64,000 nt of DNA. Source: Carboxylicivirga sp. Its GTDB lineage: Bacteria > Bacteroidota > Bacteroidia > Bacteroidales > Marinilabiliaceae. This document shows positions 1-64,000 of the stretch, piece by piece; position 1 is the stretch's first letter, and each line of letters begins with the position of its first letter. The notes under the pieces were generated by a model that searched no databases, had not been told where the DNA came from, and was given only the letters and a program-made list of their open reading frames with translations. A program made the translations under genes and the position numbers. Where the stretch lies: the NCBI GenBank assembly GCA_025210475.1, contig JAOARW010000009.1, forward strand, positions 1 to 64,000, written 5' to 3'.

Positions 1-2037
1 GGGTTATTGCGCCGTGCAAGTCCATAAGGTGGGGATTTGAGCGTATTAAATAAGATGAAACACCTTTTAGCGTGCCTATAGGTATCCAATCCTATCTGGA
101 AAGTTTGGTCAGACACCAGAAGCGAGTCTTGCATAGTCATCAGAGATGCTGGCATGAAGCGTAGGCAGCGAGTACTGAAGGTATATCATAGCCTCGAAAG
201 ATTATTGATTGTTCGAGTATTAACGTTTAACCCCGTTGGTACCATACCGGAATGACGATAATGACAAGGATTACTGGTCGGACCGGGGTCTTAGGGTCTA
301 TCAAAGGTACATCAGGCACGCATGGGAACACGGGAGAGCCTCCTGCCTCCACACGAACATCGGGAACTATGGATTGCCCGAACAGAATCAATCCAGATCG
401 GTCATGTAAGTACATCCACATGGCAAGATGTTAAGAACAAGAGGTGTACCGTATGTGGTATCCAAATCGAGCGAAAGCGAAGAGACGGAGAAGGGCAAAG
501 GCAGTCTTAGCACCTCCATAGTACCGTTTGAAAGCTGGGAAATCAGTCCCATGAAAGCCAGTGATTAGGGAAGGGAAAACTTGGGATAGTCTTTATCCTA
601 AGGGGTGCCTTAAGCAGGGGCTGTAACTTAGAAACATTAAATGTACCAGCGACATGAGTAAAAAGATGTCAACACAAGAGTTGCAGATAGCAGAACGAGC
701 AGAGAAATACAAGGATGAACCATTGACGAACCTGACTCAGTTTATAACAGAAGGGATGCTGCATAATATTTATCAAAGCGGACTGAATAAAAATAGCAGT
801 TCAGGCGTAGATGGTAAATACTGGCATACCTACAGTTTAGAGGCTCAGTTTCGTCTGCCAGAACTGTTATCGGAGTTCAAAAGCGGCAAGTATCGTGCAC
901 CCTTAATACGCAGGGTGTTTATCCCCAAGGGTAGGACAGGAAAACGTCCACTGGGTATCCCCACGATTGAGGATAAGATACTTCAGGAGAGTGTTCGGCG
1001 TGTGTTAACACCAATCTATGAAGTCGATTTTAAGGACTTTTCATACGGTTTCAGGGCAGGTCGATCGGCACACCAGGCCGTTGAATATCTGTTCAGTGAA
1101 GTAAGCTTTAAAGGGTTGCACTACATAATAGATGCCGACATAAAGGACTTCTTTGGGAGTATGGATCATGGTTTGTTGCGCGGATTTCTCGATCTCAGGG
1201 TTAAGGATGGTGTGATCCGCACGATGGTTAACAAGTGGCTAAAAGCGGGGATTCTGGAAGGGGATCAAGTGACTTATCCCGAAAACGGAAGCCCACAGGG
1301 GGGATTGATATCACCTTTGTTAAGCAATGTTTATCTCCATTATGTGTTAGATGTTTGGTTTTCGGAACAGATTCAACCCTTACTGGCAGGGGCCAGTGCA
1401 ATAGTCCGCTATGCTGATGATTTTGTATTGTGTTTTAGAAATAAATTAGATGCAGTCAAGGTTATGGAGGTTCTACCAAAGCGGTTCAGGAAATACCATC
1501 TTGAACTCCACCCGGATAAAACCAAAATAGTAAACCTTAACAGCCAACGAGGAAAAGGCGACAGGAGTTTTGATTTTCTTGGTTTTACACATTATCTGGG
1601 ATCAAGCCGTAAAGGTACCCGGGTTTTAAAACGTAAAACGAGCCGTCAGAAACTGACGATAGCCTTAAATAAGACACGAGACTGGATCATTAAGAACAGG
1701 CATAGAAAACTGAAGGAAATAGTCTTTAATTTGAACAGAAAACTGGTAGGACATTATAGTTATTATGGCATCACGTTTAATAGCAGAAGTGTCAATAGTT
1801 ACTATGTTCAGGTAAGGTGTATTTTGCATAAATGGTTGAACCGACGGGGAGGCAAGAAAGTCTGGAATTGGGCAAGATATAGTAAGCTAATATCAGATTG
1901 GCTACCATTATCCCGCCCAAAGATTTATCACTCATTCGTGCAAGCGAAACCTGTTTAGGAGGAACCGTATGCGGGAAATCCGCTCGTACGGGTCTGTGAG
2001 GGAGCGGTAAGGTAACGAACCGCTCTACTCGGAGAAT
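1..2037 (+). mobile_element. Group II intron (5' end outside or at window edge)
   Basis: A retroelement intron whose RNA is a self-splicing ribozyme and whose internal ORF helps splicing and mobility. The first 650 bases are GC-richer than the surroundings, have no credible gene and fit ribozyme domains I-III. Domain V is recognisable right after the ORF stop (about 1959-1994): paired CCGTA/TACGG, an inner GCGG/CCGC stem and a GAAA loop. Domain VI follows (about 1996-2030) as a GAGCGG/CCGCTC hairpin with a bulged A at about 2027, which predicts a 3' splice site near 2035. No GUGYG-type 5' end is seen, so the left boundary is probably just off the window. The intron lies between whatever is to the left and the atpC terminator. 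Exon-binding sites and subclass were not assigned. Confidence 0.85.
654..1958 (+). CDS. ltrA: Group II intron reverse transcriptase/maturase
   Basis: The intron-encoded protein, 434 residues, translated from intron domain IV. It binds the intron RNA, aids splicing and copies the intron into DNA. The N-terminal two thirds are a reverse transcriptase: LGIPTIEDKILQE block, DADIKDFFGSMDH (first catalytic Asp), GSPQGGLISPLLSN, and the YADD catalytic motif near residue 253, followed by the DFLGF thumb-proximal motif. The C-terminal about 110 residues match maturase domain X (GHYSYYG and NSYYVQVRCILHKWL regions). No HNH/zinc-finger endonuclease domain follows; the protein ends about 10 bases before domain V, so mobility would be endonuclease-independent, as for many bacterial introns. 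The frame is intact, so the element may be active. Confidence 0.95.
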   Translation: MSKKMSTQELQIAERAEKYKDEPLTNLTQFITEGMLHNIYQSGLNKNSSSGVDGKYWHTYSLEAQFRLPELLSEFKSGKYRAPLIRRVFIPKGRTGKRPLGIPTIEDKILQESVRRVLTPIYEVDFKDFSYGFRAGRSAHQAVEYLFSEVSFKGLHYIIDADIKDFFGSMDHGLLRGFLDLRVKDGVIRTMVNKWLKAGILEGDQVTYPENGSPQGGLISPLLSNVYLHYVLDVWFSEQIQPLLAGASAIVRYADDFVLCFRNKLDAVKVMEVLPKRFRKYHLELHPDKTKIVNLNSQRGKGDRSFDFLGFTHYLGSSRKGTRVLKRKTSRQKLTIALNKTRDWIIKNRHRKLKEIVFNLNRKLVGHYSYYGITFNSRSVNSYYVQVRCILHKWLNRRGGKKVWNWARYSKLISDWLPLSRPKIYHSFVQAKPV

Positions 2038-2135
2038 TCTGTTTCGGATAACTCGAGGCAATATGCAGAATACATAATCAATCGTTCTTTTTTGTTGTAG
2101 GTAATGGTGGAATTCTGCAGCATAAGTTATGTTAC

Positions 2136-2163
2136 AAAAAATCCCGGCTGTAGGCCGGGATTT
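2136..2163 (-). terminator. Rho-independent terminator of the atpDC operon
   Basis: Perfect 10-bp inverted repeat AAATCCCGGC/GCCGGGATTT (2139-2148 and 2154-2163) with a 5-base loop. Read on the minus strand the hairpin is followed by a T run (complement of the A tract at 2136-2141). It lies about 30 bases past the atpC stop and closes the minus-strand operon. The group II intron ends about 100 bases further on. Confidence 0.9.
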
Positions 2164-2191
2164 AAGTACTGTAGTAATATGTTTTTATCTC

Positions 2192-2445
2192 TTATGCTTC
2201 TTTATGAATCAGGATTGTTACTTTGTTATTTTCACACTCCAGCACACCGCTTATGCAGTTAAAGAATTCTTCACGACCTGTTTTCCCAATAACACGAATT
2301 TGCCCTTCGGTAAGTACCGAAATAATTGGTGCGTGATTTTTAAGTAAGGTAAACTGCCCCTTATCGCCAGGAACGGTTACTAAACCAACAGGTTCATCGT
2401 AAATCACTTTTTCAGGTGTTACTATTTCGCAATACAGATCTTCCA

Positions 2446-2446
<1 letters not shown>
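2192..2446 (-). CDS. atpC: F1Fo ATP synthase epsilon subunit, short form
   Basis: Epsilon subunit of the F1 rotor stalk, coupling gamma rotation to the Fo ring at the cytoplasmic face of the inner membrane. The 84 residues cover only the N-terminal beta-sandwich (VPGDKGQFTLLKNHAPIIS is typical). The C-terminal two-helix inhibitory arm of about 50 residues found in E. coli AtpC is absent. Short forms like this are usual in Bacteroidota, so I do not read it as a truncation by the nearby intron. Its ATG overlaps the atpD stop by one base (TAATG), suggesting translational coupling. No other atp gene follows; a terminator does. Confidence 0.95.
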
Positions 2447-3984
<1,538 letters not shown>

Positions 3985-3994
3985 TTAATGTTCC

Positions 3995-4969
3995 TTATCG
4001 GGAACGCTCAATCAGTTGAATTGCAAACTGACGGAGTTCTTCTTTCATGCTTTCACGGCCATTAACCTGCTTAAGTGCATCAATTGCCTTGTCAAAGTAA
4101 AAGGTCATTTTTTCTTTCGCCAGCTTATCAACATTGAGCGAGCTATAAATACTACGAACCTTCTCAATCTTTTCATCGGCATTAAATTCACTTGCATTTA
4201 TCCAAGTCATAAGTTCGTGATGCAATGAACCCGACGCCAATTGTAACGCATTAAGTAATAAAAATGTTTTCTTGTTCGCAACAATATCTCCACCAATTGC
4301 TTTTCCGAAAGTTTCGATGTTGCCATACACATCCAGAAAGTCGTCCTGAAGCTGGAAGGCCAAACCAATATTTTCACCAAACTGATAAAGTAAGTCAGCA
4401 TCTTGTTCGCTTGCTCCTCCTATTATCGCTCCTGTTTTTAAACTGGCTGCCAGTAAAACCGCAGTTTTCAATCGGATCATGGTCAGGTAATCCTCCACTT
4501 TTACATCATCACGCGTTTCAAACTCCATATCGTACTGCTGACCTTCGCATACTTCAATGGCGGTTTGACTGAATAAATCCAAAACTGGTTTTAGCTGATT
4601 GCCATTGATTTCGCTTGCGTATTGATAGGCTTTAATCAGCATGGCATCGCCTGATAATATACCGGTATTTTCATCCCACTTTTTATGTACTGTTGGTTGA
4701 TTTCTTCGAACATCCGCATTGTCCATTATGTCGTCATGAAGCAAGGTGAAGTTATGAAAGATCTCCAGTGACAAACTTGGACGAAGCGCTTTTTCAACAT
4801 CATCGCTAAATAAGTAGCATCCGGCCAGGCAGAGAGTTGGTCGAATACGCTTGCCACCCATCCCCATAACATACTCAATGGGTTCGTATAAGCCTTTGGG
4901 TTCAACTACAAATTGCTGCTGACTCAGCTCTTTCTCAACAAGTTTTTGAAGATCGGTTATTTTGTACAT
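3995..4969 (-). CDS. Trans-polyprenyl diphosphate synthase
   Basis: All-alpha prenyltransferase that condenses isopentenyl diphosphate with an allylic diphosphate. The first Asp-rich motif LLHDDIMDNADVRR and the second FQLQDDFLDVYG are intact, with the GGKRIRP substrate-binding motif near the N terminus. An ATG at 4969 is preferred; a longer frame to 4999 would need a TTG start and overlap the exporter gene, while 4969 leaves an 11-base gap. The residue five places before the first DDxxD is Phe, which in archaeal-type enzymes limits the product to about C20, so a C15-C20 product is more likely than a long quinone side chain; this is inference. It lies in one minus-strand run with the RND exporter upstream and atpDC downstream. 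Confidence 0.92.
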   Translation of the reverse strand: MYKITDLQKLVEKELSQQQFVVEPKGLYEPIEYVMGMGGKRIRPTLCLAGCYLFSDDVEKALRPSLSLEIFHNFTLLHDDIMDNADVRRNQPTVHKKWDENTGILSGDAMLIKAYQYASEINGNQLKPVLDLFSQTAIEVCEGQQYDMEFETRDDVKVEDYLTMIRLKTAVLLAASLKTGAIIGGASEQDADLLYQFGENIGLAFQLQDDFLDVYGNIETFGKAIGGDIVANKKTFLLLNALQLASGSLHHELMTWINASEFNADEKIEKVRSIYSSLNVDKLAKEKMTFYFDKAIDALKQVNGRESMKEELRQFAIQLIERSR

Positions 4970-4979
4970 AAACTGCGAT

Positions 4980-7376
4980 TTAATCTTTTTTTCGTTCAAT
5001 TTTCAATTCTTCCAACTCAATGTCTTCATCCTCATCGTAGATGTGCAAAAGAGGTTCTTTAAACGATTGGTTCGTTATCGACTTCTCTAATGTTAATAAT
5101 AACGCCGGAAGAAGAATAAGGTTGGAAAACAAGGCTATTAATAAGGTGACTGCTACCAAAACACCTAGAGCAACCGTGCCACCAAACTGCGAAACACTAA
5201 ATATACCAAAGCCAAAAAACAGGATGATGGACGTGTAAATCATACTAACGCCAGTCTCCTTTAATGCCAGCACAACCGCTGCACGTATACTCCAGTTGGT
5301 TTCTGACAGTTCCTGTCGATATTTGGCGAGGTAATGAATGGTGTCGTCCACACTAATACCAAAAGCAATACTAAATACCAAAATGGTTGATGGCTTGATT
5401 GGTATATGGAAGAAGCCCATTAAAGCGGCGGTCATTATTAAAGGAAAAATATTTGGTATTAAAGATACCAGCACCATTCGCTTAGACGAGAACATCCAGG
5501 CCATAAATGAGGCGATAAGTACCACTGCCAGTAATAAACTGGTAAATAAGTTTCTCACCAGGTAGTCGGTTCCTTTAAAAAATACCACACTTGCTCCGGT
5601 GAGGGATGTGTAATACTTATCGGAGGGGAATACTTTATTAATTGTCTCACGAATTTTTCCATCCAATATGGCCATCTCTGTTGTACCAATATCTTTCATT
5701 CGGAAACTCAAACGAGCCCGTTGTTTGGTGGAGTCGATAAAAGTGGTGACTAAACCGTTGTTGGCTGCCCCGGTATTACTTCTGTTCACATAGGAAAGGA
5801 TAAAGTTTCGTTCCTGACTGCTTGGTACTTTAAAATGGCTTTGTTTACCATTGTAAAAGGCCTGACGGGCAAATTTAACTACCTCTACCATCGAAAGCGG
5901 ATGAGAAATCGCATCAAACTCTTTAAGTTCTTCCTGCAGTTTATCCATGCGCTTCAGGTTGCTGCCTGAAATTGCTTTATTGGGTTTTTTGGTGTCGATC
6001 ATTAATTCCAGTGGCATCAAACCATTGAAATTCTCCTCGAAAAATTTCAGATCGACATATAGCGGATCATCATGTGGTATGTCGTCGAGCATAAAACCAG
6101 TGGTTTTAATCTTTGAGATACCAATAAAACCTAAAACCAACATCACACCAGCTACCCAATAAACTTTGGTGCGGTGGTTCAACGAAATTTTAACCAATCC
6201 ATTAACAGCCTTTCCAACAATCTGGTTGTCGAGGTGATTCAGGTGGCGCTCCTTGGGGCCATCCAGGAAGCTGAAGATGATTGGTATCAGGAAGATGGAC
6301 AATACAAATACCACCATAATGTTGATGGCGGCGATAATACCAAACTCAACTAATATTTTACTGCTGGTAAATACAAAAGTAGCAAAGCCCGAAGCTGTGG
6401 TAAGGTTTGTTAAGAAAGTGGCATTACCAATCTTGCGAATAACTCTTTGTAAAGCCTTGATTTTATTTTTATGCTTGCGGTATTCCTGATGATACTTATT
6501 TAATAAAAAAACCGAGTTGGGGATTCCGATTACAATAATCAGTGGCGGAATCATTCCTGTAAGAATGGTGATTTTATAGCCAAATAGCGCCTGGATGCCT
6601 AATGCCCAGATAACAGCAATGCCAACCACCAACATGGAAAACATAACCACTTTGAAAGAGCGGAAAAACAGGAAGATAATCAGTGCAGTAATACCCAAGG
6701 CCAGAAAGATAAACATATTGAGTTCTTTCTTGATCATTTCGGCAGTGACCACCCGAATAAATGGTAAACCCGAATAATGAATCTCGCGCTTATTCTTTTC
6801 TACAAATTGTTTTCCTGCCTCCTGGATGTCGTTAACCAGCTTGACGCGTCTTTTGCTGTGTAAAATTTCATCATCCAGAGATATCGCCATCAAATAGGCA
6901 TCGCTGCTTTTGTTGTATAAAAGCTCTTTGTAGAATGGCAGGCTGTAAAATACCGACTTTAACGAATCCAGATCGGTTTGATATTCCACTGTCTCCGGAA
7001 AAATGGGTTCAATCTCAAAGTTCTTTTCTTTACTGTTTTTTTTCAGGTTGTAGGATTGTCCAACGGAGAAAACGGAGGTAACACCTTCCACCTCCAGTAA
7101 GGATTTCGAAAAATCCTGCCAGGCGTTGAAATCATCCAGTTCGAAGAAATCTTCGTTTTGAATGCCGACAATGATCATGTTGCCTTCGTTACCATATATA
7201 TCCAGAAAGTTCTCGTACTCCACATAGGTGGGGTCATCTTCGGGTAATAATGGTGCATATTGATACGACATCTCAATTTGCCGCGACATAATGCCCATAA
7301 AGACCGTTATCAAAAACAATACTCCTAAAATCGCTATCCGGTTGCGCAGTATAAAACGTGCTATATTAATCCACAT
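4980..7376 (-). CDS. RND/MMPL-family membrane exporter
   Basis: A 798-residue inner-membrane protein of the RND superfamily (MMPL/HAE3-like). It shows the family's two-fold layout: one N-terminal membrane helix (about residues 10-30), a periplasmic domain (about 40-215), a bundle of five helices (about 220-370, with a sterol-sensing-like stretch ILTGMIPPLIIVIGIPNSV), then a sixth helix, a second periplasmic domain (about 430-610) and a second bundle (about 620-760). The segment FSIAFGISVDDTIHYLAKY is the conserved helix carrying the proton-relay Asp residues. Such proteins export lipids, hopanoids, pigments or other hydrophobic compounds by proton motive force. The cargo is unknown; the adjacent prenyl synthase makes an isoprenoid-linked substrate conceivable. 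The C terminus is a charged cytosolic tail rich in E/D/K. Confidence 0.9.
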   Translation of the reverse strand: MWINIARFILRNRIAILGVLFLITVFMGIMSRQIEMSYQYAPLLPEDDPTYVEYENFLDIYGNEGNMIIVGIQNEDFFELDDFNAWQDFSKSLLEVEGVTSVFSVGQSYNLKKNSKEKNFEIEPIFPETVEYQTDLDSLKSVFYSLPFYKELLYNKSSDAYLMAISLDDEILHSKRRVKLVNDIQEAGKQFVEKNKREIHYSGLPFIRVVTAEMIKKELNMFIFLALGITALIIFLFFRSFKVVMFSMLVVGIAVIWALGIQALFGYKITILTGMIPPLIIVIGIPNSVFLLNKYHQEYRKHKNKIKALQRVIRKIGNATFLTNLTTASGFATFVFTSSKILVEFGIIAAINIMVVFVLSIFLIPIIFSFLDGPKERHLNHLDNQIVGKAVNGLVKISLNHRTKVYWVAGVMLVLGFIGISKIKTTGFMLDDIPHDDPLYVDLKFFEENFNGLMPLELMIDTKKPNKAISGSNLKRMDKLQEELKEFDAISHPLSMVEVVKFARQAFYNGKQSHFKVPSSQERNFILSYVNRSNTGAANNGLVTTFIDSTKQRARLSFRMKDIGTTEMAILDGKIRETINKVFPSDKYYTSLTGASVVFFKGTDYLVRNLFTSLLLAVVLIASFMAWMFSSKRMVLVSLIPNIFPLIMTAALMGFFHIPIKPSTILVFSIAFGISVDDTIHYLAKYRQELSETNWSIRAAVVLALKETGVSMIYTSIILFFGFGIFSVSQFGGTVALGVLVAVTLLIALFSNLILLPALLLTLEKSITNQSFKEPLLHIYDEDEDIELEELKIERKKD

Positions 7377-7434
7377 TATTTTTCCTTCTACTAAGTTGTT
7401 GTGTAAAAATGATTACAGGGTTTGGTTTAGCGTT

Positions 7435-8478
7435 TTATTTCGGGTCTGACAGGCTTGCAAAAACTTCAATGTCCACTTTTAAATCTCCCTTTAATTGAGC
7501 TTGCAAAAGCGTTAGTTTGTTATAAGTAAGGTTGTCGTTTATTTCTTTTTCCACAAGATTTAAGTCCTTTTCATCACTTATGGTCACTTTTATTTCGTCA
7601 ATGGCTTTGTTAAAACTCAAATTACTTTCTTCTAATAATTTTTTAAGCTGATTAATGCCCGCAGATAATTGCTCCTGTGTTGAGGTTTTTAATTCGTTGC
7701 AAAAGTTTCCGATAATGGAAGTGTTCAAGCCAGGTATACTAGTGATTAGTGTTTCATCTTCATTGGTAACAAGCCGGGCCGTTGGAAATCCATCTTTTGC
7801 ACTAGCGATAAAAGCCGTTACGTATCTGCCTGCATTTACATTGGCATAGCTTTGTAATGGATAGCCATGCTTAAATAATGTAGGATCGAAGTACAATTGA
7901 CGAATCTCATCGAGCGTCTGCAATATATTCCAGCCGGTTGATACTTCTTTACTGTCGCTGTTAATGTCCTCAAGGTAATTTACCTGTCTGGCAATGTGTC
8001 CAAAATGCATCTCCTCATGATCTAAAAGTTGCTCTACAAAATCGAGCGATGATTGAATGCTACGCATGGCATCATTATCCCAGTCAAAGGAAATAGCTCC
8101 CGAAATAACTGTTTTTTCACCATTGTTGTTTATCAGGCTATAATGATGCTTTTGAAAAGTCTTATATTCAAGCTTCTCGGGGCTACTGCAAAGGCTTATT
8201 CTAAAAAGAGCACCTTCACTGCTTTGAACCGGTTTATTTGCAATCAACCTGTGTGCCGGAAGTTCATCCTTATAGATGTTTGAAAGCGCATCGGTAAGTG
8301 TAGAAGAACAGCTGGCATAATCGTCTCGATTGGAGATTGTTGCATAAACCTCAATAAGTGCAACTGATTTTGCAGGAATTTTCAAATCTGATAAAAACGA
8401 AGTTAACTCTTTAGAGATAGCTTCGGGTTTATCCATATATAATAATTGGGCATCTATTTTTAAAGAAGTGTATTTCAT
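7435..8478 (-). CDS. RidA/YjgF-like (chorismatase-like) protein, function unknown
   Basis: 347 residues, no signal peptide or membrane helix. The middle part (HIARQVNYLEDI, then EIRQLYFDPTLFKHGYPLQSYANVNAGRYVTAFIA) resembles the two-part YjgF/RidA-like fold of FkbO/Hyg5-type chorismatases and related Bacteroidota proteins, which carry a similar RQWNYIE...FY...GYPA pattern. The C-terminal 80 residues (KLLEESNLSFNKAIDEIKVTI onward) look like a second RidA-like segment. I cannot identify active-site residues, so activity on chorismate is only a possibility. It is the first gene of the minus-strand run ending in atpC, 58 bases upstream of the exporter, and divergent from the chemosensory block. 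Confidence 0.5.
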   Translation of the reverse strand: MKYTSLKIDAQLLYMDKPEAISKELTSFLSDLKIPAKSVALIEVYATISNRDDYASCSSTLTDALSNIYKDELPAHRLIANKPVQSSEGALFRISLCSSPEKLEYKTFQKHHYSLINNNGEKTVISGAISFDWDNDAMRSIQSSLDFVEQLLDHEEMHFGHIARQVNYLEDINSDSKEVSTGWNILQTLDEIRQLYFDPTLFKHGYPLQSYANVNAGRYVTAFIASAKDGFPTARLVTNEDETLITSIPGLNTSIIGNFCNELKTSTQEQLSAGINQLKKLLEESNLSFNKAIDEIKVTISDEKDLNLVEKEINDNLTYNKLTLLQAQLKGDLKVDIEVFASLSDPK

Positions 8479-8537
8479 TACTAACAGTTAATATTTTAGG
8501 ATTTTATTCCTCTAAAAAATTATAGCAAAAAGCATGG

Positions 8538-8545
8538 CAAAGTTA
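8538..8545 (-). promoter_or_regulatory. Putative -7 box (TAACTTTG) for the 8478 minus-strand gene
   Basis: Minus-strand TAACTTTG matches the Bacteroidota sigma-ABfr -7 consensus TAnnTTTG, about 60 bases before the ATG at 8478. No convincing -33 TTTG element at the usual spacing was found, so this is tentative. Confidence 0.4.
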
Positions 8546-8687
8546 AACGAAATGGCTTAAATAAGGGTTAATCAATTCGGTTTCTTTATGCTGGAAATAA
8601 AATTTGTTAGAGCAAAAAGAAACTTAATAGAGTCAGTTGCGTACCAAAGCGCATTAAGATGTTGAATTTCGTAGGACAGATTTGGTT

Positions 8688-9200
8688 ATGAAAAAAATTT
8701 TATTCTTTCTGGCTTTGCTCACTTTGCCAATAGCCGGACAGGCTCAAATTGCAAAGTTTAAGTCAGTATTTACATTGAGTTTTATCAGGCATGTTGGGTG
8801 GACAGAATCGGCAAAAAAAGGTGATTTTGTTATTGGTGTGGTTCGTGATAAAGAAATTTCAGATTGGCTAACAAAGCTATCAACAGGTAAAAAGTTTGGT
8901 TTTCAGAATGTGGTGATTAAAGAGTTTAAATCGCCCGAAGATGTTGTCGATTGCCAGGTTGTTTATGTTTCATCAAATGTGAATTTTGGAAAACATGCCG
9001 CAACTATTGTTAATAAAGTTAATGGTGGTAGTACGTTGATTATTACCGAATCAGAAGGAGCTTGCAATTCCGGATCGATGATAAACTTTGTGGTTAGAGA
9101 TGATAAACTTAAATTTGAGATTCATAAAGCCAATGCAGCTAAGTTTGGTTTACAAATTAGCTCTAAGCTTGAAGGAATGAAAAATGCAATTAGCTTATAA
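8688..9200 (+). CDS. YfiR-like (DUF4154) periplasmic protein
   Basis: About 170 residues with a clear signal peptide (MKKILFFLALLTLPIAGQAQ). The mature part fits the YfiR/DUF4154 family: an AKFKSVFTLSFIRHVGWTE opening, a VIGVVRDKEISDWL strand-helix, the CQVVYVSSNVNFGK core and a C-terminal NFVVRDDKLKFEIHKANAAKFGLQI region. YfiR-type proteins sit in the periplasm and modulate membrane sensor proteins. Placed 9 bases before the MCP gene, it probably acts as an accessory to that receptor; this is inference from position. The ATG at 8688 is chosen; an in-frame TTG at 8682 is also possible. It is the first gene of the 17-kb chemosensory run. Confidence 0.8.
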   Translation: MKKILFFLALLTLPIAGQAQIAKFKSVFTLSFIRHVGWTESAKKGDFVIGVVRDKEISDWLTKLSTGKKFGFQNVVIKEFKSPEDVVDCQVVYVSSNVNFGKHAATIVNKVNGGSTLIITESEGACNSGSMINFVVRDDKLKFEIHKANAAKFGLQISSKLEGMKNAISL

Positions 9201-9209
9201 AGTTTACAC

Positions 9210-10955
9210 ATGAAAAACATCAAACTGAATATTGCCCAAAAACTTCTTGCCGGGTTTGGAGTCATTCTGTTGCTCATCGTGGTGCAGGGTGTCTGGACAT
9301 TCTCGACTTTAACAAGTAGTAAAACTAAGAATAAAGAGTTAACAGAGCTTTATTCACCGTCGACAGCTAAACTTAATAGTTTGGCTGATGTAGTGAATAA
9401 TACTAAGATGCTTATTCGTAGCTGGGTATTTATCGATACTCAGGAAGGAACACCTGATAAGGTGCGTCTTGGCGAATTACATTCGAAAGATTATGTAGTT
9501 CTTAAGGATGAATTGATTGCTTTGAGTAAACAAGGTTGGGATGCTGAAGATACAATAAAGTTAAATCAGCTTATACATCATGTCGATTCCTTGTTTGAAA
9601 TGCAAAAATACGTCATGAGTAGTCTTAATTCATTTGAAGCCTATGAAGACGCAATGGTTTTGTTTGAAGTAGAACCAATGGTTCAGGAAGGTGGTGAGAT
9701 AATCACGCTAACCGAATCGATTGATGCTGAAATTCAAACATTAACCGCCAAGTACGACGAAGTAACTAAAGAGGCTTTGGATCAGAGTAACAGCAGTTTT
9801 ACTACTTTGCAAGTAGTCATTATCATCATGAGTTTATTGGTGATTGCCGGAGCTTTGCTTACAGCCTATTTACTTTATAATTCGATTGTAGCGCCACTTA
9901 ATAAAGGTGTAACTTTTGCCAAGGCAATTGGAGAAGGTGATTTAACAGCCAAGGTTGATGTGGAGCAGAATGATGAAATCGGAGATCTGGCAAAAGCATT
10001 GGTCGCAATGGCCGATAACCTTAAGAATACGGTTAATGCCATTAAATCGAATGCCGATGACCTTGTAACTTCAAGTTCGCAGTTAAAATCAAGTTCACTG
10101 CAGTTGTCGAAAGGTTCTGCCGATCAGGCTGCATCTGCCGAAGAAGTTTCGACTTCGATCGAAGAGATGGTTGCCAATATCGACCAGAATACCGAGAACT
10201 CAATTCAGACTGAGAAAATTACGGTTGAAACAGCCAAGGATGTTGCCGTAGCCGATAATTTATCTTCGCAAGCTGCAAAGGTGATGAAGGACGTTTCGGA
10301 GAAGATCACCATTATTAGTGATATTGCCTTCCAGACTAATATTTTAGCATTAAATGCAGCAGTAGAAGCAGCACGTGCCGGCGAGCACGGTCGAGGTTTC
10401 TCTGTGGTGGCAGCCGAGGTTAGGAAATTAGCTGAGCGCAGTAAGTCGGCAGCTGATGAAATCGTTTCGCTGGTAGCAACCGGATTAAAGGTATCGACAG
10501 AAGCAGGTGAGAAATCTAAAGCTTTGGTTCCGGATATTGAAAGAACAACACAGTTGATTAAGGAAATATCAGCTGCCAGTATGGAGCAGAAAACAGGTGC
10601 TGAACAGATCAACCTGGCCATGCAGCAGTTAAACATGATTACGCAAGAAAATGCGTCGTCATCGGATGAGTTAACACAAAGCTCAGACCAATTAGCTACC
10701 CTGGCTGATAACCTTAACGAAGCTGTTAGTTACTTTAAAGTCGATAAGAAAGCAAGTACCTCAAAGAAGAAGGAAGAATCAAAGGGAACACAAGCGAAAG
10801 TGAAATTTGAAACTCCAAAGGTGGAGAAGAAAATCAAAGCTGAGCAAGGAAACGGAAAAGCCAAGAGCGAAACGCCAAAAGCGCAGCCGCAAAAGGAAAA
10901 TCCATTTACCAACTTTGATAAAGACTTTGATCTTGATAATTACGAGAAATTTTAA
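9210..10955 (+). CDS. Methyl-accepting chemotaxis protein
   Basis: A 581-residue chemoreceptor. One membrane helix near residues 12-32, a periplasmic four-helix-type domain (about 33-195), a second helix (about 196-222, [21 protein letters not shown]), a HAMP domain (about 223-275, ending [19 protein letters not shown]), and a long coiled-coil signalling domain. The hairpin tip that binds CheA/CheW is intact near residues 372-410 ([36 protein letters not shown]). The C-terminal 70 residues are a Lys/Glu/Pro-rich linker ending [18 protein letters not shown]. No classical NWETF-type CheR-binding pentapeptide is present, although the acidic/aromatic tail could be a substitute. It precedes the STAS, CheY, Hpt and CheA genes. 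Confidence 0.95.
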
Positions 10956-10965
10956 GTAATAGATA

Positions 10966-11277
10966 ATGGAGACTTTACCATATACAGTTATTTGTAATGA
11001 ATTGCCCGAAAAATCGATTGTTCGTTTTTCGGGTCAGCTAATTATAAATCACATCGAAAAAATTACCGATGAAGTAAAAAATCAACTCAGTTTTGATAAG
11101 GATCTTCATATAGAAATTAATAATCCCGATAGTATTGATGTAACTTTTATACAGTTATTATTAACACTTAAAACCACACTTAAGGGCAACGGTAAACAAA
11201 CAGTTATTTCATCTGAATTGAACGATGACCTTAAGGTGTTATTAAATAACTCGGGATTTCAATACGTACTTAATTAA
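10966..11277 (+). CDS. Small STAS-like domain protein
   Basis: 103 residues with the alternating strand-helix layout of STAS (anti-sigma-factor antagonist) domains: IVRFSGQLIINHIEKITDEV, LHIEINNPDSIDVTFIQLLLTLKTTLKG, then QTVISSELNDDLKVLLNNSGF. In SpoIIAA-type proteins a Ser in the central loop is phosphorylated; here the equivalent loop reads NPDSIDVTFIQ, so a Ser/Thr target is available. SpoIIE phosphatases act on such proteins and one is encoded at the end of this block (23513-26116), so a partner-switching link is possible. Some chemosensory clusters also contain a STAS protein. It lies 10 bases after the MCP. Confidence 0.7.
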   Translation: METLPYTVICNELPEKSIVRFSGQLIINHIEKITDEVKNQLSFDKDLHIEINNPDSIDVTFIQLLLTLKTTLKGNGKQTVISSELNDDLKVLLNNSGFQYVLN

Positions 11278-11303
11278 GCAATATATAACTAGAAAAATTA
11301 ATT

Positions 11304-11669
11304 ATGGCTAAAACAGTTCTCATCGTTGATGATTCAGAAAGTATCCGCGAAGTAGTCAACTTTACTCTTCAGAATGAAGGTTACGAAGTATTAGTTGGTG
11401 TTGATGGCGAAGATGCACAAAAATTCCTGGATGGCAGAACGATTGATATTGTTATCACTGACCTTCATATGCCAAACCTCGACGGATTAGGATTGATTCG
11501 TAAGATCAGAGAAATTGAGGCATACAAGCATATTCCAATCCTATTCTTAACAACAGAGTCGCAGGCATCTAAAAAAATGGAAGCTAAGCAGGCTGGTGCT
11601 ACAGGTTGGATTATCAAACCATTTGTTCCAGCGAAGTTGTTAAGTGCAATATCGCGTGTCTTAAGATAA
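11304..11669 (+). CDS. cheY: CheY-type response regulator
   Basis: A 121-residue single receiver domain. The acid pocket (D9, D10), phospho-acceptor D53 (ITDLHMPNLDG), switch Thr near residue 83-84 (ILFLTTES) and K105 (IIKPF) are all present. It would take phosphate from CheA (12052-14091) or the separate Hpt protein and act as the diffusible output. With no flagellar switch genes in view, its target is not known. It lies one base before the Hpt gene. Confidence 0.95.
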   Translation: MAKTVLIVDDSESIREVVNFTLQNEGYEVLVGVDGEDAQKFLDGRTIDIVITDLHMPNLDGLGLIRKIREIEAYKHIPILFLTTESQASKKMEAKQAGATGWIIKPFVPAKLLSAISRVLR

Positions 11670-11670
11670 G

Positions 11671-12039
11671 ATGAGAAGGGTAAAAAATATTTTCATAAAA
11701 GAAACTTCTGATAATTTGGCTGTTCTTGAAGAAGAGCTGAAGGATCATAATACCCTTTCAAAAGAGGCTGTGGAAATGGTAATCCGAACCATGCACAATA
11801 TTAAAGGGGCTGCTCCAATGGTAGGATTTAGTGTTTTACCAGAGATTGCAATACCCATTGAACAAGCTTACAGGGGAATCCTTGAGAATGGGCTTGTTGT
11901 GAATGATAACATGGTTGAAAATACCAAAACAGCTGTTACAATAATTCAGGATCTTCTGAACAGCGAAGAAACCCGTGCATCAGAAACGGATGGAGAACAG
12001 AAGGTTTTGATCGATTATTTTAACACGATTACCGGTTAA
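11671..12039 (+). CDS. Stand-alone Hpt domain protein
   Basis: 122 residues, all-helical. The phospho-transfer motif TMHNIKGAAPMVGF puts the active His at residue 42, in the form used by CheA P1 and Hpt domains (HxxKG). There is no kinase domain. It could buffer or relay phosphate between CheA, CheY and other receivers such as the one in CheB. It starts one base after the cheY stop and is followed 12 bases later by cheA, whose own N terminus is a similar Hpt domain, so it may have arisen by duplication of P1. Confidence 0.88.
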   Translation: MRRVKNIFIKETSDNLAVLEEELKDHNTLSKEAVEMVIRTMHNIKGAAPMVGFSVLPEIAIPIEQAYRGILENGLVVNDNMVENTKTAVTIIQDLLNSEETRASETDGEQKVLIDYFNTITG

Positions 12040-12051
12040 AAGCACAAATAA

Positions 12052-14091
12052 ATGATTGATAAGTTTAAGGCGAAATTTGTAGAGGAGTCGAACGATAACG
12101 TTCATGACCTGGAAGAGGCTTTATTGTTGCTCGAAAAAGATATGTCCAATGGCGAAATCATTGAACGTATTTTCCGGGCTATGCACACGCTCAAGGGCGG
12201 TGGCGCAATGTTTGGCTTTAACCAGTTGAGTGAGTTTACGCACCACCTCGAAACAGTTTTCGATTTGGTTAGAAACAACCAGCTAAGTATCACCGATCAT
12301 ATCATCTCCTTAACGTTCGAGTCTATCGATCATATCAAGCACATGCTGGAGGTTGGTGATACTGAAGACGCGGATGAACTGGCTAATCAGGCTTCTTTTA
12401 TCGAGCGGGTTAAGCAGGCATCCAATACCGAAACGGATACACCTCTGAATGTTGTACAGGATACAAACCAGAAAATTCAGAACGATGGATCAAAAACGTT
12501 TCTGATTAATATCAAACCCAACGAAGAAATTCTTAGAAACGGAACTAATCCGTTTTATTTATTAGACGATCTTCATGCAATGGGCGAAGCACGAGTGCTA
12601 GCGTTTAGCGATAAAGTGCCCGCCATATCTAATTTCAATCCGATAAACAGTTATTGCCATTGGCAGGTATTATTAAATACAACTGAATCGGTCAATGAAA
12701 TTAAGGATGTATTCATCTTTGTTGAAGATGAATGTGAAATTAGCATTCACGAAATCAGTGCTGGCAATTTATTATCATTCGAACAGATAAAGCAAAAGCT
12801 TGATGCTGCTGCCGAGTCACAAAAAATGCTTAATAAAGAAGAGCTTGTTGCCATTGCAAGTGCTGTTAACGGCAGTGAAGAGAAGAAAGATACCAAGCGA
12901 AAAGTTCAATTAAAAGAGCACAAGATTTCCAGTATTCGTGTTAATTCGACCAAGATCGATGAGCTGGTAAACCTTGTGAGTGAGTTGGTAACCATTCAGG
13001 CACAGTTAAACTTGTTTGCTGAGAATGATGGAAACCCTGCAGTTATCGCCCTGGCTGAAAATATTCAGAAGCTAAGCCGTCAATTGCGCGATAACGCTTT
13101 CTCAATAAGTCTTATTCCTCTTCAGAGTGAATTAATGCGCTTTCAGCGCCTGGTGCGCGATTTATCCAAGGAACTGGATAAGGAAATCGATTTTGTTATT
13201 GAGGGTGGCGATATTGAGCTTGACAAAAATATCATCGAACACCTCACCGATCCTTTACTTCATATCATCCGTAACGCCGTCGATCATGGTATTGAGATGC
13301 CCGATGAGCGAATTAAGAATGGTAAGTCGCCTAAAGGAACAATCCTTTTCAAAGCTTATTATTCAGGTGCCAGTGTAATGGTGGAAGTGATGGATGATGG
13401 TAAAGGCATCGATCCGGAATTTATCCGCAAAAAAGCCATTGCCCGCGGTATGATCGATGTGAATACCGAATTATCACGTAAAGAAATCTTCGAACTGGTA
13501 TTTCTAAGTGGGTTCTCTACAAAAGAGGAGGTAACCGATGTGTCGGGACGCGGAGTTGGAATGGATGTGGTGAAGAAAAAGATTGGAGAAATCCGCGGCG
13601 AGGTAACGCTTGATTCAGAAATTGGAAAAGGAACTACACTTACGCTTGAACTGCCGATGACACTTTCGATCATCGATGGTTTGTTGGTTAAGGTAGCAAG
13701 CAATCAGTATGTGATTCCGATTGCCAATATCGAAAAGATTTATGCACTTGATTCTGTTTCATTCGGTAAAACCTTCAATCATGTTGTGAATATTGACAAT
13801 GAGCAATATCCATACATTGATTTAAGAGAATCTTTCGAAACCGAAATTAAAGATAAAGGTACTGAGCAGCTGATCCTCGTTAAATACGAAGATCGTCGGG
13901 TTGGCTTGTTAGTCGATCAGGTAATTGGTGAGTACCAAACGGTGGTGAAACCATTGGGCCGCTTCCTTAAGAAACAGGAAAACCTTTCGGGGGCATCCAT
14001 TATGGGTGATGGAACAATTGCCATGGTAATTGATACCAATCGTTTGATTCATAACAATGCCATTAAGAAATACCGAACAAATAAGCAGTAG
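12052..14091 (+). CDS. cheA: Chemotaxis histidine kinase CheA
   Basis: 679 residues with the usual CheA order. P1/Hpt: AMHTLKGGGAMFGF, His45. A linker and P2-like region occupy about residues 130-280, with an ANR-like SILNI... segment not clearly typed. P3 dimerisation helices: RVNSTKIDELVNLVSELV, about 300-360. P4 HATPase: N box HIIRNAVDHGIE, G1 VMDDGKGID, and the VSGRGVGMDVVKKKI G2 box. P5 CheW-like regulatory domain from about residue 540 (LPMTLSIIDGLLVKV). All catalytic boxes are intact. It would phosphorylate CheY and CheB under control of the MCP. A downstream CheW frame may overlap its 3' end, but the preferred cheW start lies just after the cheA stop. Confidence 0.97.
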   Translation: MIDKFKAKFVEESNDNVHDLEEALLLLEKDMSNGEIIERIFRAMHTLKGGGAMFGFNQLSEFTHHLETVFDLVRNNQLSITDHIISLTFESIDHIKHMLEVGDTEDADELANQASFIERVKQASNTETDTPLNVVQDTNQKIQNDGSKTFLINIKPNEEILRNGTNPFYLLDDLHAMGEARVLAFSDKVPAISNFNPINSYCHWQVLLNTTESVNEIKDVFIFVEDECEISIHEISAGNLLSFEQIKQKLDAAAESQKMLNKEELVAIASAVNGSEEKKDTKRKVQLKEHKISSIRVNSTKIDELVNLVSELVTIQAQLNLFAENDGNPAVIALAENIQKLSRQLRDNAFSISLIPLQSELMRFQRLVRDLSKELDKEIDFVIEGGDIELDKNIIEHLTDPLLHIIRNAVDHGIEMPDERIKNGKSPKGTILFKAYYSGASVMVEVMDDGKGIDPEFIRKKAIARGMIDVNTELSRKEIFELVFLSGFSTKEEVTDVSGRGVGMDVVKKKIGEIRGEVTLDSEIGKGTTLTLELPMTLSIIDGLLVKVASNQYVIPIANIEKIYALDSVSFGKTFNHVVNIDNEQYPYIDLRESFETEIKDKGTEQLILVKYEDRRVGLLVDQVIGEYQTVVKPLGRFLKKQENLSGASIMGDGTIAMVIDTNRLIHNNAIKKYRTNKQ

Positions 14092-14092
14092 T

Positions 14093-14539
14093 ATGAAAGA
14101 GCAAATGACGTCAATTATATCGTTTTTAATCAACAAGGAAATATTTGCCTTTGATACTTTAAAGGTGCGTAATATTCTTGAGCTGGATAAGGTGACATGG
14201 GTTCCTAATACCAAAGATTATGTATTGGGAGTTATCAATTTGCATGGTAACATTATACCAATTAGCGACTTGCGAATGATGATGGGAATGGAGGATATTC
14301 AGAACAGTCAGGATACGGCCGTCTTAGTTGTTTCAGATGATGATAAAACAGAATCCTTAATCGGTTTTGTGGTTGATGGAGTTAAAGAAGTGTTTGATAT
14401 TAACGAAGAAGAACTAAAAGAATCTGTGATCAACGGAAATACCGGATTGATTCATAGTTTTAGTGGGTGTATTCAAAAAAATGATGAGTTTATTCACATC
14501 ATTGATTTGCACGAGATAGTTCAGGAAATAGAAAAATAA
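14093..14539 (+). CDS. cheW: CheW-type coupling protein (first copy)
   Basis: About 148 residues, a single CheW beta-barrel domain: ISFLINKEIFAFDTLKVRNILEL, then VLGVINLHGNIIPISDLRMMMGM, the canonical GVINLRGxxxPxxDLR pattern. It joins receptor tips to CheA P5 in the array. The start at 14093, one base after the cheA stop codon, is preferred to an in-frame ATG at 14057 that would overlap cheA by 35 bases. A second, divergent CheW gene follows after 6 bases. Confidence 0.93.
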   Translation: MKEQMTSIISFLINKEIFAFDTLKVRNILELDKVTWVPNTKDYVLGVINLHGNIIPISDLRMMMGMEDIQNSQDTAVLVVSDDDKTESLIGFVVDGVKEVFDINEEELKESVINGNTGLIHSFSGCIQKNDEFIHIIDLHEIVQEIEK

Positions 14540-14545
14540 GCCGCG

Positions 14546-15025
14546 ATGGATCAGGAAGTAAATGCATATCTAACTTTTTCTCTTGGTGACAATAGTTTTG
14601 GCATTCATGTTGAAAAAGTGATTGAAATAAAAGAATATGTCGAGCCTAAGCCCGTGCCGGAGAGTATGGTTTATGTCAAGGGAGTAACCGATCACCGCGA
14701 TCAGATTATTCCGTTAGTGGATGCGGCTGCCAAATTCAACCTGGGACAGGTGGAAATAACACCTCAATCATGTTATGTGGTGCTCGATATCAGCAAAGGA
14801 AACGGCAAGGGAACAATGACCATCGGTATTTTGGTGGATGCTGTTACCGATGTGTTTGAAGCCGATGAATCGAGTTTAAAGCCCATAGAAACAGATTACA
14901 AACCGGGTTATATTTTATCATCGTATCAGAAAGAGGATGATCTTGTAATGATACTGAATGTGGATAAAATATTTAACGAAGTAGATATTGTGAGCCTCGA
15001 TGATGTGTTGAGTGCCGTTAGTTAG
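14546..15025 (+). CDS. cheW: CheW-type coupling protein (second copy)
   Basis: 159 residues, again one CheW domain: YLTFSLGDNSFGIHVEKVIEIKEY at the start and SMVYVKGVTDHRDQIIPLVDAAAKF for the central motif, where the usual GxxxLRG is changed to GVTDHRDQ. It is clearly diverged from its neighbour, so the two are not a recent duplication and may sit at different positions in the array or serve different receptors. Confidence 0.92.
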   Translation: MDQEVNAYLTFSLGDNSFGIHVEKVIEIKEYVEPKPVPESMVYVKGVTDHRDQIIPLVDAAAKFNLGQVEITPQSCYVVLDISKGNGKGTMTIGILVDAVTDVFEADESSLKPIETDYKPGYILSSYQKEDDLVMILNVDKIFNEVDIVSLDDVLSAVS

Positions 15026-15033
15026 GTGAGTTA

Positions 15034-15897
15034 ATGTTTACAGCTGGTAATAACGATAATAAAAAGGAGCTGGATGCTTTTAAAGCCGAACTATCGGAAA
15101 AGGATTTCCAGGCATTCAGTGACTTTATTTATAGCGAATATGGCATAAAAATGCCCCCTGTTAAGCGCGTGATGCTGCAGGGACGATTATTGAAACGTAT
15201 TCGGGATTTGAACATGAAATCATACACCGAATACAAAGAGTATTTTTTTAGTAAAGAAGGGCAGAAAAAAGAGATATTTAATTTTCTGAATGTTGTAACG
15301 ACAAACAAAACAGATTTTTTTCGCGAACCCATTCACTTTGATTTTCTGAAGGATGAGGTTCTGGCCCAGCATAATGGAAGCGGGACATTTAAAGTTTGGA
15401 GTGCAGGTTGTTCAAGTGGAGAAGAACCTTATACGATTTCCATCGTATTGAACGAATATAAAAGGATAGCACCTGGCTTTAATTTCTCTATTTACGGATC
15501 AGACATCTCCAACAAAGTATTGTCAAATGCTGCGAAGGGGGTTTATGCCGAGAATAAAATTTCGATTATTCCATTGGAACAGAAAAAGCGCTATTTCTTA
15601 AAAAGTAAAGATCGGACTAATCCAACGGTTAGGGTAAAACCGGAATTACAAAGAAATATTGTGCTGAAGCATGTAAACCTAATGGATAGTCATTACGATA
15701 TAGGGGAAACATTTGACGTTATATTTTGTCGTAATGTTTTAATTTATTTTGACAGAGATACACAGGAGAGGGTGATCAGCAAATTGTGCAATTACCTGAA
15801 GCCCGGAGGTATCTTTTTTATAGGTCATTCCGAATCATTATCGGGAATGAAAGTGCCGTTGGAGCACGTAAAACCAACAGTTTTTAGGAAAATATAA
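15034..15897 (+). CDS. cheR: CheR receptor methyltransferase
   Basis: 287 residues. The N-terminal helical domain holds FNFLNVVTTNKTDFFREPIH, the normal CheR TxFFR motif. The SAM-binding site is intact: VWSAGCSSGEEPYTISIVL (motif I), YGSDISNKVL (acidic loop) and FDVIFCRNVLIYFD. It methylates glutamates on MCPs during adaptation. It is the most complete of three CheR-like genes in this block (others at 20497 and 21341). Confidence 0.95.
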   Translation: MFTAGNNDNKKELDAFKAELSEKDFQAFSDFIYSEYGIKMPPVKRVMLQGRLLKRIRDLNMKSYTEYKEYFFSKEGQKKEIFNFLNVVTTNKTDFFREPIHFDFLKDEVLAQHNGSGTFKVWSAGCSSGEEPYTISIVLNEYKRIAPGFNFSIYGSDISNKVLSNAAKGVYAENKISIIPLEQKKRYFLKSKDRTNPTVRVKPELQRNIVLKHVNLMDSHYDIGETFDVIFCRNVLIYFDRDTQERVISKLCNYLKPGGIFFIGHSESLSGMKVPLEHVKPTVFRKI

Positions 15898-15923
15898 CAA
15901 GAGCGGACTATAAAAATTTAATT

Positions 15924-16823
15924 ATGAGCAATTTATCTGACAAACAACTTTTACGCGAACTCAGGTTACGACTTGAGGAACGGAAAAAGTTAGATAATGA
16001 GATGAAAGAACTTTCGAAAGACTTTCAAAGTGTTACGAAAAAACTTAAAGAATCCGAAGCATTAAAAAGCCATTTCATATCAAACATTTCTAACGAGATA
16101 GTTAATCCGTTTACATCTATTTTAGGTTTGTCAAAAGCCATTCTTTCTGTCGAAAAAAATGACTGGAAGAAAGTTGTATCAATGGTTGCGTTAATTCACA
16201 GCGAGGCATTTAACCTCGATTTTCAATTGCGTAATATATTTGTTGCAGCCAAAATTGAAGCTGGTGAGATTGCTCCTAATATTACAAAGGTTAATATTCG
16301 AAGCCTTGTACAAACAGTTGTTGATTCATTCAATATCATATCGCGAAAAATGGGTATCGATATTAAAATTGAATTTAACATCGAGCATGGTTTTGGAAAG
16401 AACTTCTATTTCAAAACCGATTCAGAGAAGCTTAAGCTTATTTTAAGCAACTTGTTGAATAATGCCTTAAAATACAGTTATAAGGATAGCCAGGTAATTC
16501 TTAAAATGTGGGTAGACGATGATGTGCTGCACGCATCAGTACAGGATTTTGGCACAGGTATTTCAGAAAAAAATCAGAAGATTATATTCGAACGATTCAA
16601 ACGTCTGGACTCAGGTATTAACTCAATTAACCGCGGACATGGTTTAGGCTTGTCCATTACAAAAGCACTATTGGATGTGCTGGGAGGCGATATTGATATC
16701 AAGAGTAAAAAAGGAGATGGATCCGTTTTCTCAGTAGCATTGCCGGAAGCCCGCAATATTATTGAAGGATTTAGTGGCGATGGTAACGACGTTTTCTTCG
16801 ACGACGATGATGAGATTTTTTAA
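15924..16823 (+). CDS. Histidine-kinase-like protein lacking the phospho-acceptor His
   Basis: 299 residues, soluble. An N-terminal coiled coil (LRLRLEERKKLDNEMKELSK) leads into a HisKA-like dimerisation domain and a well-kept HATPase domain (SNLLNNALKYSY N box, VQDFGTGISEKN G1, RGHGLGLSITKALLDVLGG G2). In the H box the usual FLSNMSHEIRTPL reads FISNISNEIVNPF: residue 57, the phospho-His position, is Asn (codon AAC at 16092-16094). His50, seven residues earlier, is not at the phospho-acceptor position. It therefore cannot autophosphorylate in the normal way, yet the ATP site is conserved. It may be an allosteric partner, an ATP sensor or a phosphatase-type regulator. The C terminus is strongly acidic (FFDDDDEIF). 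Confidence 0.85.
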   Translation: MSNLSDKQLLRELRLRLEERKKLDNEMKELSKDFQSVTKKLKESEALKSHFISNISNEIVNPFTSILGLSKAILSVEKNDWKKVVSMVALIHSEAFNLDFQLRNIFVAAKIEAGEIAPNITKVNIRSLVQTVVDSFNIISRKMGIDIKIEFNIEHGFGKNFYFKTDSEKLKLILSNLLNNALKYSYKDSQVILKMWVDDDVLHASVQDFGTGISEKNQKIIFERFKRLDSGINSINRGHGLGLSITKALLDVLGGDIDIKSKKGDGSVFSVALPEARNIIEGFSGDGNDVFFDDDDEIF

Positions 16824-16834
16824 GACGATGATAG

Positions 16835-17311
16835 ATGGAAAATAGATATTTACAACATTTTCTATACCCCTCTTCATTGTTTGCAGCCAAAGATCCGTAT
16901 GTTATAAAAACCATACTTGGAAGTTGTGTTGCCATTTGCCTGTGGGATAAGAAGCTTAAAATTGGTGGTATGAACCACTATATGCTTCCTAACTGGAATG
17001 GTAATGATTTAGCGTCTCCCAAGTATGGAAATATCGCCATCGATAAGCTTGTTGAAAGAATGTTGTACTTAGGTAGCGATATTAGAAATATTCAAGCTAA
17101 AATATTTGGAGGAGGTGAGCTGTTGGAATCGGCGAGCGGCAACTCAAATATGATTGGCGAGCGTAATATTCGGGTGGCACGTTTAATGCTTGAAGAGAAA
17201 AAGATACCAATTGTGGCGTCAAGCACAGGAGGTAGAAGAGGTAGAAAAATCATTTTTTTTAATGATACTGGCGAGGTAAGGCACAAATTTCTCGAAAAAA
17301 AGGTATATTAA
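16835..17311 (+). CDS. cheD: CheD chemoreceptor glutamine deamidase
   Basis: 158 residues. CheD proteins deamidate receptor glutamines to glutamates and can interact with CheC-type phosphatases. The catalytic triad is visible: Thr26 (IKTILGSC), Cys31 (GSCVAICLWD) and His48 (GGMNHYMLP). The KIFGGGELL and NIRVARLMLEEKKIPIVASSTGG segments are also typical. No cheC is in the window. It lies 11 bases after the kinase-like gene and is followed by a 152-base spacer with two hairpins before cheB. Confidence 0.93.
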   Translation: MENRYLQHFLYPSSLFAAKDPYVIKTILGSCVAICLWDKKLKIGGMNHYMLPNWNGNDLASPKYGNIAIDKLVERMLYLGSDIRNIQAKIFGGGELLESASGNSNMIGERNIRVARLMLEEKKIPIVASSTGGRRGRKIIFFNDTGEVRHKFLEKKVY

Positions 17312-17330
17312 AGCATTGATAAGTTAATCT

Positions 17331-17426
17331 GGCAATCAAGGTGCAAATAGATTGACTTTTGATTGCCTGAAAAATAATTTCAGCGATCGAATAATGGAAC
17401 TAAACATTGAGCTAACAACAATGTTT
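17331..17426 (+). promoter_or_regulatory. Two hairpins between cheD and cheB
   Basis: The only sizeable gap inside the early chemosensory run. It has GGCAATCA (17331-17338) pairing with TGATTGCC (17360-17367) and then AAACATTG (17402-17409) pairing with CAATGTTT (17419-17426). Neither is followed by a good T run, so they look more like attenuator, processing or RNA-stability elements than a full terminator. An AGAGGAGG tract at 17441-17448 follows but is about 15-20 bases from either cheB start. Confidence 0.4.
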
Positions 17427-17463
17427 AAAAACATTATGACAGAGGAGGAATTGAATAAACTTT

Positions 17464-18549
17464 ATGCGCATGAAAAAAAAGATTCGAGTTCTAGTTGTTG
17501 ATGATTCTGCGGTTGTCAGACAGAGTTTGTCATCCATCCTTGAATCTGATCCGGATATCGAAGTAATGGGTACAGCTGCGGATCCCATTATTGCGGTGAA
17601 GAAAATAATGAAAGAAATACCGGATGTAATTACTCTTGACATCGAGATGCCACGTATGGATGGACTAACCTTCCTGCGTAAAATCATGTCACAACATCCG
17701 ATTCCCGTTGTGGTTATTTCCAGCCTGACAACTGAAGGAACGGAAGTTGCCATGAAGGCATTGGAATATGGTGCCAGCGAGATCATTGGTAAACCGGCCA
17801 TGAATGCCGCCCAGTTTATTAATGAATCAAAGATAATGTTGTGCGATGCGGTTAAAGCTGCCGCCCAGGTAAAACTAAAGCGTCGTAAAATTGCAACGCC
17901 TGTTGCTCAACCTGTTGTTAAGCCCAAGTATTCTGCTGATGTAATCCTGAATAAAGGTACTGGCCTTAATAAGATAATTGATACCGAGAAGATTATTGTT
18001 TTAGGTGCATCCACAGGAGGTACCGAGGCCATCCGTAATTTCCTTAAAGCATTGCCCGAAAAGGTGCCAGGTATTGCCATCGTTCAGCACATGCCCGAGG
18101 GTTTTACCAAGTCGTTCGCCAATAGTCTCAACAACATTTGCAGCTTAGAAGTTAAAGAAGCCGAAAACGGTGATAAACTTTACCAGGGACGGGTATTAAT
18201 TGCACCAGGTAGTAAGCATATGTTGCTCAAGCGTGTAGGAAAAGAGTACCAGGTGGAAGTGAAAGAAGGACCATTGGTTAACCGCCACCGTCCGTCGGTG
18301 GATGTGTTATTCCGGTCTGCAGCGCGCTATGCAGGAAATAATGCCACCGGTTTATTATTAACAGGAATGGGTAACGATGGAGCTAAAGGTTTACTGGAGT
18401 TAAAAGAGGCTGGTGCTCATACAGTTGCTCAGGATGAAGCATCGTCTGTAGTGTATGGTATGCCCAAAGAAGCTGTTAAATTGGGTGCTGCAGAAAAGGT
18501 CATGCCGCTTGAAAAAATGGCCAACTACTTACTATCTCGTTTAGGTTAA
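17464..18549 (+). CDS. cheB: CheB receptor methylesterase with receiver domain
   Basis: 361 residues. The receiver has D13/D14, phospho-acceptor D59 ([12 protein letters not shown]) and a KPA loop near 110. After a linker (about 130-175) the methylesterase domain carries Ser183 (GASTGG), His209 (VQHMP) and Asp305 (GMGNDGAKG), the full triad. It removes receptor methyl groups and can deamidate glutamines when activated by CheA. Two in-frame ATGs (17464 and 17470) are possible starts. A 36-codon frame overlapping the start (from 17395) is not called. Confidence 0.96.
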
Positions 18550-18599
18550 TAGTATTATTTACTAATTTTATCGCTCGTCTACACAATAAGAATTTATAC

Positions 18600-20477
18600 A
18601 TGGTTAAGGTCAATATTAAGAATATCAGAAGCAGATATACGTTACGAGGATTCGTGCTCGGACTCTTTATCTATATATTAATGCTAATAGTTGGGGCTAA
18701 TGTCTTCGAGCATGTTAACCTACCTGTTTCACTTTACAATCTTTACCGAATTTTCCCAGGCTTTATTGTATTGTTAATTTTACCTGCGGGTACAGCATTT
18801 ATAGGCTACTTAATGGCTGGTAACTTCGAATCATTTATTCGCAAACAACGAAAGCACATTAAGCAGGAAGCTAACAAGAGTGAAAAAGTGCTGGAGTTTG
18901 TTGATAACCTTCGACAGGATAATTTCGAATCGAACCTGGATTTGAATCAGCGAAAAGATAAACTTGCTCAGTCATTGTTACGATTACGCGATTACTTAAT
19001 CAAAAGTAAGAAAGATGAAGAGCAGCGTCGTGTGGAAGAAGAGCAAAGAACATGGGTAACTCAGGGATTAGCTCATTTTGGTGAGTTGCTTCGTAAGGAA
19101 AGTGATAACCTGGAGGATTTAAGCTACAATATCATACGCTACCTGGTTGATTACATGAAAATTAATCAGGCCGGATTTTACCTTTTAAACACAATTAATG
19201 ATCGTGATAAGTATTTCGAATTAACAGCCTGTGTGGCATATGACCGAAAGAAATTCGCCGACAAACGCATAAATTGGGAAGAAGGATTGATTGGTCGTTG
19301 TGCTTTGGAGAAAGAAACCATTCACCTGACTGATGTTCCTAATAACTACCTGAACATTACCTCAGGTTTGGGCGACGCCAATCCGCGTTCAATTTTGATT
19401 GTGCCACTTAAGACCAACGATGAAATTTATGGTGTGATTGAGATGGCTTCATTCAAGGAATTTGCCGAATTTGAAGTTGAGTTTGTTGAAAAGATTGCCG
19501 AAAGTATTGCATTGACAATTTCATCGGTTCAAAATACCATTCGTACCACTAAACTGCTGAAGGAAACGCAGAACCAGGCCGAAAGAATGCTTCAGCAAGA
19601 AGAGGAATTGCGTCAGAACCTGGAAGAGATGCAGGCAACTCAGGAAGAAAGCGATCGTCGTGAGGTTGAGATGAAAGGTATTCTGGAAGCCATCGACCAT
19701 GCGGCTATTAGTTCAGAGTTTGAGGTGGATGGTACCTTGATTAATGTGAATCAGAATTTCCTCAGAACCTTCCGGTATAATCCTGAAGAAATCGAAGGAC
19801 AAAATATTAAGATCTTCTTTTTTAAAGATGATGTGGCTGATCTGGATCAGATTCTTACAGATCTGCGAAATGGTCACAACTTCAAAGGTCGCGTGCGTCG
19901 CCGTACCAAGATGGGAGATGAAATATACCTGCTCTCAACCTATACCCCGGTAATCGACCATGAAGGGGAAATAATAAAAATATTAAGCCTCGAAAATGAC
20001 ATTACCGAACAGGTGACGATGGAAGAGGAGCTGAAACACAGCAAAGATGAATTGGGTGTGATGCTCGAAGAGGCTAAAAATGAAATTACGGAGCAATTTA
20101 AGGAAGTTGAAGCTGTTAAAATTCGTAACGAGAAAACATTGGAGGGAGCTCTTGATGCCATTATCACAACGAATAAAGATGGTATTGTTGAGTTCTTTAA
20201 TGTGGCAGCCGAAAAGCTTTGGGGCTATGATCGCTCAGAGGTACTAGGGCAAAACGTAAGTATGCTGTTCTCTGATAATAGCATCGCCAATGATGATTTT
20301 GTTTCGGCCTTTGTGGCAACCGATAAAAATAAAATTATCGGTGAACGACGCGAAGCACCAATCAAGAACAAGGTAGGCAGTGAAGAACCTGTTTTATTCC
20401 TACTTTCAGAGGCTGAAGTAGGCGATGACCATTCGTATACAGCCTTTATTCAGCAGGTTGAAGTGGAACTATTTTAG
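18600..20477 (+). CDS. Membrane GAF-PAS-PAS signalling protein without output domain
   Basis: 625 residues. Two N-terminal membrane helices (about 15-40 and 55-78) with a short loop, a coiled-coil region (about 80-150), a GAF domain (about 155-315, NQAGFYLLNTINDRDKYFEL, GLIGRCALEKETIHLTDVP, RSILIVPLKTNDEIYGVIE), a coiled coil (about 320-355), then two PAS domains (about 360-475 and 510-620, with a PAC-like EIIKILSLENDITEQ between). No kinase, cyclase or phosphatase domain follows. It probably senses a cytosolic ligand or redox state and passes this on to the array or to SpoIIE by protein contact. Its GAF matches that of the 23513 and 22780 proteins in layout. Confidence 0.85.
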   Translation: MVKVNIKNIRSRYTLRGFVLGLFIYILMLIVGANVFEHVNLPVSLYNLYRIFPGFIVLLILPAGTAFIGYLMAGNFESFIRKQRKHIKQEANKSEKVLEFVDNLRQDNFESNLDLNQRKDKLAQSLLRLRDYLIKSKKDEEQRRVEEEQRTWVTQGLAHFGELLRKESDNLEDLSYNIIRYLVDYMKINQAGFYLLNTINDRDKYFELTACVAYDRKKFADKRINWEEGLIGRCALEKETIHLTDVPNNYLNITSGLGDANPRSILIVPLKTNDEIYGVIEMASFKEFAEFEVEFVEKIAESIALTISSVQNTIRTTKLLKETQNQAERMLQQEEELRQNLEEMQATQEESDRREVEMKGILEAIDHAAISSEFEVDGTLINVNQNFLRTFRYNPEEIEGQNIKIFFFKDDVADLDQILTDLRNGHNFKGRVRRRTKMGDEIYLLSTYTPVIDHEGEIIKILSLENDITEQVTMEEELKHSKDELGVMLEEAKNEITEQFKEVEAVKIRNEKTLEGALDAIITTNKDGIVEFFNVAAEKLWGYDRSEVLGQNVSMLFSDNSIANDDFVSAFVATDKNKIIGERREAPIKNKVGSEEPVLFLLSEAEVGDDHSYTAFIQQVEVELF

Positions 20478-20496
20478 GTTGCAATAAGAAATTAAG

Positions 20497-21339
20497 ATGG
20501 ATTTTAAACGTTATCTGCAAGTGTTGAAAGAGCATTCGCCGTACGATTTTAGTAATTATTCCGATAATTCTATCAAACGACGATTGCAGAAGGTGATAGC
20601 CGATAATGACTTGAGTGTTGATGAGTTATTGCAAAAAACGCAAAACGATACCTGTTTTGTTGAGCGCCTGGTTGAGGAAATTACGGTTAATACAACGGAA
20701 CTTTTTCGTGATCCGGAGTTATGGCCGGTATTTTATTCTCAGTTACTGACACAATTAAAAGGGAAAAAGACTTTTAATATATGGCATGCCGGAAGTAGTT
20801 CGGGCATGGAGGTTTATTCGAATATGATCATCCTAAATGAGTTGGGGTTGCTTGAAAGGGCACGGATTTATGCAACCGATATAAGCAGTAGCATGGTTCG
20901 GCAATGTAAAAGCGGCAGCTTCAGGTATCAGTTCAATAAAGGACAAATTGAAGCCTTTGAGAAAGTTTTGAAGAAGAATCCGATCAACGGCATTTCGAAA
21001 ATTGATTTCACAAAATACTTCGACGTTGATAAGGTGAATGATAAACTGATTGCAAAAGATTTTCTCCGTGAGAAAGTCGATGTTCGTCAGCATGATCTGG
21101 TACAGGAAAAAAGTCCGTTTTATAACAAATTTGATGTTATTTTCTGTCGCAATGTATTGATATATTTTAATGCAGCACTGCAATCCAAGGTATATCAAAT
21201 GTTCCACAATCAATTGTTTCCCAAAGGGTGCATGATTCTGGGTAATCACGAAAGTTTAACCGGATTCTTTAAAACAAAGTTTAAAAAAAGTGGGCCACTG
21301 TATGTAAAAACCAACGCCTTTCATTTTAAGTATCAATAA
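20497..21339 (+). CDS. CheR-like methyltransferase, second copy
   Basis: 280 residues. ITVNTTELFRDPELW is the standard N-terminal motif. Motif I is altered to IWHAGSSSGMEVYSNMIIL (CheR has GCSxGEEPYS), so the first acidic residue and the Pro are lost while the glycines remain. ATDISSSMV and FDVIFCRNVLIYF are intact. It may still bind SAM. It starts 20 bases after the GAF/PAS gene and is followed immediately by another CheR-like gene. Confidence 0.85.
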   Translation: MDFKRYLQVLKEHSPYDFSNYSDNSIKRRLQKVIADNDLSVDELLQKTQNDTCFVERLVEEITVNTTELFRDPELWPVFYSQLLTQLKGKKTFNIWHAGSSSGMEVYSNMIILNELGLLERARIYATDISSSMVRQCKSGSFRYQFNKGQIEAFEKVLKKNPINGISKIDFTKYFDVDKVNDKLIAKDFLREKVDVRQHDLVQEKSPFYNKFDVIFCRNVLIYFNAALQSKVYQMFHNQLFPKGCMILGNHESLTGFFKTKFKKSGPLYVKTNAFHFKYQ

Positions 21340-21340
21340 T

Positions 21341-22165
21341 ATGGCAGTAGCTTTTAGCATAAGTGAAATTAGAGAGGTATCCGAACAATTAAGTGTTCGA
21401 ACGGGTATGCCATTTAAGCATATGACCCATTCGTTTCTGAAACGTCGGCTAGCCATGTTTTTTGATAAGCATTCGATTCGCAAGACGGATGATTTATACG
21501 AACGACTGGAGCAAGCGAATTTTGTGGATGGTTTACGTCAGTTCTTTACCATTCATTCAACGGAGCTATTCAGGGATGCCGGATTCTGGAGAAGGCTAAG
21601 AAAGGTATTCCGTGATAATTACTCGATAAAGGATTATCATATTTGGTTTCCGGCCGTAGCTTCAGGCGAAGAATTATACAGTTTGTTGATATTACTTGCG
21701 GAGCTCGATGACGAGCTGAATATTCGTATTACGGTAAATCACGAATCTGAAGCCTCTCTTAAATTAATTAAGCAAGGCATCCTTCAACATCGTAAAATGG
21801 ATACCAATGCATATAACTATAAGCGGTTTGAAGGTAAACAAAACATCGAACAATACTTTGACGAAGTAGAGGATGGTATTCGTTTTAAGATGAATCCTGG
21901 TATTAATATAAACTTTCAAAGAGGTGGTATCGACCTGATTCCAGAAACGGGTAATGCCGATATCATTATAATGCGCAATAGCCTTTTATATTTTACCAAG
22001 GATTACCACGAAGGCATTAAACATGTTATCGATAAGAGTTTAAATAAAGGAGGATACGTTTGTTTGGGTGTAAAAGAACAACTTCCTGCCCCTTATAATG
22101 ATCGTTTCGAGTGTATTGACGATAAAGAAAAGATATATAGTAAGTTTAGTTTTTTACGAGATTAA
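21341..22165 (+). CDS. CheR-like protein with degraded SAM site, third copy
   Basis: 274 residues starting one base after the previous stop. The CheR outline is clear (FFTIHSTELFRDAGFW at the N terminus, ADIIIMRNSLLYFTKDYHEG in the catalytic domain). Motif I has become IWFPAVASGEELYSLLILL, without the first Gly, and the acidic ribose-binding ATDIS is replaced by VNHESEASL. Loss of these residues suggests it no longer methylates and may be a binding or regulatory partner of the active CheRs. Its stop shares an A with the next ATG (TAATG). Confidence 0.8.
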   Translation: MAVAFSISEIREVSEQLSVRTGMPFKHMTHSFLKRRLAMFFDKHSIRKTDDLYERLEQANFVDGLRQFFTIHSTELFRDAGFWRRLRKVFRDNYSIKDYHIWFPAVASGEELYSLLILLAELDDELNIRITVNHESEASLKLIKQGILQHRKMDTNAYNYKRFEGKQNIEQYFDEVEDGIRFKMNPGININFQRGGIDLIPETGNADIIIMRNSLLYFTKDYHEGIKHVIDKSLNKGGYVCLGVKEQLPAPYNDRFECIDDKEKIYSKFSFLRD

Positions 22166-22737
22166 TGATAAAGCCAAAATATAAAGCAGTAGTCATAGGA
22201 GGTTCGGCCGGGAGCTTCTCAGTTGTTACAAAACTCTTGTCGCAATTGAAAGCCGATTTTCCTTTGCCTGTTATTGTGTGTTTACACCGTCTGAAGCATG
22301 TCCGATCAGGTTTGGTTGAAAGTATTCGCTTGAAGTCGGCTTTGGAAGTGATCGAACCCAATGACAAAGAACAGATTGTTGGCGGAAAGGTGTATTTAGC
22401 GCCTTCAAATTATCATATGTTTGTTGAGTACGATGGTACTTTTTCTTTATCAACCGAAGAGCCACTGAATCACAGCCGGCCTTCAATTGATCACACACTT
22501 TCGTCGGCAGCATATGTTTATCGGAATAAATTAATAGGCATTGTTCTTACCGGAGCCAATAAAGATGGTGCCAAAGGAATGAAGGATATCGCTGATAAAA
22601 AAGGCATAACGATTATTCAGGACCCAAAAACCTGCGAGGTTGATACCATGCCCAAAAGTGTTACCCGTTTAATAACACCAGACATGGTTCTGTCTCCTGA
22701 CGAGATACTTAAATATTTAAATCAATTAGCTGAGTAA
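22165..22737 (+). CDS. Stand-alone CheB methylesterase domain
   Basis: 190 residues, only the CheB catalytic domain with no receiver. The triad is kept: Ser14 (IGGSAGS), His41 (VCLHR) and Asp134 (TGANKDGAKG). With no receiver it cannot be switched by CheA phosphorylation and would be constitutive or controlled by partners. It is translationally coupled to the degenerate CheR upstream, which makes a CheB/CheR pairing plausible. Confidence 0.9.
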   Translation: MIKPKYKAVVIGGSAGSFSVVTKLLSQLKADFPLPVIVCLHRLKHVRSGLVESIRLKSALEVIEPNDKEQIVGGKVYLAPSNYHMFVEYDGTFSLSTEEPLNHSRPSIDHTLSSAAYVYRNKLIGIVLTGANKDGAKGMKDIADKKGITIIQDPKTCEVDTMPKSVTRLITPDMVLSPDEILKYLNQLAE

Positions 22738-22779
22738 GGAACGAAAGTTCAAATGGCAGTTGAACGAAATTGAAAACGA

Positions 22780-23490
22780 ATGAAAAAAAATAGATACATT
22801 TTCTTAATAGGCACGCTGTTTTTCCTGTTGGCATTGTTCAAGTATGTATTCTTATCAGTCGAGCTGGAAACATCATTCGTTGTGTTTGAAGTATTATCCT
22901 TTCTGGTGGTTTTATTTCTGATTTATTTTGTTCTGAATTATATTGAAACCTGTACCAGCGCCAATATGCAAAAGGGAATGGATAAGGATTGCATTAAGCG
23001 TTTGGACGAGATTAAACGATTAAAGGCAAAACTTAAGCAGTACGAACAAAGTAATTCTGAAAGCAGTATAAAAGCATCCGAGGTGAATGGTTTACTATCC
23101 GATTTAAAAGCAAATATTCACCCAAAAGAGGAATCAACAGCCAAAGATCTATTAAGCTGTTTGATCAAACGTTATGAAATAATGGCGGGTGTGGCTTACC
23201 ATAAAGTTGATGCAACTTATGTTCCTGTTAAAACTTTTGGATTGGAAGAGGATTTTAACATTTCATCCATTCAGGAGGAAGATGGTTTACATGCTCAGGC
23301 CATTAAGGATAATAAAGCAATGGAGGTTGAAGATGTACCTGAAGATTATATCGTCGGATCAGGATCTGGTAGTTCAAAACCATTGTTCTTATACATTTTG
23401 CCTTTAATTGAAAAAGGTGTGGTGCTCGAAATAGCAACTTTTAAAAAGCTCAATATAACATCTGTTTGGGAGCAATTGCAAACGAATTAA
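22780..23490 (+). CDS. Membrane-anchored GAF-like protein
   Basis: 236 residues. Two membrane helices (about 5-25 and 33-56), a coiled coil (about 65-95), and a C-terminal GAF-like domain (about 110-230: LIKRYEIMAGVAYHKVDATYVPVKTFGL, DGLHAQAIKDNKAMEVEDVPEDYIV, PLFLYILPLIEKGVVLEIATF). The EVEDVPEDY motif parallels the TDVPNNY and TEVPDDY motifs of the GAF domains at 18600 and 23513, so the three form a local GAF family. No output domain is present. Confidence 0.75.
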   Translation: MKKNRYIFLIGTLFFLLALFKYVFLSVELETSFVVFEVLSFLVVLFLIYFVLNYIETCTSANMQKGMDKDCIKRLDEIKRLKAKLKQYEQSNSESSIKASEVNGLLSDLKANIHPKEESTAKDLLSCLIKRYEIMAGVAYHKVDATYVPVKTFGLEEDFNISSIQEEDGLHAQAIKDNKAMEVEDVPEDYIVGSGSGSSKPLFLYILPLIEKGVVLEIATFKKLNITSVWEQLQTN

Positions 23491-23512
23491 TTTTACCGGT
23501 TACGCTCAAGAT

Positions 23513-26116
23513 ATGGCTAAACTATATAGAAAAATAAAGCGATTAATATCCATGTCTGTTCTAACAGAACGCGACTGGTATATGCTTTCGCTCGGTCTCT
23601 TCCTTTTACTTTTGCTGATTTGGTCAGGATTTATGTCATTCAATGACTTAAAGTTCAATGGAAGAAATATTGTGGTTATTCACCGATCTTTGTTGGTGTG
23701 GGGAATTGACTTGTTAATTGTTTCAATTCCAATTTGCATTCTGGCCATTATCAATTACAACCGTGAGCAAAAGAAGAAACTTAGCCTTGAAATAAAGAAA
23801 CTTAAAAATCAATTGAGCCACAACATTGATTTGGCTGAAAAGATTGGTAAGGGTGATCTGGATGATATCAAATTAGAAGAAGGGCGTCTTTCCGAAACGC
23901 TTTATAATCTGGGCGCCAATCTTAAAAATACCAAATCAAAGGAGGAAGCCTATAACTGGATCTCGAAGGGGAAAGAGCACATCTCTGATATTTTAAGAAG
24001 ACATAATAAAGTAAACCATCTGGCAGATGACGTAATCCGTGGAATAATCGAATATTCCGGTGGTGTTCAAGGATCATTGTATCTGCTGCAAGGCAATGAA
24101 CTGGTTAATATCGCCACATTTGCGCATAACCGAAAGCGTTTTGAAAAGCAAACCATTCCAATTGGTAAAGGACTTATTGGCGATGTAGCTTACGAAAAGC
24201 AGTTGATTTATCGCACTGAAGTACCCGATGATTATTTTCATATAACCTCAGGTTTATTAGGCGATCGCAAACCTAAAAGTCTGATCATCGTTCCGTTGCT
24301 GCAGGAAGAAGAACTGCAGGGGGTATTTGAGATTGGGTATTTACAGAACAGTTTGCCGAAACACGTGCTTAAGTTTGCTGAAGAGTTAAGTAGCGTTATT
24401 GGGGGTACCTTTTACAACCTTAAAATAAATGAGCGAACTGAGCTGCTCCTGAAAGAATCGCAGGAGATGACGGTGACGCTTAAGGAGAACGAAAAGCAGT
24501 TGCAGCTAAATGCCGCAGAAATGCTGGAGGCTCAGGAAGAATTAGAAAAATCGAATAAACTACTGGAAGGTCATATACAAGAGGTGGAACACGCACAGCA
24601 GCGCCTGGAAGCCCTTTTGACGAATGCCTCGGAGTTTATTTCCATTTACAACGAAAAGCAGGAACTTGTATTTGAAAGTCCGTCTGTCAAGCAAATTTTG
24701 GGTTATGGTCCGGACGATGAAGTAACCGGCATGGATCCTGAGTTGATGACACCAAGGGGCTACAAAACAATCAATGCCTTATTTCAGTATCTGCTGGGAA
24801 CACCGGGAGGCGAGCAAACGGCTCAGTATACTTATCTGAAAAAGAGCGGTGAAAAATTGTTCCTTGAAACAACCGGAAAGAACCTGTTACACGATCCGGC
24901 TATAAAAGGCATTATTTTTAACACGCAAGATATAACGGAACGAAAGCGTGCTGAGAAAGAAGAGCGCATGAAGAGCCGTATGCAATCGCTTTCGGAGAAT
25001 TCGCCGGATATGATTATTCGTATCAACACTGGCGGGAAGCTGGTATATGTCAATCCTAAGGTGTCTGATTTTGTTGGTGTACCGGCATCTGATTTGGTTA
25101 AGAAGAGAGTTACTGAATTAAAAATCGATGAGCGCTTTAAAGATTACATGCTTGACTCGCTGAAGCAAATCAGGGGTGGCGAAAAACAGATTATCTCAGA
25201 GATAGAAATTGAAGCTGGCGAGCAGATGCTGATCATGGAGATTAAAGCCATTCCGGAGCTGAATGAAGAAAAGGATTTGGAATCAGTATTGTTTGTAGCT
25301 CACGATATGACCGAGTTCAAGAAGATTGAACAGGAGATAAAGGAAAAGAACAAAAAGATATCGGACAGTATCAATTATGCTCAGCGTATTCAAACAGCCA
25401 TTTTGCCGGATACCAATGTGCTGCAGCAATTTTTCCCACGCTCATTTATCTTTTATCGTCCTAAGGATGTGGTAAGTGGCGATTTTCCATGGATGTTTAA
25501 AAAGGATAACCATTTTTATGTGGCGGCTGTTGACTGCACCGGGCATGGCGTACCGGGAGCTCTGCTTTCATTTATTGGTTACTTCCTGATGAATAACATT
25601 GTTAATGCCAGCGATAATGTAACGGCATCGGAGTTGTTGGATCAGTTGCACCTCGATGTGCGCCGAACACTTCGTCAGGATCAGGAAGGATCCAATGGTC
25701 GTGATGGTATGGATCTGGCCTTGGTGAAGATTGACCTGAACTCAAACGAAATTCAGTTTTCAGGTGCACATAACCCGCTTTATTACCTCAGCGATGGTGA
25801 ATTAACCGTCTACAAAGGTTCGCGTAAAGGAATTGGTGGTAAACCACTGGCCCGTAAGGTGGAAAAAGACTTTGAAAATCACGTTGTTCAATACAAGAAG
25901 GGAGATCAATTCTTTATTTTCTCCGATGGATTACCCGATCAGGTTGGTGGCCCTAAAGGACGTAAGTATCAGTCCAAGCGTATACGTGAGGCATTGGAAT
26001 TGGAGCCAAACCAAACGATGGCTCATTTTGAGCGTCATTTCTCCAATGATTTCTACGATTGGATGGGTGAATGCAAGCAGGTGGACGATGTGCTGTTAAT
26101 AGGTATTGAGTTGTAG
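23513..26116 (+). CDS. Membrane GAF-PAS-PAS-SpoIIE (PP2C) phosphatase
   Basis: 867 residues. Two membrane helices (about 25-45 and 60-82), coiled coil, GAF (about 165-300, GKGLIGDVAYEKQLIYRTEVPDDYFHITSG), coiled coil (about 305-365), PAS/PAC (about 368-480), PAS/PAC (about 492-610) and a C-terminal SpoIIE-type PP2C domain from about 640. Metal-binding motifs are visible: DVVSGDF, VDCTGHGVPGALLS, GMDLALVKIDL and FIFSDGLPDQVGG. It probably dephosphorylates a Ser/Thr-phosphorylated partner, with the STAS-like protein at 10966 as a candidate. The stop codon lies inside a hairpin terminator that ends the chemosensory run. Confidence 0.93.
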   Translation: MAKLYRKIKRLISMSVLTERDWYMLSLGLFLLLLLIWSGFMSFNDLKFNGRNIVVIHRSLLVWGIDLLIVSIPICILAIINYNREQKKKLSLEIKKLKNQLSHNIDLAEKIGKGDLDDIKLEEGRLSETLYNLGANLKNTKSKEEAYNWISKGKEHISDILRRHNKVNHLADDVIRGIIEYSGGVQGSLYLLQGNELVNIATFAHNRKRFEKQTIPIGKGLIGDVAYEKQLIYRTEVPDDYFHITSGLLGDRKPKSLIIVPLLQEEELQGVFEIGYLQNSLPKHVLKFAEELSSVIGGTFYNLKINERTELLLKESQEMTVTLKENEKQLQLNAAEMLEAQEELEKSNKLLEGHIQEVEHAQQRLEALLTNASEFISIYNEKQELVFESPSVKQILGYGPDDEVTGMDPELMTPRGYKTINALFQYLLGTPGGEQTAQYTYLKKSGEKLFLETTGKNLLHDPAIKGIIFNTQDITERKRAEKEERMKSRMQSLSENSPDMIIRINTGGKLVYVNPKVSDFVGVPASDLVKKRVTELKIDERFKDYMLDSLKQIRGGEKQIISEIEIEAGEQMLIMEIKAIPELNEEKDLESVLFVAHDMTEFKKIEQEIKEKNKKISDSINYAQRIQTAILPDTNVLQQFFPRSFIFYRPKDVVSGDFPWMFKKDNHFYVAAVDCTGHGVPGALLSFIGYFLMNNIVNASDNVTASELLDQLHLDVRRTLRQDQEGSNGRDGMDLALVKIDLNSNEIQFSGAHNPLYYLSDGELTVYKGSRKGIGGKPLARKVEKDFENHVVQYKKGDQFFIFSDGLPDQVGGPKGRKYQSKRIREALELEPNQTMAHFERHFSNDFYDWMGECKQVDDVLLIGIEL

Positions 26117-26143
26117 ACTTAACTACAACTCAATGGTGTTTTT
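26105..26143 (+). terminator. Terminator closing the chemosensory block
   Basis: A 12-bp perfect inverted repeat ATTGAGTTGTAG/CTACAACTCAAT (26105-26116 and 26123-26134) with a 6-base loop, then GGTGTTTTT. The left arm includes the last codons and TAG stop of the SpoIIE gene. It lies between convergent genes. Confidence 0.75.
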
Positions 26144-26151
26144 CCGGTCAA

Positions 26152-27507
26152 TCACACTAGTTCATTGGCCAATGCCCTGATATCAATACCTGAGAAATTG
26201 CCCGAAGTCATGATTAGCAAATTCTTATTGATGTAACATTGTTGTTTAAGAAAAGCCGATAGCTCTTCAGAACTTGTAAATACCCTTAAATCGGCTCTTC
26301 CAAAAGCAGCCAGTACATCTTCCTTACTTATTGGAGGAAGCTTTTTGTGTTCAAGCACTTTAGGATTGAAAAATACAATGGCTTCATCTGCTGTATCCAT
26401 TGTGCCTTTGTATTGTGGCAAAAAGTCCTTGTTCAGACTGCTGAAGGTATGCAGTTCCATCAATGCCAGTAATTTTCGATTATCGAACTGCTGTTTCATG
26501 GCAGATGTTGTGGCAGCCAGCTTACTCGGTGAGTGGGCAAAATCCAGATAAACATTCGTAAACTGGTTTTTAGCCAGCAATTGCAGTCGCTTTGCAGCTC
26601 CCTTAAAACTTTGCATGGCAGTTAAGAATTGATCATCGCTTATGCCCAACTCATTACATACCAAACGGGCTCCGTTCATGTTTTGCAGGTTATGATCGCC
26701 AAAAACCAGCATTGGGTATTGCTTATTCTCCCAAAGGATACTGGTTGCTCCATTCTCTTTTTTATATGGAAGCGTGTTGTAGGCATTAACATTTAGCCGA
26801 TCCTCATTGGTTGATGCAATCTTAGCTAATTCTCCATCTCCATCGAAATAAATCAATGAACCATTCTTAATAATACTATCTGCAAAAATTCTAAACTGAT
26901 CGATATAGCCGTCCCAGGTAGGAAATACATTCATGTGATCCCAGGCAATACCGGTAAGCATGGCAATATGTGGCTTATACCAATGAAATTTTGGTGTTAA
27001 ATCGATGGGCGATGATAAGTACTCGTCGCCTTCAAACACCGCTATGGGCGCCTCGTGTGTTAATCGCACCATGGTATCAAATCCATCGAGCTGCGCCCCC
27101 ACCATGTAGTCAAAATCCATGTTCAGATGTTTAAGTACATGCATTACCATGGCGGTGGTGGTGGTTTTACCATGACTTCCCCCAATCACCACCCGTTTTT
27201 TATCTTTGGTTTGTTCATAAAGATATTCGGGGTAGGAATATATTTTGATGCCCAATTCCTGAGCCTTTAGCAATTCAGGATTATCTTTCCGGGCGTGCAT
27301 GCCCAGAATAATTGCATCCAAATCTGCACTGATCAGCTTTGGATTCCACCCTTCTTGTTTGGGTAATAATCCGTGCTTATCCAATCTGGATTTTGAAGGT
27401 TCAAATATTTCATCATCCGAACCGCTTACATTAAATCCTTTTAGGTGTAGGGCAATTGCCAGGTTGTGCATGGCACTACCACCGATTGCTATAAAATGCA
27501 CTCTCAT
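26152..27507 (-). CDS. mpl: UDP-N-acetylmuramate:L-Ala-gamma-D-Glu-mDAP ligase (murein tripeptide ligase)
   Basis: 451 residues, Mur ligase family. It recycles murein tripeptide by joining it to UDP-MurNAc in the cytosol. The N-terminal Rossmann part opens with VHFIAIGGSAMHNLAIAL and GFNVSGSDDEIFEPSKSRL, the ATP loop GSHGKTTTT lies at residues 110-118, and VFEGDEYLSSPID and AWDHMNVFPTW are typical of Mpl. Mpl is favoured over MurC because of the GGSAMHN start and the FEGDEY block. It is a single gene, divergent from the MBL gene. Confidence 0.9.
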   Translation of the reverse strand: MRVHFIAIGGSAMHNLAIALHLKGFNVSGSDDEIFEPSKSRLDKHGLLPKQEGWNPKLISADLDAIILGMHARKDNPELLKAQELGIKIYSYPEYLYEQTKDKKRVVIGGSHGKTTTTAMVMHVLKHLNMDFDYMVGAQLDGFDTMVRLTHEAPIAVFEGDEYLSSPIDLTPKFHWYKPHIAMLTGIAWDHMNVFPTWDGYIDQFRIFADSIIKNGSLIYFDGDGELAKIASTNEDRLNVNAYNTLPYKKENGATSILWENKQYPMLVFGDHNLQNMNGARLVCNELGISDDQFLTAMQSFKGAAKRLQLLAKNQFTNVYLDFAHSPSKLAATTSAMKQQFDNRKLLALMELHTFSSLNKDFLPQYKGTMDTADEAIVFFNPKVLEHKKLPPISKEDVLAAFGRADLRVFTSSEELSAFLKQQCYINKNLLIMTSGNFSGIDIRALANELV

Positions 27508-27640
27508 ATAATTATGTGTTTTTGCTTTTGTTGCCAGTAAGGTAAATATATGGAAACTTATGGGATGGGCAATGCCGGTTAACTAAACCATATTACATTT
27601 GCAGGGGTTTATTTGGGGAGTAGGACAATAAAAATAGGTA

Positions 27641-28483
27641 ATGAAACTAATTAAAATAGAAACCGGAAACTTTATGGCCGACGGTGGTGCTCTTTTTGGA
27701 GTTGTTCCAAAAATGATGTGGAAAAGGCAATACACTTGCGACAAGGATAATTATTGTAATCTGACCATGCGCTGTTTGCTGGTTGATACAGGTGATCGCC
27801 GGGTTTTGATTGATACGGGAGCGGGGAGTAAGCAAAGTGATAAGTTTTTTTCGCGGCACCGGTTAAACGGAGAAGCCAGTTTGAATGATTCGTTATTGCG
27901 GGCGGGTTATAAAGCCGATGATATCACCGATATTATCTTAACACATCTGCACTGGGATCATTGTGGTGGATGTGTTTCGTTTGATAAGAATCAGAAAGCT
28001 AAGCTCAATTTTAAGAATGCCCGTCATTGGGTATCGAAGCCTCAATGGGAAAACTACATGGAAAGTAACAGTCGCGAAGAAGTAGTTTATTTCCCTGAAA
28101 ACATGAGGCCAGTTGAAGAAGCCGGACTACTGCATCTGGTTGAACAGGATAAAGCGATTCTGCCCGGTATTGAATTAAGGCTGCTAAATGGGCATACACG
28201 CGGGAATGTATTGCCGCTAATTCATCATCCGAAAGGAACAGTTGCCTTCATGGGCGATTTAATCCCGGTGGCTCCAAGCATTCGTTTACCTTGGGTGTCG
28301 GCATATGATACAAATCCATTGCAGAGTATCGAAGAAAAACGCAGTTTTCTGGAAGAGGCAGTAGCCAATAATTATACGCTGTTTTTTGAACACGACTTGT
28401 ACACAGAATGTTGCTCCCTTAACAGGAAAGAAGGTACCATTGTAGCAGATCAGAGTTATATGCTAAACGACTGTTTTTCGTAA
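27641..28483 (+). CDS. MBL-fold metallo-hydrolase
   Basis: 280 residues of the metallo-beta-lactamase superfamily. The metal site is complete: THLHWDHCGG (HxHxDH), a later GHTRGNV His and the FMGDLIPV Asp, with a final FEHDLYTE His. The sequence context (LLVDTGDRRVLIDTGAG) is of the lactonase/quorum-quenching-like or general hydrolase branch. There is no signal peptide, so it is cytosolic. The substrate cannot be told. It is divergent from mpl and not in an obvious operon. Confidence 0.88.
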   Translation: MKLIKIETGNFMADGGALFGVVPKMMWKRQYTCDKDNYCNLTMRCLLVDTGDRRVLIDTGAGSKQSDKFFSRHRLNGEASLNDSLLRAGYKADDITDIILTHLHWDHCGGCVSFDKNQKAKLNFKNARHWVSKPQWENYMESNSREEVVYFPENMRPVEEAGLLHLVEQDKAILPGIELRLLNGHTRGNVLPLIHHPKGTVAFMGDLIPVAPSIRLPWVSAYDTNPLQSIEEKRSFLEEAVANNYTLFFEHDLYTECCSLNRKEGTIVADQSYMLNDCFS

Positions 28484-28556
28484 GTGCAGTTTATATGCTG
28501 TGCAGCAGAAATTGAAGTTTTTGATTTAAAGCTTTAGCTTATTGTAAATTAAATGT

Positions 28557-28564
28557 TAACTTTG
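28557..28564 (+). promoter_or_regulatory. Putative -7 box (TAACTTTG) for the YwqK-like gene
   Basis: Exact match to TAnnTTTG about 96 bases before the ATG at 28660. The predicted leader holds an inverted repeat TTCGTA...TACGAA (28583-28588/28600-28605). No clear -33 box. Confidence 0.5.
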
Positions 28565-28659
28565 TGTTAACGAATAAAGGTTTTCGTACGTCATATTGAT
28601 ACGAAGAGTATACACACAGGACTTTTGGGATTAGTATAAACGTTAAAAATGGAGGCCTT

Positions 28660-29115
28660 ATGAAAAAGTTAGTATTAGTCATCGCAGTGGTTTTGGGTGT
28701 TATTTCTTCCAATGCCCAGTTAACCGAAAAAGACGGTAAATATTACGACCAAAATAGCAATCTATACTCAGGAACCTATGTTGAGTATTACGATTCTGGT
28801 AGTAAGAAAGTTGAAATGACAGTGGTTGAAGGAGTCAAGCAAGGTCCGTCAACATTGTTTTTCGAAAACGGTAAAGTAAAGGAAGTACGTTCGTATTTTA
28901 ATAACAAAATGGATGGAACGTGGCTGACTTACGACACAAGCGGTGTTAAAACAGGTGAAGCCAACTATAAGTCGGGCAAGAAGCATGGCAAATGGTTCAT
29001 CTGGGATGAAAATGGAACGAAACGCTACGAAATGTCTTATAACGATGGTGCTAAAGACAGTACCTGGACCATATGGGACGAAACAGGAAAAGTAGTGGGG
29101 AAGAAAAAATATTAA
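28660..29115 (+). CDS. Secreted YwqK/MORN-repeat protein
   Basis: 151 residues with a signal peptide (MKKLVLVIAVVLGVISSNAQ). The rest is a run of about five MORN_2/YwqK-type repeats of the form G.W..YD..G.....NYK.GKKHGKW. Such proteins are labelled antitoxin in some families, but no toxin gene is adjacent and the signal peptide points to the periplasm or outer membrane. It resembles in miniature the 1096-residue protein at 56538. Preceded by an own promoter and followed by a strong terminator, so monocistronic. Confidence 0.8.
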   Translation: MKKLVLVIAVVLGVISSNAQLTEKDGKYYDQNSNLYSGTYVEYYDSGSKKVEMTVVEGVKQGPSTLFFENGKVKEVRSYFNNKMDGTWLTYDTSGVKTGEANYKSGKKHGKWFIWDENGTKRYEMSYNDGAKDSTWTIWDETGKVVGKKKY

Positions 29116-29134
29116 TTATCTGTATGCGGATATT

Positions 29135-29164
29135 AAAAAAGGCGACTGAAAAGTCGCCTTTTTT
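29135..29164. terminator. Bidirectional terminator
   Basis: AAAAAA-GGCGACT-GAAA-AGTCGCC-TTTTTT: a 7-bp stem (29141-29147/29152-29158) with a GAAA tetraloop, A run before and T run after. It serves the YwqK-like gene on the plus strand and the convergent gene ending at 29184. Confidence 0.95.
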
Positions 29165-29183
29165 GTACCGGGAGTTTTGTGTT

Positions 29184-29543
29184 TTACAAATCAGCCTTCA
29201 GCTCAATCTGTAAATTCTTTGTCTTCTTAGTATCTATCGTAATTTTGTCGTTAGTGTTGTACGATACATACTTAGTTGATACTGTGTAGTCACCAACAGA
29301 AATGTCGCTAAATTCGAAGTTTCCGTCAAAATCGGTATAAACAACAGTATTAAGTTCTTCTAAAACTACCTTCACCCCAACAAGGCTTTCACCTGTTGCA
29401 GCATCTGTAATTGTTCCAGAAATAGAGGTAGTTAATTTAGCTTTTGCATCTTTAGATGTTTCTTTTTCCTTGGCTTCAATGTTTGAAAATCCAACTAATA
29501 AAGTAACGGCTAGTATTATAATTTTTGCTTTCATCGTCTTCAT
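29184..29543 (-). CDS. Small secreted CarboxypepD_reg-like protein
   Basis: 119 residues: signal peptide (MKTMKAKIIILAVTLLVGFSNIEA), then one carboxypeptidase-regulatory-like beta-sandwich (ISGTITDAATGESLVGVKVVL, VYTDFDGNFEFSDISVGDYTV, KNLQIELKADL). This domain normally forms the N terminus of SusC/TonB-dependent receptors; here it stands alone, which is common for small Bacteroidota exported proteins of unknown role. A second in-frame ATG at 29534 is an alternative start. Confidence 0.8.
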   Translation of the reverse strand: MKTMKAKIIILAVTLLVGFSNIEAKEKETSKDAKAKLTTSISGTITDAATGESLVGVKVVLEELNTVVYTDFDGNFEFSDISVGDYTVSTKYVSYNTNDKITIDTKKTKNLQIELKADL

Positions 29544-29557
29544 GTTTTGTTCGTTAG

Positions 29558-29565
29558 CAAAAGTA
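29558..29565 (-). promoter_or_regulatory. Putative -7 box (TACTTTTG) for the CarboxypepD_reg-like gene
   Basis: Minus-strand TACTTTTG fits TAnnTTTG and is 15 bases before the ATG at 29543, giving a very short leader. No good -33 box seen. Confidence 0.4.
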
Positions 29566-29680
29566 GAGGTACAATGTTACCTAAGCGTTAAGAGCATTTT
29601 ATATGATGTTTAAGGCTTTGTTAAGTTTTTGACTTGAACTTGTCTAATGGGTTGAATATCTTGTTGAAAAACTGTTGTCG

Positions 29681-30391
29681 ATGAAAATTTTCAGCCCCAT
29701 TATTAATATGACATCGGCCATAGCCGACCTGTTTTTTCCGCCCGTGTGTGTTTCATGCGGCACCCATCTGTTTAAACAGGAAGTTGAAATTTGTCAGATG
29801 TGTATTCGCCGATTACCGCGCACGAACTTCGAAAAGCAGCCCCACGAAAACAAAATGTCTCTGTTGATGTGGGGACGATGTCATGTTGAACAGGCCTATT
29901 CGTTGTTTTATTATAAAAAAGGCGAGCGCGTACAACGCTTATTGCATGAGATAAAGTACCGTCGTAATATGGATTTGGGCAAAGAACTGGGCCGTCAGCT
30001 GGGCAAAGTTATTCAACAGGCCAAACCGGGTGAGTACGATTGTGTCATTCCTATTCCCTTGCATCCTAAAAAACTTCGGCAGCGTGGCTTTAACCAGGCC
30101 GAGCTTATTGCCGATGGTCTGGCAGAAGTGCTTAGCATTCCAATGGATATTAGCAGTGTGAAACGATCCGTTCATACCGAATCTCAAACCAGAAAAGGCC
30201 GGTTTGAGAGGTGGCAAAATGTTGAGAATATCTTTCAGGTAAGCGAAACCAATTTGCTCAATGGCAAACATGTGTTGCTGGTCGATGATGTGATCACAAC
30301 CGGATCAACCATGGAAGCATGTATTAACACCATCAGGCAGGTGGATGGCGCTCAAGTGAGCATGGCTACTATTGCCTGTGCAGTGCTATAA
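29681..30391 (+). CDS. comF: ComF-family phosphoribosyltransferase-like protein
   Basis: About 236 residues. An N-terminal zinc ribbon (CVSCGTHLFKQEVEICQMC) is followed by a PRTase domain with HPKKLRQRGFNQAELIADGLAE and the PRPP loop HVLLVDDVITTGST. ComF proteins help DNA uptake in competent bacteria and are kept in many others. The ATG at 29681 is taken; the frame could extend to a TTG at 29675. The 3' end overlaps the convergent barrel pseudogene by six bases. Confidence 0.93.
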   Translation: MKIFSPIINMTSAIADLFFPPVCVSCGTHLFKQEVEICQMCIRRLPRTNFEKQPHENKMSLLMWGRCHVEQAYSLFYYKKGERVQRLLHEIKYRRNMDLGKELGRQLGKVIQQAKPGEYDCVIPIPLHPKKLRQRGFNQAELIADGLAEVLSIPMDISSVKRSVHTESQTRKGRFERWQNVENIFQVSETNLLNGKHVLLVDDVITTGSTMEACINTIRQVDGAQVSMATIACAVL

Positions 30392-31029
30392 AAGTCGGTT
30401 GATAGAATAATAGAGTGTTACCACAAAGTTATTGTTGTACTGTCCGGGTTTACGACTCAGCCAATGGGGCTTTGGGTTATAAACCGGAATTTCGCCATCG
30501 TAGGGGATGCGTACCCGGTTAATGGAATAATACCAACGGGCGTTGATCCAGAAATTTTCATTAAAGTGGTAATTCAATCCAAATACCGAAGCCCATTCCG
30601 TGTTTTGAAAGGGGACAATATCGGCATTCGGAACATCTTCAACGGGAACCCCGTCAATTTCTTCCTCACTGTTCAACAAGGCAGCAATGGCCAGACCGGC
30701 CTCACCCGAGAAGTTCTTGTATCGGTACCGGGCCACCAAAGGAAATTGGATATATGAATCTTGTAATCGTCGTATTTTCCTTTGTCGGGTTTGGGAGCTT
30801 CACGGCTTCCTTTTTGCATATAGGCAATATCCAGCTGAATGGTCCATTTATCATTAATGGGGCGACTAACAAAGCCACCCAGGTTAATGCCAACCTTGTT
30901 GTAACCAACAAAATTGTCACCATCAACCTGAGAAAAAGATGTGCCAAGTAAAGGGCCGGCACGGAATTCTTGTGCTGTTAAAGATGTAGCTAAGAGTGAA
31001 AAGGCCAGGATAATTAAGTATTTATGCAT
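30386..31029 (-). pseudogene. PorT-type outer-membrane beta-barrel protein, frameshifted
   Basis: The first frame (31029 down to about 30755) gives a signal peptide (MHKYLIILAFSLLATSLTAQ) and PorT-like strands (LGTSFSQVDGDNFVGYNKVGINLGGF, WTIQLDIAYMQKGS, KYDDYKIH). The second frame (from about 30754 to 30386) continues the same barrel: YIQFPLVARYRYKNFSGEAGLAIAAL to NNFVVTLYYSINRLL. The join needs a shift near 30750-30757. Restoring a 7-base TATATCC repeat unit would give the family-like KIHISYIQFPLVARY. This is either a real inactivation, a phase-variable switch or an assembly error. The start overlaps the cobB stop by eight bases, so it is co-transcribed with cobB. Confidence 0.82.
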
Positions 31030-31723
31030 TATTTATAGTGCTAAGTTCTGTGATTAATTTTTGGACACCGGTCGTGCCTTTTTCCTGAATAAAGGTAATG
31101 TTATCGGATGGCGTATAGGCAGGCTTATTGGGATCGATGATGAAAATGGGTTTTTGAGCAGGTACATAGTTCAGTAAACCCGCTGCCGGATAGACATTAA
31201 GAGAGGTGCCCACCACCACAAATATATCTGCTTCGGAAACAATATCGATGGCTGTTTCAATGGCCGGAACGGCTTCGCCAAACCATACAATGTGCGGACG
31301 CAATTGAGCACCTTTCTCGCAGGTATCGCCCCACTTCAGTTCCCAGCCATCCAGTTCATAAACCAATGATTCAAATCGCGTACTCCTTACCTTTTTTAAT
31401 TCACCATGCAGGTGAAGAACTTTTGAGCTACCGGCTTGTTCGTGCAGGTCATCCACATTTTGGGTGATGATGTGAACATCATATTGTTCTTCGAGTTGAG
31501 CCAAACCATAATGCCCGGCATTGGGACGGCATTCGAGCAATTGTTTGCGTCGTTGATTATAAAATTCAAGCACCAGATGCGGATCGCGCGCCCATCCTTC
31601 AGGACTGGCCACCTCCATCACGTCGTGGTTCTCCCAAAGACCATTGTTATCTCTAAAGGTTTTTATTCCACTTTCGGCACTCACGCCCGCTCCACTTAAT
31701 ACAACCAGTTTCTTCTTGTTCAT
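31022..31723 (-). CDS. cobB: NAD-dependent protein deacylase (sirtuin), zinc-less type
   Basis: 233 residues. NAD-binding motifs GAGVSAESGIKTFRD and ITQNVDDLHEQAGS, catalytic His in VLHLHGEL, and VVVGTSLNVYPAAGL are all present. The zinc module of most sirtuins (two CxxC pairs) is missing: the stretch between HGEL and LRPHIVWFGE has a single Cys (GDTCEKG). This is a known feature of a Bacteroidota CobB branch, not a defect. It should remove acyl groups from lysines in the cytosol. The barrel pseudogene follows in the same transcript. Confidence 0.93.
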   Translation of the reverse strand: MNKKKLVVLSGAGVSAESGIKTFRDNNGLWENHDVMEVASPEGWARDPHLVLEFYNQRRKQLLECRPNAGHYGLAQLEEQYDVHIITQNVDDLHEQAGSSKVLHLHGELKKVRSTRFESLVYELDGWELKWGDTCEKGAQLRPHIVWFGEAVPAIETAIDIVSEADIFVVVGTSLNVYPAAGLLNYVPAQKPIFIIDPNKPAYTPSDNITFIQEKGTTGVQKLITELSTINNA

Positions 31724-31869
31724 ATATTTGTAAATATCCTTATTGCAGCAGTTTGTTAATTTTAAGAATCTTGAAAATCAGTCTGATGTCTTTTGTCTAA
31801 AATCTATCGATCTATAATTATTATCAACATTACTTTTCAATAGCGAAGATAAATTTAAAGCAAATGGCG

Positions 31870-31912
31870 GATTATTCAAACTTATATAAGTTTGCTTTAA
31901 TGGCTCACCACG
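31870..31912. repeat. Left copy of an imperfect direct repeat flanking the palindrome array
   Basis: Starts GATTATTCAAAC and continues to TGCTTTAAT and a CAC...CGAC end; matches the copy at 32186-32224. It contains a perfect 18-bp palindrome CAAACTTATATAAGTTTG at 31877-31894. It lies near the expected promoter region of cobB. Confidence 0.75.
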
Positions 31913-31969
31913 ACGAATAATAGTGATCTATTCATTAGTTTAGTGCTGGATTATACAACAATAAACCAA

Positions 31970-32150
31970 TGCCCAAACGGGGATAACCTCACTTTGTATT
32001 TTTCGACCCTTGCCCAAAGGGGCAATGCTTCACTTTTTCGTTGGACGAGCTTTACCCGTTTGGGCAAGAGGTGTTTTTTTCACAGGAAAGCTTTGCCCGT
32101 TTGGGCAAACCATGACTTTTATAATTGTTGAGCTTTGCCCATTTGGGCAT
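31970..32150. repeat. Array of five 15-bp palindromes at 41-42 bp period
   Basis: Copies at 31970-31984, 32011-32025, 32053-32067, 32094-32108 and 32136-32150, each a form of TGCCCgttTGGGCAA. Start-to-start distances are 41, 42, 41 and 42 bases, close to four helical turns, so all sites lie on one DNA face. The intervening 26-27 bases are also weakly alike (CACTTT..., ending AGCTT), so this is a diverged minisatellite whose palindromic core is conserved. It sits between divergent cobB and dnaG, upstream of the dnaG -7 box. Confidence 0.9.
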
Positions 32151-32185
32151 GACCTAATTAATAAGCCTCTACAAATTTTAAACCC

Positions 32186-32224
32186 GATTATTCAAACATA
32201 AATATGCCTGCTTTAATCACACGA
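32186..32224. repeat. Right copy of the direct repeat flanking the array
   Basis: GATTATTCAAAC (32186-32197) and TGCTTTAAT (32209-32217) then CACACGAC match the left copy at 31870. The inner palindrome of the left copy is degraded here. Confidence 0.75.
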
Positions 32225-32250
32225 CAAAAACAATTAATGCCTTATTTTTC

Positions 32251-32258
32251 TATCTTTG
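32251..32258 (+). promoter_or_regulatory. Putative dnaG -7 box (TATCTTTG)
   Basis: Exact match to TAnnTTTG, 36 bases before the dnaG ATG. No TTTG at the usual -33 spacing, so the promoter may be activator-dependent. Confidence 0.6.
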
Positions 32259-32293
32259 TGATCCGCGAATAATTCAAAAATCAATTCCAATAA

Positions 32294-34246
32294 ATGATCG
32301 ATCAGGTTACAGTTGATAAGGTGCTGGAAACAGCCAACAGCCAAATTGTTGAGGTGGTTTCGGACTATGTAACTTTGCGTCGGAGGGGAATTAATTATTT
32401 GGGTAACTGCCCGTTTCATAACGAAAAGACGCCTTCTTTTACGGTTTCGCCTCACAAGGGTATCTTTAAATGTTTTGGTTGTGGCGAAGGTGGTAACGCG
32501 CTCAACTTTGTGATGAAGCACGACCAGCTTTCTTTTGTGGATGCTATTAAACACCTGGGAAAGAAGTTTAATATTCACATTGAGGAAGAGGAGTATTCGC
32601 CCGAGCAGCTGAAGCAAAAGAATGAGCGGGAGAGTATGATGGTGCTCAGCGAATTTGCGGGTCAGTTTTTTAGCAAGAATCTCAACGAAACAGATGAAGG
32701 AAAGTCTGTTGGACTAAGTTATTTTCGCAGTCGAGGTTTTCGCGACGACATCATCGAAAAGTTTCAGTTAGGTTATTCGCCCGAGCAGCGCGACTCACTA
32801 ACCAAAGAGGCACAGAAACAAGGCTATAAAATTGAGTACCTCGAAAAAACCGGACTAACGGTGGTGCGGGATAACTACCAGGCTGACCGTTTCAGGGGGC
32901 GTGTGATGTTTCCCATCCACAGCCTGGCCGGTAAGGTGATTGCCTTTGGCGGACGAATTCTTAAGAACGATAAAAAAACGGCTAAATACCTCAATTCGCC
33001 CGAATCGGAGATATACCATAAAAGCCGTGTACTGTATGGAATATATCATGCCAAACAGGAAATCACCAGGCAGGACCGCTGTTACCTGGTAGAAGGTTAT
33101 ACCGACGTATTGTCGTTTCACCAGGCCGGCATCAGCAATGTGGTGGCTTCATCGGGTACAGCATTAACTTCTGATCAGATTCGGCTCATTGCCCGTTTTA
33201 CCAAAAACATTACCATTATTTACGATGGCGACCCGGCCGGTTTAAAAGCTTCGTTAAGAGGAATTGACCTGGTATTGGCCGAGGGCATGAACGTAAAAGT
33301 TCTGTTACTGCCCGATGGTGAAGATCCCGATACCTTTGCCAAAGAACGTAACGACGAGCAATTAACCAGTTACATCGAGGAGCATCAGCAGGATTTTATC
33401 AAGTTTAAAACCTCACTTTTATTGGCCGATGCGCAGAACGATCCGATTAAGAAAGCCCAGCTGATACAAGATATCGTTCGTAGTATTTCCATCATACCAG
33501 ACAGCATTACCCGTTCGGTTTATGTAAAGGAGTGTAGCACCTTGCTAAAGGTCGACGAGCGGGTATTAATGCAGGAAACCGGCAAGCTGCAAAAGAAAAA
33601 GCAGGAAGAAGATTTCAGGCGCAGTGCACCTCGTTCGGCCACCTATAATACGCCGTCAGCGCCCCCTCCTGCATCCGCTGCGCCGGCACCGGCATCCGCA
33701 CCTTCCAATCCATTGGAACTGGAAGAGCGTGAGATATTGCGCTTTTTGGTTAAGTTTGGTGAGCGACCGGTTAATCCCGAAGAAGAAAATCCGGCTTCGG
33801 TCGGACAATATATATTGCACGAATTAAAGCAGGATGATCTGTTAAGTGCCAATCCGCTATACAATAAGATGATGGAGGCCTACGATGCCGTTTGTCAGAA
33901 CGTCGACGTGCCTGCCATGAAATTTTTTGTAAATAATGCCGATCCGGATTTGAGTCGTCTGGCTTCTGATTTGGTTGGCAAGGAGCACGAGCTAAGCCGT
34001 ATCCACCAAAAGTTTGGGGTGGTAACCAATGCCGAGGAAAAATTATCGGAGTTGGTGCCAAAAATCGTGATGGAACTTAAGTGGAAAAAAGTAAAGACCG
34101 TCATCAAGGAAAAACGCCTTCAGTTGCAGCAATTGGATGCCGCAGGCAAAGTGGATGAGATGATGGAGATGATGCAGGAATTAACTACCTGGCAACAGGT
34201 ATTGGCCCATATTTCAAAAGAATTGGGCGGCAGAACCATTGTATAA
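32294..34246 (+). CDS. dnaG: DNA primase
   Basis: 650 residues. CHC2 zinc-binding domain at the N terminus (C39, H42, C60, C63; KTPSFTVSPHKGIFKCFGCGEGGNA). The RNA polymerase core follows with a TOPRIM fold (CYLVEGYTDVLSFHQAG, ASSGTALT, IIYDGDPAGLKASLRG). A Pro/Ala-rich linker around residues 440-475 separates the C-terminal helicase-binding helical domain. It makes RNA primers for Okazaki fragments. It has its own promoter, and a Nim-like gene follows 17 bases later. Confidence 0.97.
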   Translation: MIDQVTVDKVLETANSQIVEVVSDYVTLRRRGINYLGNCPFHNEKTPSFTVSPHKGIFKCFGCGEGGNALNFVMKHDQLSFVDAIKHLGKKFNIHIEEEEYSPEQLKQKNERESMMVLSEFAGQFFSKNLNETDEGKSVGLSYFRSRGFRDDIIEKFQLGYSPEQRDSLTKEAQKQGYKIEYLEKTGLTVVRDNYQADRFRGRVMFPIHSLAGKVIAFGGRILKNDKKTAKYLNSPESEIYHKSRVLYGIYHAKQEITRQDRCYLVEGYTDVLSFHQAGISNVVASSGTALTSDQIRLIARFTKNITIIYDGDPAGLKASLRGIDLVLAEGMNVKVLLLPDGEDPDTFAKERNDEQLTSYIEEHQQDFIKFKTSLLLADAQNDPIKKAQLIQDIVRSISIIPDSITRSVYVKECSTLLKVDERVLMQETGKLQKKKQEEDFRRSAPRSATYNTPSAPPPASAAPAPASAPSNPLELEEREILRFLVKFGERPVNPEEENPASVGQYILHELKQDDLLSANPLYNKMMEAYDAVCQNVDVPAMKFFVNNADPDLSRLASDLVGKEHELSRIHQKFGVVTNAEEKLSELVPKIVMELKWKKVKTVIKEKRLQLQQLDAAGKVDEMMEMMQELTTWQQVLAHISKELGGRTIV

Positions 34247-34263
34247 ATGCAAACCATTATAAG

Positions 34264-34785
34264 ATGCAAACATTAAATCATACCGATAAGGAAGTTATTG
34301 AGGCGATCATATTAAAAGCCAACATCTGTTTTGTGGGCGTGGTTGATCAGGAAAACAAACCCTATGTATTGCCCATGAATTATGGCTATAAGGATAATGT
34401 GATTTATCTGCATTCGGCTCCCGACGGCCGTTTAATTGATATCGTAAATAACAATCCGAACATTTGTATTACATTCTCCATCGATAACGAATTGGTGTTT
34501 CAACATCCCGAAGTGGCTTGCAGCTACCGGATGACTTCAAAAAGCGTGGTGGCCATGGGTAAAGTGCAATGGATTGAGGACATGGAAGAGAAACGCGAAG
34601 CGCTTGACATATTGATGAAGACTTATAGCGAAAAGCAGTTTAAATACAGCGACCCGGCAGTGCGTAACGTTAAAATGTGGAAAATCCCAATCGATGAGGT
34701 GAGCTGCAAAGAATTTGGGGCTCCACACGACCAGTATAAGTTAAAACGTAACCTTGATGAGTTGAAACAACATCCGGGTAAATAA
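34264..34785 (+). CDS. Pyridoxamine 5'-phosphate oxidase-family flavoprotein (NimA-like)
   Basis: 173 residues with an FMN-binding split barrel: ANICFVGVVDQENKPYVLPMNYGYKDNVIYLHSAPDGRLIDIVNNNPNICI in pieces. The layout matches the Nim/HugZ-like branch found in Bacteroidota. Some relatives reduce nitroimidazoles, but a resistance role cannot be assumed from sequence. It lies 17 bases after dnaG and is probably read through from it. Confidence 0.85.
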   Translation: MQTLNHTDKEVIEAIILKANICFVGVVDQENKPYVLPMNYGYKDNVIYLHSAPDGRLIDIVNNNPNICITFSIDNELVFQHPEVACSYRMTSKSVVAMGKVQWIEDMEEKREALDILMKTYSEKQFKYSDPAVRNVKMWKIPIDEVSCKEFGAPHDQYKLKRNLDELKQHPGK

Positions 34786-34833
34786 ACTTTTATAAATTAG
34801 TACACAATTATTAATCTTAGCATATAAAATCGA

Positions 34834-35526
34834 ATGCGAACCTTACACCTCCTGTTAGTATTTCTGGGCATCAGCCTGATGGTAAGTGCCCAATCAGATG
34901 ATTTTAAAACCTACAAAACTGTTTTTTCTCAGGGCTTTGGTAAAGATAAGTCGATGGAAGAATTTGACTTTTCCAATGCATCCAAATGGTTAATCAGCAA
35001 AAGCGGAAAAACGGGCAAGTCATTGAAATGTTTGGGAAAAGGAGATTACCAAAATCCATTGCAGGGGCCATCAATTGTGGCCATTTTAAAAGGTTATGAG
35101 CTAAAGGATTTTGTGTTGGAGATGGACATTGTTCAGAATGGTAAGGATTTTAGCCTGCTTGATTTTTGCATCTTTTTTGGTGTGAAAGATACGGCCAATT
35201 ATTGTTATGCTCAGATAGCCAGCAATGCCGGTAAAAAGATGCACAATGTGTTTATGGTGAAAGGCGATAAACCGAAACGAATCGGAGCGGTGAATGAAAA
35301 AGGCGTTATCTGGCGTATGAAAGAATGGCAACATGTAAGAATGGAACGTACTTCAGCCGACAAGATGATTAAAGTATACCTTGATAAACAATTGGTGCTG
35401 GAATGTACCGATGAAATGTTTGATGCCGGACTAATTGGTTTTGGTTCAACCAAAAGTGCCATTAAAATTGATAACTTTGAGGTGAGCGCACCAGCTTACG
35501 AAGTAAATGATGTGACCTTATTCTAA
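34834..35526 (+). CDS. Secreted LamG/DUF1080-like protein
   Basis: 230 residues with a signal peptide (MRTLHLLLVFLGISLMVSAQ). The mature protein has the jelly-roll look of DUF1080/laminin-G-like domains: FDFSNASKWLISKSG, DFVLEMDIVQNGKDFSLLDFCIFFGVKD, EWQHVRMERTSADKMIKVYLDKQLVLE, AGLIGFGSTKSAIKIDNFEV. Such domains bind or hydrolyse sugars; catalytic residues are not evident. It is seven bases before the SpmAB fusion gene, so likely co-transcribed. Confidence 0.75.
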   Translation: MRTLHLLLVFLGISLMVSAQSDDFKTYKTVFSQGFGKDKSMEEFDFSNASKWLISKSGKTGKSLKCLGKGDYQNPLQGPSIVAILKGYELKDFVLEMDIVQNGKDFSLLDFCIFFGVKDTANYCYAQIASNAGKKMHNVFMVKGDKPKRIGAVNEKGVIWRMKEWQHVRMERTSADKMIKVYLDKQLVLECTDEMFDAGLIGFGSTKSAIKIDNFEVSAPAYEVNDVTLF

Positions 35527-35532
35527 TCGCTT

Positions 35533-36765
35533 ATGGCTCTTAATTATCTGTGGATCGCTTTTTTTATCATTGCCTTTGTTGTTGGGCTGGCACGCCTGAT
35601 ATTCTTTGGCGATGTTGAGGTTTTTCCGCAGATGATGAAAGCGACCTTTGACGGAGCTAAATCCGGTTTTACAATTTCTTTAGGATTAACAGGTGCATTA
35701 ACCCTGTGGATGGGGCTGATGCGCATTGGCGAAAAAGGGGGCATGATTAATGTGATGTCACGATTAATTGGTCCTTTTTTCAGTCGTTTGTTTCCCGAGC
35801 TGCCCAAGAATCATCCGGCCTATGGAAGCATGATGATGAATATTGCTGCCAACATGCTTGGGCTCGATAATGCAGCAACGCCTGTGGGACTGAAAGCCAT
35901 GCAGGAGTTACAATCAACCAATAAAAGTAAGGATACGGCTTCCAATGCCCAGATCATGTTTTTGGTGCTCAACACCAGCGGACTCACCATTATTCCTATC
36001 AGTGTAATGGCTATCAGAGCTTCTAAACTGGCCGCTAATCCGTCCGATATCTTTCTTCCCATATTATTGGCTACCTTTTTTAGTACCATTGTTGGTATTA
36101 TAACTGTTGCTATTGTGCAACGCATCAACTTGTTCGACAAGGTGATTCTGGCCTATCTGATTGGTTTCTCTACTTTTATAGGTGGTTTTATTTATTATCT
36201 AAATACACTTAGTAAAGATGAGGTAAATACGGTTTCGCTTCTGGCCGCTAACCTGTTGCTTTTTCTGGTGATCATTACCTTTATTTTAATGGCCATTCGT
36301 AAAAAGGTTAATGTTTACGATACCTTTATCGACGGGGCTAAAGAAGGATTTAATATTGCCATTAAAATCATTCCTTTTCTGGTGGCCATATTGGTGGCAG
36401 TAGGTGTATTCAGGGCCTCAGGCACCATGGACTTTTTGCTGGAAGGCATTCGGGCAGTTTGTGTTTTTATGGGAGTAGACACCCGTTTTGTTGACGCTTT
36501 GCCAACAGCTTTTATGAAACCCTTAAGCGGTGGAGCTGCCCGTGGTATGATGGTTGATGCCATAAATGCTTTTGGCGTTGATTCATTTGCAGCCAAAGCA
36601 GCGAGTACGATCCAGGGGTCTACAGATACCACTTTTTATGTACTGGCACTCTATTTTGGTTCGGTGGGCATTAAAAAAACACGACATGCCCTATCCTGTG
36701 GCTTAATTGCCGATTTTGCAGGGATTGTTGCCTCCATCTTTCTGGCTTATCTGTTTTTTGGCTAA
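35533..36765 (+). CDS. SpmA-SpmB fusion (nucleoside recognition/Gate domain) membrane protein
   Basis: 410 residues with about 8-10 membrane helices in two halves. The N-terminal half resembles SpmA (GLTGALTLWMGLMRIGEKGG, NMLGLDNAATPVGLKAMQELQ) and the C-terminal half SpmB (GAKEGFNIAIKIIPFLVAILVAVGVFRASG, ADFAGIVASIFLAYLFFG). The central KPLSGGAARGMMVDAINAFG and QGSTDTTFYVLALYFG motifs mark the Gate domain. In sporulating Firmicutes SpmA and SpmB are separate and act in spore dehydration; fused forms occur in many Gram-negative bacteria where their transport role is unknown. Confidence 0.9.
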   Translation: MALNYLWIAFFIIAFVVGLARLIFFGDVEVFPQMMKATFDGAKSGFTISLGLTGALTLWMGLMRIGEKGGMINVMSRLIGPFFSRLFPELPKNHPAYGSMMMNIAANMLGLDNAATPVGLKAMQELQSTNKSKDTASNAQIMFLVLNTSGLTIIPISVMAIRASKLAANPSDIFLPILLATFFSTIVGIITVAIVQRINLFDKVILAYLIGFSTFIGGFIYYLNTLSKDEVNTVSLLAANLLLFLVIITFILMAIRKKVNVYDTFIDGAKEGFNIAIKIIPFLVAILVAVGVFRASGTMDFLLEGIRAVCVFMGVDTRFVDALPTAFMKPLSGGAARGMMVDAINAFGVDSFAAKAASTIQGSTDTTFYVLALYFGSVGIKKTRHALSCGLIADFAGIVASIFLAYLFFG

Positions 36766-36857
36766 TAAGGCCAATAAAGAGCTATTAGCTGATATTATTA
36801 AGTATGACTTAAATATTGTCGTACTTTACGGTACTAAAAATTTGGAGCACCATAATA

Positions 36858-36930
36858 ATTAAGTCCGAAGTCCGAGTTTCAACTCAGTGTTAATAATTTA
36901 GGAACTACGGACTAAGTGCTACGGACTATT
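36858..36930. repeat. REP-like intergenic inverted repeat
   Basis: AAGTCCGAAGTCCGAG (36861-36876) and, on the other side, CTACGGACTAAGTGCTACGGACT (36905-36927) form an imperfect inverted arrangement of a short AGTCCG unit repeated twice on each arm. It lies between convergent genes and may also serve as a terminator. Confidence 0.6.
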
Positions 36931-36992
36931 ATATGCTTCCCCTAAACATCTTCGAAATAGTTGAAAATGCGACAGTAAATGCAAGTAGCTAC

Positions 36993-39194
36993 TTACATTT
37001 TAACTTCCTCCTGTAAATTGGTATAGTTCTGTGTGACTTCGTAGTCGTAACCCGGATAGTCATAGATGGGTATTCGTTGTTCGGTTTCGCCAATGGAATA
37101 ACCCCAGATGCTGGCATAATCATCCATTTCTTCACCCAAATCATTGATTTGACGTAAGTATTCACTAATGGATTTGGATTCAATAATAATGACTTTATCC
37201 ATCTGTTTCATTGCGGGGCTGTGCCGTCGCGTATGATCCAGTTCAAACTCAAGTATGCGTCGACCATAACGGGTAATACCAATGGTACGGAATGTAAGAC
37301 TCTTGCCAACACCCGGTAAATTCAGCACGTTTCTGTCGGTTCCCAGGAACGGCAAGCCACTTTCCTGCATCAACTTGGCCATTTCTGATTCGATGGAATC
37401 GGCATTGTTCGGATAATCTTTGATTTGCGAATAGTACTGTTCAGGAATCTTGCCAATTACTTTTTCTTCCATTTGCTCCTGCACGGCCCGCTCATTGGTT
37501 GCGAAATTGAAGCTGTTCTCCATGTAGCCCTTAACACTGAATGTGTAGTAATTAATAACGCCGATCTCGTTTAAAACTTTTCGCAATTTGGCGGCATGTC
37601 CTCTTCGCGATGCGGCGGTGGTAAACACGTGTTGGTTGGTCACCGTCCACCCGGCAGAATTCAACAATTTAATCGCCTGACGGGCTTCGGGCGTTACCTC
37701 CATGGGTGATTCAAAATGCGTTTGCATAAAAAACTGCTTGATACCAATCGCCGACGCTTTCTTTTTAAAATCACCCAATATTTTAACCAAGTCTGGTGTT
37801 ACCCGTTGTGGCATATACACTGGTAATCGGCTGCCCAGCCTGATGCGCAGGAACTGAGCGTATTTTTCACCGTCGGGTCTTTGTTTATTGGCCTCCACTT
37901 TGTTGGCTGCCATTTGATAAACCTTATCCAGAATCTTTTTTAAAGACGTATCGGAGCTCATAAGAGCATCACCACCGGTGATTAATATATCGCGCAATTG
38001 CGAATCATTTTCGAAATATTCCAGCAGTCCATCCAGTTTTTCTTCCCAGGTTTGTTTGGGTTTAAGCTTATCGAGGTTAAAATTAAGATTACCGCGCTGG
38101 AAATCGTACATGCGTTGGCACGATGCACACAAGCCACCACAGGCGCGTCCCATGGTATCGGGTATCAGAATTGCCACTTCGGGATAACGGCGGTGAATAT
38201 TGTGTTCGCTTGGTAAATACCAGCCGGCAGCATTGGGTTCACCCGGTTTCACTTTGTCCTCCTTTTCCCAGGCAACGATATTGCCATATTCGTCGATCAG
38301 CTTCTGACTGTAAATAACGTAGTGGCGAATGGCCAAATCAGCCCCGACAGCAAAATAAGGAACCCGCACATGCAGAAGAGACAGGTAATAGGGGTTGACA
38401 AAAAAAGGAATGCCTTTAGCTTCGGCCTCATATAATACCTTCATGGTATCCGGATCGAGCGAGTTATCGAGCATTTCATTCAACAGATCGGGCGAACGAA
38501 CAGCAAAACGCAGATGAAACAGATGATTGTCCCACCAATCCAATGCCTTCAGGTATTTTTGCTCTTTGGATAAGCCTTCGGAGAACATGAATTTACTGTT
38601 ACTGATTTCGCCCGAGTCAATCAGTCGGATGATGATTTTGAGTATGCGCTCTTTGTTCTCTTCCCTTAGTTTAACAATCCTCGGATCGAGCCCCGAACAC
38701 CAGCGATCCATCCAGGCTTCAACCTGTTCTCGCGAGGGGATGGTTCGTTTATATTCGCCCCTGAATTGCTTAAACAGCATCAGCATATCCTTAAAAAAGA
38801 AAGGCTTGGCACCACCAGTTCCGTTTGTTACGGCCAACCAGATCAGATGAATAGGATTACTGATGGCCATCTCGCCTCTTAAGTTCAGGTCTTCGAACTC
38901 ACGACCTGCATTATCGATGTAATCAAGAATACGAATGGCGGCAAAATCTTTCCAGCTTAGTTTCTCAAAAGCTTCGCGTCCATGAGCCTCGCGTTTATAA
39001 AACAGATAGGCATCTTTATTTTTCTTGATTTCCTCCAGTACCCAATTGCGAACTCCCACCAGCACTTCTGTTTCATTGCGGGCATTGCGCATGATTTCTT
39101 CCAGAATGGGGTTTTCTTTCATCAGTTGCCTGAGCAACATATGCGATTTAACCGATATAGCAATGTGGTCAAGTTGATGGTTGTTCGTTGTCAT
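36993..39194 (-). CDS. KamA-family radical SAM protein (lysine 2,3-aminomutase-like) with long N-terminal extension
   Basis: 733 residues against about 416 for clostridial KamA. The cluster motif CGGLCASC lies near residue 355-362, so an N-terminal domain of about 230 residues is extra. Downstream motifs fit the aminomutase family: DILITGGDALMSSDTSL, LRIRLGSRLPVYMPQRVTPDLVKIL, QTHFESPMEVTPEA, and LPGVGKSLTFRTIG as the likely PLP region. It would use SAM and PLP to move an amino group; the substrate is not certain. A near-consensus -7 box (minus-strand TATCTTTA, 39223-39230) precedes it. The neighbours are unrelated. Confidence 0.85.
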   Translation of the reverse strand: MTTNNHQLDHIAISVKSHMLLRQLMKENPILEEIMRNARNETEVLVGVRNWVLEEIKKNKDAYLFYKREAHGREAFEKLSWKDFAAIRILDYIDNAGREFEDLNLRGEMAISNPIHLIWLAVTNGTGGAKPFFFKDMLMLFKQFRGEYKRTIPSREQVEAWMDRWCSGLDPRIVKLREENKERILKIIIRLIDSGEISNSKFMFSEGLSKEQKYLKALDWWDNHLFHLRFAVRSPDLLNEMLDNSLDPDTMKVLYEAEAKGIPFFVNPYYLSLLHVRVPYFAVGADLAIRHYVIYSQKLIDEYGNIVAWEKEDKVKPGEPNAAGWYLPSEHNIHRRYPEVAILIPDTMGRACGGLCASCQRMYDFQRGNLNFNLDKLKPKQTWEEKLDGLLEYFENDSQLRDILITGGDALMSSDTSLKKILDKVYQMAANKVEANKQRPDGEKYAQFLRIRLGSRLPVYMPQRVTPDLVKILGDFKKKASAIGIKQFFMQTHFESPMEVTPEARQAIKLLNSAGWTVTNQHVFTTAASRRGHAAKLRKVLNEIGVINYYTFSVKGYMENSFNFATNERAVQEQMEEKVIGKIPEQYYSQIKDYPNNADSIESEMAKLMQESGLPFLGTDRNVLNLPGVGKSLTFRTIGITRYGRRILEFELDHTRRHSPAMKQMDKVIIIESKSISEYLRQINDLGEEMDDYASIWGYSIGETEQRIPIYDYPGYDYEVTQNYTNLQEEVKM

Positions 39195-39300
39195 AACATG
39201 GGGAATTAGGGGTTACTTTACCTAAAGATACGTTAATTATTGATTTTTAGAATGGTATTAATCATGTAAAACCCTAATTCCTCCAATATGATTAGCGGTG

Positions 39301-41562
39301 TTAAGCGATTGGTTCTAATCTTAACTTGTGAATTTTAGCCTTAAAATGCTCAAATGTGCCCTCTTCTAAATTTATCCCCCAAAATAAGGAAGAAAGGTTC
39401 TCAATAAATTCAAAAGGAAACTTTTCTTTTTCGTTTATCCAGAAAAATAAAGCGGACATGTATAGGGAAAGTAAATCATCTTCATTAACACCTTTTTTAT
39501 TCAGATCCTGCAGATAATCTATGGCACTGGCATCTAGATTATACGTCTTAATTTTATGATTGATTCTAGAGAATTGCTCATCGATGTCTTGATAATCTGT
39601 TATTCCCATTTTGTGAATAATATTCAGGCGTATAATATTTGTGTGTAATTGTAAATTGGAATGCTTTTGTTTTAGATCGGCCAATTTATCAGCATTGGTT
39701 CGTATAATATCCGATGAATGTTTAAGTAGCTTTTTATAAGTTGTTAGCTTAATACCGGTAATGGCATTAAAAACCGTGCTCAGTTGTCGATCAGAGTCAA
39801 GGCCATAATCGTTACTGTCAGGTTGTGGCATCTCCGGATTTTGAATCGATGAAATCAGATCATTGATATAATCAATTACCCTAAGCTTGTATTTGTAATC
39901 GTTAAAAGACTCATAGTTAATAAGCTTAAATTTATCCCTGATTTGCCGCACATTATAAAGTCCTTTTGACAACTCACTTATAGCAGAGGCCTGGCTTAGT
40001 TTAACATCTCTGTATAAGTGGTTCTTTAATAAAATATCTTGGTTGATTTGCTGATCAAATGATTGTAATTGGGGGCTTAAGCTCGGACGTTTGTTAATTA
40101 CAACAGTCATTTGTAGACCATCAAGGTCCAATATTTCGGTTGGAGTTTTTATTTCGCTTTGTTGCAATTGAACTTGTTTTTTACGTCTTCTTAAGAATAA
40201 AAGAAGCAGCAGTGAGCCAATTAATATACTAAATGTGATAAGCCACAATAGATAACTGCTGTCACGTTTTTGCGGACTACCTTTAACACGGGCTGTAGAA
40301 GCAGTTGTATTTGAGTCAGTCACATTCGTTCCGAAGGGGATGTTTTCCAATACGGCCAAATGTTGATTAACACTGTCTATGTAGGTTTTAGCATCAGGAA
40401 AGTGCTTTTTGAAGTTCATATTTTCCTCGCTATAGAGGCTCTCTAATTTTTGATATGTAAGAGAGTAGTCATAGAATGGAACCGTTATGGCTTGCGCAAT
40501 TGAACGTTTGGCATAATCGATGGCTATTTGATTATTTCCCATCAGCTGATGATAGGAACTGTATTCCAGATATAATTCGGCAAGATCTTTACCATGGCCA
40601 TCTTTAAGCATTATATTCTCTGCTCGTAACAAATAATCTTTAGCCTCTTTTTTGTAGCCTTGCTGCCTCTTGTTTTTAGCCAAGGCCAAAAGCAATTGCG
40701 ATTTGAACTGGCTGCTACCATATTGATTACACAATTCGATACCCTTTTCTAATTCTTCTCCCGCTTTATCGTAATCACCTTTTTGTGAGGCTATTTCTCC
40801 ATATTTAATCTGAAGGACGATAAGCATTTCATAACCATTTTCTTTTTCTTCTATTTCCTGGCTTTTGTGGTAATATTCGAGGGCTGTGTTATAATCCTTC
40901 TTTTTCATTGCGATATTGCCAAGCACATTAAGCGGAGAACTCATAAATCCCGGATAATTGTGCTTTTGAAATATTTGAATCGCATTATTAGCACTTTTTA
41001 CTGCCTCAATATATTCGCCGGATTGATATTGCAGCAGTGCTCTGGCGGAATGAGTATTGCCAGCCATGTGTTCGTATTTTAATGCCATAAATGCCTGACC
41101 AGCTTCCTTATAGGCTTGTTTTGCTTCTTCAAAACGATTCAGTTTCTGTAAACACGTACCTTTATCATTTAAGGCCGAAGCCGCAGCAATTGAATCGTTT
41201 GCACTCAGGCAGGTTTCGATGGCTCTATTATATGTTTTAACCGCTTGGTCGAGTTGTCCCTGGTAGTTATATAAACTGGCTTTAGCCAGAAACATTCTTC
41301 CTGTTAGGAAAGTATTTTTGTTTTCTTGAGCATAGGCAATTCCTTCATCGGCAAAAACAAATGCCGTATCCAGATTGAGATTACCATAAGTTAAGGCTAA
41401 TGAAAAATACAAACTGGCTTTTTCTTTATCATTAAGCTCGTTAATGTTTTCGTAGCGTTGTTTTAAGGAATCGGCTCTCTTCCTGGAATTTACAAGCTGT
41501 GCATGTGTTGTGAAATGGTTGAGAGTGAGGAAAAAAAAGAGGATTAAAGGAAATCGTTTCAT
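39301..41562 (-). CDS. TPR-transmembrane protein with AraC-like C-terminal helix-turn-helix
   Basis: 753 residues: signal peptide, about ten TPR-like helices (residues 30-400, e.g. AVKTYNRAIETCLSANDSIAAASALNDKGTCL), one membrane helix (about 430-452, LLWLITFSILIGSLLLLLFL), a basic stretch (RRRKKQ), and a C-terminal cytosolic region. Residues about 520-605 (ISELSKGLYNVRQIRDKFKL, YKLRVIDYINDLI, LDSDRQLSTVFNAITGIKLTTYKKLL) resemble an AraC-type double HTH. This would make it a membrane-bound transcription regulator with an external TPR sensor. Another 150 unassigned residues follow. It is nine bases from a similar gene. Confidence 0.75.
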   Translation of the reverse strand: MKRFPLILFFFLTLNHFTTHAQLVNSRKRADSLKQRYENINELNDKEKASLYFSLALTYGNLNLDTAFVFADEGIAYAQENKNTFLTGRMFLAKASLYNYQGQLDQAVKTYNRAIETCLSANDSIAAASALNDKGTCLQKLNRFEEAKQAYKEAGQAFMALKYEHMAGNTHSARALLQYQSGEYIEAVKSANNAIQIFQKHNYPGFMSSPLNVLGNIAMKKKDYNTALEYYHKSQEIEEKENGYEMLIVLQIKYGEIASQKGDYDKAGEELEKGIELCNQYGSSQFKSQLLLALAKNKRQQGYKKEAKDYLLRAENIMLKDGHGKDLAELYLEYSSYHQLMGNNQIAIDYAKRSIAQAITVPFYDYSLTYQKLESLYSEENMNFKKHFPDAKTYIDSVNQHLAVLENIPFGTNVTDSNTTASTARVKGSPQKRDSSYLLWLITFSILIGSLLLLLFLRRRKKQVQLQQSEIKTPTEILDLDGLQMTVVINKRPSLSPQLQSFDQQINQDILLKNHLYRDVKLSQASAISELSKGLYNVRQIRDKFKLINYESFNDYKYKLRVIDYINDLISSIQNPEMPQPDSNDYGLDSDRQLSTVFNAITGIKLTTYKKLLKHSSDIIRTNADKLADLKQKHSNLQLHTNIIRLNIIHKMGITDYQDIDEQFSRINHKIKTYNLDASAIDYLQDLNKKGVNEDDLLSLYMSALFFWINEKEKFPFEFIENLSSLFWGINLEEGTFEHFKAKIHKLRLEPIA

Positions 41563-41571
41563 AGCATTAAT

Positions 41572-43278
41572 TTATTCATTGATGGGTTGTATTAATTCTT
41601 CTTTTAGTTGTGCGGGAGATTTACCACTAATTGTTTTGCATAAATAATAAAGCTCATTTTTATTAGGAGCGATGTGATCTTTCTCAGATACTTTATAATT
41701 ACTATTAGCGAGATTCATACACAGATTAAAGAACCGGGCGTATTTATCGCTAGTTTTTTCAGGTATATTTAATTTCTCCAGCTCAATGTTAGCGTAATAC
41801 GTTTTCGTATGATCTGTATTGAAGTTCAGCTGCCTATGCGAACTGATACGTGCTCTTAGCAATTCGAGTGCGTTATCTGAAATCTGATTTTTGCTATTGA
41901 CCAGTTTTCTAATCGGACCAAAGTCATAATTTCTCATGTCACCGGGAAGTGCGAACAAGAAACGTATTAAGTCTATTTCTTCCTGATGTTGCTTTTTACT
42001 TAGGTGCAGTTGATTTATTTCAAGTTCCAGATCTTTTATTTTTATGACAAGATCTTGATTAATCTTCTTTAAGTTAAGAGCAGTTTTGGAGTTTGATTGA
42101 GCAAGTACCTTATTACGATATCTTATTATGAGAAGGATTAATAACAAAACCAGGATGATTAAACAGGCAATAATTTCGATCAAATAATTCTTTGTTCTTA
42201 ATGAAATATTCTCATTAAAAGCCTTGTAATTGAGTTTATCCAGATTGATATTAGAACTTTCTTTTATTGATCTGTTCGTGCTGTTTGAGTCAATCTGTTT
42301 ATACTTTTCGAAAGCCTCAAGAATCATTGGTTGATTTGCTGTTGATGAATACAGCTGTATACCAAAAGAGTATAAATCTTTGAGATGAGGCAGGTAATTA
42401 ATGTTTGTACTATACCTGCAAGCTAAATCGTAGTATAGTTCTGCTTTTTTTAATTTCTTTTGCTTTACACAAAGTTTTGCAAAAAGGAGGGTGCCCATCG
42501 CAGGAGCCCTGGGGGAGATGCATTCAGAATAATAATTTTCAACCTGATAGAGGATAAATTCGACTTTCTCAAGATTACCCCTGTTAAACTCAATGCTGGC
42601 AATGGCTAAAGCATTATCGATGTATTTGTCCCAGCGTTTGGCATTGTATGCAAATCTCTTTCCTTGATTGTAGTAATCTATTGCACTCTTAAAATCTTCG
42701 AGGCGCTCCATATGCATGCCCATCATATTACATGCGTAAGCTTTCTTACTTAAATTGTCCGTTTTCAGTATTAAGTCATAACCGGTTTTCATATAGATCT
42801 TTTCCTGATCCGGTTCATTAATAATACCGTAGTAATAGCCCAGATTAAGATAAGGAGTTCCTTTATCTCTGATATTCGGATCTTCATCAATTGCCTTAAG
42901 CAAACACATAATAGCATCCTGATAGTCTTCCCTGTCGGAAAGAATGATGGCCAGGGTTAAATAATGCTTACGAAAATCACTGTTGTTAATTTTAACTAAT
43001 GAATCAAGTTCGTGAATGCTTTTAATGGCTAATTCGGGCTTTAGTTGACGGTAATTAATAAATGCTTTTGTACTTAGGAAGTTAAAGGTATCGAGTCTGT
43101 TGTTAAGTTGTTTGGCAATTGCCGATAGTTCCACTAAGGCCTTGTCTGGATTTGAATAAGCTAATTTTTCTATACCATCAAAAGATATTGAATGATTACC
43201 GGCATTTAATGGCAATGTGAATATCACTACAAAAAAGTAGATGACAAGCTTGAATATATAAGCTGAAAATCTTCTCAT
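41572..43278 (-). CDS. TPR-transmembrane protein, partner of the next gene
   Basis: 568 residues with the same outline as the neighbour: signal peptide (about 1-30), TPR-like helices (about 35-330), one membrane helix (about 368-388, YLIEIIACLIILVLLLILLIIR), coiled coil (about 395-435) and a cytosolic C-terminal domain without a clear known motif; KNELYYLCKTISGKSPAQLKEELI could be the remains of an HTH. It is shorter than and diverged from 39301. It is first in the two-gene operon and probably heterodimerises with the second product; this is inference. Confidence 0.72.
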   Translation of the reverse strand: MRRFSAYIFKLVIYFFVVIFTLPLNAGNHSISFDGIEKLAYSNPDKALVELSAIAKQLNNRLDTFNFLSTKAFINYRQLKPELAIKSIHELDSLVKINNSDFRKHYLTLAIILSDREDYQDAIMCLLKAIDEDPNIRDKGTPYLNLGYYYGIINEPDQEKIYMKTGYDLILKTDNLSKKAYACNMMGMHMERLEDFKSAIDYYNQGKRFAYNAKRWDKYIDNALAIASIEFNRGNLEKVEFILYQVENYYSECISPRAPAMGTLLFAKLCVKQKKLKKAELYYDLACRYSTNINYLPHLKDLYSFGIQLYSSTANQPMILEAFEKYKQIDSNSTNRSIKESSNINLDKLNYKAFNENISLRTKNYLIEIIACLIILVLLLILLIIRYRNKVLAQSNSKTALNLKKINQDLVIKIKDLELEINQLHLSKKQHQEEIDLIRFLFALPGDMRNYDFGPIRKLVNSKNQISDNALELLRARISSHRQLNFNTDHTKTYYANIELEKLNIPEKTSDKYARFFNLCMNLANSNYKVSEKDHIAPNKNELYYLCKTISGKSPAQLKEELIQPINE

Positions 43279-43841
43279 ATAGATTACATAAAGAAGGGCA
43301 TTGGATAATTTTATGTTTGTTTTAAAACTAACTAAAAAAACGTTTAAGTCTCAAAGTAATTTTATTAAACAGCTAAATTAAGGTATGAACGAATCTTATA
43401 TGTTGATGATGGCTTTTCTATAATCAGGAATATACTTTTTCACCAATACAAAGCCTAAATTAGGCTATCAAACTTCTGTGCTGATTTTCATTTTTCATGT
43501 GCTTATTTACAATATTGCCCAAAAACAAGTGTGCTAACTAGCATTATACAGCTATATAAGTACCATTTGTATTAACAATAATATTGAAGAAGCCAGCATA
43601 TTATGTAACAGGATTAAAGTATAAAACTTTAGCGCCTTGGAGTTATACATTTTACATTGAAAATCAGATAATAGAATAGATGTGCTTTTTTACATGGCGT
43701 TTAAAAATATAATTCGCTTGTCTATACATTTATAGAAAAGACAGCTTTAAGATATTTTCAAATCTCAACAAAGGGATGATAAATCGAACAGCATCTACCA
43801 CTCGATATCATTCATCCTATTTTTAATTTAAACTATACACA
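43279..43841. other. AT-rich intergenic region
   Basis: 563 bases between divergent genes. No ORF of note, no tRNA. A short palindrome GCCTAAATTAGGC (43450-43462 approx.) is the only structure seen. It must hold the promoters for both the TPR operon and the giant surface protein gene. Confidence 0.6.
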
Positions 43842-46800
43842 ATGAATATGAAAATGATCTTTTTGTGCTGTTTTGCCATGTTGGTATACAGTATAAATGC
43901 ACAAACCTACCACCCTGATGAGGTGGAACAGTTACGGCAATTTTTAGATGCGCCTGCATTTAACCATTCATCAAATGGATTGGCAATAAACAGTGCCTAT
44001 GTTAGTGAAGATCCGGGAACATGGGATTTTATTACCTGGTCTGAAACGACGCCAAAACGTGTTGTCAAAGTCAATATGTCTATCAGTCGTCCCATTGGCA
44101 GTTTAAACGTGGAGGGTTTTGAAAGCATGACGGATTTTGCATTTAATACGTCGAGAGAGAGCTACACTAATATTGAAGTAATCAACTTTAAGAATTGCAC
44201 AGCCCTTAGAACTGTAGAGTCTAGTGGTACGATATATAATTTGAACTTTGAAGGATGTGCGGCTATTACCGCTGTGGATTGCAGAGGCTGTTTTGTGAAG
44301 GAGCTGGATTTAAATGCATGTATAAATTTGCAAACGCTTGATTGCAGTTTTAATAATATTAGTGAGTTATATTTAAATAATTGTGAGGAGTTGATTGAGT
44401 TAGATTGTACTAACAATAAATTGCAAAGTATTGATTTAACTAATAAAAAGCTAGAGGTATTAAAAGTTGGAGGTAACCCAATAAGAGTACTGAATACTTC
44501 TAAATTACCTAATTTAAAAAGGGTTGATGCCAAACTGCATGCTGGTATTAGTGGAGCAAGTATTTATGATAGTTTTACATTTGATGGTTTCCGTAAACTG
44601 GATTTAAGCGCTGAGTGGGTTTCTGGGAAAGCATTTAATTGGTTTTATAAGGATAATACCCCCGTAAATAGCGGAATAACAGATGTAGAAGGAGTATTTA
44701 CATTCAGCAAGGATTTAGAAGGTAAGGAAATTTACTGTCAGATTGGAGATTATGAGGGTAGTACAGGCTTAAGGACTGTTGATTTGAAAATAGTTTTCAC
44801 AAAAATACCTCAACAAAGCTTGTTTTATGACTCAAATGGTGATGGAAAATTGGAATACATATATCAGGAACAGTACACAAATAACAATTATTGGGCAAAA
44901 AGTGTAAACGAAGGTCCTCAGCAAGTTTTAGATATTCCTTTTTCTAATACTATCTACGATATTATAAATGTTAATAGTGATGGAACTCCTGATTTTGCAA
45001 TCGCAAATGGCGTGCAAAGTTCGGTTTCAGCGGTCAGCTATAAGGCCTTATCAATCCCCAATAAAGAAAATGATCCCAATGTAGATGGCCGTCCTGATTT
45101 TGGTAATCCCGGCTCTGGTTCTTACTACCAAAACACAGCTAACCAAAGCTTTTTAAATACCAAAATAACCATCTATACGATGGAAGAATATTTAGCCAAT
45201 CAGGATTTATCAGCCTGGGGCGGTTCTGGCGATTATTCTTCTTCAAGCAACGCAAAAAGAAGTTATACTGTTACAAAAGGCATACCGAGTATGTCAGATC
45301 ATATGCTGGTCTGTCTAAACTGTAATAGTTCTCAAACTGTCAGCTATAGTTTATCATCTGATATTATTGAAGAAGACTTTAATAACGATGGATTAACTGA
45401 TATCATGGGAGATAATGGGGTATTGTACAATGTGGGAAATAATACCTACGTAGAATCTCCTTTCCCGGGGCAACTGGTTGCAGCAAAAGATTTGAATAAT
45501 GACGGAATCTGCGATTTTGTAATTTACAATGAGGATGATAAAAAAGTAACCTTAATGAAGTATGTTGAAGAACAAGGTTATGTTGAATCTGTTTTGTTTG
45601 AGAATCAGGCAATGGATAATCTTGTTAAAGTAGCTGATTTTGATGGAGATGGTGATTTGGATATCTTTCTACCATTTAGCGCAGTTACAAAAAGTACTAG
45701 TCGAACATATGCAGGAGATCCATGGAGGTGCAGAATAAATTATAATAATATAGGAGCTTTTTACGCCTTATCCATAAATGATGGAGATGGGAACTTTACT
45801 ATTCAAGAAAGTTTCTTTTCCAAAAAGTGGTATGGTTTTGAAAATTTTATAGATGTTGATGGAGATGGGCTGGTTGAGCTAATAGTCACAGATTATGAAA
45901 TATCGCCTGCATTACCAAAAAAGATTGATACAAAAATATTAAAGTGGGATGGAACTTCCTATATTGAGCAAGCAGATGTGATCTTTTCTCAAGTTTTAGA
46001 TGGATATTCATATTCTGAATATGAGCCGACTTCCTATTCCTTTGAATTAGGATATGATGATAATACCGAATTAAGAATTGCCGATATAGATTCTGATGGT
46101 AAATATGAGATATGGAGTGCAAATACACGTATGGGGGAGGATTCTCAAATTGATTTAGGAACTGCCAATACAGCTCCTGATAAAATGTTAATACCAACAG
46201 TTAATTACCAAAAAGGAAGCAACCTGTTGGAAGTATTTTGGGACGAAGGAAATGATGGTAATTACAGCAGCTGCGATTTAACCTACGCCTTGCGCATTGG
46301 CTCGGCATCTGGCAAAGGTGATATGGTTTATGCACATGCCAATGCCAATGGTAGCCGCCGAAATTTGGCCCCAGGAAATATGGGTTCTAAAAAACTGAAA
46401 AGGTATGATATTTCAACCTGGCCAGCCGGCACATATTATGTTTCTGTTCAGGCAATTGATCCACAATGCAAAGGCGGAGAATGGTCGGAAGAAGTTATTT
46501 TCGAAAAGGAAACTTTTTATGCCGATTTTGATATTCTTCCCAATTATAAAGATGCAATTCCTGCCGATTACAAAGCCATTGAAGCCATAACTTATTTGGA
46601 TTCAGTAATGGTGAAATTTAAAGGGGAATTAACCGATGGCCTAAGTCTTGAGTGGGACTTCGATAATGCTGTAATTATAAGCGGTAGCGATGCCGGACCA
46701 TATAAACTACGATACGATAGCGAAGGGATAAAGACCATTACCATGAAGGTAATGCAAGGATCGAATGAACTGTTTAAAGTAACAAGTGAATTAAGCGTAT

Positions 46801-49800
46801 CGCCAATTAAGCTATCAGCAACAAAATCAATACTTCTAAACGGCGAAACTCCTTTGGAGCCTGTCTCATCCTACGATTTTGATAACGATGGCGATTTAGA
46901 TTTTGTTAGCCCTAATTTGTTGGTTAACAATGGAGATGGCACAGCTTCGCAGTTGGCGAAAATATTTAATCTTTCTTACAAGGGAAATTTACTCTGGTAC
47001 GATTACGATTTAGATGGTAATTTGGATGCCTGGGATGCCAGCTCTGAAAATACTGGTCAGAATTGGGATCCGGATTATTTATATACCCTAAATATCCTTC
47101 AAAATAATGGCAGCAATAACTTTACGTATAAAAAGGATCAGCCTGGCAGTCATGTCATAGGTAATAAAAATTACAAATACGATAAGCACTTTAGATACGA
47201 TATTAATGGAGACGGACTTATAGATGCATATGGCACAAATGGTTCCCTCCAAGTAGGTTGGTTAATTTCTTCGAGTGATTATACCGGTTATGAATTAAAA
47301 GGCATTAATTATACACCACATGGTCCTTTAAAGTATATCGATTGGAACCGGGATGGACATATGGATATGTGGACTTCTTTTAAAGATGGTACAAACTGTG
47401 GTTTAAAATTATTTATCAACAAAGATGGTATTCCATCAGAGGAAACCACTGTTAAAATGCCGGTGCCAATTAACGAGTCGAACAATATATTGGCCATTGA
47501 AGATATGGATAATGATGAGGATTGGGATGTTATCATGCGCCGTAACGATCGCTCTGTAATTATTTGGTATAACAATGGAACAGATAATTTTAATGATAGT
47601 ACTGCTGTTGTTTTTCCCGAAGGTTGTGATTCAAATACATTCGATATAGCCGACTTTGACAATAATGGCTATCTGGATTTTGTAGTCCCATGTGGTGAGA
47701 ATACCGTTTTTATAGCCCAGGATAAAGAAAGAAATCAGTTCGTTTATCACGATGCTTCATCAACAAGCAAATTGGCTTTCTGGTATCAGGATATGAATAA
47801 TGACGGTAAACCTGATTTTAGTTCCTATCCGAAGGCTAGTTACATGGAAACAATTACCTTAAAAGAAAATACAGCTCCCCTGGCGCCAACAGGAATTATG
47901 GCAGTTCAAACCGACACGACCCTGAAAATTAGCTGGCAGCATGGTATAGATAAACAAACACCTGCAGCCCAAATGCGCTATAACCTGAGTGTTAAGAAAG
48001 CAGGCGAAAGTGGTGCCGGTAGTTTTATTATTTCGCCGGGTAATGGTCTAAATGCCAATGCTGCTCTGCAACCCGATAGAACTTACATTAGAGATAATAA
48101 ATACATATTGCCAATAACCCGTTTTGAGGCTGGTGAATACGAGTTGCAGATTCAAAGTATTGACCTTTGGAATGCCACTTCTTCATTCTCTGATGTGGTG
48201 ACCATCAATGTTTCGGCAGAGCCCATGTTTGAATGTCCCGAAGAGGTATGTTTTGCAGGCCTGGCAGAAATAAGCTACAAAGGAACACCAACCAGTAGTA
48301 TTACCTGGGACTTCGATGACGGGCAGATCGTATCGGGTTCCGAGCTTGGTCCGTACGAGATTCAATGGAATACAGATGGAGTAAAAACCATTACTGCAAC
48401 AGTTGATGGTAAAAGTTTTAGCAAACAAGTGAAGGTATTGCCTCAATTTGATGCTTCATTCGCGATCGGTGATTACTTGATTTCGGGTACTTCTGAGCCA
48501 TTTACAGTACTAAACAATAATGGTACAGGAATAAATTATGTATGGAATACTTCAAGTGCGTCTAACGATCAGCTCGTGCAAAATGGAATGGTGGGAACCA
48601 TCTCAATTAATGAAGAAGGCAGTCAGGATATCTCACTTTATATCGAAAAAAATGGATGTCAATCTTCTACATTTACTCAAACGGTAACCGTACTGCCAGC
48701 ATTACCTGAGCCTAGGCCAAATTTGGTTGCAATTAATGCCAATGGTAAGAACAGCATCAACTGGGATGCCTCTGAATGGCCGGCTTATGTTACCAATGTA
48801 CATATTTATAAGGAAGGTAAAGTAACAAATGCTTTTGAAGAAGTGGCTGCATTTGACAAATCAGCTGGTATATATGTTGACGAAGTATCCACCCCGGACT
48901 TGAATTCCGAAAGGTACTACCTTGTTTTGGAAGATGAATATGGCCATGTAAGCAATAACGGACCAGTACAAGAAACAGTTCACTTAACCATTAACAAAGG
49001 CCTAAACACATCATGGAACTTAATCTGGAATGCTTATAAAGGAGCAGATATCGCATCTTACAAGATATATAGAGGAGCAACAGCTGATAACATGCAAATG
49101 ATTGCAGAATTAGCTGGTTCTAAACTATCGTTTACGGATATTTCTCCCCTTAGTGGTGAAGATTTATATCAGATAGAGATTGTTGAGGCAGCAGCTCAAC
49201 CCATTGCTCAGTTAAAATCTATTGCTAACGGAGCAAGCGCCTTATCAAATATTGTGAATACCAGCGAGGCACTAACGGCTATTATGGCAGAAACCATGAG
49301 TATTAAACATGTTGAGGAAGTTGCTAAATTGAGTAATGAGCAAACTCAGTTACATATGTATGCCTCAATTTTGCCAACTACAGCTACTTATAAAGAAGTA
49401 CTGTGGGAAATCGTTTCAGGCGAGGAATTGGCAACCATTACTTCAACTGGTCTATTGGAATTTAAAAACAATGGTTCGGGAACAGTAAAGGTTAAAGCAA
49501 CCACGCTCGATGGAAGTGATATGAGTGCAGAATTGGATGTGGCAGTAGAATTGGTTACCTATGATTTAGTAGTTAAAACCTTAAACTCAACAATGGGGAC
49601 TACAAAAGGTACGGGAACCTATAACTCTGGTGAGGTTGTTGAAATTGAAGCCATTGCCAGTGATAATTACAAATTTAAGGCATGGACCGATGTAAACGGA
49701 GCAACTTTATCAACCGATAATCCGCTGTTGGTAAGAGTAAATGCCGACTTTACAATTGTAGCTGATTTTGAAAGAGTTTACACCGTTACCACAGGAGGTA

Positions 49801-52800
49801 ATTATGATGGAAAAGGTGGTGTCGTAAAAGGTGCAGGCAAATATAATTATGGTACATATGTGATTATTGAAGCCATACCAAACGAAGGTTATGAATTTGC
49901 TGTATGGCACGGCGATACCGGCACCGGCGAGTATTATCTGTCAAACGACAATCCATATACCTTACGAGTAAGGCAGGATATTAGGGTAGAAGCCCAATTT
50001 AAAATGAAAGATATCCTGACTACAAGTTCTTATCCGGTGGGTGCAGGAACAACAACTGGAGATGGAGAGTATAGTAATGGTGATGCAGTTACCATAACAG
50101 CAACACCTAATACTGGATACGTTTTTTCTCATTGGCAGGATGATTCAGGTGAAATGGTTTCAAAAGAAGCAAGCTACACCTTTAATATTTATGGCTTACA
50201 AAATTATACAGCTGTTTTTGTTATGGCTGGACAGGTAGCACCAATTGTTAATCCTGAAGGTGCAGGATCTGTTACCGGCGGCGGTGATTATTCTGTTGGT
50301 GATGTTATTCAATTAAAGGCGGTAGCCAATGAAGGATATATTTTTGGTGCCTGGTACGATGAGGATGGTAATATTTTAAGTAATGATGCAACCTTTAACT
50401 ATACCGTTAAAGAGGTTAATTATATCAAGGCTGATTTTATAAGGATATATTCAATAGCTGTAGTAGCAAATATTGCAGAAGCTGGAACTGTTTCCGAAGG
50501 TGGAAATTACCAATCAGGTGCGATCATTCAATTAACAGCAACAGCTAACGATGGTTATGCGTTTAAAAACTGGACCAATGAAGCGGGTAATGTCCTTAGC
50601 ACCGAGGCTGTGTTTGACTATACGGTTACTTCAAATCAAACATTAACAGCTAACTTTGAAGCCTACTCCGGGACTAAGTATACCTTAAGCATGGGAGTAA
50701 ACATTGAAGGAGCAGGTACTGTAACCGGCGGCGGTGATTATATTCCTAATTCATCAGCCACAATAGAGGCAATACCTGCTGATGGTTATAAGTTCGGAGC
50801 CTGGCATTACGACAATGGCAATGGACAGGAAAGTCTACTTTCTTTTGATAATCCGCACACCTTTAATGTTACTGGTAATATAAGAGTAGAGGCTCAGTTT
50901 TCTGAAATTGACCAGGTGATTGCCAATGTTCTGCCACAAGGAGCAGGTGTGGTAAACGGTTCGGGCGAGTATCAGTATGGTCAAATGGCAACTCTTATTG
51001 CAACAGCTAATGATGGCTATCAATTTTCGCACTGGACAGATTACCAGGGTAACATATTCTCTCATAATGCAAGTATTGAAGTCAATGTGTATGGTACCAG
51101 GCGTTTTACTGCTCATTTTGTGTCGATAGTAACAATTACTACCATGGCTCAACCGGCGGAAGCAGGAACTACATCCGGAGGGGGTAATTTTGCAACCGGT
51201 GAAATTATTCGATTAACAGCAACAGCTAACGATGGTTATGTTTTTAGTAACTGGACCAATGAGGCGGGCAATGTTATTAGTACCGAAGCAATTTTTAATT
51301 ATACCATAACTAATGATCAAACGCTGACCGCCAACTTTGAATCTCATTCAGGAACGATGTATACGCTTACCATGGATATGAATATTCAGGGAGCAGGAAC
51401 TGTTAGTGGAGGCGGAAGTTATATCCCGAATGCACAGGCAACCATTGAGGCAGTACCGGCTGATAATTATAGGTTTGTAACATGGCATGCTGACAATGGC
51501 AATGGACAGGAATATGTATTGTCGGAAGAAAATCCTTACACTTTTGAGGTTTATAATAACTTACGAATAGAGGCTCAATTTGAGGAAATTGATCAGGTGA
51601 TTACCAGTGTTCTGCCAGTAGGTGCAGGTGTGGTAAACGGTTCGGGCGCGTATCAGTATGGTCAAATGGCCACTCTTACTGCAAAAGCTAATGATGGTTA
51701 CCGATTCTCGCACTGGACAGATGAGGTGGGCAATGTTTTAAACGAGCTTTCTTCTTTTGAAGTCACTGTTAATGGAACCATGCATTACACGGCTCATTTT
51801 GTGTCATTAGTGACAATTACTACACAGGCTCAACCAGCAGAAGCAGGTGCAACATCCGGGGGTGGTAATTTTGCAGCAGGTGATGTTATTCCATTAACAG
51901 CAACAGCTAATAATGGTTACGAATTTGTCAATTGGACGGATGCTTCCGGTTCTGTTATCAGTACCGAAACGACCTTTAATTATACTGTTTCTCAAGCAGC
52001 AGATTTAAGGGCTAATTTTAACAAAGTTGTATATCAATATACCGTTACAACAGGAGTAAATATTGATGGAGCTGGTACTGTAACAACAGGAGGTACTTAT
52101 GAGGAGAATACCGCGGTAACCATTGCTGCTACTCCGGCCGATGCATATTTATTTAAAGCCTGGTATAAAATCAATGAAGATGGCAGTGAGAGTTTATTGT
52201 CTTCTGCAAATCCATATACACACTTTGTAACTGAAGATGTGAATATTGAAGCTCAATTTGAAGCAAAGCCAAAACTGGAACTGACAAATGCCTCGATTAG
52301 TTTTGGTGACCTGGAGTTAAATCAAACAAAAACCATCAGCGTTGAGTTAGTCAATAATTTCCAGACTCCTATTCAGATAACAGCTTATAATTGCCCGGAT
52401 ATTATCAGTGCCAAACAAGGCAATGTTACAGAAGTTGGTGCCAATAGTTCTGCCACAATTGAGTTTGAGCTGTATGGAAATACTGAAGGTGCTATAAATA
52501 CCTCTGTTTCGATTCTAACAGATTGTTATATTGGACAATACGCTATTAGTATAAATGGTAATGTTGTAAATAGTTTTGCTTCTGGAAACATTAATATTGA
52601 GTCAGTTTCTCCTTCGTGTTATCAGTTGAGCGATGGTAGTATTAAAATAATTACTAATGCTAAAGCTGTAAAAGCAACGCTTGAAGAAACATCTGAACAA
52701 AAGAATATTCAGGCTAACAGTTCATCATCATTCGAAGGTCTTGAAGCTGGAACTTACCATGTAACAATTTTAGCCGGAACTTCAGAGCGGAATTACACGG

Positions 52801-53294
52801 TAATATTACCAGAACAGGAACAAGTGATGGCTACAGCAGTTGTAAAGGGTTCAACACTGATGGTTAATGTGCAAGGTGGACAATCGCCTTATAATATTAA
52901 GGTTGGAGATTCGAACTATACTTCAAATGATGGACAGTTTAAGATAGCCGGACTTAAATCGGGCAAATACACTGTAGTGGTATCCGATCAAAATCAGTGT
53001 GCAGCACCTTCTAACATTGATATTGAGGTGGTTGAAATGATAATTGCTCCAAACCCTGCGGTGACAGGAGAGTCATTCTTATACTTACCTGCCGGACTGG
53101 ATATCTCAGAATTAAATGTGCAAGTGTTCTCTATCTCTGGCGAAATGGTGATTTCAAGAAGATATAATGCACCAACATCGAGGGTTCGTATAGACGTTAG
53201 CCAATTAACAAATGGAATATACATTGTTAAAACGATCTGCAAATATTCTGGACAAACAGAGGTGAAGAGCATTAAACTCGAGGTTAGAAACTAA
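43842..53294 (+). CDS. Giant T9SS-secreted multidomain surface protein
   Basis: 3150 residues. Signal peptide 1-21 (MNMKMIFLCCFAMLVYSINAQ). Leucine-rich-like region about 105-235 (LDLNACINLQTLDCSFNNI). FG-GAP/VCBS-type repeats with Ca-binding-like DxDxDGxxD motifs (DFDGDGDLDIF, DVDGDGLVELI, DFDNDGDLDFV, DINGDGLIDAY) in two blocks about 325-775 and 985-1345, each followed by Fn3- and PKD-like domains. BIG2-like domain about 1820-1905. Twelve InlB-B/Flg_new-type repeats of about 75 residues, 1907-2806. An ASH-like domain about 2807-2905, a SprB-like region about 2910-3065, and a type A T9SS sorting domain 3066-3150 (IIAPNPAVTGESFLYLPAG, LTNGIYIVKTIC). It is probably an adhesin or matrix-binding protein anchored by T9SS. 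Confidence 0.92.
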   Translation: MNMKMIFLCCFAMLVYSINAQTYHPDEVEQLRQFLDAPAFNHSSNGLAINSAYVSEDPGTWDFITWSETTPKRVVKVNMSISRPIGSLNVEGFESMTDFAFNTSRESYTNIEVINFKNCTALRTVESSGTIYNLNFEGCAAITAVDCRGCFVKELDLNACINLQTLDCSFNNISELYLNNCEELIELDCTNNKLQSIDLTNKKLEVLKVGGNPIRVLNTSKLPNLKRVDAKLHAGISGASIYDSFTFDGFRKLDLSAEWVSGKAFNWFYKDNTPVNSGITDVEGVFTFSKDLEGKEIYCQIGDYEGSTGLRTVDLKIVFTKIPQQSLFYDSNGDGKLEYIYQEQYTNNNYWAKSVNEGPQQVLDIPFSNTIYDIINVNSDGTPDFAIANGVQSSVSAVSYKALSIPNKENDPNVDGRPDFGNPGSGSYYQNTANQSFLNTKITIYTMEEYLANQDLSAWGGSGDYSSSSNAKRSYTVTKGIPSMSDHMLVCLNCNSSQTVSYSLSSDIIEEDFNNDGLTDIMGDNGVLYNVGNNTYVESPFPGQLVAAKDLNNDGICDFVIYNEDDKKVTLMKYVEEQGYVESVLFENQAMDNLVKVADFDGDGDLDIFLPFSAVTKSTSRTYAGDPWRCRINYNNIGAFYALSINDGDGNFTIQESFFSKKWYGFENFIDVDGDGLVELIVTDYEISPALPKKIDTKILKWDGTSYIEQADVIFSQVLDGYSYSEYEPTSYSFELGYDDNTELRIADIDSDGKYEIWSANTRMGEDSQIDLGTANTAPDKMLIPTVNYQKGSNLLEVFWDEGNDGNYSSCDLTYALRIGSASGKGDMVYAHANANGSRRNLAPGNMGSKKLKRYDISTWPAGTYYVSVQAIDPQCKGGEWSEEVIFEKETFYADFDILPNYKDAIPADYKAIEAITYLDSVMVKFKGELTDGLSLEWDFDNAVIISGSDAGPYKLRYDSEGIKTITMKVMQGSNELFKVTSELSVSPIKLSATKSILLNGETPLEPVSSYDFDNDGDLDFVSPNLLVNNGDGTASQLAKIFNLSYKGNLLWYDYDLDGNLDAWDASSENTGQNWDPDYLYTLNILQNNGSNNFTYKKDQPGSHVIGNKNYKYDKHFRYDINGDGLIDAYGTNGSLQVGWLISSSDYTGYELKGINYTPHGPLKYIDWNRDGHMDMWTSFKDGTNCGLKLFINKDGIPSEETTVKMPVPINESNNILAIEDMDNDEDWDVIMRRNDRSVIIWYNNGTDNFNDSTAVVFPEGCDSNTFDIADFDNNGYLDFVVPCGENTVFIAQDKERNQFVYHDASSTSKLAFWYQDMNNDGKPDFSSYPKASYMETITLKENTAPLAPTGIMAVQTDTTLKISWQHGIDKQTPAAQMRYNLSVKKAGESGAGSFIISPGNGLNANAALQPDRTYIRDNKYILPITRFEAGEYELQIQSIDLWNATSSFSDVVTINVSAEPMFECPEEVCFAGLAEISYKGTPTSSITWDFDDGQIVSGSELGPYEIQWNTDGVKTITATVDGKSFSKQVKVLPQFDASFAIGDYLISGTSEPFTVLNNNGTGINYVWNTSSASNDQLVQNGMVGTISINEEGSQDISLYIEKNGCQSSTFTQTVTVLPALPEPRPNLVAINANGKNSINWDASEWPAYVTNVHIYKEGKVTNAFEEVAAFDKSAGIYVDEVSTPDLNSERYYLVLEDEYGHVSNNGPVQETVHLTINKGLNTSWNLIWNAYKGADIASYKIYRGATADNMQMIAELAGSKLSFTDISPLSGEDLYQIEIVEAAAQPIAQLKSIANGASALSNIVNTSEALTAIMAETMSIKHVEEVAKLSNEQTQLHMYASILPTTATYKEVLWEIVSGEELATITSTGLLEFKNNGSGTVKVKATTLDGSDMSAELDVAVELVTYDLVVKTLNSTMGTTKGTGTYNSGEVVEIEAIASDNYKFKAWTDVNGATLSTDNPLLVRVNADFTIVADFERVYTVTTGGNYDGKGGVVKGAGKYNYGTYVIIEAIPNEGYEFAVWHGDTGTGEYYLSNDNPYTLRVRQDIRVEAQFKMKDILTTSSYPVGAGTTTGDGEYSNGDAVTITATPNTGYVFSHWQDDSGEMVSKEASYTFNIYGLQNYTAVFVMAGQVAPIVNPEGAGSVTGGGDYSVGDVIQLKAVANEGYIFGAWYDEDGNILSNDATFNYTVKEVNYIKADFIRIYSIAVVANIAEAGTVSEGGNYQSGAIIQLTATANDGYAFKNWTNEAGNVLSTEAVFDYTVTSNQTLTANFEAYSGTKYTLSMGVNIEGAGTVTGGGDYIPNSSATIEAIPADGYKFGAWHYDNGNGQESLLSFDNPHTFNVTGNIRVEAQFSEIDQVIANVLPQGAGVVNGSGEYQYGQMATLIATANDGYQFSHWTDYQGNIFSHNASIEVNVYGTRRFTAHFVSIVTITTMAQPAEAGTTSGGGNFATGEIIRLTATANDGYVFSNWTNEAGNVISTEAIFNYTITNDQTLTANFESHSGTMYTLTMDMNIQGAGTVSGGGSYIPNAQATIEAVPADNYRFVTWHADNGNGQEYVLSEENPYTFEVYNNLRIEAQFEEIDQVITSVLPVGAGVVNGSGAYQYGQMATLTAKANDGYRFSHWTDEVGNVLNELSSFEVTVNGTMHYTAHFVSLVTITTQAQPAEAGATSGGGNFAAGDVIPLTATANNGYEFVNWTDASGSVISTETTFNYTVSQAADLRANFNKVVYQYTVTTGVNIDGAGTVTTGGTYEENTAVTIAATPADAYLFKAWYKINEDGSESLLSSANPYTHFVTEDVNIEAQFEAKPKLELTNASISFGDLELNQTKTISVELVNNFQTPIQITAYNCPDIISAKQGNVTEVGANSSATIEFELYGNTEGAINTSVSILTDCYIGQYAISINGNVVNSFASGNINIESVSPSCYQLSDGSIKIITNAKAVKATLEETSEQKNIQANSSSSFEGLEAGTYHVTILAGTSERNYTVILPEQEQVMATAVVKGSTLMVNVQGGQSPYNIKVGDSNYTSNDGQFKIAGLKSGKYTVVVSDQNQCAAPSNIDIEVVEMIIAPNPAVTGESFLYLPAGLDISELNVQVFSISGEMVISRRYNAPTSRVRIDVSQLTNGIYIVKTICKYSGQTEVKSIKLEVRN

Positions 53295-53304
53295 AATTTA
53301 AATC

Positions 53305-53328
53305 GCATTGGCTCTTAAGAGCCAATGC
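53305..53328. repeat. Perfect 24-bp palindrome after the giant gene
   Basis: GCATTGGCTCTTAAGAGCCAATGC, 11 bases after the stop codon, then TTTAAAA. It may be a weak terminator or an mRNA-stabilising hairpin before the lipoprotein gene, which starts 17 bases on. Confidence 0.65.
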
Positions 53329-53344
53329 TTTAAAATGTCACAAC

Positions 53345-54022
53345 ATGAATAAGAATTTATTATATATGTTCCTCCTGCTAATAATTACATCATGTGGAGG
53401 CGGTGGAGGATCTGATGAACCGAAGCCAGAACCAAAAGAAAATGTAGCGCCAACTGCACCATCGGCTGTTGGAGGGCAAAAGCAAACTTGTTTATCCGTT
53501 CGACCAACTTTAAAGTGGAACAAATCAACCGATAAGAACAATGATAAGTTAACCTACAAAGTTAATTTTGGAGCTTCAAAAGATGCAATGGAAGTACAAG
53601 CCAATAGTCTCACAACCAATCAATATACGTTTTCACAGGATTTATTAAAATCGACAAAGTATTATTGGGAGGTGATAGTTAGCGATGGTGAATTTGACGT
53701 GAGTGGAGGTATTTGGGAAATTGCTACAGTGGGTGATCCGGTCAAGAATACCATTCCATCAACACCTGTTTTAAAAACTCCATATGGTACAGTTACCGAT
53801 ATTAATGTTGAATTTTTATGGGATGAGGTGGTTGATGATGGTACGGTCACATACACTTTGTTTGTTAAAGATGAACAGAATAATAAGAATCAGTTTGAGC
53901 TTAATTCGACTACTTACACCTATTCAAATATGCCCAGGGGTGAATGGTCGTGGTGGGTTATTGCCAAAGATGCCGACGGCAATGCATCGCAGAGTGCAAC
54001 AATCCAGTTGCTATTGAAATAG
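53345..54022 (+). CDS. Lipoprotein with two Fn3-like domains
   Basis: 225 residues. Lipoprotein signal MNKNLLYMFLLLIITSC, with a GGGGGSDEP stretch after the Cys that resembles the Bacteroidota surface-export signal. Two Fn3-like domains follow (LTYKVNFGASKDAMEVQ, TKYYWEVIVSDGEFDVSGGIWEIATVGD; then VEFLWDEVVDDGTVTYTLFVKD, PRGEWSWWVIAKDADGNAS). It lies directly after the giant surface gene and may share its transcript. Its role could be as a surface partner of that protein, by position only. Confidence 0.82.
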   Translation: MNKNLLYMFLLLIITSCGGGGGSDEPKPEPKENVAPTAPSAVGGQKQTCLSVRPTLKWNKSTDKNNDKLTYKVNFGASKDAMEVQANSLTTNQYTFSQDLLKSTKYYWEVIVSDGEFDVSGGIWEIATVGDPVKNTIPSTPVLKTPYGTVTDINVEFLWDEVVDDGTVTYTLFVKDEQNNKNQFELNSTTYTYSNMPRGEWSWWVIAKDADGNASQSATIQLLLK

Positions 54023-54039
54023 AAAATTGTGTATAAGAG

Positions 54040-54092
54040 AAATCCGCAAGGCATTGGGAGTATCCCATTAGCTTTGCGGATTTTGTTTTTTT
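54040..54092 (+). terminator. Terminator after the lipoprotein gene
   Basis: Long hairpin: AATCCGCAA (54041-54049) with TTGCGGATT on the right arm (54074-54082), inner GGGA/TCCC pair, followed by TTGTTTTTTT. Confidence 0.85.
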
Positions 54093-54143
54093 GTCATTTC
54101 CTTCAAACTTATTCGAGGCTGCTTAATTTCAATCCTGATAACT

Positions 54144-54151
54144 TACCTTTG
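54144..54151 (+). promoter_or_regulatory. Putative -7 box (TACCTTTG) for the radical SAM gene
   Basis: Exact TAnnTTTG match 44 bases before the ATG at 54195. No -33 match. Confidence 0.5.
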
Positions 54152-54194
54152 CAATAATTTTCTAATGTAACGCCGAAATCAAATAAAGTCGACA

Positions 54195-56027
54195 ATGTCC
54201 ATACTGTTAAATTGTTTACCACCAGCCGATATTTATAGTCCGTCCATTTCGCTTTCCATCCTGAAGGCATTTATGGAAAAAATTGGGGTAGACACCAAAG
54301 TGAAGTATTGGAACTTTAGTTTGTCGTTGATGTCGGAATTTACCGATAGCGAGGATACAGAAATCCGCTTAATACCCTTCTTATCATTATTAAACGATCG
54401 GCAACAAAATACAAAAGGTAACAAGCGAATACTGTCCTTGCTACAGCAACTGGATCCTGAACACAAGAGTTTGGATGCGGGTTATTACCATGAATTTCTG
54501 AAAGAATCCAAAGAGCAGATTTATACTGTCATAAAAGAAGAGCTGCAACGTATCGATTTTAGCGAGATATCTTTGTTTGGTATCACAGCCAAATACAATC
54601 AGTGGATACCGGGCATGTTATTGGCCGAAGAAGTGAAAAAACTGGCACCTCATGTGAAGGTTATTATTGGTGGATTTGGTGGAGAGAAGGTGGCTCGTGA
54701 GGCCATGAAACTATGTCCGGCATTTGATTATGCTACCTGGGGAGAAGGAGAATATCCACTCCTTCATTTGTATCAGCAATTGGATGCAGATGCGAGCGAT
54801 CTATCCATTGTTCCTCGTTTAATCTATCGCGAGGAGAAAGAATTAGTCCAATCCTCCAGTAATCAAAGCGAGTACCTTGATTTCGATCATTATATCTACC
54901 CGGATTATACCGAATACTTTGAGACGCTGCCCGAAGATGCAGAACGCGATGAGGTGAGTATCCCCATCAACTCCATCCGATCCTGTCATTGGCACCGTTG
55001 TAAATTTTGTGATTTTAACCAGGGTTATAAGTTACGGGCCAGAAGCCCCGAGTGTGTGGTGCGCGAAATAGAACACCTCTATCAGACACACGACATTTGC
55101 ACCTTTACTTTTGTGGATAGCGATACCTTTGGCAGCCTTAAACATTTTGAACAGCTTTTGGAGCTGATCATCGATTTACGCTACCGCACAGAAGAGGACT
55201 TTTCTTTTTGGGCCGAGCTAATACCCAATTCCTACTATTCTGCCCGGCTGATGGAGAAAATGACCATCGCAGGCTTTAAGAATTTGTTTATTGGTTACGA
55301 TGGTCTTTCGGATGGATTACTGGCTAAAATGAATAAGAGTAACACCTTCTCTGATAATGTGTTTTTTATCAAATATGCCATTAAAAACGGGATTAACCCG
55401 GTGGTTAATGTAATCAAGCATTTACCCGGCGAAACGGAAGAGGATGTACAGGAATGCCTGAATAACCTCCATTTTCTGCGCTTCTTTTATGGTGATCCGC
55501 TTATCACGTTTTCGCATGATTATGTGCCTTTGGTGCTCTCGTCCATGTCGAAATATTATAAGCTGACACCCGACCAGGAGCTGGGCCATTACAACAGCGA
55601 TGACTTGTCATACCTTCTGCCCGATTCCTACTCCAATCACGAGGATCGTTTTCATTTGTTTCGCTATAAACGTGACGTGCCAGCCCATGCCCGCGAATGG
55701 GATAGACTGGCAGAGGTGGAAAACTACTATAAAAATAACCGGTTCAGCTATAAGGTACAGGAATACAAGGGCGTTTTCTATTATACCGAGTATTGCAACG
55801 ACGAGGAGATTGAGAACATTGTGTTTGGTGAACCTGAATATGCCAAGGTGCTTAAGGCCTGCGAAGAACAGGTATGTACTTTTGATCAGTTGTTAACAAA
55901 ACTTGTCGAACAGTTTCCTGCTATAACAGATGCAAGGCTTAAGGAGGTACTTTCAAATCTCCGTCAGAGTTATTTGATTTATTGTAATGATGAGTATTCG
56001 AATGTTATTTCGGTATTGGAAGTATAA
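54195..56027 (+). CDS. B12-binding-type radical SAM protein, CX4CX2C motif
   Basis: 610 residues. An N-terminal cobalamin-binding-like Rossmann domain (LLNCLPPADIYSPSISLSILKAFMEKIG, LFGITAKYNQWIPGMLLAEEVK, VIIGGFGGEKVAREA, YATWGEGEYPLLHLY) precedes the radical SAM domain. The iron-sulphur motif is C264-HWHR-C269-KF-C272, i.e. CX4CX2C instead of CX3CX2C. Later parts (FVDSDTFGSLKHFEQLLELI, LFIGYDGLSDGLLAKMNKSN, VNVIKHLPGETEEDVQECL) fit the B12-rSAM barrel. The outline is close to RiPP-maturation radical SAM C-methyltransferases. No precursor peptide or other maturation gene is recognised nearby. It has its own promoter and terminator. Confidence 0.85.
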   Translation: MSILLNCLPPADIYSPSISLSILKAFMEKIGVDTKVKYWNFSLSLMSEFTDSEDTEIRLIPFLSLLNDRQQNTKGNKRILSLLQQLDPEHKSLDAGYYHEFLKESKEQIYTVIKEELQRIDFSEISLFGITAKYNQWIPGMLLAEEVKKLAPHVKVIIGGFGGEKVAREAMKLCPAFDYATWGEGEYPLLHLYQQLDADASDLSIVPRLIYREEKELVQSSSNQSEYLDFDHYIYPDYTEYFETLPEDAERDEVSIPINSIRSCHWHRCKFCDFNQGYKLRARSPECVVREIEHLYQTHDICTFTFVDSDTFGSLKHFEQLLELIIDLRYRTEEDFSFWAELIPNSYYSARLMEKMTIAGFKNLFIGYDGLSDGLLAKMNKSNTFSDNVFFIKYAIKNGINPVVNVIKHLPGETEEDVQECLNNLHFLRFFYGDPLITFSHDYVPLVLSSMSKYYKLTPDQELGHYNSDDLSYLLPDSYSNHEDRFHLFRYKRDVPAHAREWDRLAEVENYYKNNRFSYKVQEYKGVFYYTEYCNDEEIENIVFGEPEYAKVLKACEEQVCTFDQLLTKLVEQFPAITDARLKEVLSNLRQSYLIYCNDEYSNVISVLEV

Positions 56028-56537
56028 GCACTTCACTACTGGGTAATAACTACTAATATCCACGCTGCCGCACGGATTCTTTAGCGTGGTTTTATTGTTT
56101 CACACTGAAGTAAGCAAATTAACAAAGCAAAAGCTTCCAATGAAAAAGCAGAGTAAATGCACTCGGTATAATGTTTATAAATAATCCAGGGCGACAAATA
56201 TTTCGAAGGGAAGTTATTATATTTATAAGCATATATTGCTTTTGGCTATAATTAGTTTGAGTTTAAATCAATTGATGTTTCTGAGGAGAATGAAGTGCTA
56301 CGATGAAGAGTTGCGTTTCTTTCAAACTGTCAGTTCTTTATATTAAAAGATTGATCAGGTCATTGAAGCTTTACATTGGAAGGCAGAATTGGTGATAATA
56401 ATAAATGGCAGTCATTCCCGTTGAAGAAACAAGCAATTATGTATTATTACTACGAAACATTATAGCACCTTTTGCTCTGTGAAATTTATGATAGCAATTA
56501 ATAATAGAACGATACAACCATTTTAATCCGTTAAAAG
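56028..56537. other. Intergenic region with degraded coding look
   Basis: 510 bases. After a terminator at 56060-56097 there are several short broken frames (e.g. 16 codons from 56291, then a shifted stretch KIDQVIEALHWKAELVIIINGSHSR around 56345-56420), which may be remains of a lost gene. No intact small gene is called. Confidence 0.4.
56060..56097 (+). terminator. Terminator of the radical SAM gene
   Basis: CCACGCT (56060-56066) pairs with AGCGTGG (56083-56089), followed by TTTTATTGTTT. Confidence 0.75.
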
Positions 56538-59500
56538 ATGAGAAAACTAATACTATTCTTATTCGTGAGTTTTGTGCTTTTTGGTGTCACACAGCTTATC
56601 GCACAAGAACAGCCCGATTCCTTAATAGTGGGAAATGATATAATCAACGAGGCCATAAAATTGCATGACGATGGTAAGTATGAATCAGCCATCTTAAAAT
56701 ACAAAGACGTGAGCGATTGCGATCCTTCATACCCTTTTGCCTGTTATGAAATGGCTTTAACTTATAACACCATGGGGAGGGATAGTCTGGCATTGGCAAA
56801 GTGCTATGAGGCATTGGATCTGGACTACGATGTGTCAGCAGTATACGTGCTGATAGGCAGCATTTATGACGAGCAGGGAAACCATAAAGCAAGTCTTCAG
56901 ATGCTTGAAGAAGCAGCCAGCAAATGGCCATACAATCAAAATGTTTTGTACAATCTGGGAGTAACCCAAATTAGCGCAGGTCTTTACCGTGAAGCGGAGC
57001 AGACTTTACAGCAAAGCGTTTTAATTGATCCTTACCACGGATCGAGTCACAAGGCCCTGGGCGATGTTAATTACCGAATGGGCCGAGCGGCTCAGTCCTA
57101 CCTGGCTTATAGTTTTGGTTTGATGCTTAGCCCTACCATAAGCAATATTCAGGCCTTGCAGAATATACTTACCGGAAAGCAGGATATGAATTATAAACCC
57201 TACTTCTATCCTTATCCGGCCGATTATGATCATGCCCATTGGGATCGCTTAAAACACCTGGTTCAATCGGAGTTGGCTTTTCACGACGATTTTCCTTTTG
57301 ATTATGAAGTGAATTATGCTATCGTCCGACAAACCTATATGCTGCTTAGCGAAACCAAGTTTAAGCTCAGTGACGAGTCATTTTACAACCAGCTTTATGC
57401 TAGGTATTTCCAGGAATTGATGCAAGAGGTGGGCTTTACAACTTACCTCAATTACATGCTGAAAAATACCAATGATGCCAAAGTTAAAAAGTGGCGCGAA
57501 TCGAATGAAGAGAAGATTGATCAGTTCATCAAATGGGCTCAAAATAAAATTGTAACGGGCAGACAATATGGTTTTCAGTACAAGCAACAGCAAGAAGGAA
57601 CCAAACTATACCACTATGATGAAGGTGAGCTTTGGGGCATTGGCGCTCTGGTAAGCAATAGTGAGGCCACCAGAGAAGGAGCATGGACATTTGTTAATGG
57701 TTACGGACAAATAACAGAGAAATGCAACTACCTGAATGGCAAAAAGCAAGGCGAAGGTTTTATCTACTGGGAAAAAGACAAGGTAAAACAACACCTGTTT
57801 TACGAAGCCGGTGAATTTAATGGCGATTGCATCACTTATCATCAAAATGGGAAAGTCTCTGGCGAATACCCAATGAAAAATGGGAAGCGCCATGGCATAC
57901 AAAGTGTCTTTACTCCAAGTGGCGAATTGACGGAACGCATTCATTACAGTGAGAATGAGTTCAATGGTCCTTACATGTATCTGAACACCAAAACGGGTTT
58001 TCGACAAGAGCTTAGTTATAAAGATGGCGAAATTGAGGGCAACTTTAATGAAAGCTGGTTAAACGGGAAGCACAAAATGCTGAGCCATTACAAAGCAGGA
58101 AAAGCCGAAGGCGAGTATCAAACATTTTATAAGAATGGAGCGCTGGAATCGTACAGTATCTTTAAGAATGATGTTAAGATAGATACCTTTAAAGAGTATT
58201 ATATCAACGGTAAATTACAACATCTGGCCTGTTTGAATGACAGCGGTAAGCTGGTTGGCACCAATCTTTTTTACAACCGCCATGGCCAGTTAATCGCATC
58301 GGAAAATAATTACCAGGATGGAGTGTTATATGGTTCAAGGCTTGAGTTCAGGGGCGATGGTACCAAACAACACGAGTATATTTATCAGAACGATAGCCTG
58401 ATGGCATTAAAGTGTTATTCGCCGGACGAACAAGTGATTTACCAGGCAGAGCTGAAGGATCAGAAAATTGATTATAAATCCTATTACGAGGATGGTGTTT
58501 TGTTTGAAGAAGGAATCCTGAAAGACGGTCAACGGGAAGGACTTTGGAAGAAATACAATCCTTTTGGAGGTATGATGGAGGTGCAGGAGTACATGAGTGG
58601 TATGGTACACGGTAAGGTTCAGTCTTACTATTCCAATGGTCAGCTCAGAATGACTTATGCCTGCGACAGTAATATTATCGAAGGTCCGTTTATTCATTAC
58701 CATAAATCAGGAGCTAAAAGCCGCACCGGTTGGTTTACAAAAGGGAAATGGCAAGGGGTTTGGCGAAATTACTTCGACAATGGTGTACTCAAAGATGAAT
58801 CGTTTTACGAAGATAATGAGGTCCGTGGCAAAAGTAAATTATACAGTCCTTTAGCCCAACTGGTATTGGAAAGCTATTATAATGATAACGGCCAATTGGA
58901 ACGAATAACCTTCTATAATGAGGAAGGTAAGCAGAGTGCAGATGTTAAGCTGGAAGATGGATTGGCACACATTGAGGAATTTTTTAGCAATGGTCAGATA
59001 AAAAGAGATTGGCATTACAGAGATCACGATAAAGAAGGAAAACAGTTAGTGTATTATCCCAATGGACAATTACTTTCGGAGGAGACTTACTTGTGTGGTT
59101 TTGAAGAAGGGCTAAGCAGGGGCTGGGCACACGATGGTAAAAAGCGTTACGAATTTCAGTTTGCCATGGGACAACCCGATGGAATGGCAAAATTCTATAA
59201 AAACAACGAGGTATCAACCGAGAAGGAGTATGAGTTGGGCGTTCTTCAAAGTAAGAAAATCAATTACTTCCCGGGTGGGGTGGTGTCTTCAAAAGTTGAA
59301 TACGAAGATGATGAATCACATGGCTACAGCTCTTATTACAATCCTCAGGGTCAATTAATTTACAGGGAACGATATGCTTTTGGTTACCTAAAAGGCATAA
59401 GTTACGAACAGGAAGCGGGTTATTCAGAAGAGGTAGTATTAGCCCCTGGAAAAAAGAAAATTAACTGTAGTTATAAAAATAAAAAGAAGTCGGCCTCCTT

Positions 59501-59828
59501 TACCATAGTTGACGGTAATTACGATGGACGCGTGCTTTGGTATTATCCATCGGGCAAGCTATACCGTGATTGTAACTATGTGAAAGGGATTCAACAAGGT
59601 TCGGCCAAATGGTATTACGCCAATGGAAAGCTAAAAGAAGAAATCAATTATGTAGATGATGCACAGGAAGGCACTTACCGCCAGTATCACGAAAATGGCC
59701 AGTTAAAAGTGGATGGAACCTATGTATGTGGAGTGAGAGATGGAACCTGGAAATACTTTAGTTCCAATGGTAAGCACTTAAGAACATTGTATTATCATAA
59801 TGATGAGATCTATGAAATTGAAGAATGA
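56538..59828 (+). CDS. Secreted TPR plus MORN/YwqK-repeat protein
   Basis: 1096 residues. Signal peptide (MRKLILFLFVSFVLFGVTQLIA), TPR helices about 25-230 (CYEMALTYNTMGRDSLALAKCYEAL, NLGVTQISAGLYREAEQTLQQSVLIDPYH), a non-repeat linker about 230-360, then about 25 MORN_2/YwqK-type repeats to the end (e.g. EGLWKKYNPFGGMMEVQEYMSGMVHGKV, GTYRQYHENGQLKVDGTYVCG). The repeats probably form a long beta-solenoid. The role is unknown. Its 3' end overlaps the next gene, so they are coupled. It is the large relative of the 151-residue protein at 28660. Confidence 0.85.
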   Translation: MRKLILFLFVSFVLFGVTQLIAQEQPDSLIVGNDIINEAIKLHDDGKYESAILKYKDVSDCDPSYPFACYEMALTYNTMGRDSLALAKCYEALDLDYDVSAVYVLIGSIYDEQGNHKASLQMLEEAASKWPYNQNVLYNLGVTQISAGLYREAEQTLQQSVLIDPYHGSSHKALGDVNYRMGRAAQSYLAYSFGLMLSPTISNIQALQNILTGKQDMNYKPYFYPYPADYDHAHWDRLKHLVQSELAFHDDFPFDYEVNYAIVRQTYMLLSETKFKLSDESFYNQLYARYFQELMQEVGFTTYLNYMLKNTNDAKVKKWRESNEEKIDQFIKWAQNKIVTGRQYGFQYKQQQEGTKLYHYDEGELWGIGALVSNSEATREGAWTFVNGYGQITEKCNYLNGKKQGEGFIYWEKDKVKQHLFYEAGEFNGDCITYHQNGKVSGEYPMKNGKRHGIQSVFTPSGELTERIHYSENEFNGPYMYLNTKTGFRQELSYKDGEIEGNFNESWLNGKHKMLSHYKAGKAEGEYQTFYKNGALESYSIFKNDVKIDTFKEYYINGKLQHLACLNDSGKLVGTNLFYNRHGQLIASENNYQDGVLYGSRLEFRGDGTKQHEYIYQNDSLMALKCYSPDEQVIYQAELKDQKIDYKSYYEDGVLFEEGILKDGQREGLWKKYNPFGGMMEVQEYMSGMVHGKVQSYYSNGQLRMTYACDSNIIEGPFIHYHKSGAKSRTGWFTKGKWQGVWRNYFDNGVLKDESFYEDNEVRGKSKLYSPLAQLVLESYYNDNGQLERITFYNEEGKQSADVKLEDGLAHIEEFFSNGQIKRDWHYRDHDKEGKQLVYYPNGQLLSEETYLCGFEEGLSRGWAHDGKKRYEFQFAMGQPDGMAKFYKNNEVSTEKEYELGVLQSKKINYFPGGVVSSKVEYEDDESHGYSSYYNPQGQLIYRERYAFGYLKGISYEQEAGYSEEVVLAPGKKKINCSYKNKKKSASFTIVDGNYDGRVLWYYPSGKLYRDCNYVKGIQQGSAKWYYANGKLKEEINYVDDAQEGTYRQYHENGQLKVDGTYVCGVRDGTWKYFSSNGKHLRTLYYHNDEIYEIEE

Positions 59829-61746
59829 TAACTGGATGATTCTTATTGGCCTTTTATTTAGCATGCAGGTATTTGCTGTATACGATAAAGGCAAGGATAC
59901 AGAATTCTATAAAACGAAATACAAAGGGTATACGGCCTTTTACCAGGACAAAGAGGAAACGTTGTATTTTACGCTGGAAGATGATCAGCCAAAATTTATT
60001 AACTCCATGTCATCTTCATTGTATGTGCTTTCAGATCATGCCAAGAACCTGGCCGATAACCGGGAGTTTTTTAGTACCAAGTATGAACTGGAAAGTATCA
60101 ACGGGTACACCCTGGTACCTTCGGGTAAAGGCTATAAAAAGATAGAAGCGCCGGAGTACACAAAGTCATCCGTTATTGGGTCTGGTGTTTTTTACGATGA
60201 TAACATCACCTATTCGTTTAATTTTCCTGCCATTAGCCAGGGATCCAAGCTGGTAACGGAGGCAAAGGCCTCGGTGCAGGATGTTTATTTTCCTTTCCGC
60301 TTTTATTTTGGTAGTGGTTTGCCGGTTGAATCGGCGCGTTTTAAAGTGGAAGTTCCCAAAGGTACCCGTCTGAAGTATAAGCTGATGGGCATGGATAGTG
60401 ACAAGATTATTTTCTCCAAAACAACAGAGCGTAAAAAAGATGTTTACACTTGGCAGGCCAAGGATTTAGACGCCTATCAGGACGATTTTATGAGCCCCGA
60501 TTGGTTGTATTACATACCGCATATTGTAGTGCAGATTGCCGGGTATGAGGTCGAGAATGAGTACCGCCCTGTGTTGGAGAATACCGACCAGTTATACAAA
60601 TGGGCTTATTCGAAGATTAAAGAGGTACATAACCAGTCGCCTGAGGCTCTTACTGTGCTGAGTGATTCCATTGTTAAAGGACTAAGCACTGAACGCGATA
60701 AAGTGAATCAGATTTTTAAATGGGTGCAAAATAACATCAAGTATGTGGCCATTGAAGATGGTGATAATGGCTTTATTCCCCGGGATCCCTTAAAGGTGCT
60801 AAATCGTCGGTATGGCGATTGTAAGGACAAGACCAGCATAATGGTAACCATGCTGGAGTCGCAGGGTATTGATGCCAGTTTTGCCTGGATAGGCACCCGT
60901 TCGTTGCCCTATAAATATACCGATATCCCATCCTTGTTGGTGGATAACCACATGATTGCCGTTTGGTGGGAAGGGGACGTGCCTCGCTTCCTGGATGGAA
61001 CCACACAGTATCATGCCCTCGATGATGTACCGGCGTGGATTCAGGGTAAGCAATGCATGGTGGAACGTGGCAAAACCGATTACCAAATTGTGACGGTACC
61101 CATCGATGAGCCCCATGTTAATACTTTGATTGATTCAATTTCGGTACAACTTAAAGGCGATGTTGTTAGCGGCACCATCAAAAGCATCTACACCGGCGAA
61201 CGAAAAGCTGATTTGTTAAGGCGCCTTAACCGGGTAAGGCCAGAGAAAATCAAGAACTTCCTCACCGATTCCCGCCAATGGTCCAGTAATAAATTCCTGG
61301 TCGACAGTGCTTCTGTAAGTGACTTGTCGGAAGTGGATAAGCCATTGCAGGCCGATTATTCTTTTCACTTGTCGGATTACATCACAACGAAGGAGAAAAC
61401 GAAATACATTAACCTTAATTTTGATCGGGTATTTAGCCGACTAAAGATCAAAAAGGATCGCGTGATTCCCATTGAGGCAGAGATGAAGTCGGAGCAGAAG
61501 TTGGTGACTTCACTAAGCATTCCGGAAGGTTATAGCGTTAACACACTACCAACTGATGTGGGCTATTCCCATCCCAAATTTAGCTTCTCATCGCACTATA
61601 AAACCGAAGATGGTAAAGTGATACTGGAGTCGGATTATCAAATCAATTTTCACCTGCTCGAAGGCGATGAAATAGCTGAGTTCCGAAAAATGATCAGCAA
61701 AATGAAACGCGCCTCAATGCAAAGTATTGTTCTAAGCCAAAACTAA
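59812..61746 (+). CDS. DUF3857/transglutaminase-like exported protein
   Basis: About 644 residues. Signal peptide (MKLKNDNWMILIGLLFSMQVFA), DUF3857-type beta domain about 25-260, then a transglutaminase-like core with Cys (NRRYGDCKDKTSIMV), His (VDNHMIAVWW) and Asp (FLDGTTQY) in the usual order, so the catalytic triad is complete. The C-terminal part is beta-rich. It may crosslink or cleave proteins in the periplasm or at the surface. The ATG at 59812 gives a 17-base overlap with the MORN gene; a start at 59800 is also possible. Confidence 0.85.
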   Translation: MKLKNDNWMILIGLLFSMQVFAVYDKGKDTEFYKTKYKGYTAFYQDKEETLYFTLEDDQPKFINSMSSSLYVLSDHAKNLADNREFFSTKYELESINGYTLVPSGKGYKKIEAPEYTKSSVIGSGVFYDDNITYSFNFPAISQGSKLVTEAKASVQDVYFPFRFYFGSGLPVESARFKVEVPKGTRLKYKLMGMDSDKIIFSKTTERKKDVYTWQAKDLDAYQDDFMSPDWLYYIPHIVVQIAGYEVENEYRPVLENTDQLYKWAYSKIKEVHNQSPEALTVLSDSIVKGLSTERDKVNQIFKWVQNNIKYVAIEDGDNGFIPRDPLKVLNRRYGDCKDKTSIMVTMLESQGIDASFAWIGTRSLPYKYTDIPSLLVDNHMIAVWWEGDVPRFLDGTTQYHALDDVPAWIQGKQCMVERGKTDYQIVTVPIDEPHVNTLIDSISVQLKGDVVSGTIKSIYTGERKADLLRRLNRVRPEKIKNFLTDSRQWSSNKFLVDSASVSDLSEVDKPLQADYSFHLSDYITTKEKTKYINLNFDRVFSRLKIKKDRVIPIEAEMKSEQKLVTSLSIPEGYSVNTLPTDVGYSHPKFSFSSHYKTEDGKVILESDYQINFHLLEGDEIAEFRKMISKMKRASMQSIVLSQN

Positions 61747-61760
61747 TAGCAACTATTAAC

Positions 61761-63761
61761 ATGAATACATTACGATATACCCAAGCCAGTGCCCCTTTCA
61801 AGCAATTAATATTGTTGATAGCGGTGCTTCTGATTACAAATGCCATTAATGCACAAACCAAGTACCAGAATTATACCTGGGATGAAAATCCGGCAATGAC
61901 CAATGTGGATACCCTCGAACTCAAAGATGGGGCCGTTATCCTGAAAGAAAAGCGAATTATGGAGGTTTTTGCCAATCCCGAGGATCGTTTTGAAGAGATG
62001 CACGTTTTTCACCAGAAGGTAAAAGTAACAACAAGTGCCGCTCTTGATCGCTTTAACAAGATTTACATTGCACTTAAAGATGTATTGGAGATTATTGATA
62101 TTAAAGCTCGTTTTATCAGTGCATCGGGCAAGATTACCGAATTGCCGCAGGAAAGCATCAAAGAGGTGGAGAATCTGGAAAACAAAGGTAATTACAAGAT
62201 CTTTGCCATTGAGGGAGCCGAAGTGGGTGGTGAGATTGAATACTATTACATCTTGCGAAAATCATTTGATGCTTACCAGGGAATATTTATTCAGGGCAAG
62301 ATTCCCAAGTACAAGGTTGAGGTTGTATTGGCCTACCCGGAGTTATTGGAATACGATATTCGCTCTTACAACTCATTTCCTGAGTTTAATGTTAGCGCCA
62401 AAAGTGAAAACAGTGAGAAATTAACGGAGCAATCGGCTTACATCGATTATATGCCGGCATTAAGCGAAGAGCGCTATGGCTATTACGATTGCCACCGGAT
62501 GCGCTACGAATATACCATGGCGTATAACAACTATCGGGGCGTATTACGCTCCTATTCGTGGGCCAAGGCGGGCGAGCGTTACCTGCCAATGTACGAATTC
62601 ACAAAAAAGGAAATGCAGGCCATTCGAAGTGTTGTTTCTAAGGAGGATAATAAAAAACTGCCAATGCGCGATCGCATCCGTAATCTGGAGAACTGGATGA
62701 AGACAGAAAACCAGCTGGATCGTGAGATCCCACGGATGGAGCTGGACAAAGCCATCGAACTGAAACAAATATCGCCCTACGATGCAACGCGTTTAATGAT
62801 TGGTTTTTGCCAGGAGATTGCCGCCGATTTTGAACTCGTACTGACCTGCAAGAATGAAGATCGCAACTTCGACCCGACATACAATGCCTGGAATTACCTG
62901 TTCAATTTCTGTATTTATTTTCCTGAGATTGATGATTTTTTGGTTCCTGGTGAAGTGATGTCACGCTTAGGTGTTCGATCGGTGAGTTACATGGCCAATT
63001 ATGGTTTGTTTCTTAAACCGATTAGTTACAACGAAGATGTTAGCACCCTGGCTTATGACGTGAAGCAGCTGCCATCCGATGGGCCGTTTATAAACATCGA
63101 TTCGATGCATGTCAAACTGAACATTGATACCGATGAACTAACCGTTGATGCAGTATTCGACAGAACGTTTAAAGGATTATTGGCACAGCAGTTTCAGAGT
63201 TTCTGGAACATGGTGGTGGACGAGGAGCGTAAGGAAGAAATTATTACCCAGCTATTCAACATGGGCGATGAGCAACTGACGATCAACGCCTATGAATTAA
63301 AGAACAGCTCACCCGAAGATATTGCCGTAAAACCATTGATCTGGAATGTGAATCAAACAGCCGATGCTTTAATCGAAGTGGCTGGTGAGGACCTAATTGT
63401 TCACATCGGTAAAGTTATAGGTCAGCAGGCCGAGATGTACCAGGAATCGGAACGAAAGTTACCTGTTTCAGTTGGTTTCCTGCACACTTATTATCGAAAT
63501 ATTGAGCTGCAAATACCGGATGGTTATGTGCTGGAAAATCCGGAGAGCTTAAACATGGAAGTGGTGATGAATTACCAGGGCAAAGAGAGCTGTGCCTTTT
63601 TATCGCACTATACTGTCGAAGGCAATGTACTGACCATCCATTCGGAAGAATATTATCGGGATTACCATTATCCGGTGGAGGAATTTGAGCCATTCCGCGA
63701 TGTGGTTAATGCAGCTGCCAACTTTAATAAACGAACTATTTTACTGAAGAAAGCTGATTAA
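61761..63761 (+). CDS. DUF3857 protein with degenerate transglutaminase domain
   Basis: 666 residues, with a signal peptide after a 20-residue N-region (LILLIAVLLITNAINAQ). It shares the layout of the previous protein (DUF3857 first: VFHQKVKVTTSAALDRFNKIYIAL, EIEYYYILRKSFDAYQGIF). In the transglutaminase-like part the Cys position is in QISPYDATRLMIGFCQEI, the His position in NAWNYLFNFCIYF and the Asp position in DDFLVPGEV, so all three catalytic residues are lost. It is probably a non-catalytic partner of the 59812 protein. It lies 14 bases after it, and a terminator follows at 63934. Confidence 0.82.
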   Translation: MNTLRYTQASAPFKQLILLIAVLLITNAINAQTKYQNYTWDENPAMTNVDTLELKDGAVILKEKRIMEVFANPEDRFEEMHVFHQKVKVTTSAALDRFNKIYIALKDVLEIIDIKARFISASGKITELPQESIKEVENLENKGNYKIFAIEGAEVGGEIEYYYILRKSFDAYQGIFIQGKIPKYKVEVVLAYPELLEYDIRSYNSFPEFNVSAKSENSEKLTEQSAYIDYMPALSEERYGYYDCHRMRYEYTMAYNNYRGVLRSYSWAKAGERYLPMYEFTKKEMQAIRSVVSKEDNKKLPMRDRIRNLENWMKTENQLDREIPRMELDKAIELKQISPYDATRLMIGFCQEIAADFELVLTCKNEDRNFDPTYNAWNYLFNFCIYFPEIDDFLVPGEVMSRLGVRSVSYMANYGLFLKPISYNEDVSTLAYDVKQLPSDGPFINIDSMHVKLNIDTDELTVDAVFDRTFKGLLAQQFQSFWNMVVDEERKEEIITQLFNMGDEQLTINAYELKNSSPEDIAVKPLIWNVNQTADALIEVAGEDLIVHIGKVIGQQAEMYQESERKLPVSVGFLHTYYRNIELQIPDGYVLENPESLNMEVVMNYQGKESCAFLSHYTVEGNVLTIHSEEYYRDYHYPVEEFEPFRDVVNAAANFNKRTILLKKAD

Positions 63762-63775
63762 TATGCTACCGTGAG

Positions 63776-63993
63776 AATCCTTTCGCGTGGTCTGGACGTC
63801 ACATGCTGGAGCAGATTTGTAATCTGTGCCTCCGCTCGGATGTCTCAGACTTAGTTGCATCATACCAATAGTTTCAAACTACTTAATTATAACTAGAGGT
63901 TATTTTATAAGCACAATACTTAATACCGTCGATAAAGCTGCACAATAATAAGTGCAGCTTTGTTTATTATAGTTTTAACTACGCGAAAGGATT
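63776..63993. repeat. Inverted-repeat-bounded segment with central palindrome
   Basis: AATCCTTTCGCGT (63776-63788) and its exact complement ACGCGAAAGGATT (63981-63993) bound about 218 bases. Inside, GCAGATTTGTAATCTG (63811-63826) is a short palindrome. It might be a REP/MITE-type element, but the window ends seven bases beyond the right arm and no target duplication could be checked. Confidence 0.6.
63934..63966 (+). terminator. Terminator of the MORN/DUF3857 operon
   Basis: AAAGCTGCAC (63934-63943) pairs with GTGCAGCTTT (63952-63961), loop AATAATAA, then GTTTATT. It lies about 170 bases after the last stop, inside the inverted-repeat segment. Confidence 0.7.
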
Positions 63994-64000
63994 TGCACGC

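Follow-up and report, generated by a model that had tools for sequence, protein, structure and literature searches.

Gene content and conservation of the chemosensory block

The window, i.e., the whole stretch of DNA analyzed here (64,000 nucleotides, positions 1 to 64,000 of the forward strand of contig JAOARW010000009.1), comes from the Carboxylicivirga sp. (Bacteroidales; Marinilabiliaceae) assembly GCA_025210475.1. Between positions 8688 and 26116 it carries a chemosensory block of 18 genes, all on the + strand:

8688..9200, +, YfiR/HmsC-like protein (PF13689, 1.9e-29), directly upstream of the MCP gene
9210..10955, +, MCP with HAMP and signaling domain (Pfam), of 34H-type length, with a C-terminal NYEKF pentapeptide-like end
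10966..11277, +, STAS-only protein, CheS-like (PF01740, 3e-6; AlphaFold pLDDT 90.3, STAS fold matches)
11304..11669, +, CheY, single-domain response regulator (PF00072, 1.9e-27)
11671..12039, +, free Hpt with HxxKG motif (PF01627, 1.4e-8)
12052..14091, +, CheA with Hpt, dimerization, ATPase, and CheW domains (Pfam; no P2 or receiver match)
14102..14539, +, CheW 1 (PF01584, 9.5e-31)
14546..15025, +, CheW 2 (PF01584, 6.6e-28)
15034..15897, +, CheR 1 (PF01739, 5.8e-60)
15924..16823, +, histidine-less HisKA-type protein (HATPase_c, 3.7e-23; HisKA, 0.0018), hereafter the kinase-like protein
16835..17311, +, CheD (PF03975, 1.8e-26)
17464..18549, +, CheB 1, receiver and methylesterase (PF01339, 2.2e-67; PF00072, 5.1e-22)
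18600..20477, +, GAF-PAS-PAS protein, no recognized output domain (Pfam), a frequent core partner
20497..21339, +, CheR 2, mostly family-specific tail (PF01739, 2.8e-37)
21341..22165, +, CheR 3, divergent, no CheR_N match, same tail (PF01739, 1.2e-17)
22165..22737, +, CheB 2, methylesterase without receiver, same tail (PF01339, 1.5e-49)
22780..23490, +, divergent GAF-like protein, same tail (no Pfam match at 0.01; pattern by eye)
23513..26116, +, GAF-PAS-SpoIIE/PP2C phosphatase, same tail (PF07228, 7.6e-16)

An earlier note on this DNA had recognized the same-strand block, and Pfam content together with conserved gene order bears this out, as Pfam does for the MCP, CheA, CheY, CheD, two CheW, three CheR-like, two CheB, free Hpt, STAS, and SpoIIE proteins that it listed. 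Its count of 16 genes has to be corrected, and the gene at the start is not that of the STAS protein (gene 3) but the YfiR/HmsC-like gene. Two of its three GAF proteins were recovered by Pfam, the third (22780..23490) being GAF-like by eye only. Its list also omitted the kinase-like gene, the most informative part of the block.

Sixteen of the 18 genes were present, in identical order, in all 23 stretches fetched from the same family; the YfiR gene was found in 22, the 23rd stretch ending at the MCP gene, and the free Hpt gene in 18. Since gene order, which the note had proposed to compare, is kept across these 23 loci, conservation of the block goes far beyond chance. CheY is the most conserved block protein (mean 95% identity in the 23 family loci), followed by the kinase-like protein at 87%. 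The GAF-PAS-PAS gene lies after cheB in 30 of the 51 order-level loci with room for it, and the CheR2-CheR3-CheB2-GAF-SpoIIE tail is for the most part an addition specific to this family. A promoter scan of the sequence returned 52 sites, no excess over the shuffle mean of 52.1. Terminator-like sites numbered 24, above the 13.7 seen in shuffles.

All three CheW-domain matches in the genome fall in the block (CheA and the two CheW genes), and the 24 MCP matches in the draft correspond to 23 genes, one of them split into two pieces. The block is the genome's only chemotaxis-type signaling operon, serving 23 receptors.

Candidate output of the system

Family models searched against the draft genome (121 contigs) gave no match for FlhA, the flagellar family searched, nor for CheC, CheX, or CheZ, in agreement with the note's statement that flagellar and CheC/CheZ genes are absent. 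The genome does carry GldL, with GldM, GldN, and PorP/SprF genes beside it, and gliding, as the note had suggested, is a plausible output; these genes are no proof of it because they also serve type IX secretion.

Alternatively, the output could be gene expression or biofilm formation (ACF-like) rather than movement, which would be compatible with the function proposed below for the kinase-like protein. The block contains no motility gene, and the phosphatase part of its GAF-PAS-SpoIIE protein resembles SiaA, a biofilm regulator, at a score (175 bits) far below the cutoff of 700. Against this, CheY is a single-domain protein and the sole free regulator in the block, the genome encodes 23 receptors, and no diguanylate cyclase or DNA-binding domain appears among the block's Pfam matches. 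We regard such an output as unlikely.

Receptor length, CheA phylogeny, and chemosensory class

The window MCP is 7 residues shorter on each helix than E. coli Tar, a 36H receptor, as are the MCPs at six of the eight other MCP loci fetched from this genome (23 genes in all), the remaining two not being measurable by pattern. Because both helices are 7 residues shorter than those of Tar, the receptors would belong to the 34H class, with which class F8 has been linked (PMC11253619 and PMC7184735, excerpts). In the CheA tree, which held no F8-labeled reference, the block CheA grouped with alphaproteobacterial STAS-type sequences (including Shinella) and with Aeromonas, apart from E. coli F7 (98/94). 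Judged by receptor length and by this tree without an F8-labeled CheA, the core appears nearest to class F8. The note's view that the block matches no described class therefore stands only in part: the core has this nearest relative, and the histidine-less kinase figures in no class description found. A literature search by title, covering few subscription papers, returned no chemosensory class described for Bacteroidales.

The STAS protein and partner switching

At 31 of the 32 loci compared in the order, the STAS gene adjoins CheY-CheA on the upstream side of CheA; the same STAS-CheY-CheA arrangement occurs in clusters from Shinella and Methylosinus (Alphaproteobacteria) and Aeromonas. At the canonical phospho-Ser position, 80 of 81 STAS sequences have a hydrophobic residue and one has Thr; a Thr/Ser is found one residue farther on in 62 of the 81. 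The Aeromonas STAS, outside this set, retains Ser at the canonical position. That position was set via the D-S-A-G stretch of the Aeromonas protein and also by the site in SpoIIAA; the STAS profile had no match among PDB sequences at E ≤ 10, so the placement rests on these two references. From its STAS-only makeup and gene context, the block protein resembles the published CheS, a STAS-only partner of CheA (PMC12654446 and PMC8429497, excerpts). In Rhodobacteraceae loci, a search with the window STAS did not match the small proteins encoded upstream of cheY.

The note had instead read the STAS and PP2C proteins as a Ser/Thr partner-switching branch on the array. Several observations fit: all 23 family loci have both genes, SpoIIE genes also lie near the core in loci L247, L248, L254, L271, and L274, the STAS AlphaFold model finds its best structural matches in RsbV and SpoIIAA, a Thr/Ser neighbors the canonical position in most sequences, and the kinase-like protein matches HATPase_c_2, if marginally (28.0 bits with a cutoff of 27.4, and 26.5 in another run; its HATPase_c match is strong). 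Outside the family, however, SpoIIE follows the core in only 3 of 44 loci while STAS stays, so the co-conservation that the note proposed to look for holds within the family and fails beyond it, and what it had named as grounds for abandoning its reading was in part found. No separate gene for an RsbW/SpoIIAB-type HATPase kinase was detected in the block by Pfam. Elsewhere in the genome there are two small RsbW-like genes. The one on contig C52 is surrounded by apparent housekeeping genes; the one on contig C30 belongs to an iron-sulfur, hydrogenase-like locus and has a SpoIIE gene close by. The STAS profile had no match in either stretch.

With the canonical position hydrophobic in 80 of 81 sequences and the STAS gene part of a wider CheY-CheA core that extends to other phyla, the partner-switching proposal is not supported. 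Given the hydrophobic position, the lack of a block RsbW, and the poor co-conservation of SpoIIE outside the family, we reject it as the main reading and consider it very improbable. For a STAS protein in a chemotaxis operon, CheS is the first reading and partner switching a tempting misreading.

A histidine-less kinase-like protein between cheR and cheD

The kinase-like protein is the most unusual part of the block. In an order-level sample of 295 genomes, its gene was present in 67 of the 91 with CheA (absent from 24) and in none of the 204 without; a Fisher test on this co-occurrence overstates the association because the genomes are related. At CheA E ≤ 1e-115, a cutoff picked after the values had been seen, it was present in 67 of 75 genomes, compared with 0 of 16 with a weaker CheA; genome G519, at 1.8e-114, lacks it. 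Six of the eight exceptions, with a close CheA and no kinase-like gene, also lack cheR1, cheD, and cheB1 in the fetched stretches; in L296, cheR-cheD-cheB are present and the kinase-like gene is missing. Where found, the gene lies directly upstream of cheD in 59 of 64 loci and downstream of cheR in 58 of 64. In a phylum-level sample of 395 genomes, 24 had a match at E ≤ 1e-40; among the matches listed, the window's own gene scored 562 bits and the others were ordinary kinases at 140 to 156 bits.

The protein, 299 residues long, has the DHp and HATPase fold of HisKA kinases, with N and G boxes, and lacks the phospho-acceptor His, which is replaced by Asn57 in all 104 distinct sequences. The ExxN pair is kept (E58 in 103/104, N61 in 104/104), as are the ATP boxes (N176, N180, and G210 in 105/105; G238, G240, and G242 in 104/104) and an acidic aromatic C-terminal tail. 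Among 21 ordinary kinases retrieved alongside them, the usual His was seen in 18; two had no pattern match, and one matched outside the H-box. The AlphaFold model is of moderate quality (pLDDT 74.1, residues 280 to 299 below 50), and its structural matches are led by two HK853 complexes, with DivL (4q20) third. Variation was too low for coevolution analysis with CheY.

Phosphatase activity in CrdS, HK853, and others depends on the residue that corresponds to N61, whereas kinase activity does not; the reverse holds for the E58 equivalent in ordinary HisKA proteins; CrdS loses part of its phosphatase activity on His-to-Ala replacement, and the phosphatase CheX also employs ExxN (all PMC3510030, excerpt). 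In WalK, it is a tail of the acidic aromatic type to which the response regulator binds (PMC9087282, excerpt).

A putative CheY~P phosphatase

From the observed gene content, order, residues, and co-occurrence, we infer a scheme in which 34H-class receptors, adapted by CheR, CheB, and CheD, would signal through CheA and two CheW proteins, a CheS-like STAS partner of CheA would shift phosphate flow, and CheY~P would act as the output, most likely on surface (gliding) movement. The kinase-like protein, tuned by or with CheD, would most likely stand in for CheC/CheX/CheZ as the CheY~P phosphatase, a reading of the whole that we hold to be about evenly balanced between right and wrong. Speaking against it are the retention of E58 and of the ATP site, the partial loss of phosphatase activity in His-to-Ala CrdS, the 24 CheA genomes without the gene, the case of L296, and the moderate quality of the AlphaFold model. 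The phospho-acceptor His may have been lost because the protein became the system's off-switch.

Two other roles have to be weighed. As a DivL-like pseudokinase, the protein could bind CheY~P or CheA and relay its state allosterically, with no dephosphorylation. The missing His, the intact ATP boxes, and the DivL structural match would suit this, though HK853 complexes rank above DivL; the invariance of the phosphatase-specific N61 and a genome with no CheC, CheX, or CheZ match speak against it, and we judge it rather unlikely. Moreover, E58 and the ATP site are kept, so that phosphotransfer to another target may occur, and the ATPase domain might phosphorylate the free Hpt (with its HxxKG motif, in the same operon), CheA P1, or STAS in trans. 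Yet none of the six core loci retaining the kinase-like gene yielded a free Hpt match, and STAS lacks the canonical Ser, making this role quite improbable.

If the phosphatase reading is right, a kinase scaffold has been kept for the reverse reaction only, and chemotaxis gains a core protein. In an array with no recognized signal-ending enzyme, the near-invariant histidine-less kinase between cheR and cheD is a single testable gene. The broader proposal, that the chemotaxis signal of Bacteroidales is ended by a kinase turned dedicated, CheD-linked CheY~P phosphatase, within a system that guides movement without flagella, is put forward tentatively, as falling somewhat short of an even chance.

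Comparison with known systems

Like the block, class F8 has receptors of 34H length. The block differs by adding CheD and the histidine-less kinase, a free Hpt, and the tail genes, in a genome without FlhA. The Shinella cluster (cheW, three MCP genes, and another cheW) fits the R. leguminosarum F8 makeup (PMC8429497, excerpt). CheS of Sinorhizobium/Agrobacterium is likewise STAS-only and encoded beside CheY and CheA, in systems with two CheY proteins, whereas the block has one; the likeness was drawn without a published CheS sequence, through a D-hydrophobic-[ST]-F-x-Q-L motif that the block STAS shares with those of Methylosinus and Shinella.

A literature search by title, with few subscription papers covered, found no histidine-less kinase described in a chemotaxis operon. 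CheC, CheX, and CheZ have the role proposed for the kinase-like protein, and CheX likewise has the ExxN pair (PMC3510030, excerpt). Their fold is unrelated, however, the kinase-like protein consisting of HisKA-type helices and an ATPase domain. DivL-type pseudo-histidine kinases share the HisKA fold with a replaced phospho-acceptor His, but DivL has Tyr at this position and the kinase-like protein Asn, with no sensor domain and a fixed place in a chemotaxis operon. The known chemotaxis phosphatases are CheZ (with the CheZ-like CheT), CheC/CheX/FliY, and bifunctional CheA, whose phosphatase activity has reportedly been described in a published study; the kinase-like protein, if the proposed role is true, would be a further kind.

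Gene content and conservation of the block

Contig C46, which carries the window, belongs to a 7.4-Mb draft genome in 121 contigs, and the relatives of the window CheA at 73 to 86% identity come from records named Carboxylicivirga, Saccharicrinis, Marinilabiliaceae, or Bacteroidales. The chemosensory block comprises 18 genes on one strand, in the order YfiR-like, MCP, STAS, CheY, Hpt, CheA, CheW, CheW, CheR, kinase-like, CheD, CheB, GAF-PAS, CheR2, CheR3, CheB2, GAF-like, and GAF-PAS-SpoIIE. The earlier note had STAS at the start of the block; the first gene is instead the YfiR-like one, STAS being the third, and the note's gene list lacked the kinase-like gene.

8688-26116, chemosensory block
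8688-10955, YfiR/HmsC-like protein and MCP
15924-16823 (+), histidine-less kinase-like protein
21341-22165, CheR3

In 22 of 23 stretches from the same family the YfiR/HmsC-like gene is immediately 5′ of the MCP gene, and its product may serve the receptor as a periplasmic sensor partner. CheR3 lacks a CheR_N match, and its SAM-binding stretch is altered relative to that of CheR1; the enzyme may have changed catalytically.

Of the 18 genes, 16 occur in every one of the 23 family loci, YfiR in 22, and Hpt in 18. Sixty-four loci of the order Bacteroidales outside this family, located via the kinase-like gene, share a common core of STAS-CheY-CheA-CheW-CheR-kinase-like-CheD-CheB, often with MCP genes interspersed. 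CheA is nearby in 40 of them; where it is and at least 800 bases lie upstream (n = 32), cheY and STAS are each found in 31. GAF-PAS lies downstream of cheB in 30 of 51 loci with room. With 5 kb of room 3′ of cheB (44 loci), SpoIIE follows in three, the GAF-like gene in one, and CheR2, CheR3, or CheB2 on the same strand in none; in L264 and L266 a CheB2-like gene lies on the opposite strand, and a SpoIIE gene falling outside the counting rule is present in L271 and L274. The rarity of these genes outside the family therefore indicates that the tail of the block was mostly added within it.

STAS protein and chemosensory class

The STAS-CheY-CheA order also occurs on Shinella and Methylosinus plasmids, the Aeromonas order being MCP-CheY-STAS-CheA. 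The STAS profile matches proteins from these three genera plus one Azospirillum protein (27 to 42 bits), and the stretch round the conserved Asp is similar (EIDLTFIQLL in Methylosinus, SIDVTFIQLL in the window). CheS of Sinorhizobium and Agrobacterium is described as a protein consisting of STAS alone, which binds CheA and alters phosphate flow to CheY1 (PMC12654446, PMC8429497). The window STAS is CheS-like. As regards the STAS/SpoIIE partner switching proposed in the earlier note, 81 distinct STAS sequences encoded just 5′ of cheY were compared: 80 have Leu, Ile, or Val at the canonical phospho-Ser position and one has Thr. In 62 of them Thr or Ser stands one residue further on, so phosphorylation could still take place there. 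The Aeromonas STAS retains Ser at the canonical position and, being encoded after CheY, falls outside this count.

On both sides of the tip, the window MCP and six other MCPs of the same genome (eight further loci fetched, six measurable) fall 7 residues short of E. coli Tar, and they are read as probable 34H receptors, a class associated with F8 (PMC11253619, PMC7184735). A 50-row CheA tree, midpoint rooted and with several long branches, groups the Bacteroidota with alphaproteobacterial STAS-type rows and Aeromonas (support 98/94), apart from E. coli F7 and from Rhodobacteraceae rows called F7 by gene content. This grouping and the 34H receptors thus make F8 the nearest class, to which the block core may belong. 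Several relatives have second, divergent CheA systems (L060-L065, L071), stretches in which the kinase-like gene has no strong counterpart, just generic kinases at up to 97 bits.

Genome-wide chemosensory complement

The block is the cell's main chemosensory system, and all three CheW-domain matches of the genome fall in it. MCP-signaling matches number 24, two being pieces of one gene, hence 23 receptors. The window MCP ends in NYEKF (10926-10955), similar to the NWETF end of Tar, which is a CheR tether; none of the six other MCPs measured has such an end. Models for FlhA, CheC, CheZ, and CheX, each of which gave matches in some of 14 control genomes, had no match in the 121-contig draft. GldL was found, with PorP/SprF, GldM, and GldN adjoining; because all of these also function in type IX secretion, not in gliding alone, a gliding output is something we infer. 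Gliding occurs in this family.

43842-53294, 3,150-aa protein with 12 divergent InlB B-repeat stretches, FG-GAP repeats, and a type IX secretion tail
654-1958, 434-aa protein with a reverse-transcriptase domain
L286:5950-8175 (contig C30 of the same genome, G000), SpoIIE phosphatase and small RsbW-like ATPase within an iron-sulfur, hydrogenase-like gene cluster

The first of these suggests working type IX secretion, and the SpoIIE/RsbW-like pair is possibly a separate module.

A histidine-less kinase-like protein next to CheD

The kinase-like protein (299 residues) combines a HisKA-type helical domain with an ATPase domain. Its H-box region mostly reads [ST]-N-E-I-[VI]-N-P, that of ordinary kinases mostly S-H-E-I-R-T-P. 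Among 123 aligned sequences (105 distinct rows, one truncated at the H-box), all 104 rows that cover the phospho-acceptor position have Asn there; of 21 ordinary kinases fetched in the same round, 18 have His, two have no pattern match, and one has a match outside the H-box. Glu58 is retained in 103/104 rows, Asn61 in 104/104, and the ATP-box residues checked in 90 to 105. With Glu58 and the ATP boxes retained, the protein may phosphorylate another protein in trans. Asn61 is equivalent to CrdS N375 and HK853 T264, required for phosphatase and not kinase activity, and CheX uses an ExxN pair (PMC3510030). The acidic, aromatic C-terminal tail is conserved; in WalK, an acidic tail with Trp binds the regulator (PMC9087282). 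Conservation within the family is 87%, second to CheY (95%).

The kinase-like gene is present in 67 of 295 genomes of the order (E ≤ 1e-60), all 67 with CheA, and in 0 of 204 genomes without CheA. CheA was detected in 91 genomes at E ≤ 1e-40, 24 of them without the kinase-like gene. At E ≤ 1e-115, a cutoff set after the values were seen and just beyond which G519 lacks the gene, it accompanies CheA in 67 of 75 genomes, and weaker CheA in 0 of 16; the p-value for co-occurrence ignores kinship. The eight exceptions were inspected in ten stretches. Six, some of them on contigs that end early, had no cheR1, cheD, or cheB1 match in the vicinity of cheA; G658 among these six has a weak CheR2-like match. 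L292 has cheR-cheB without cheD, and L296 has cheR-cheD-cheB with nothing in place of the kinase-like gene. Among the 64 loci, the gene lies 3′ of cheR in 58 and immediately 5′ of cheD in 59 (the remainder are three contig ends and two others), at most 15 bases away or overlapping in 51 of the 59.

The sequence, positional, and co-occurrence features fit the favored reading, a putative CheY~P phosphatase working with CheD. The main rival reading gives the protein a DivL-like allosteric role. CheC works with CheD in Bacillus, and the proposed pairing of the kinase-like protein with CheD would parallel it.
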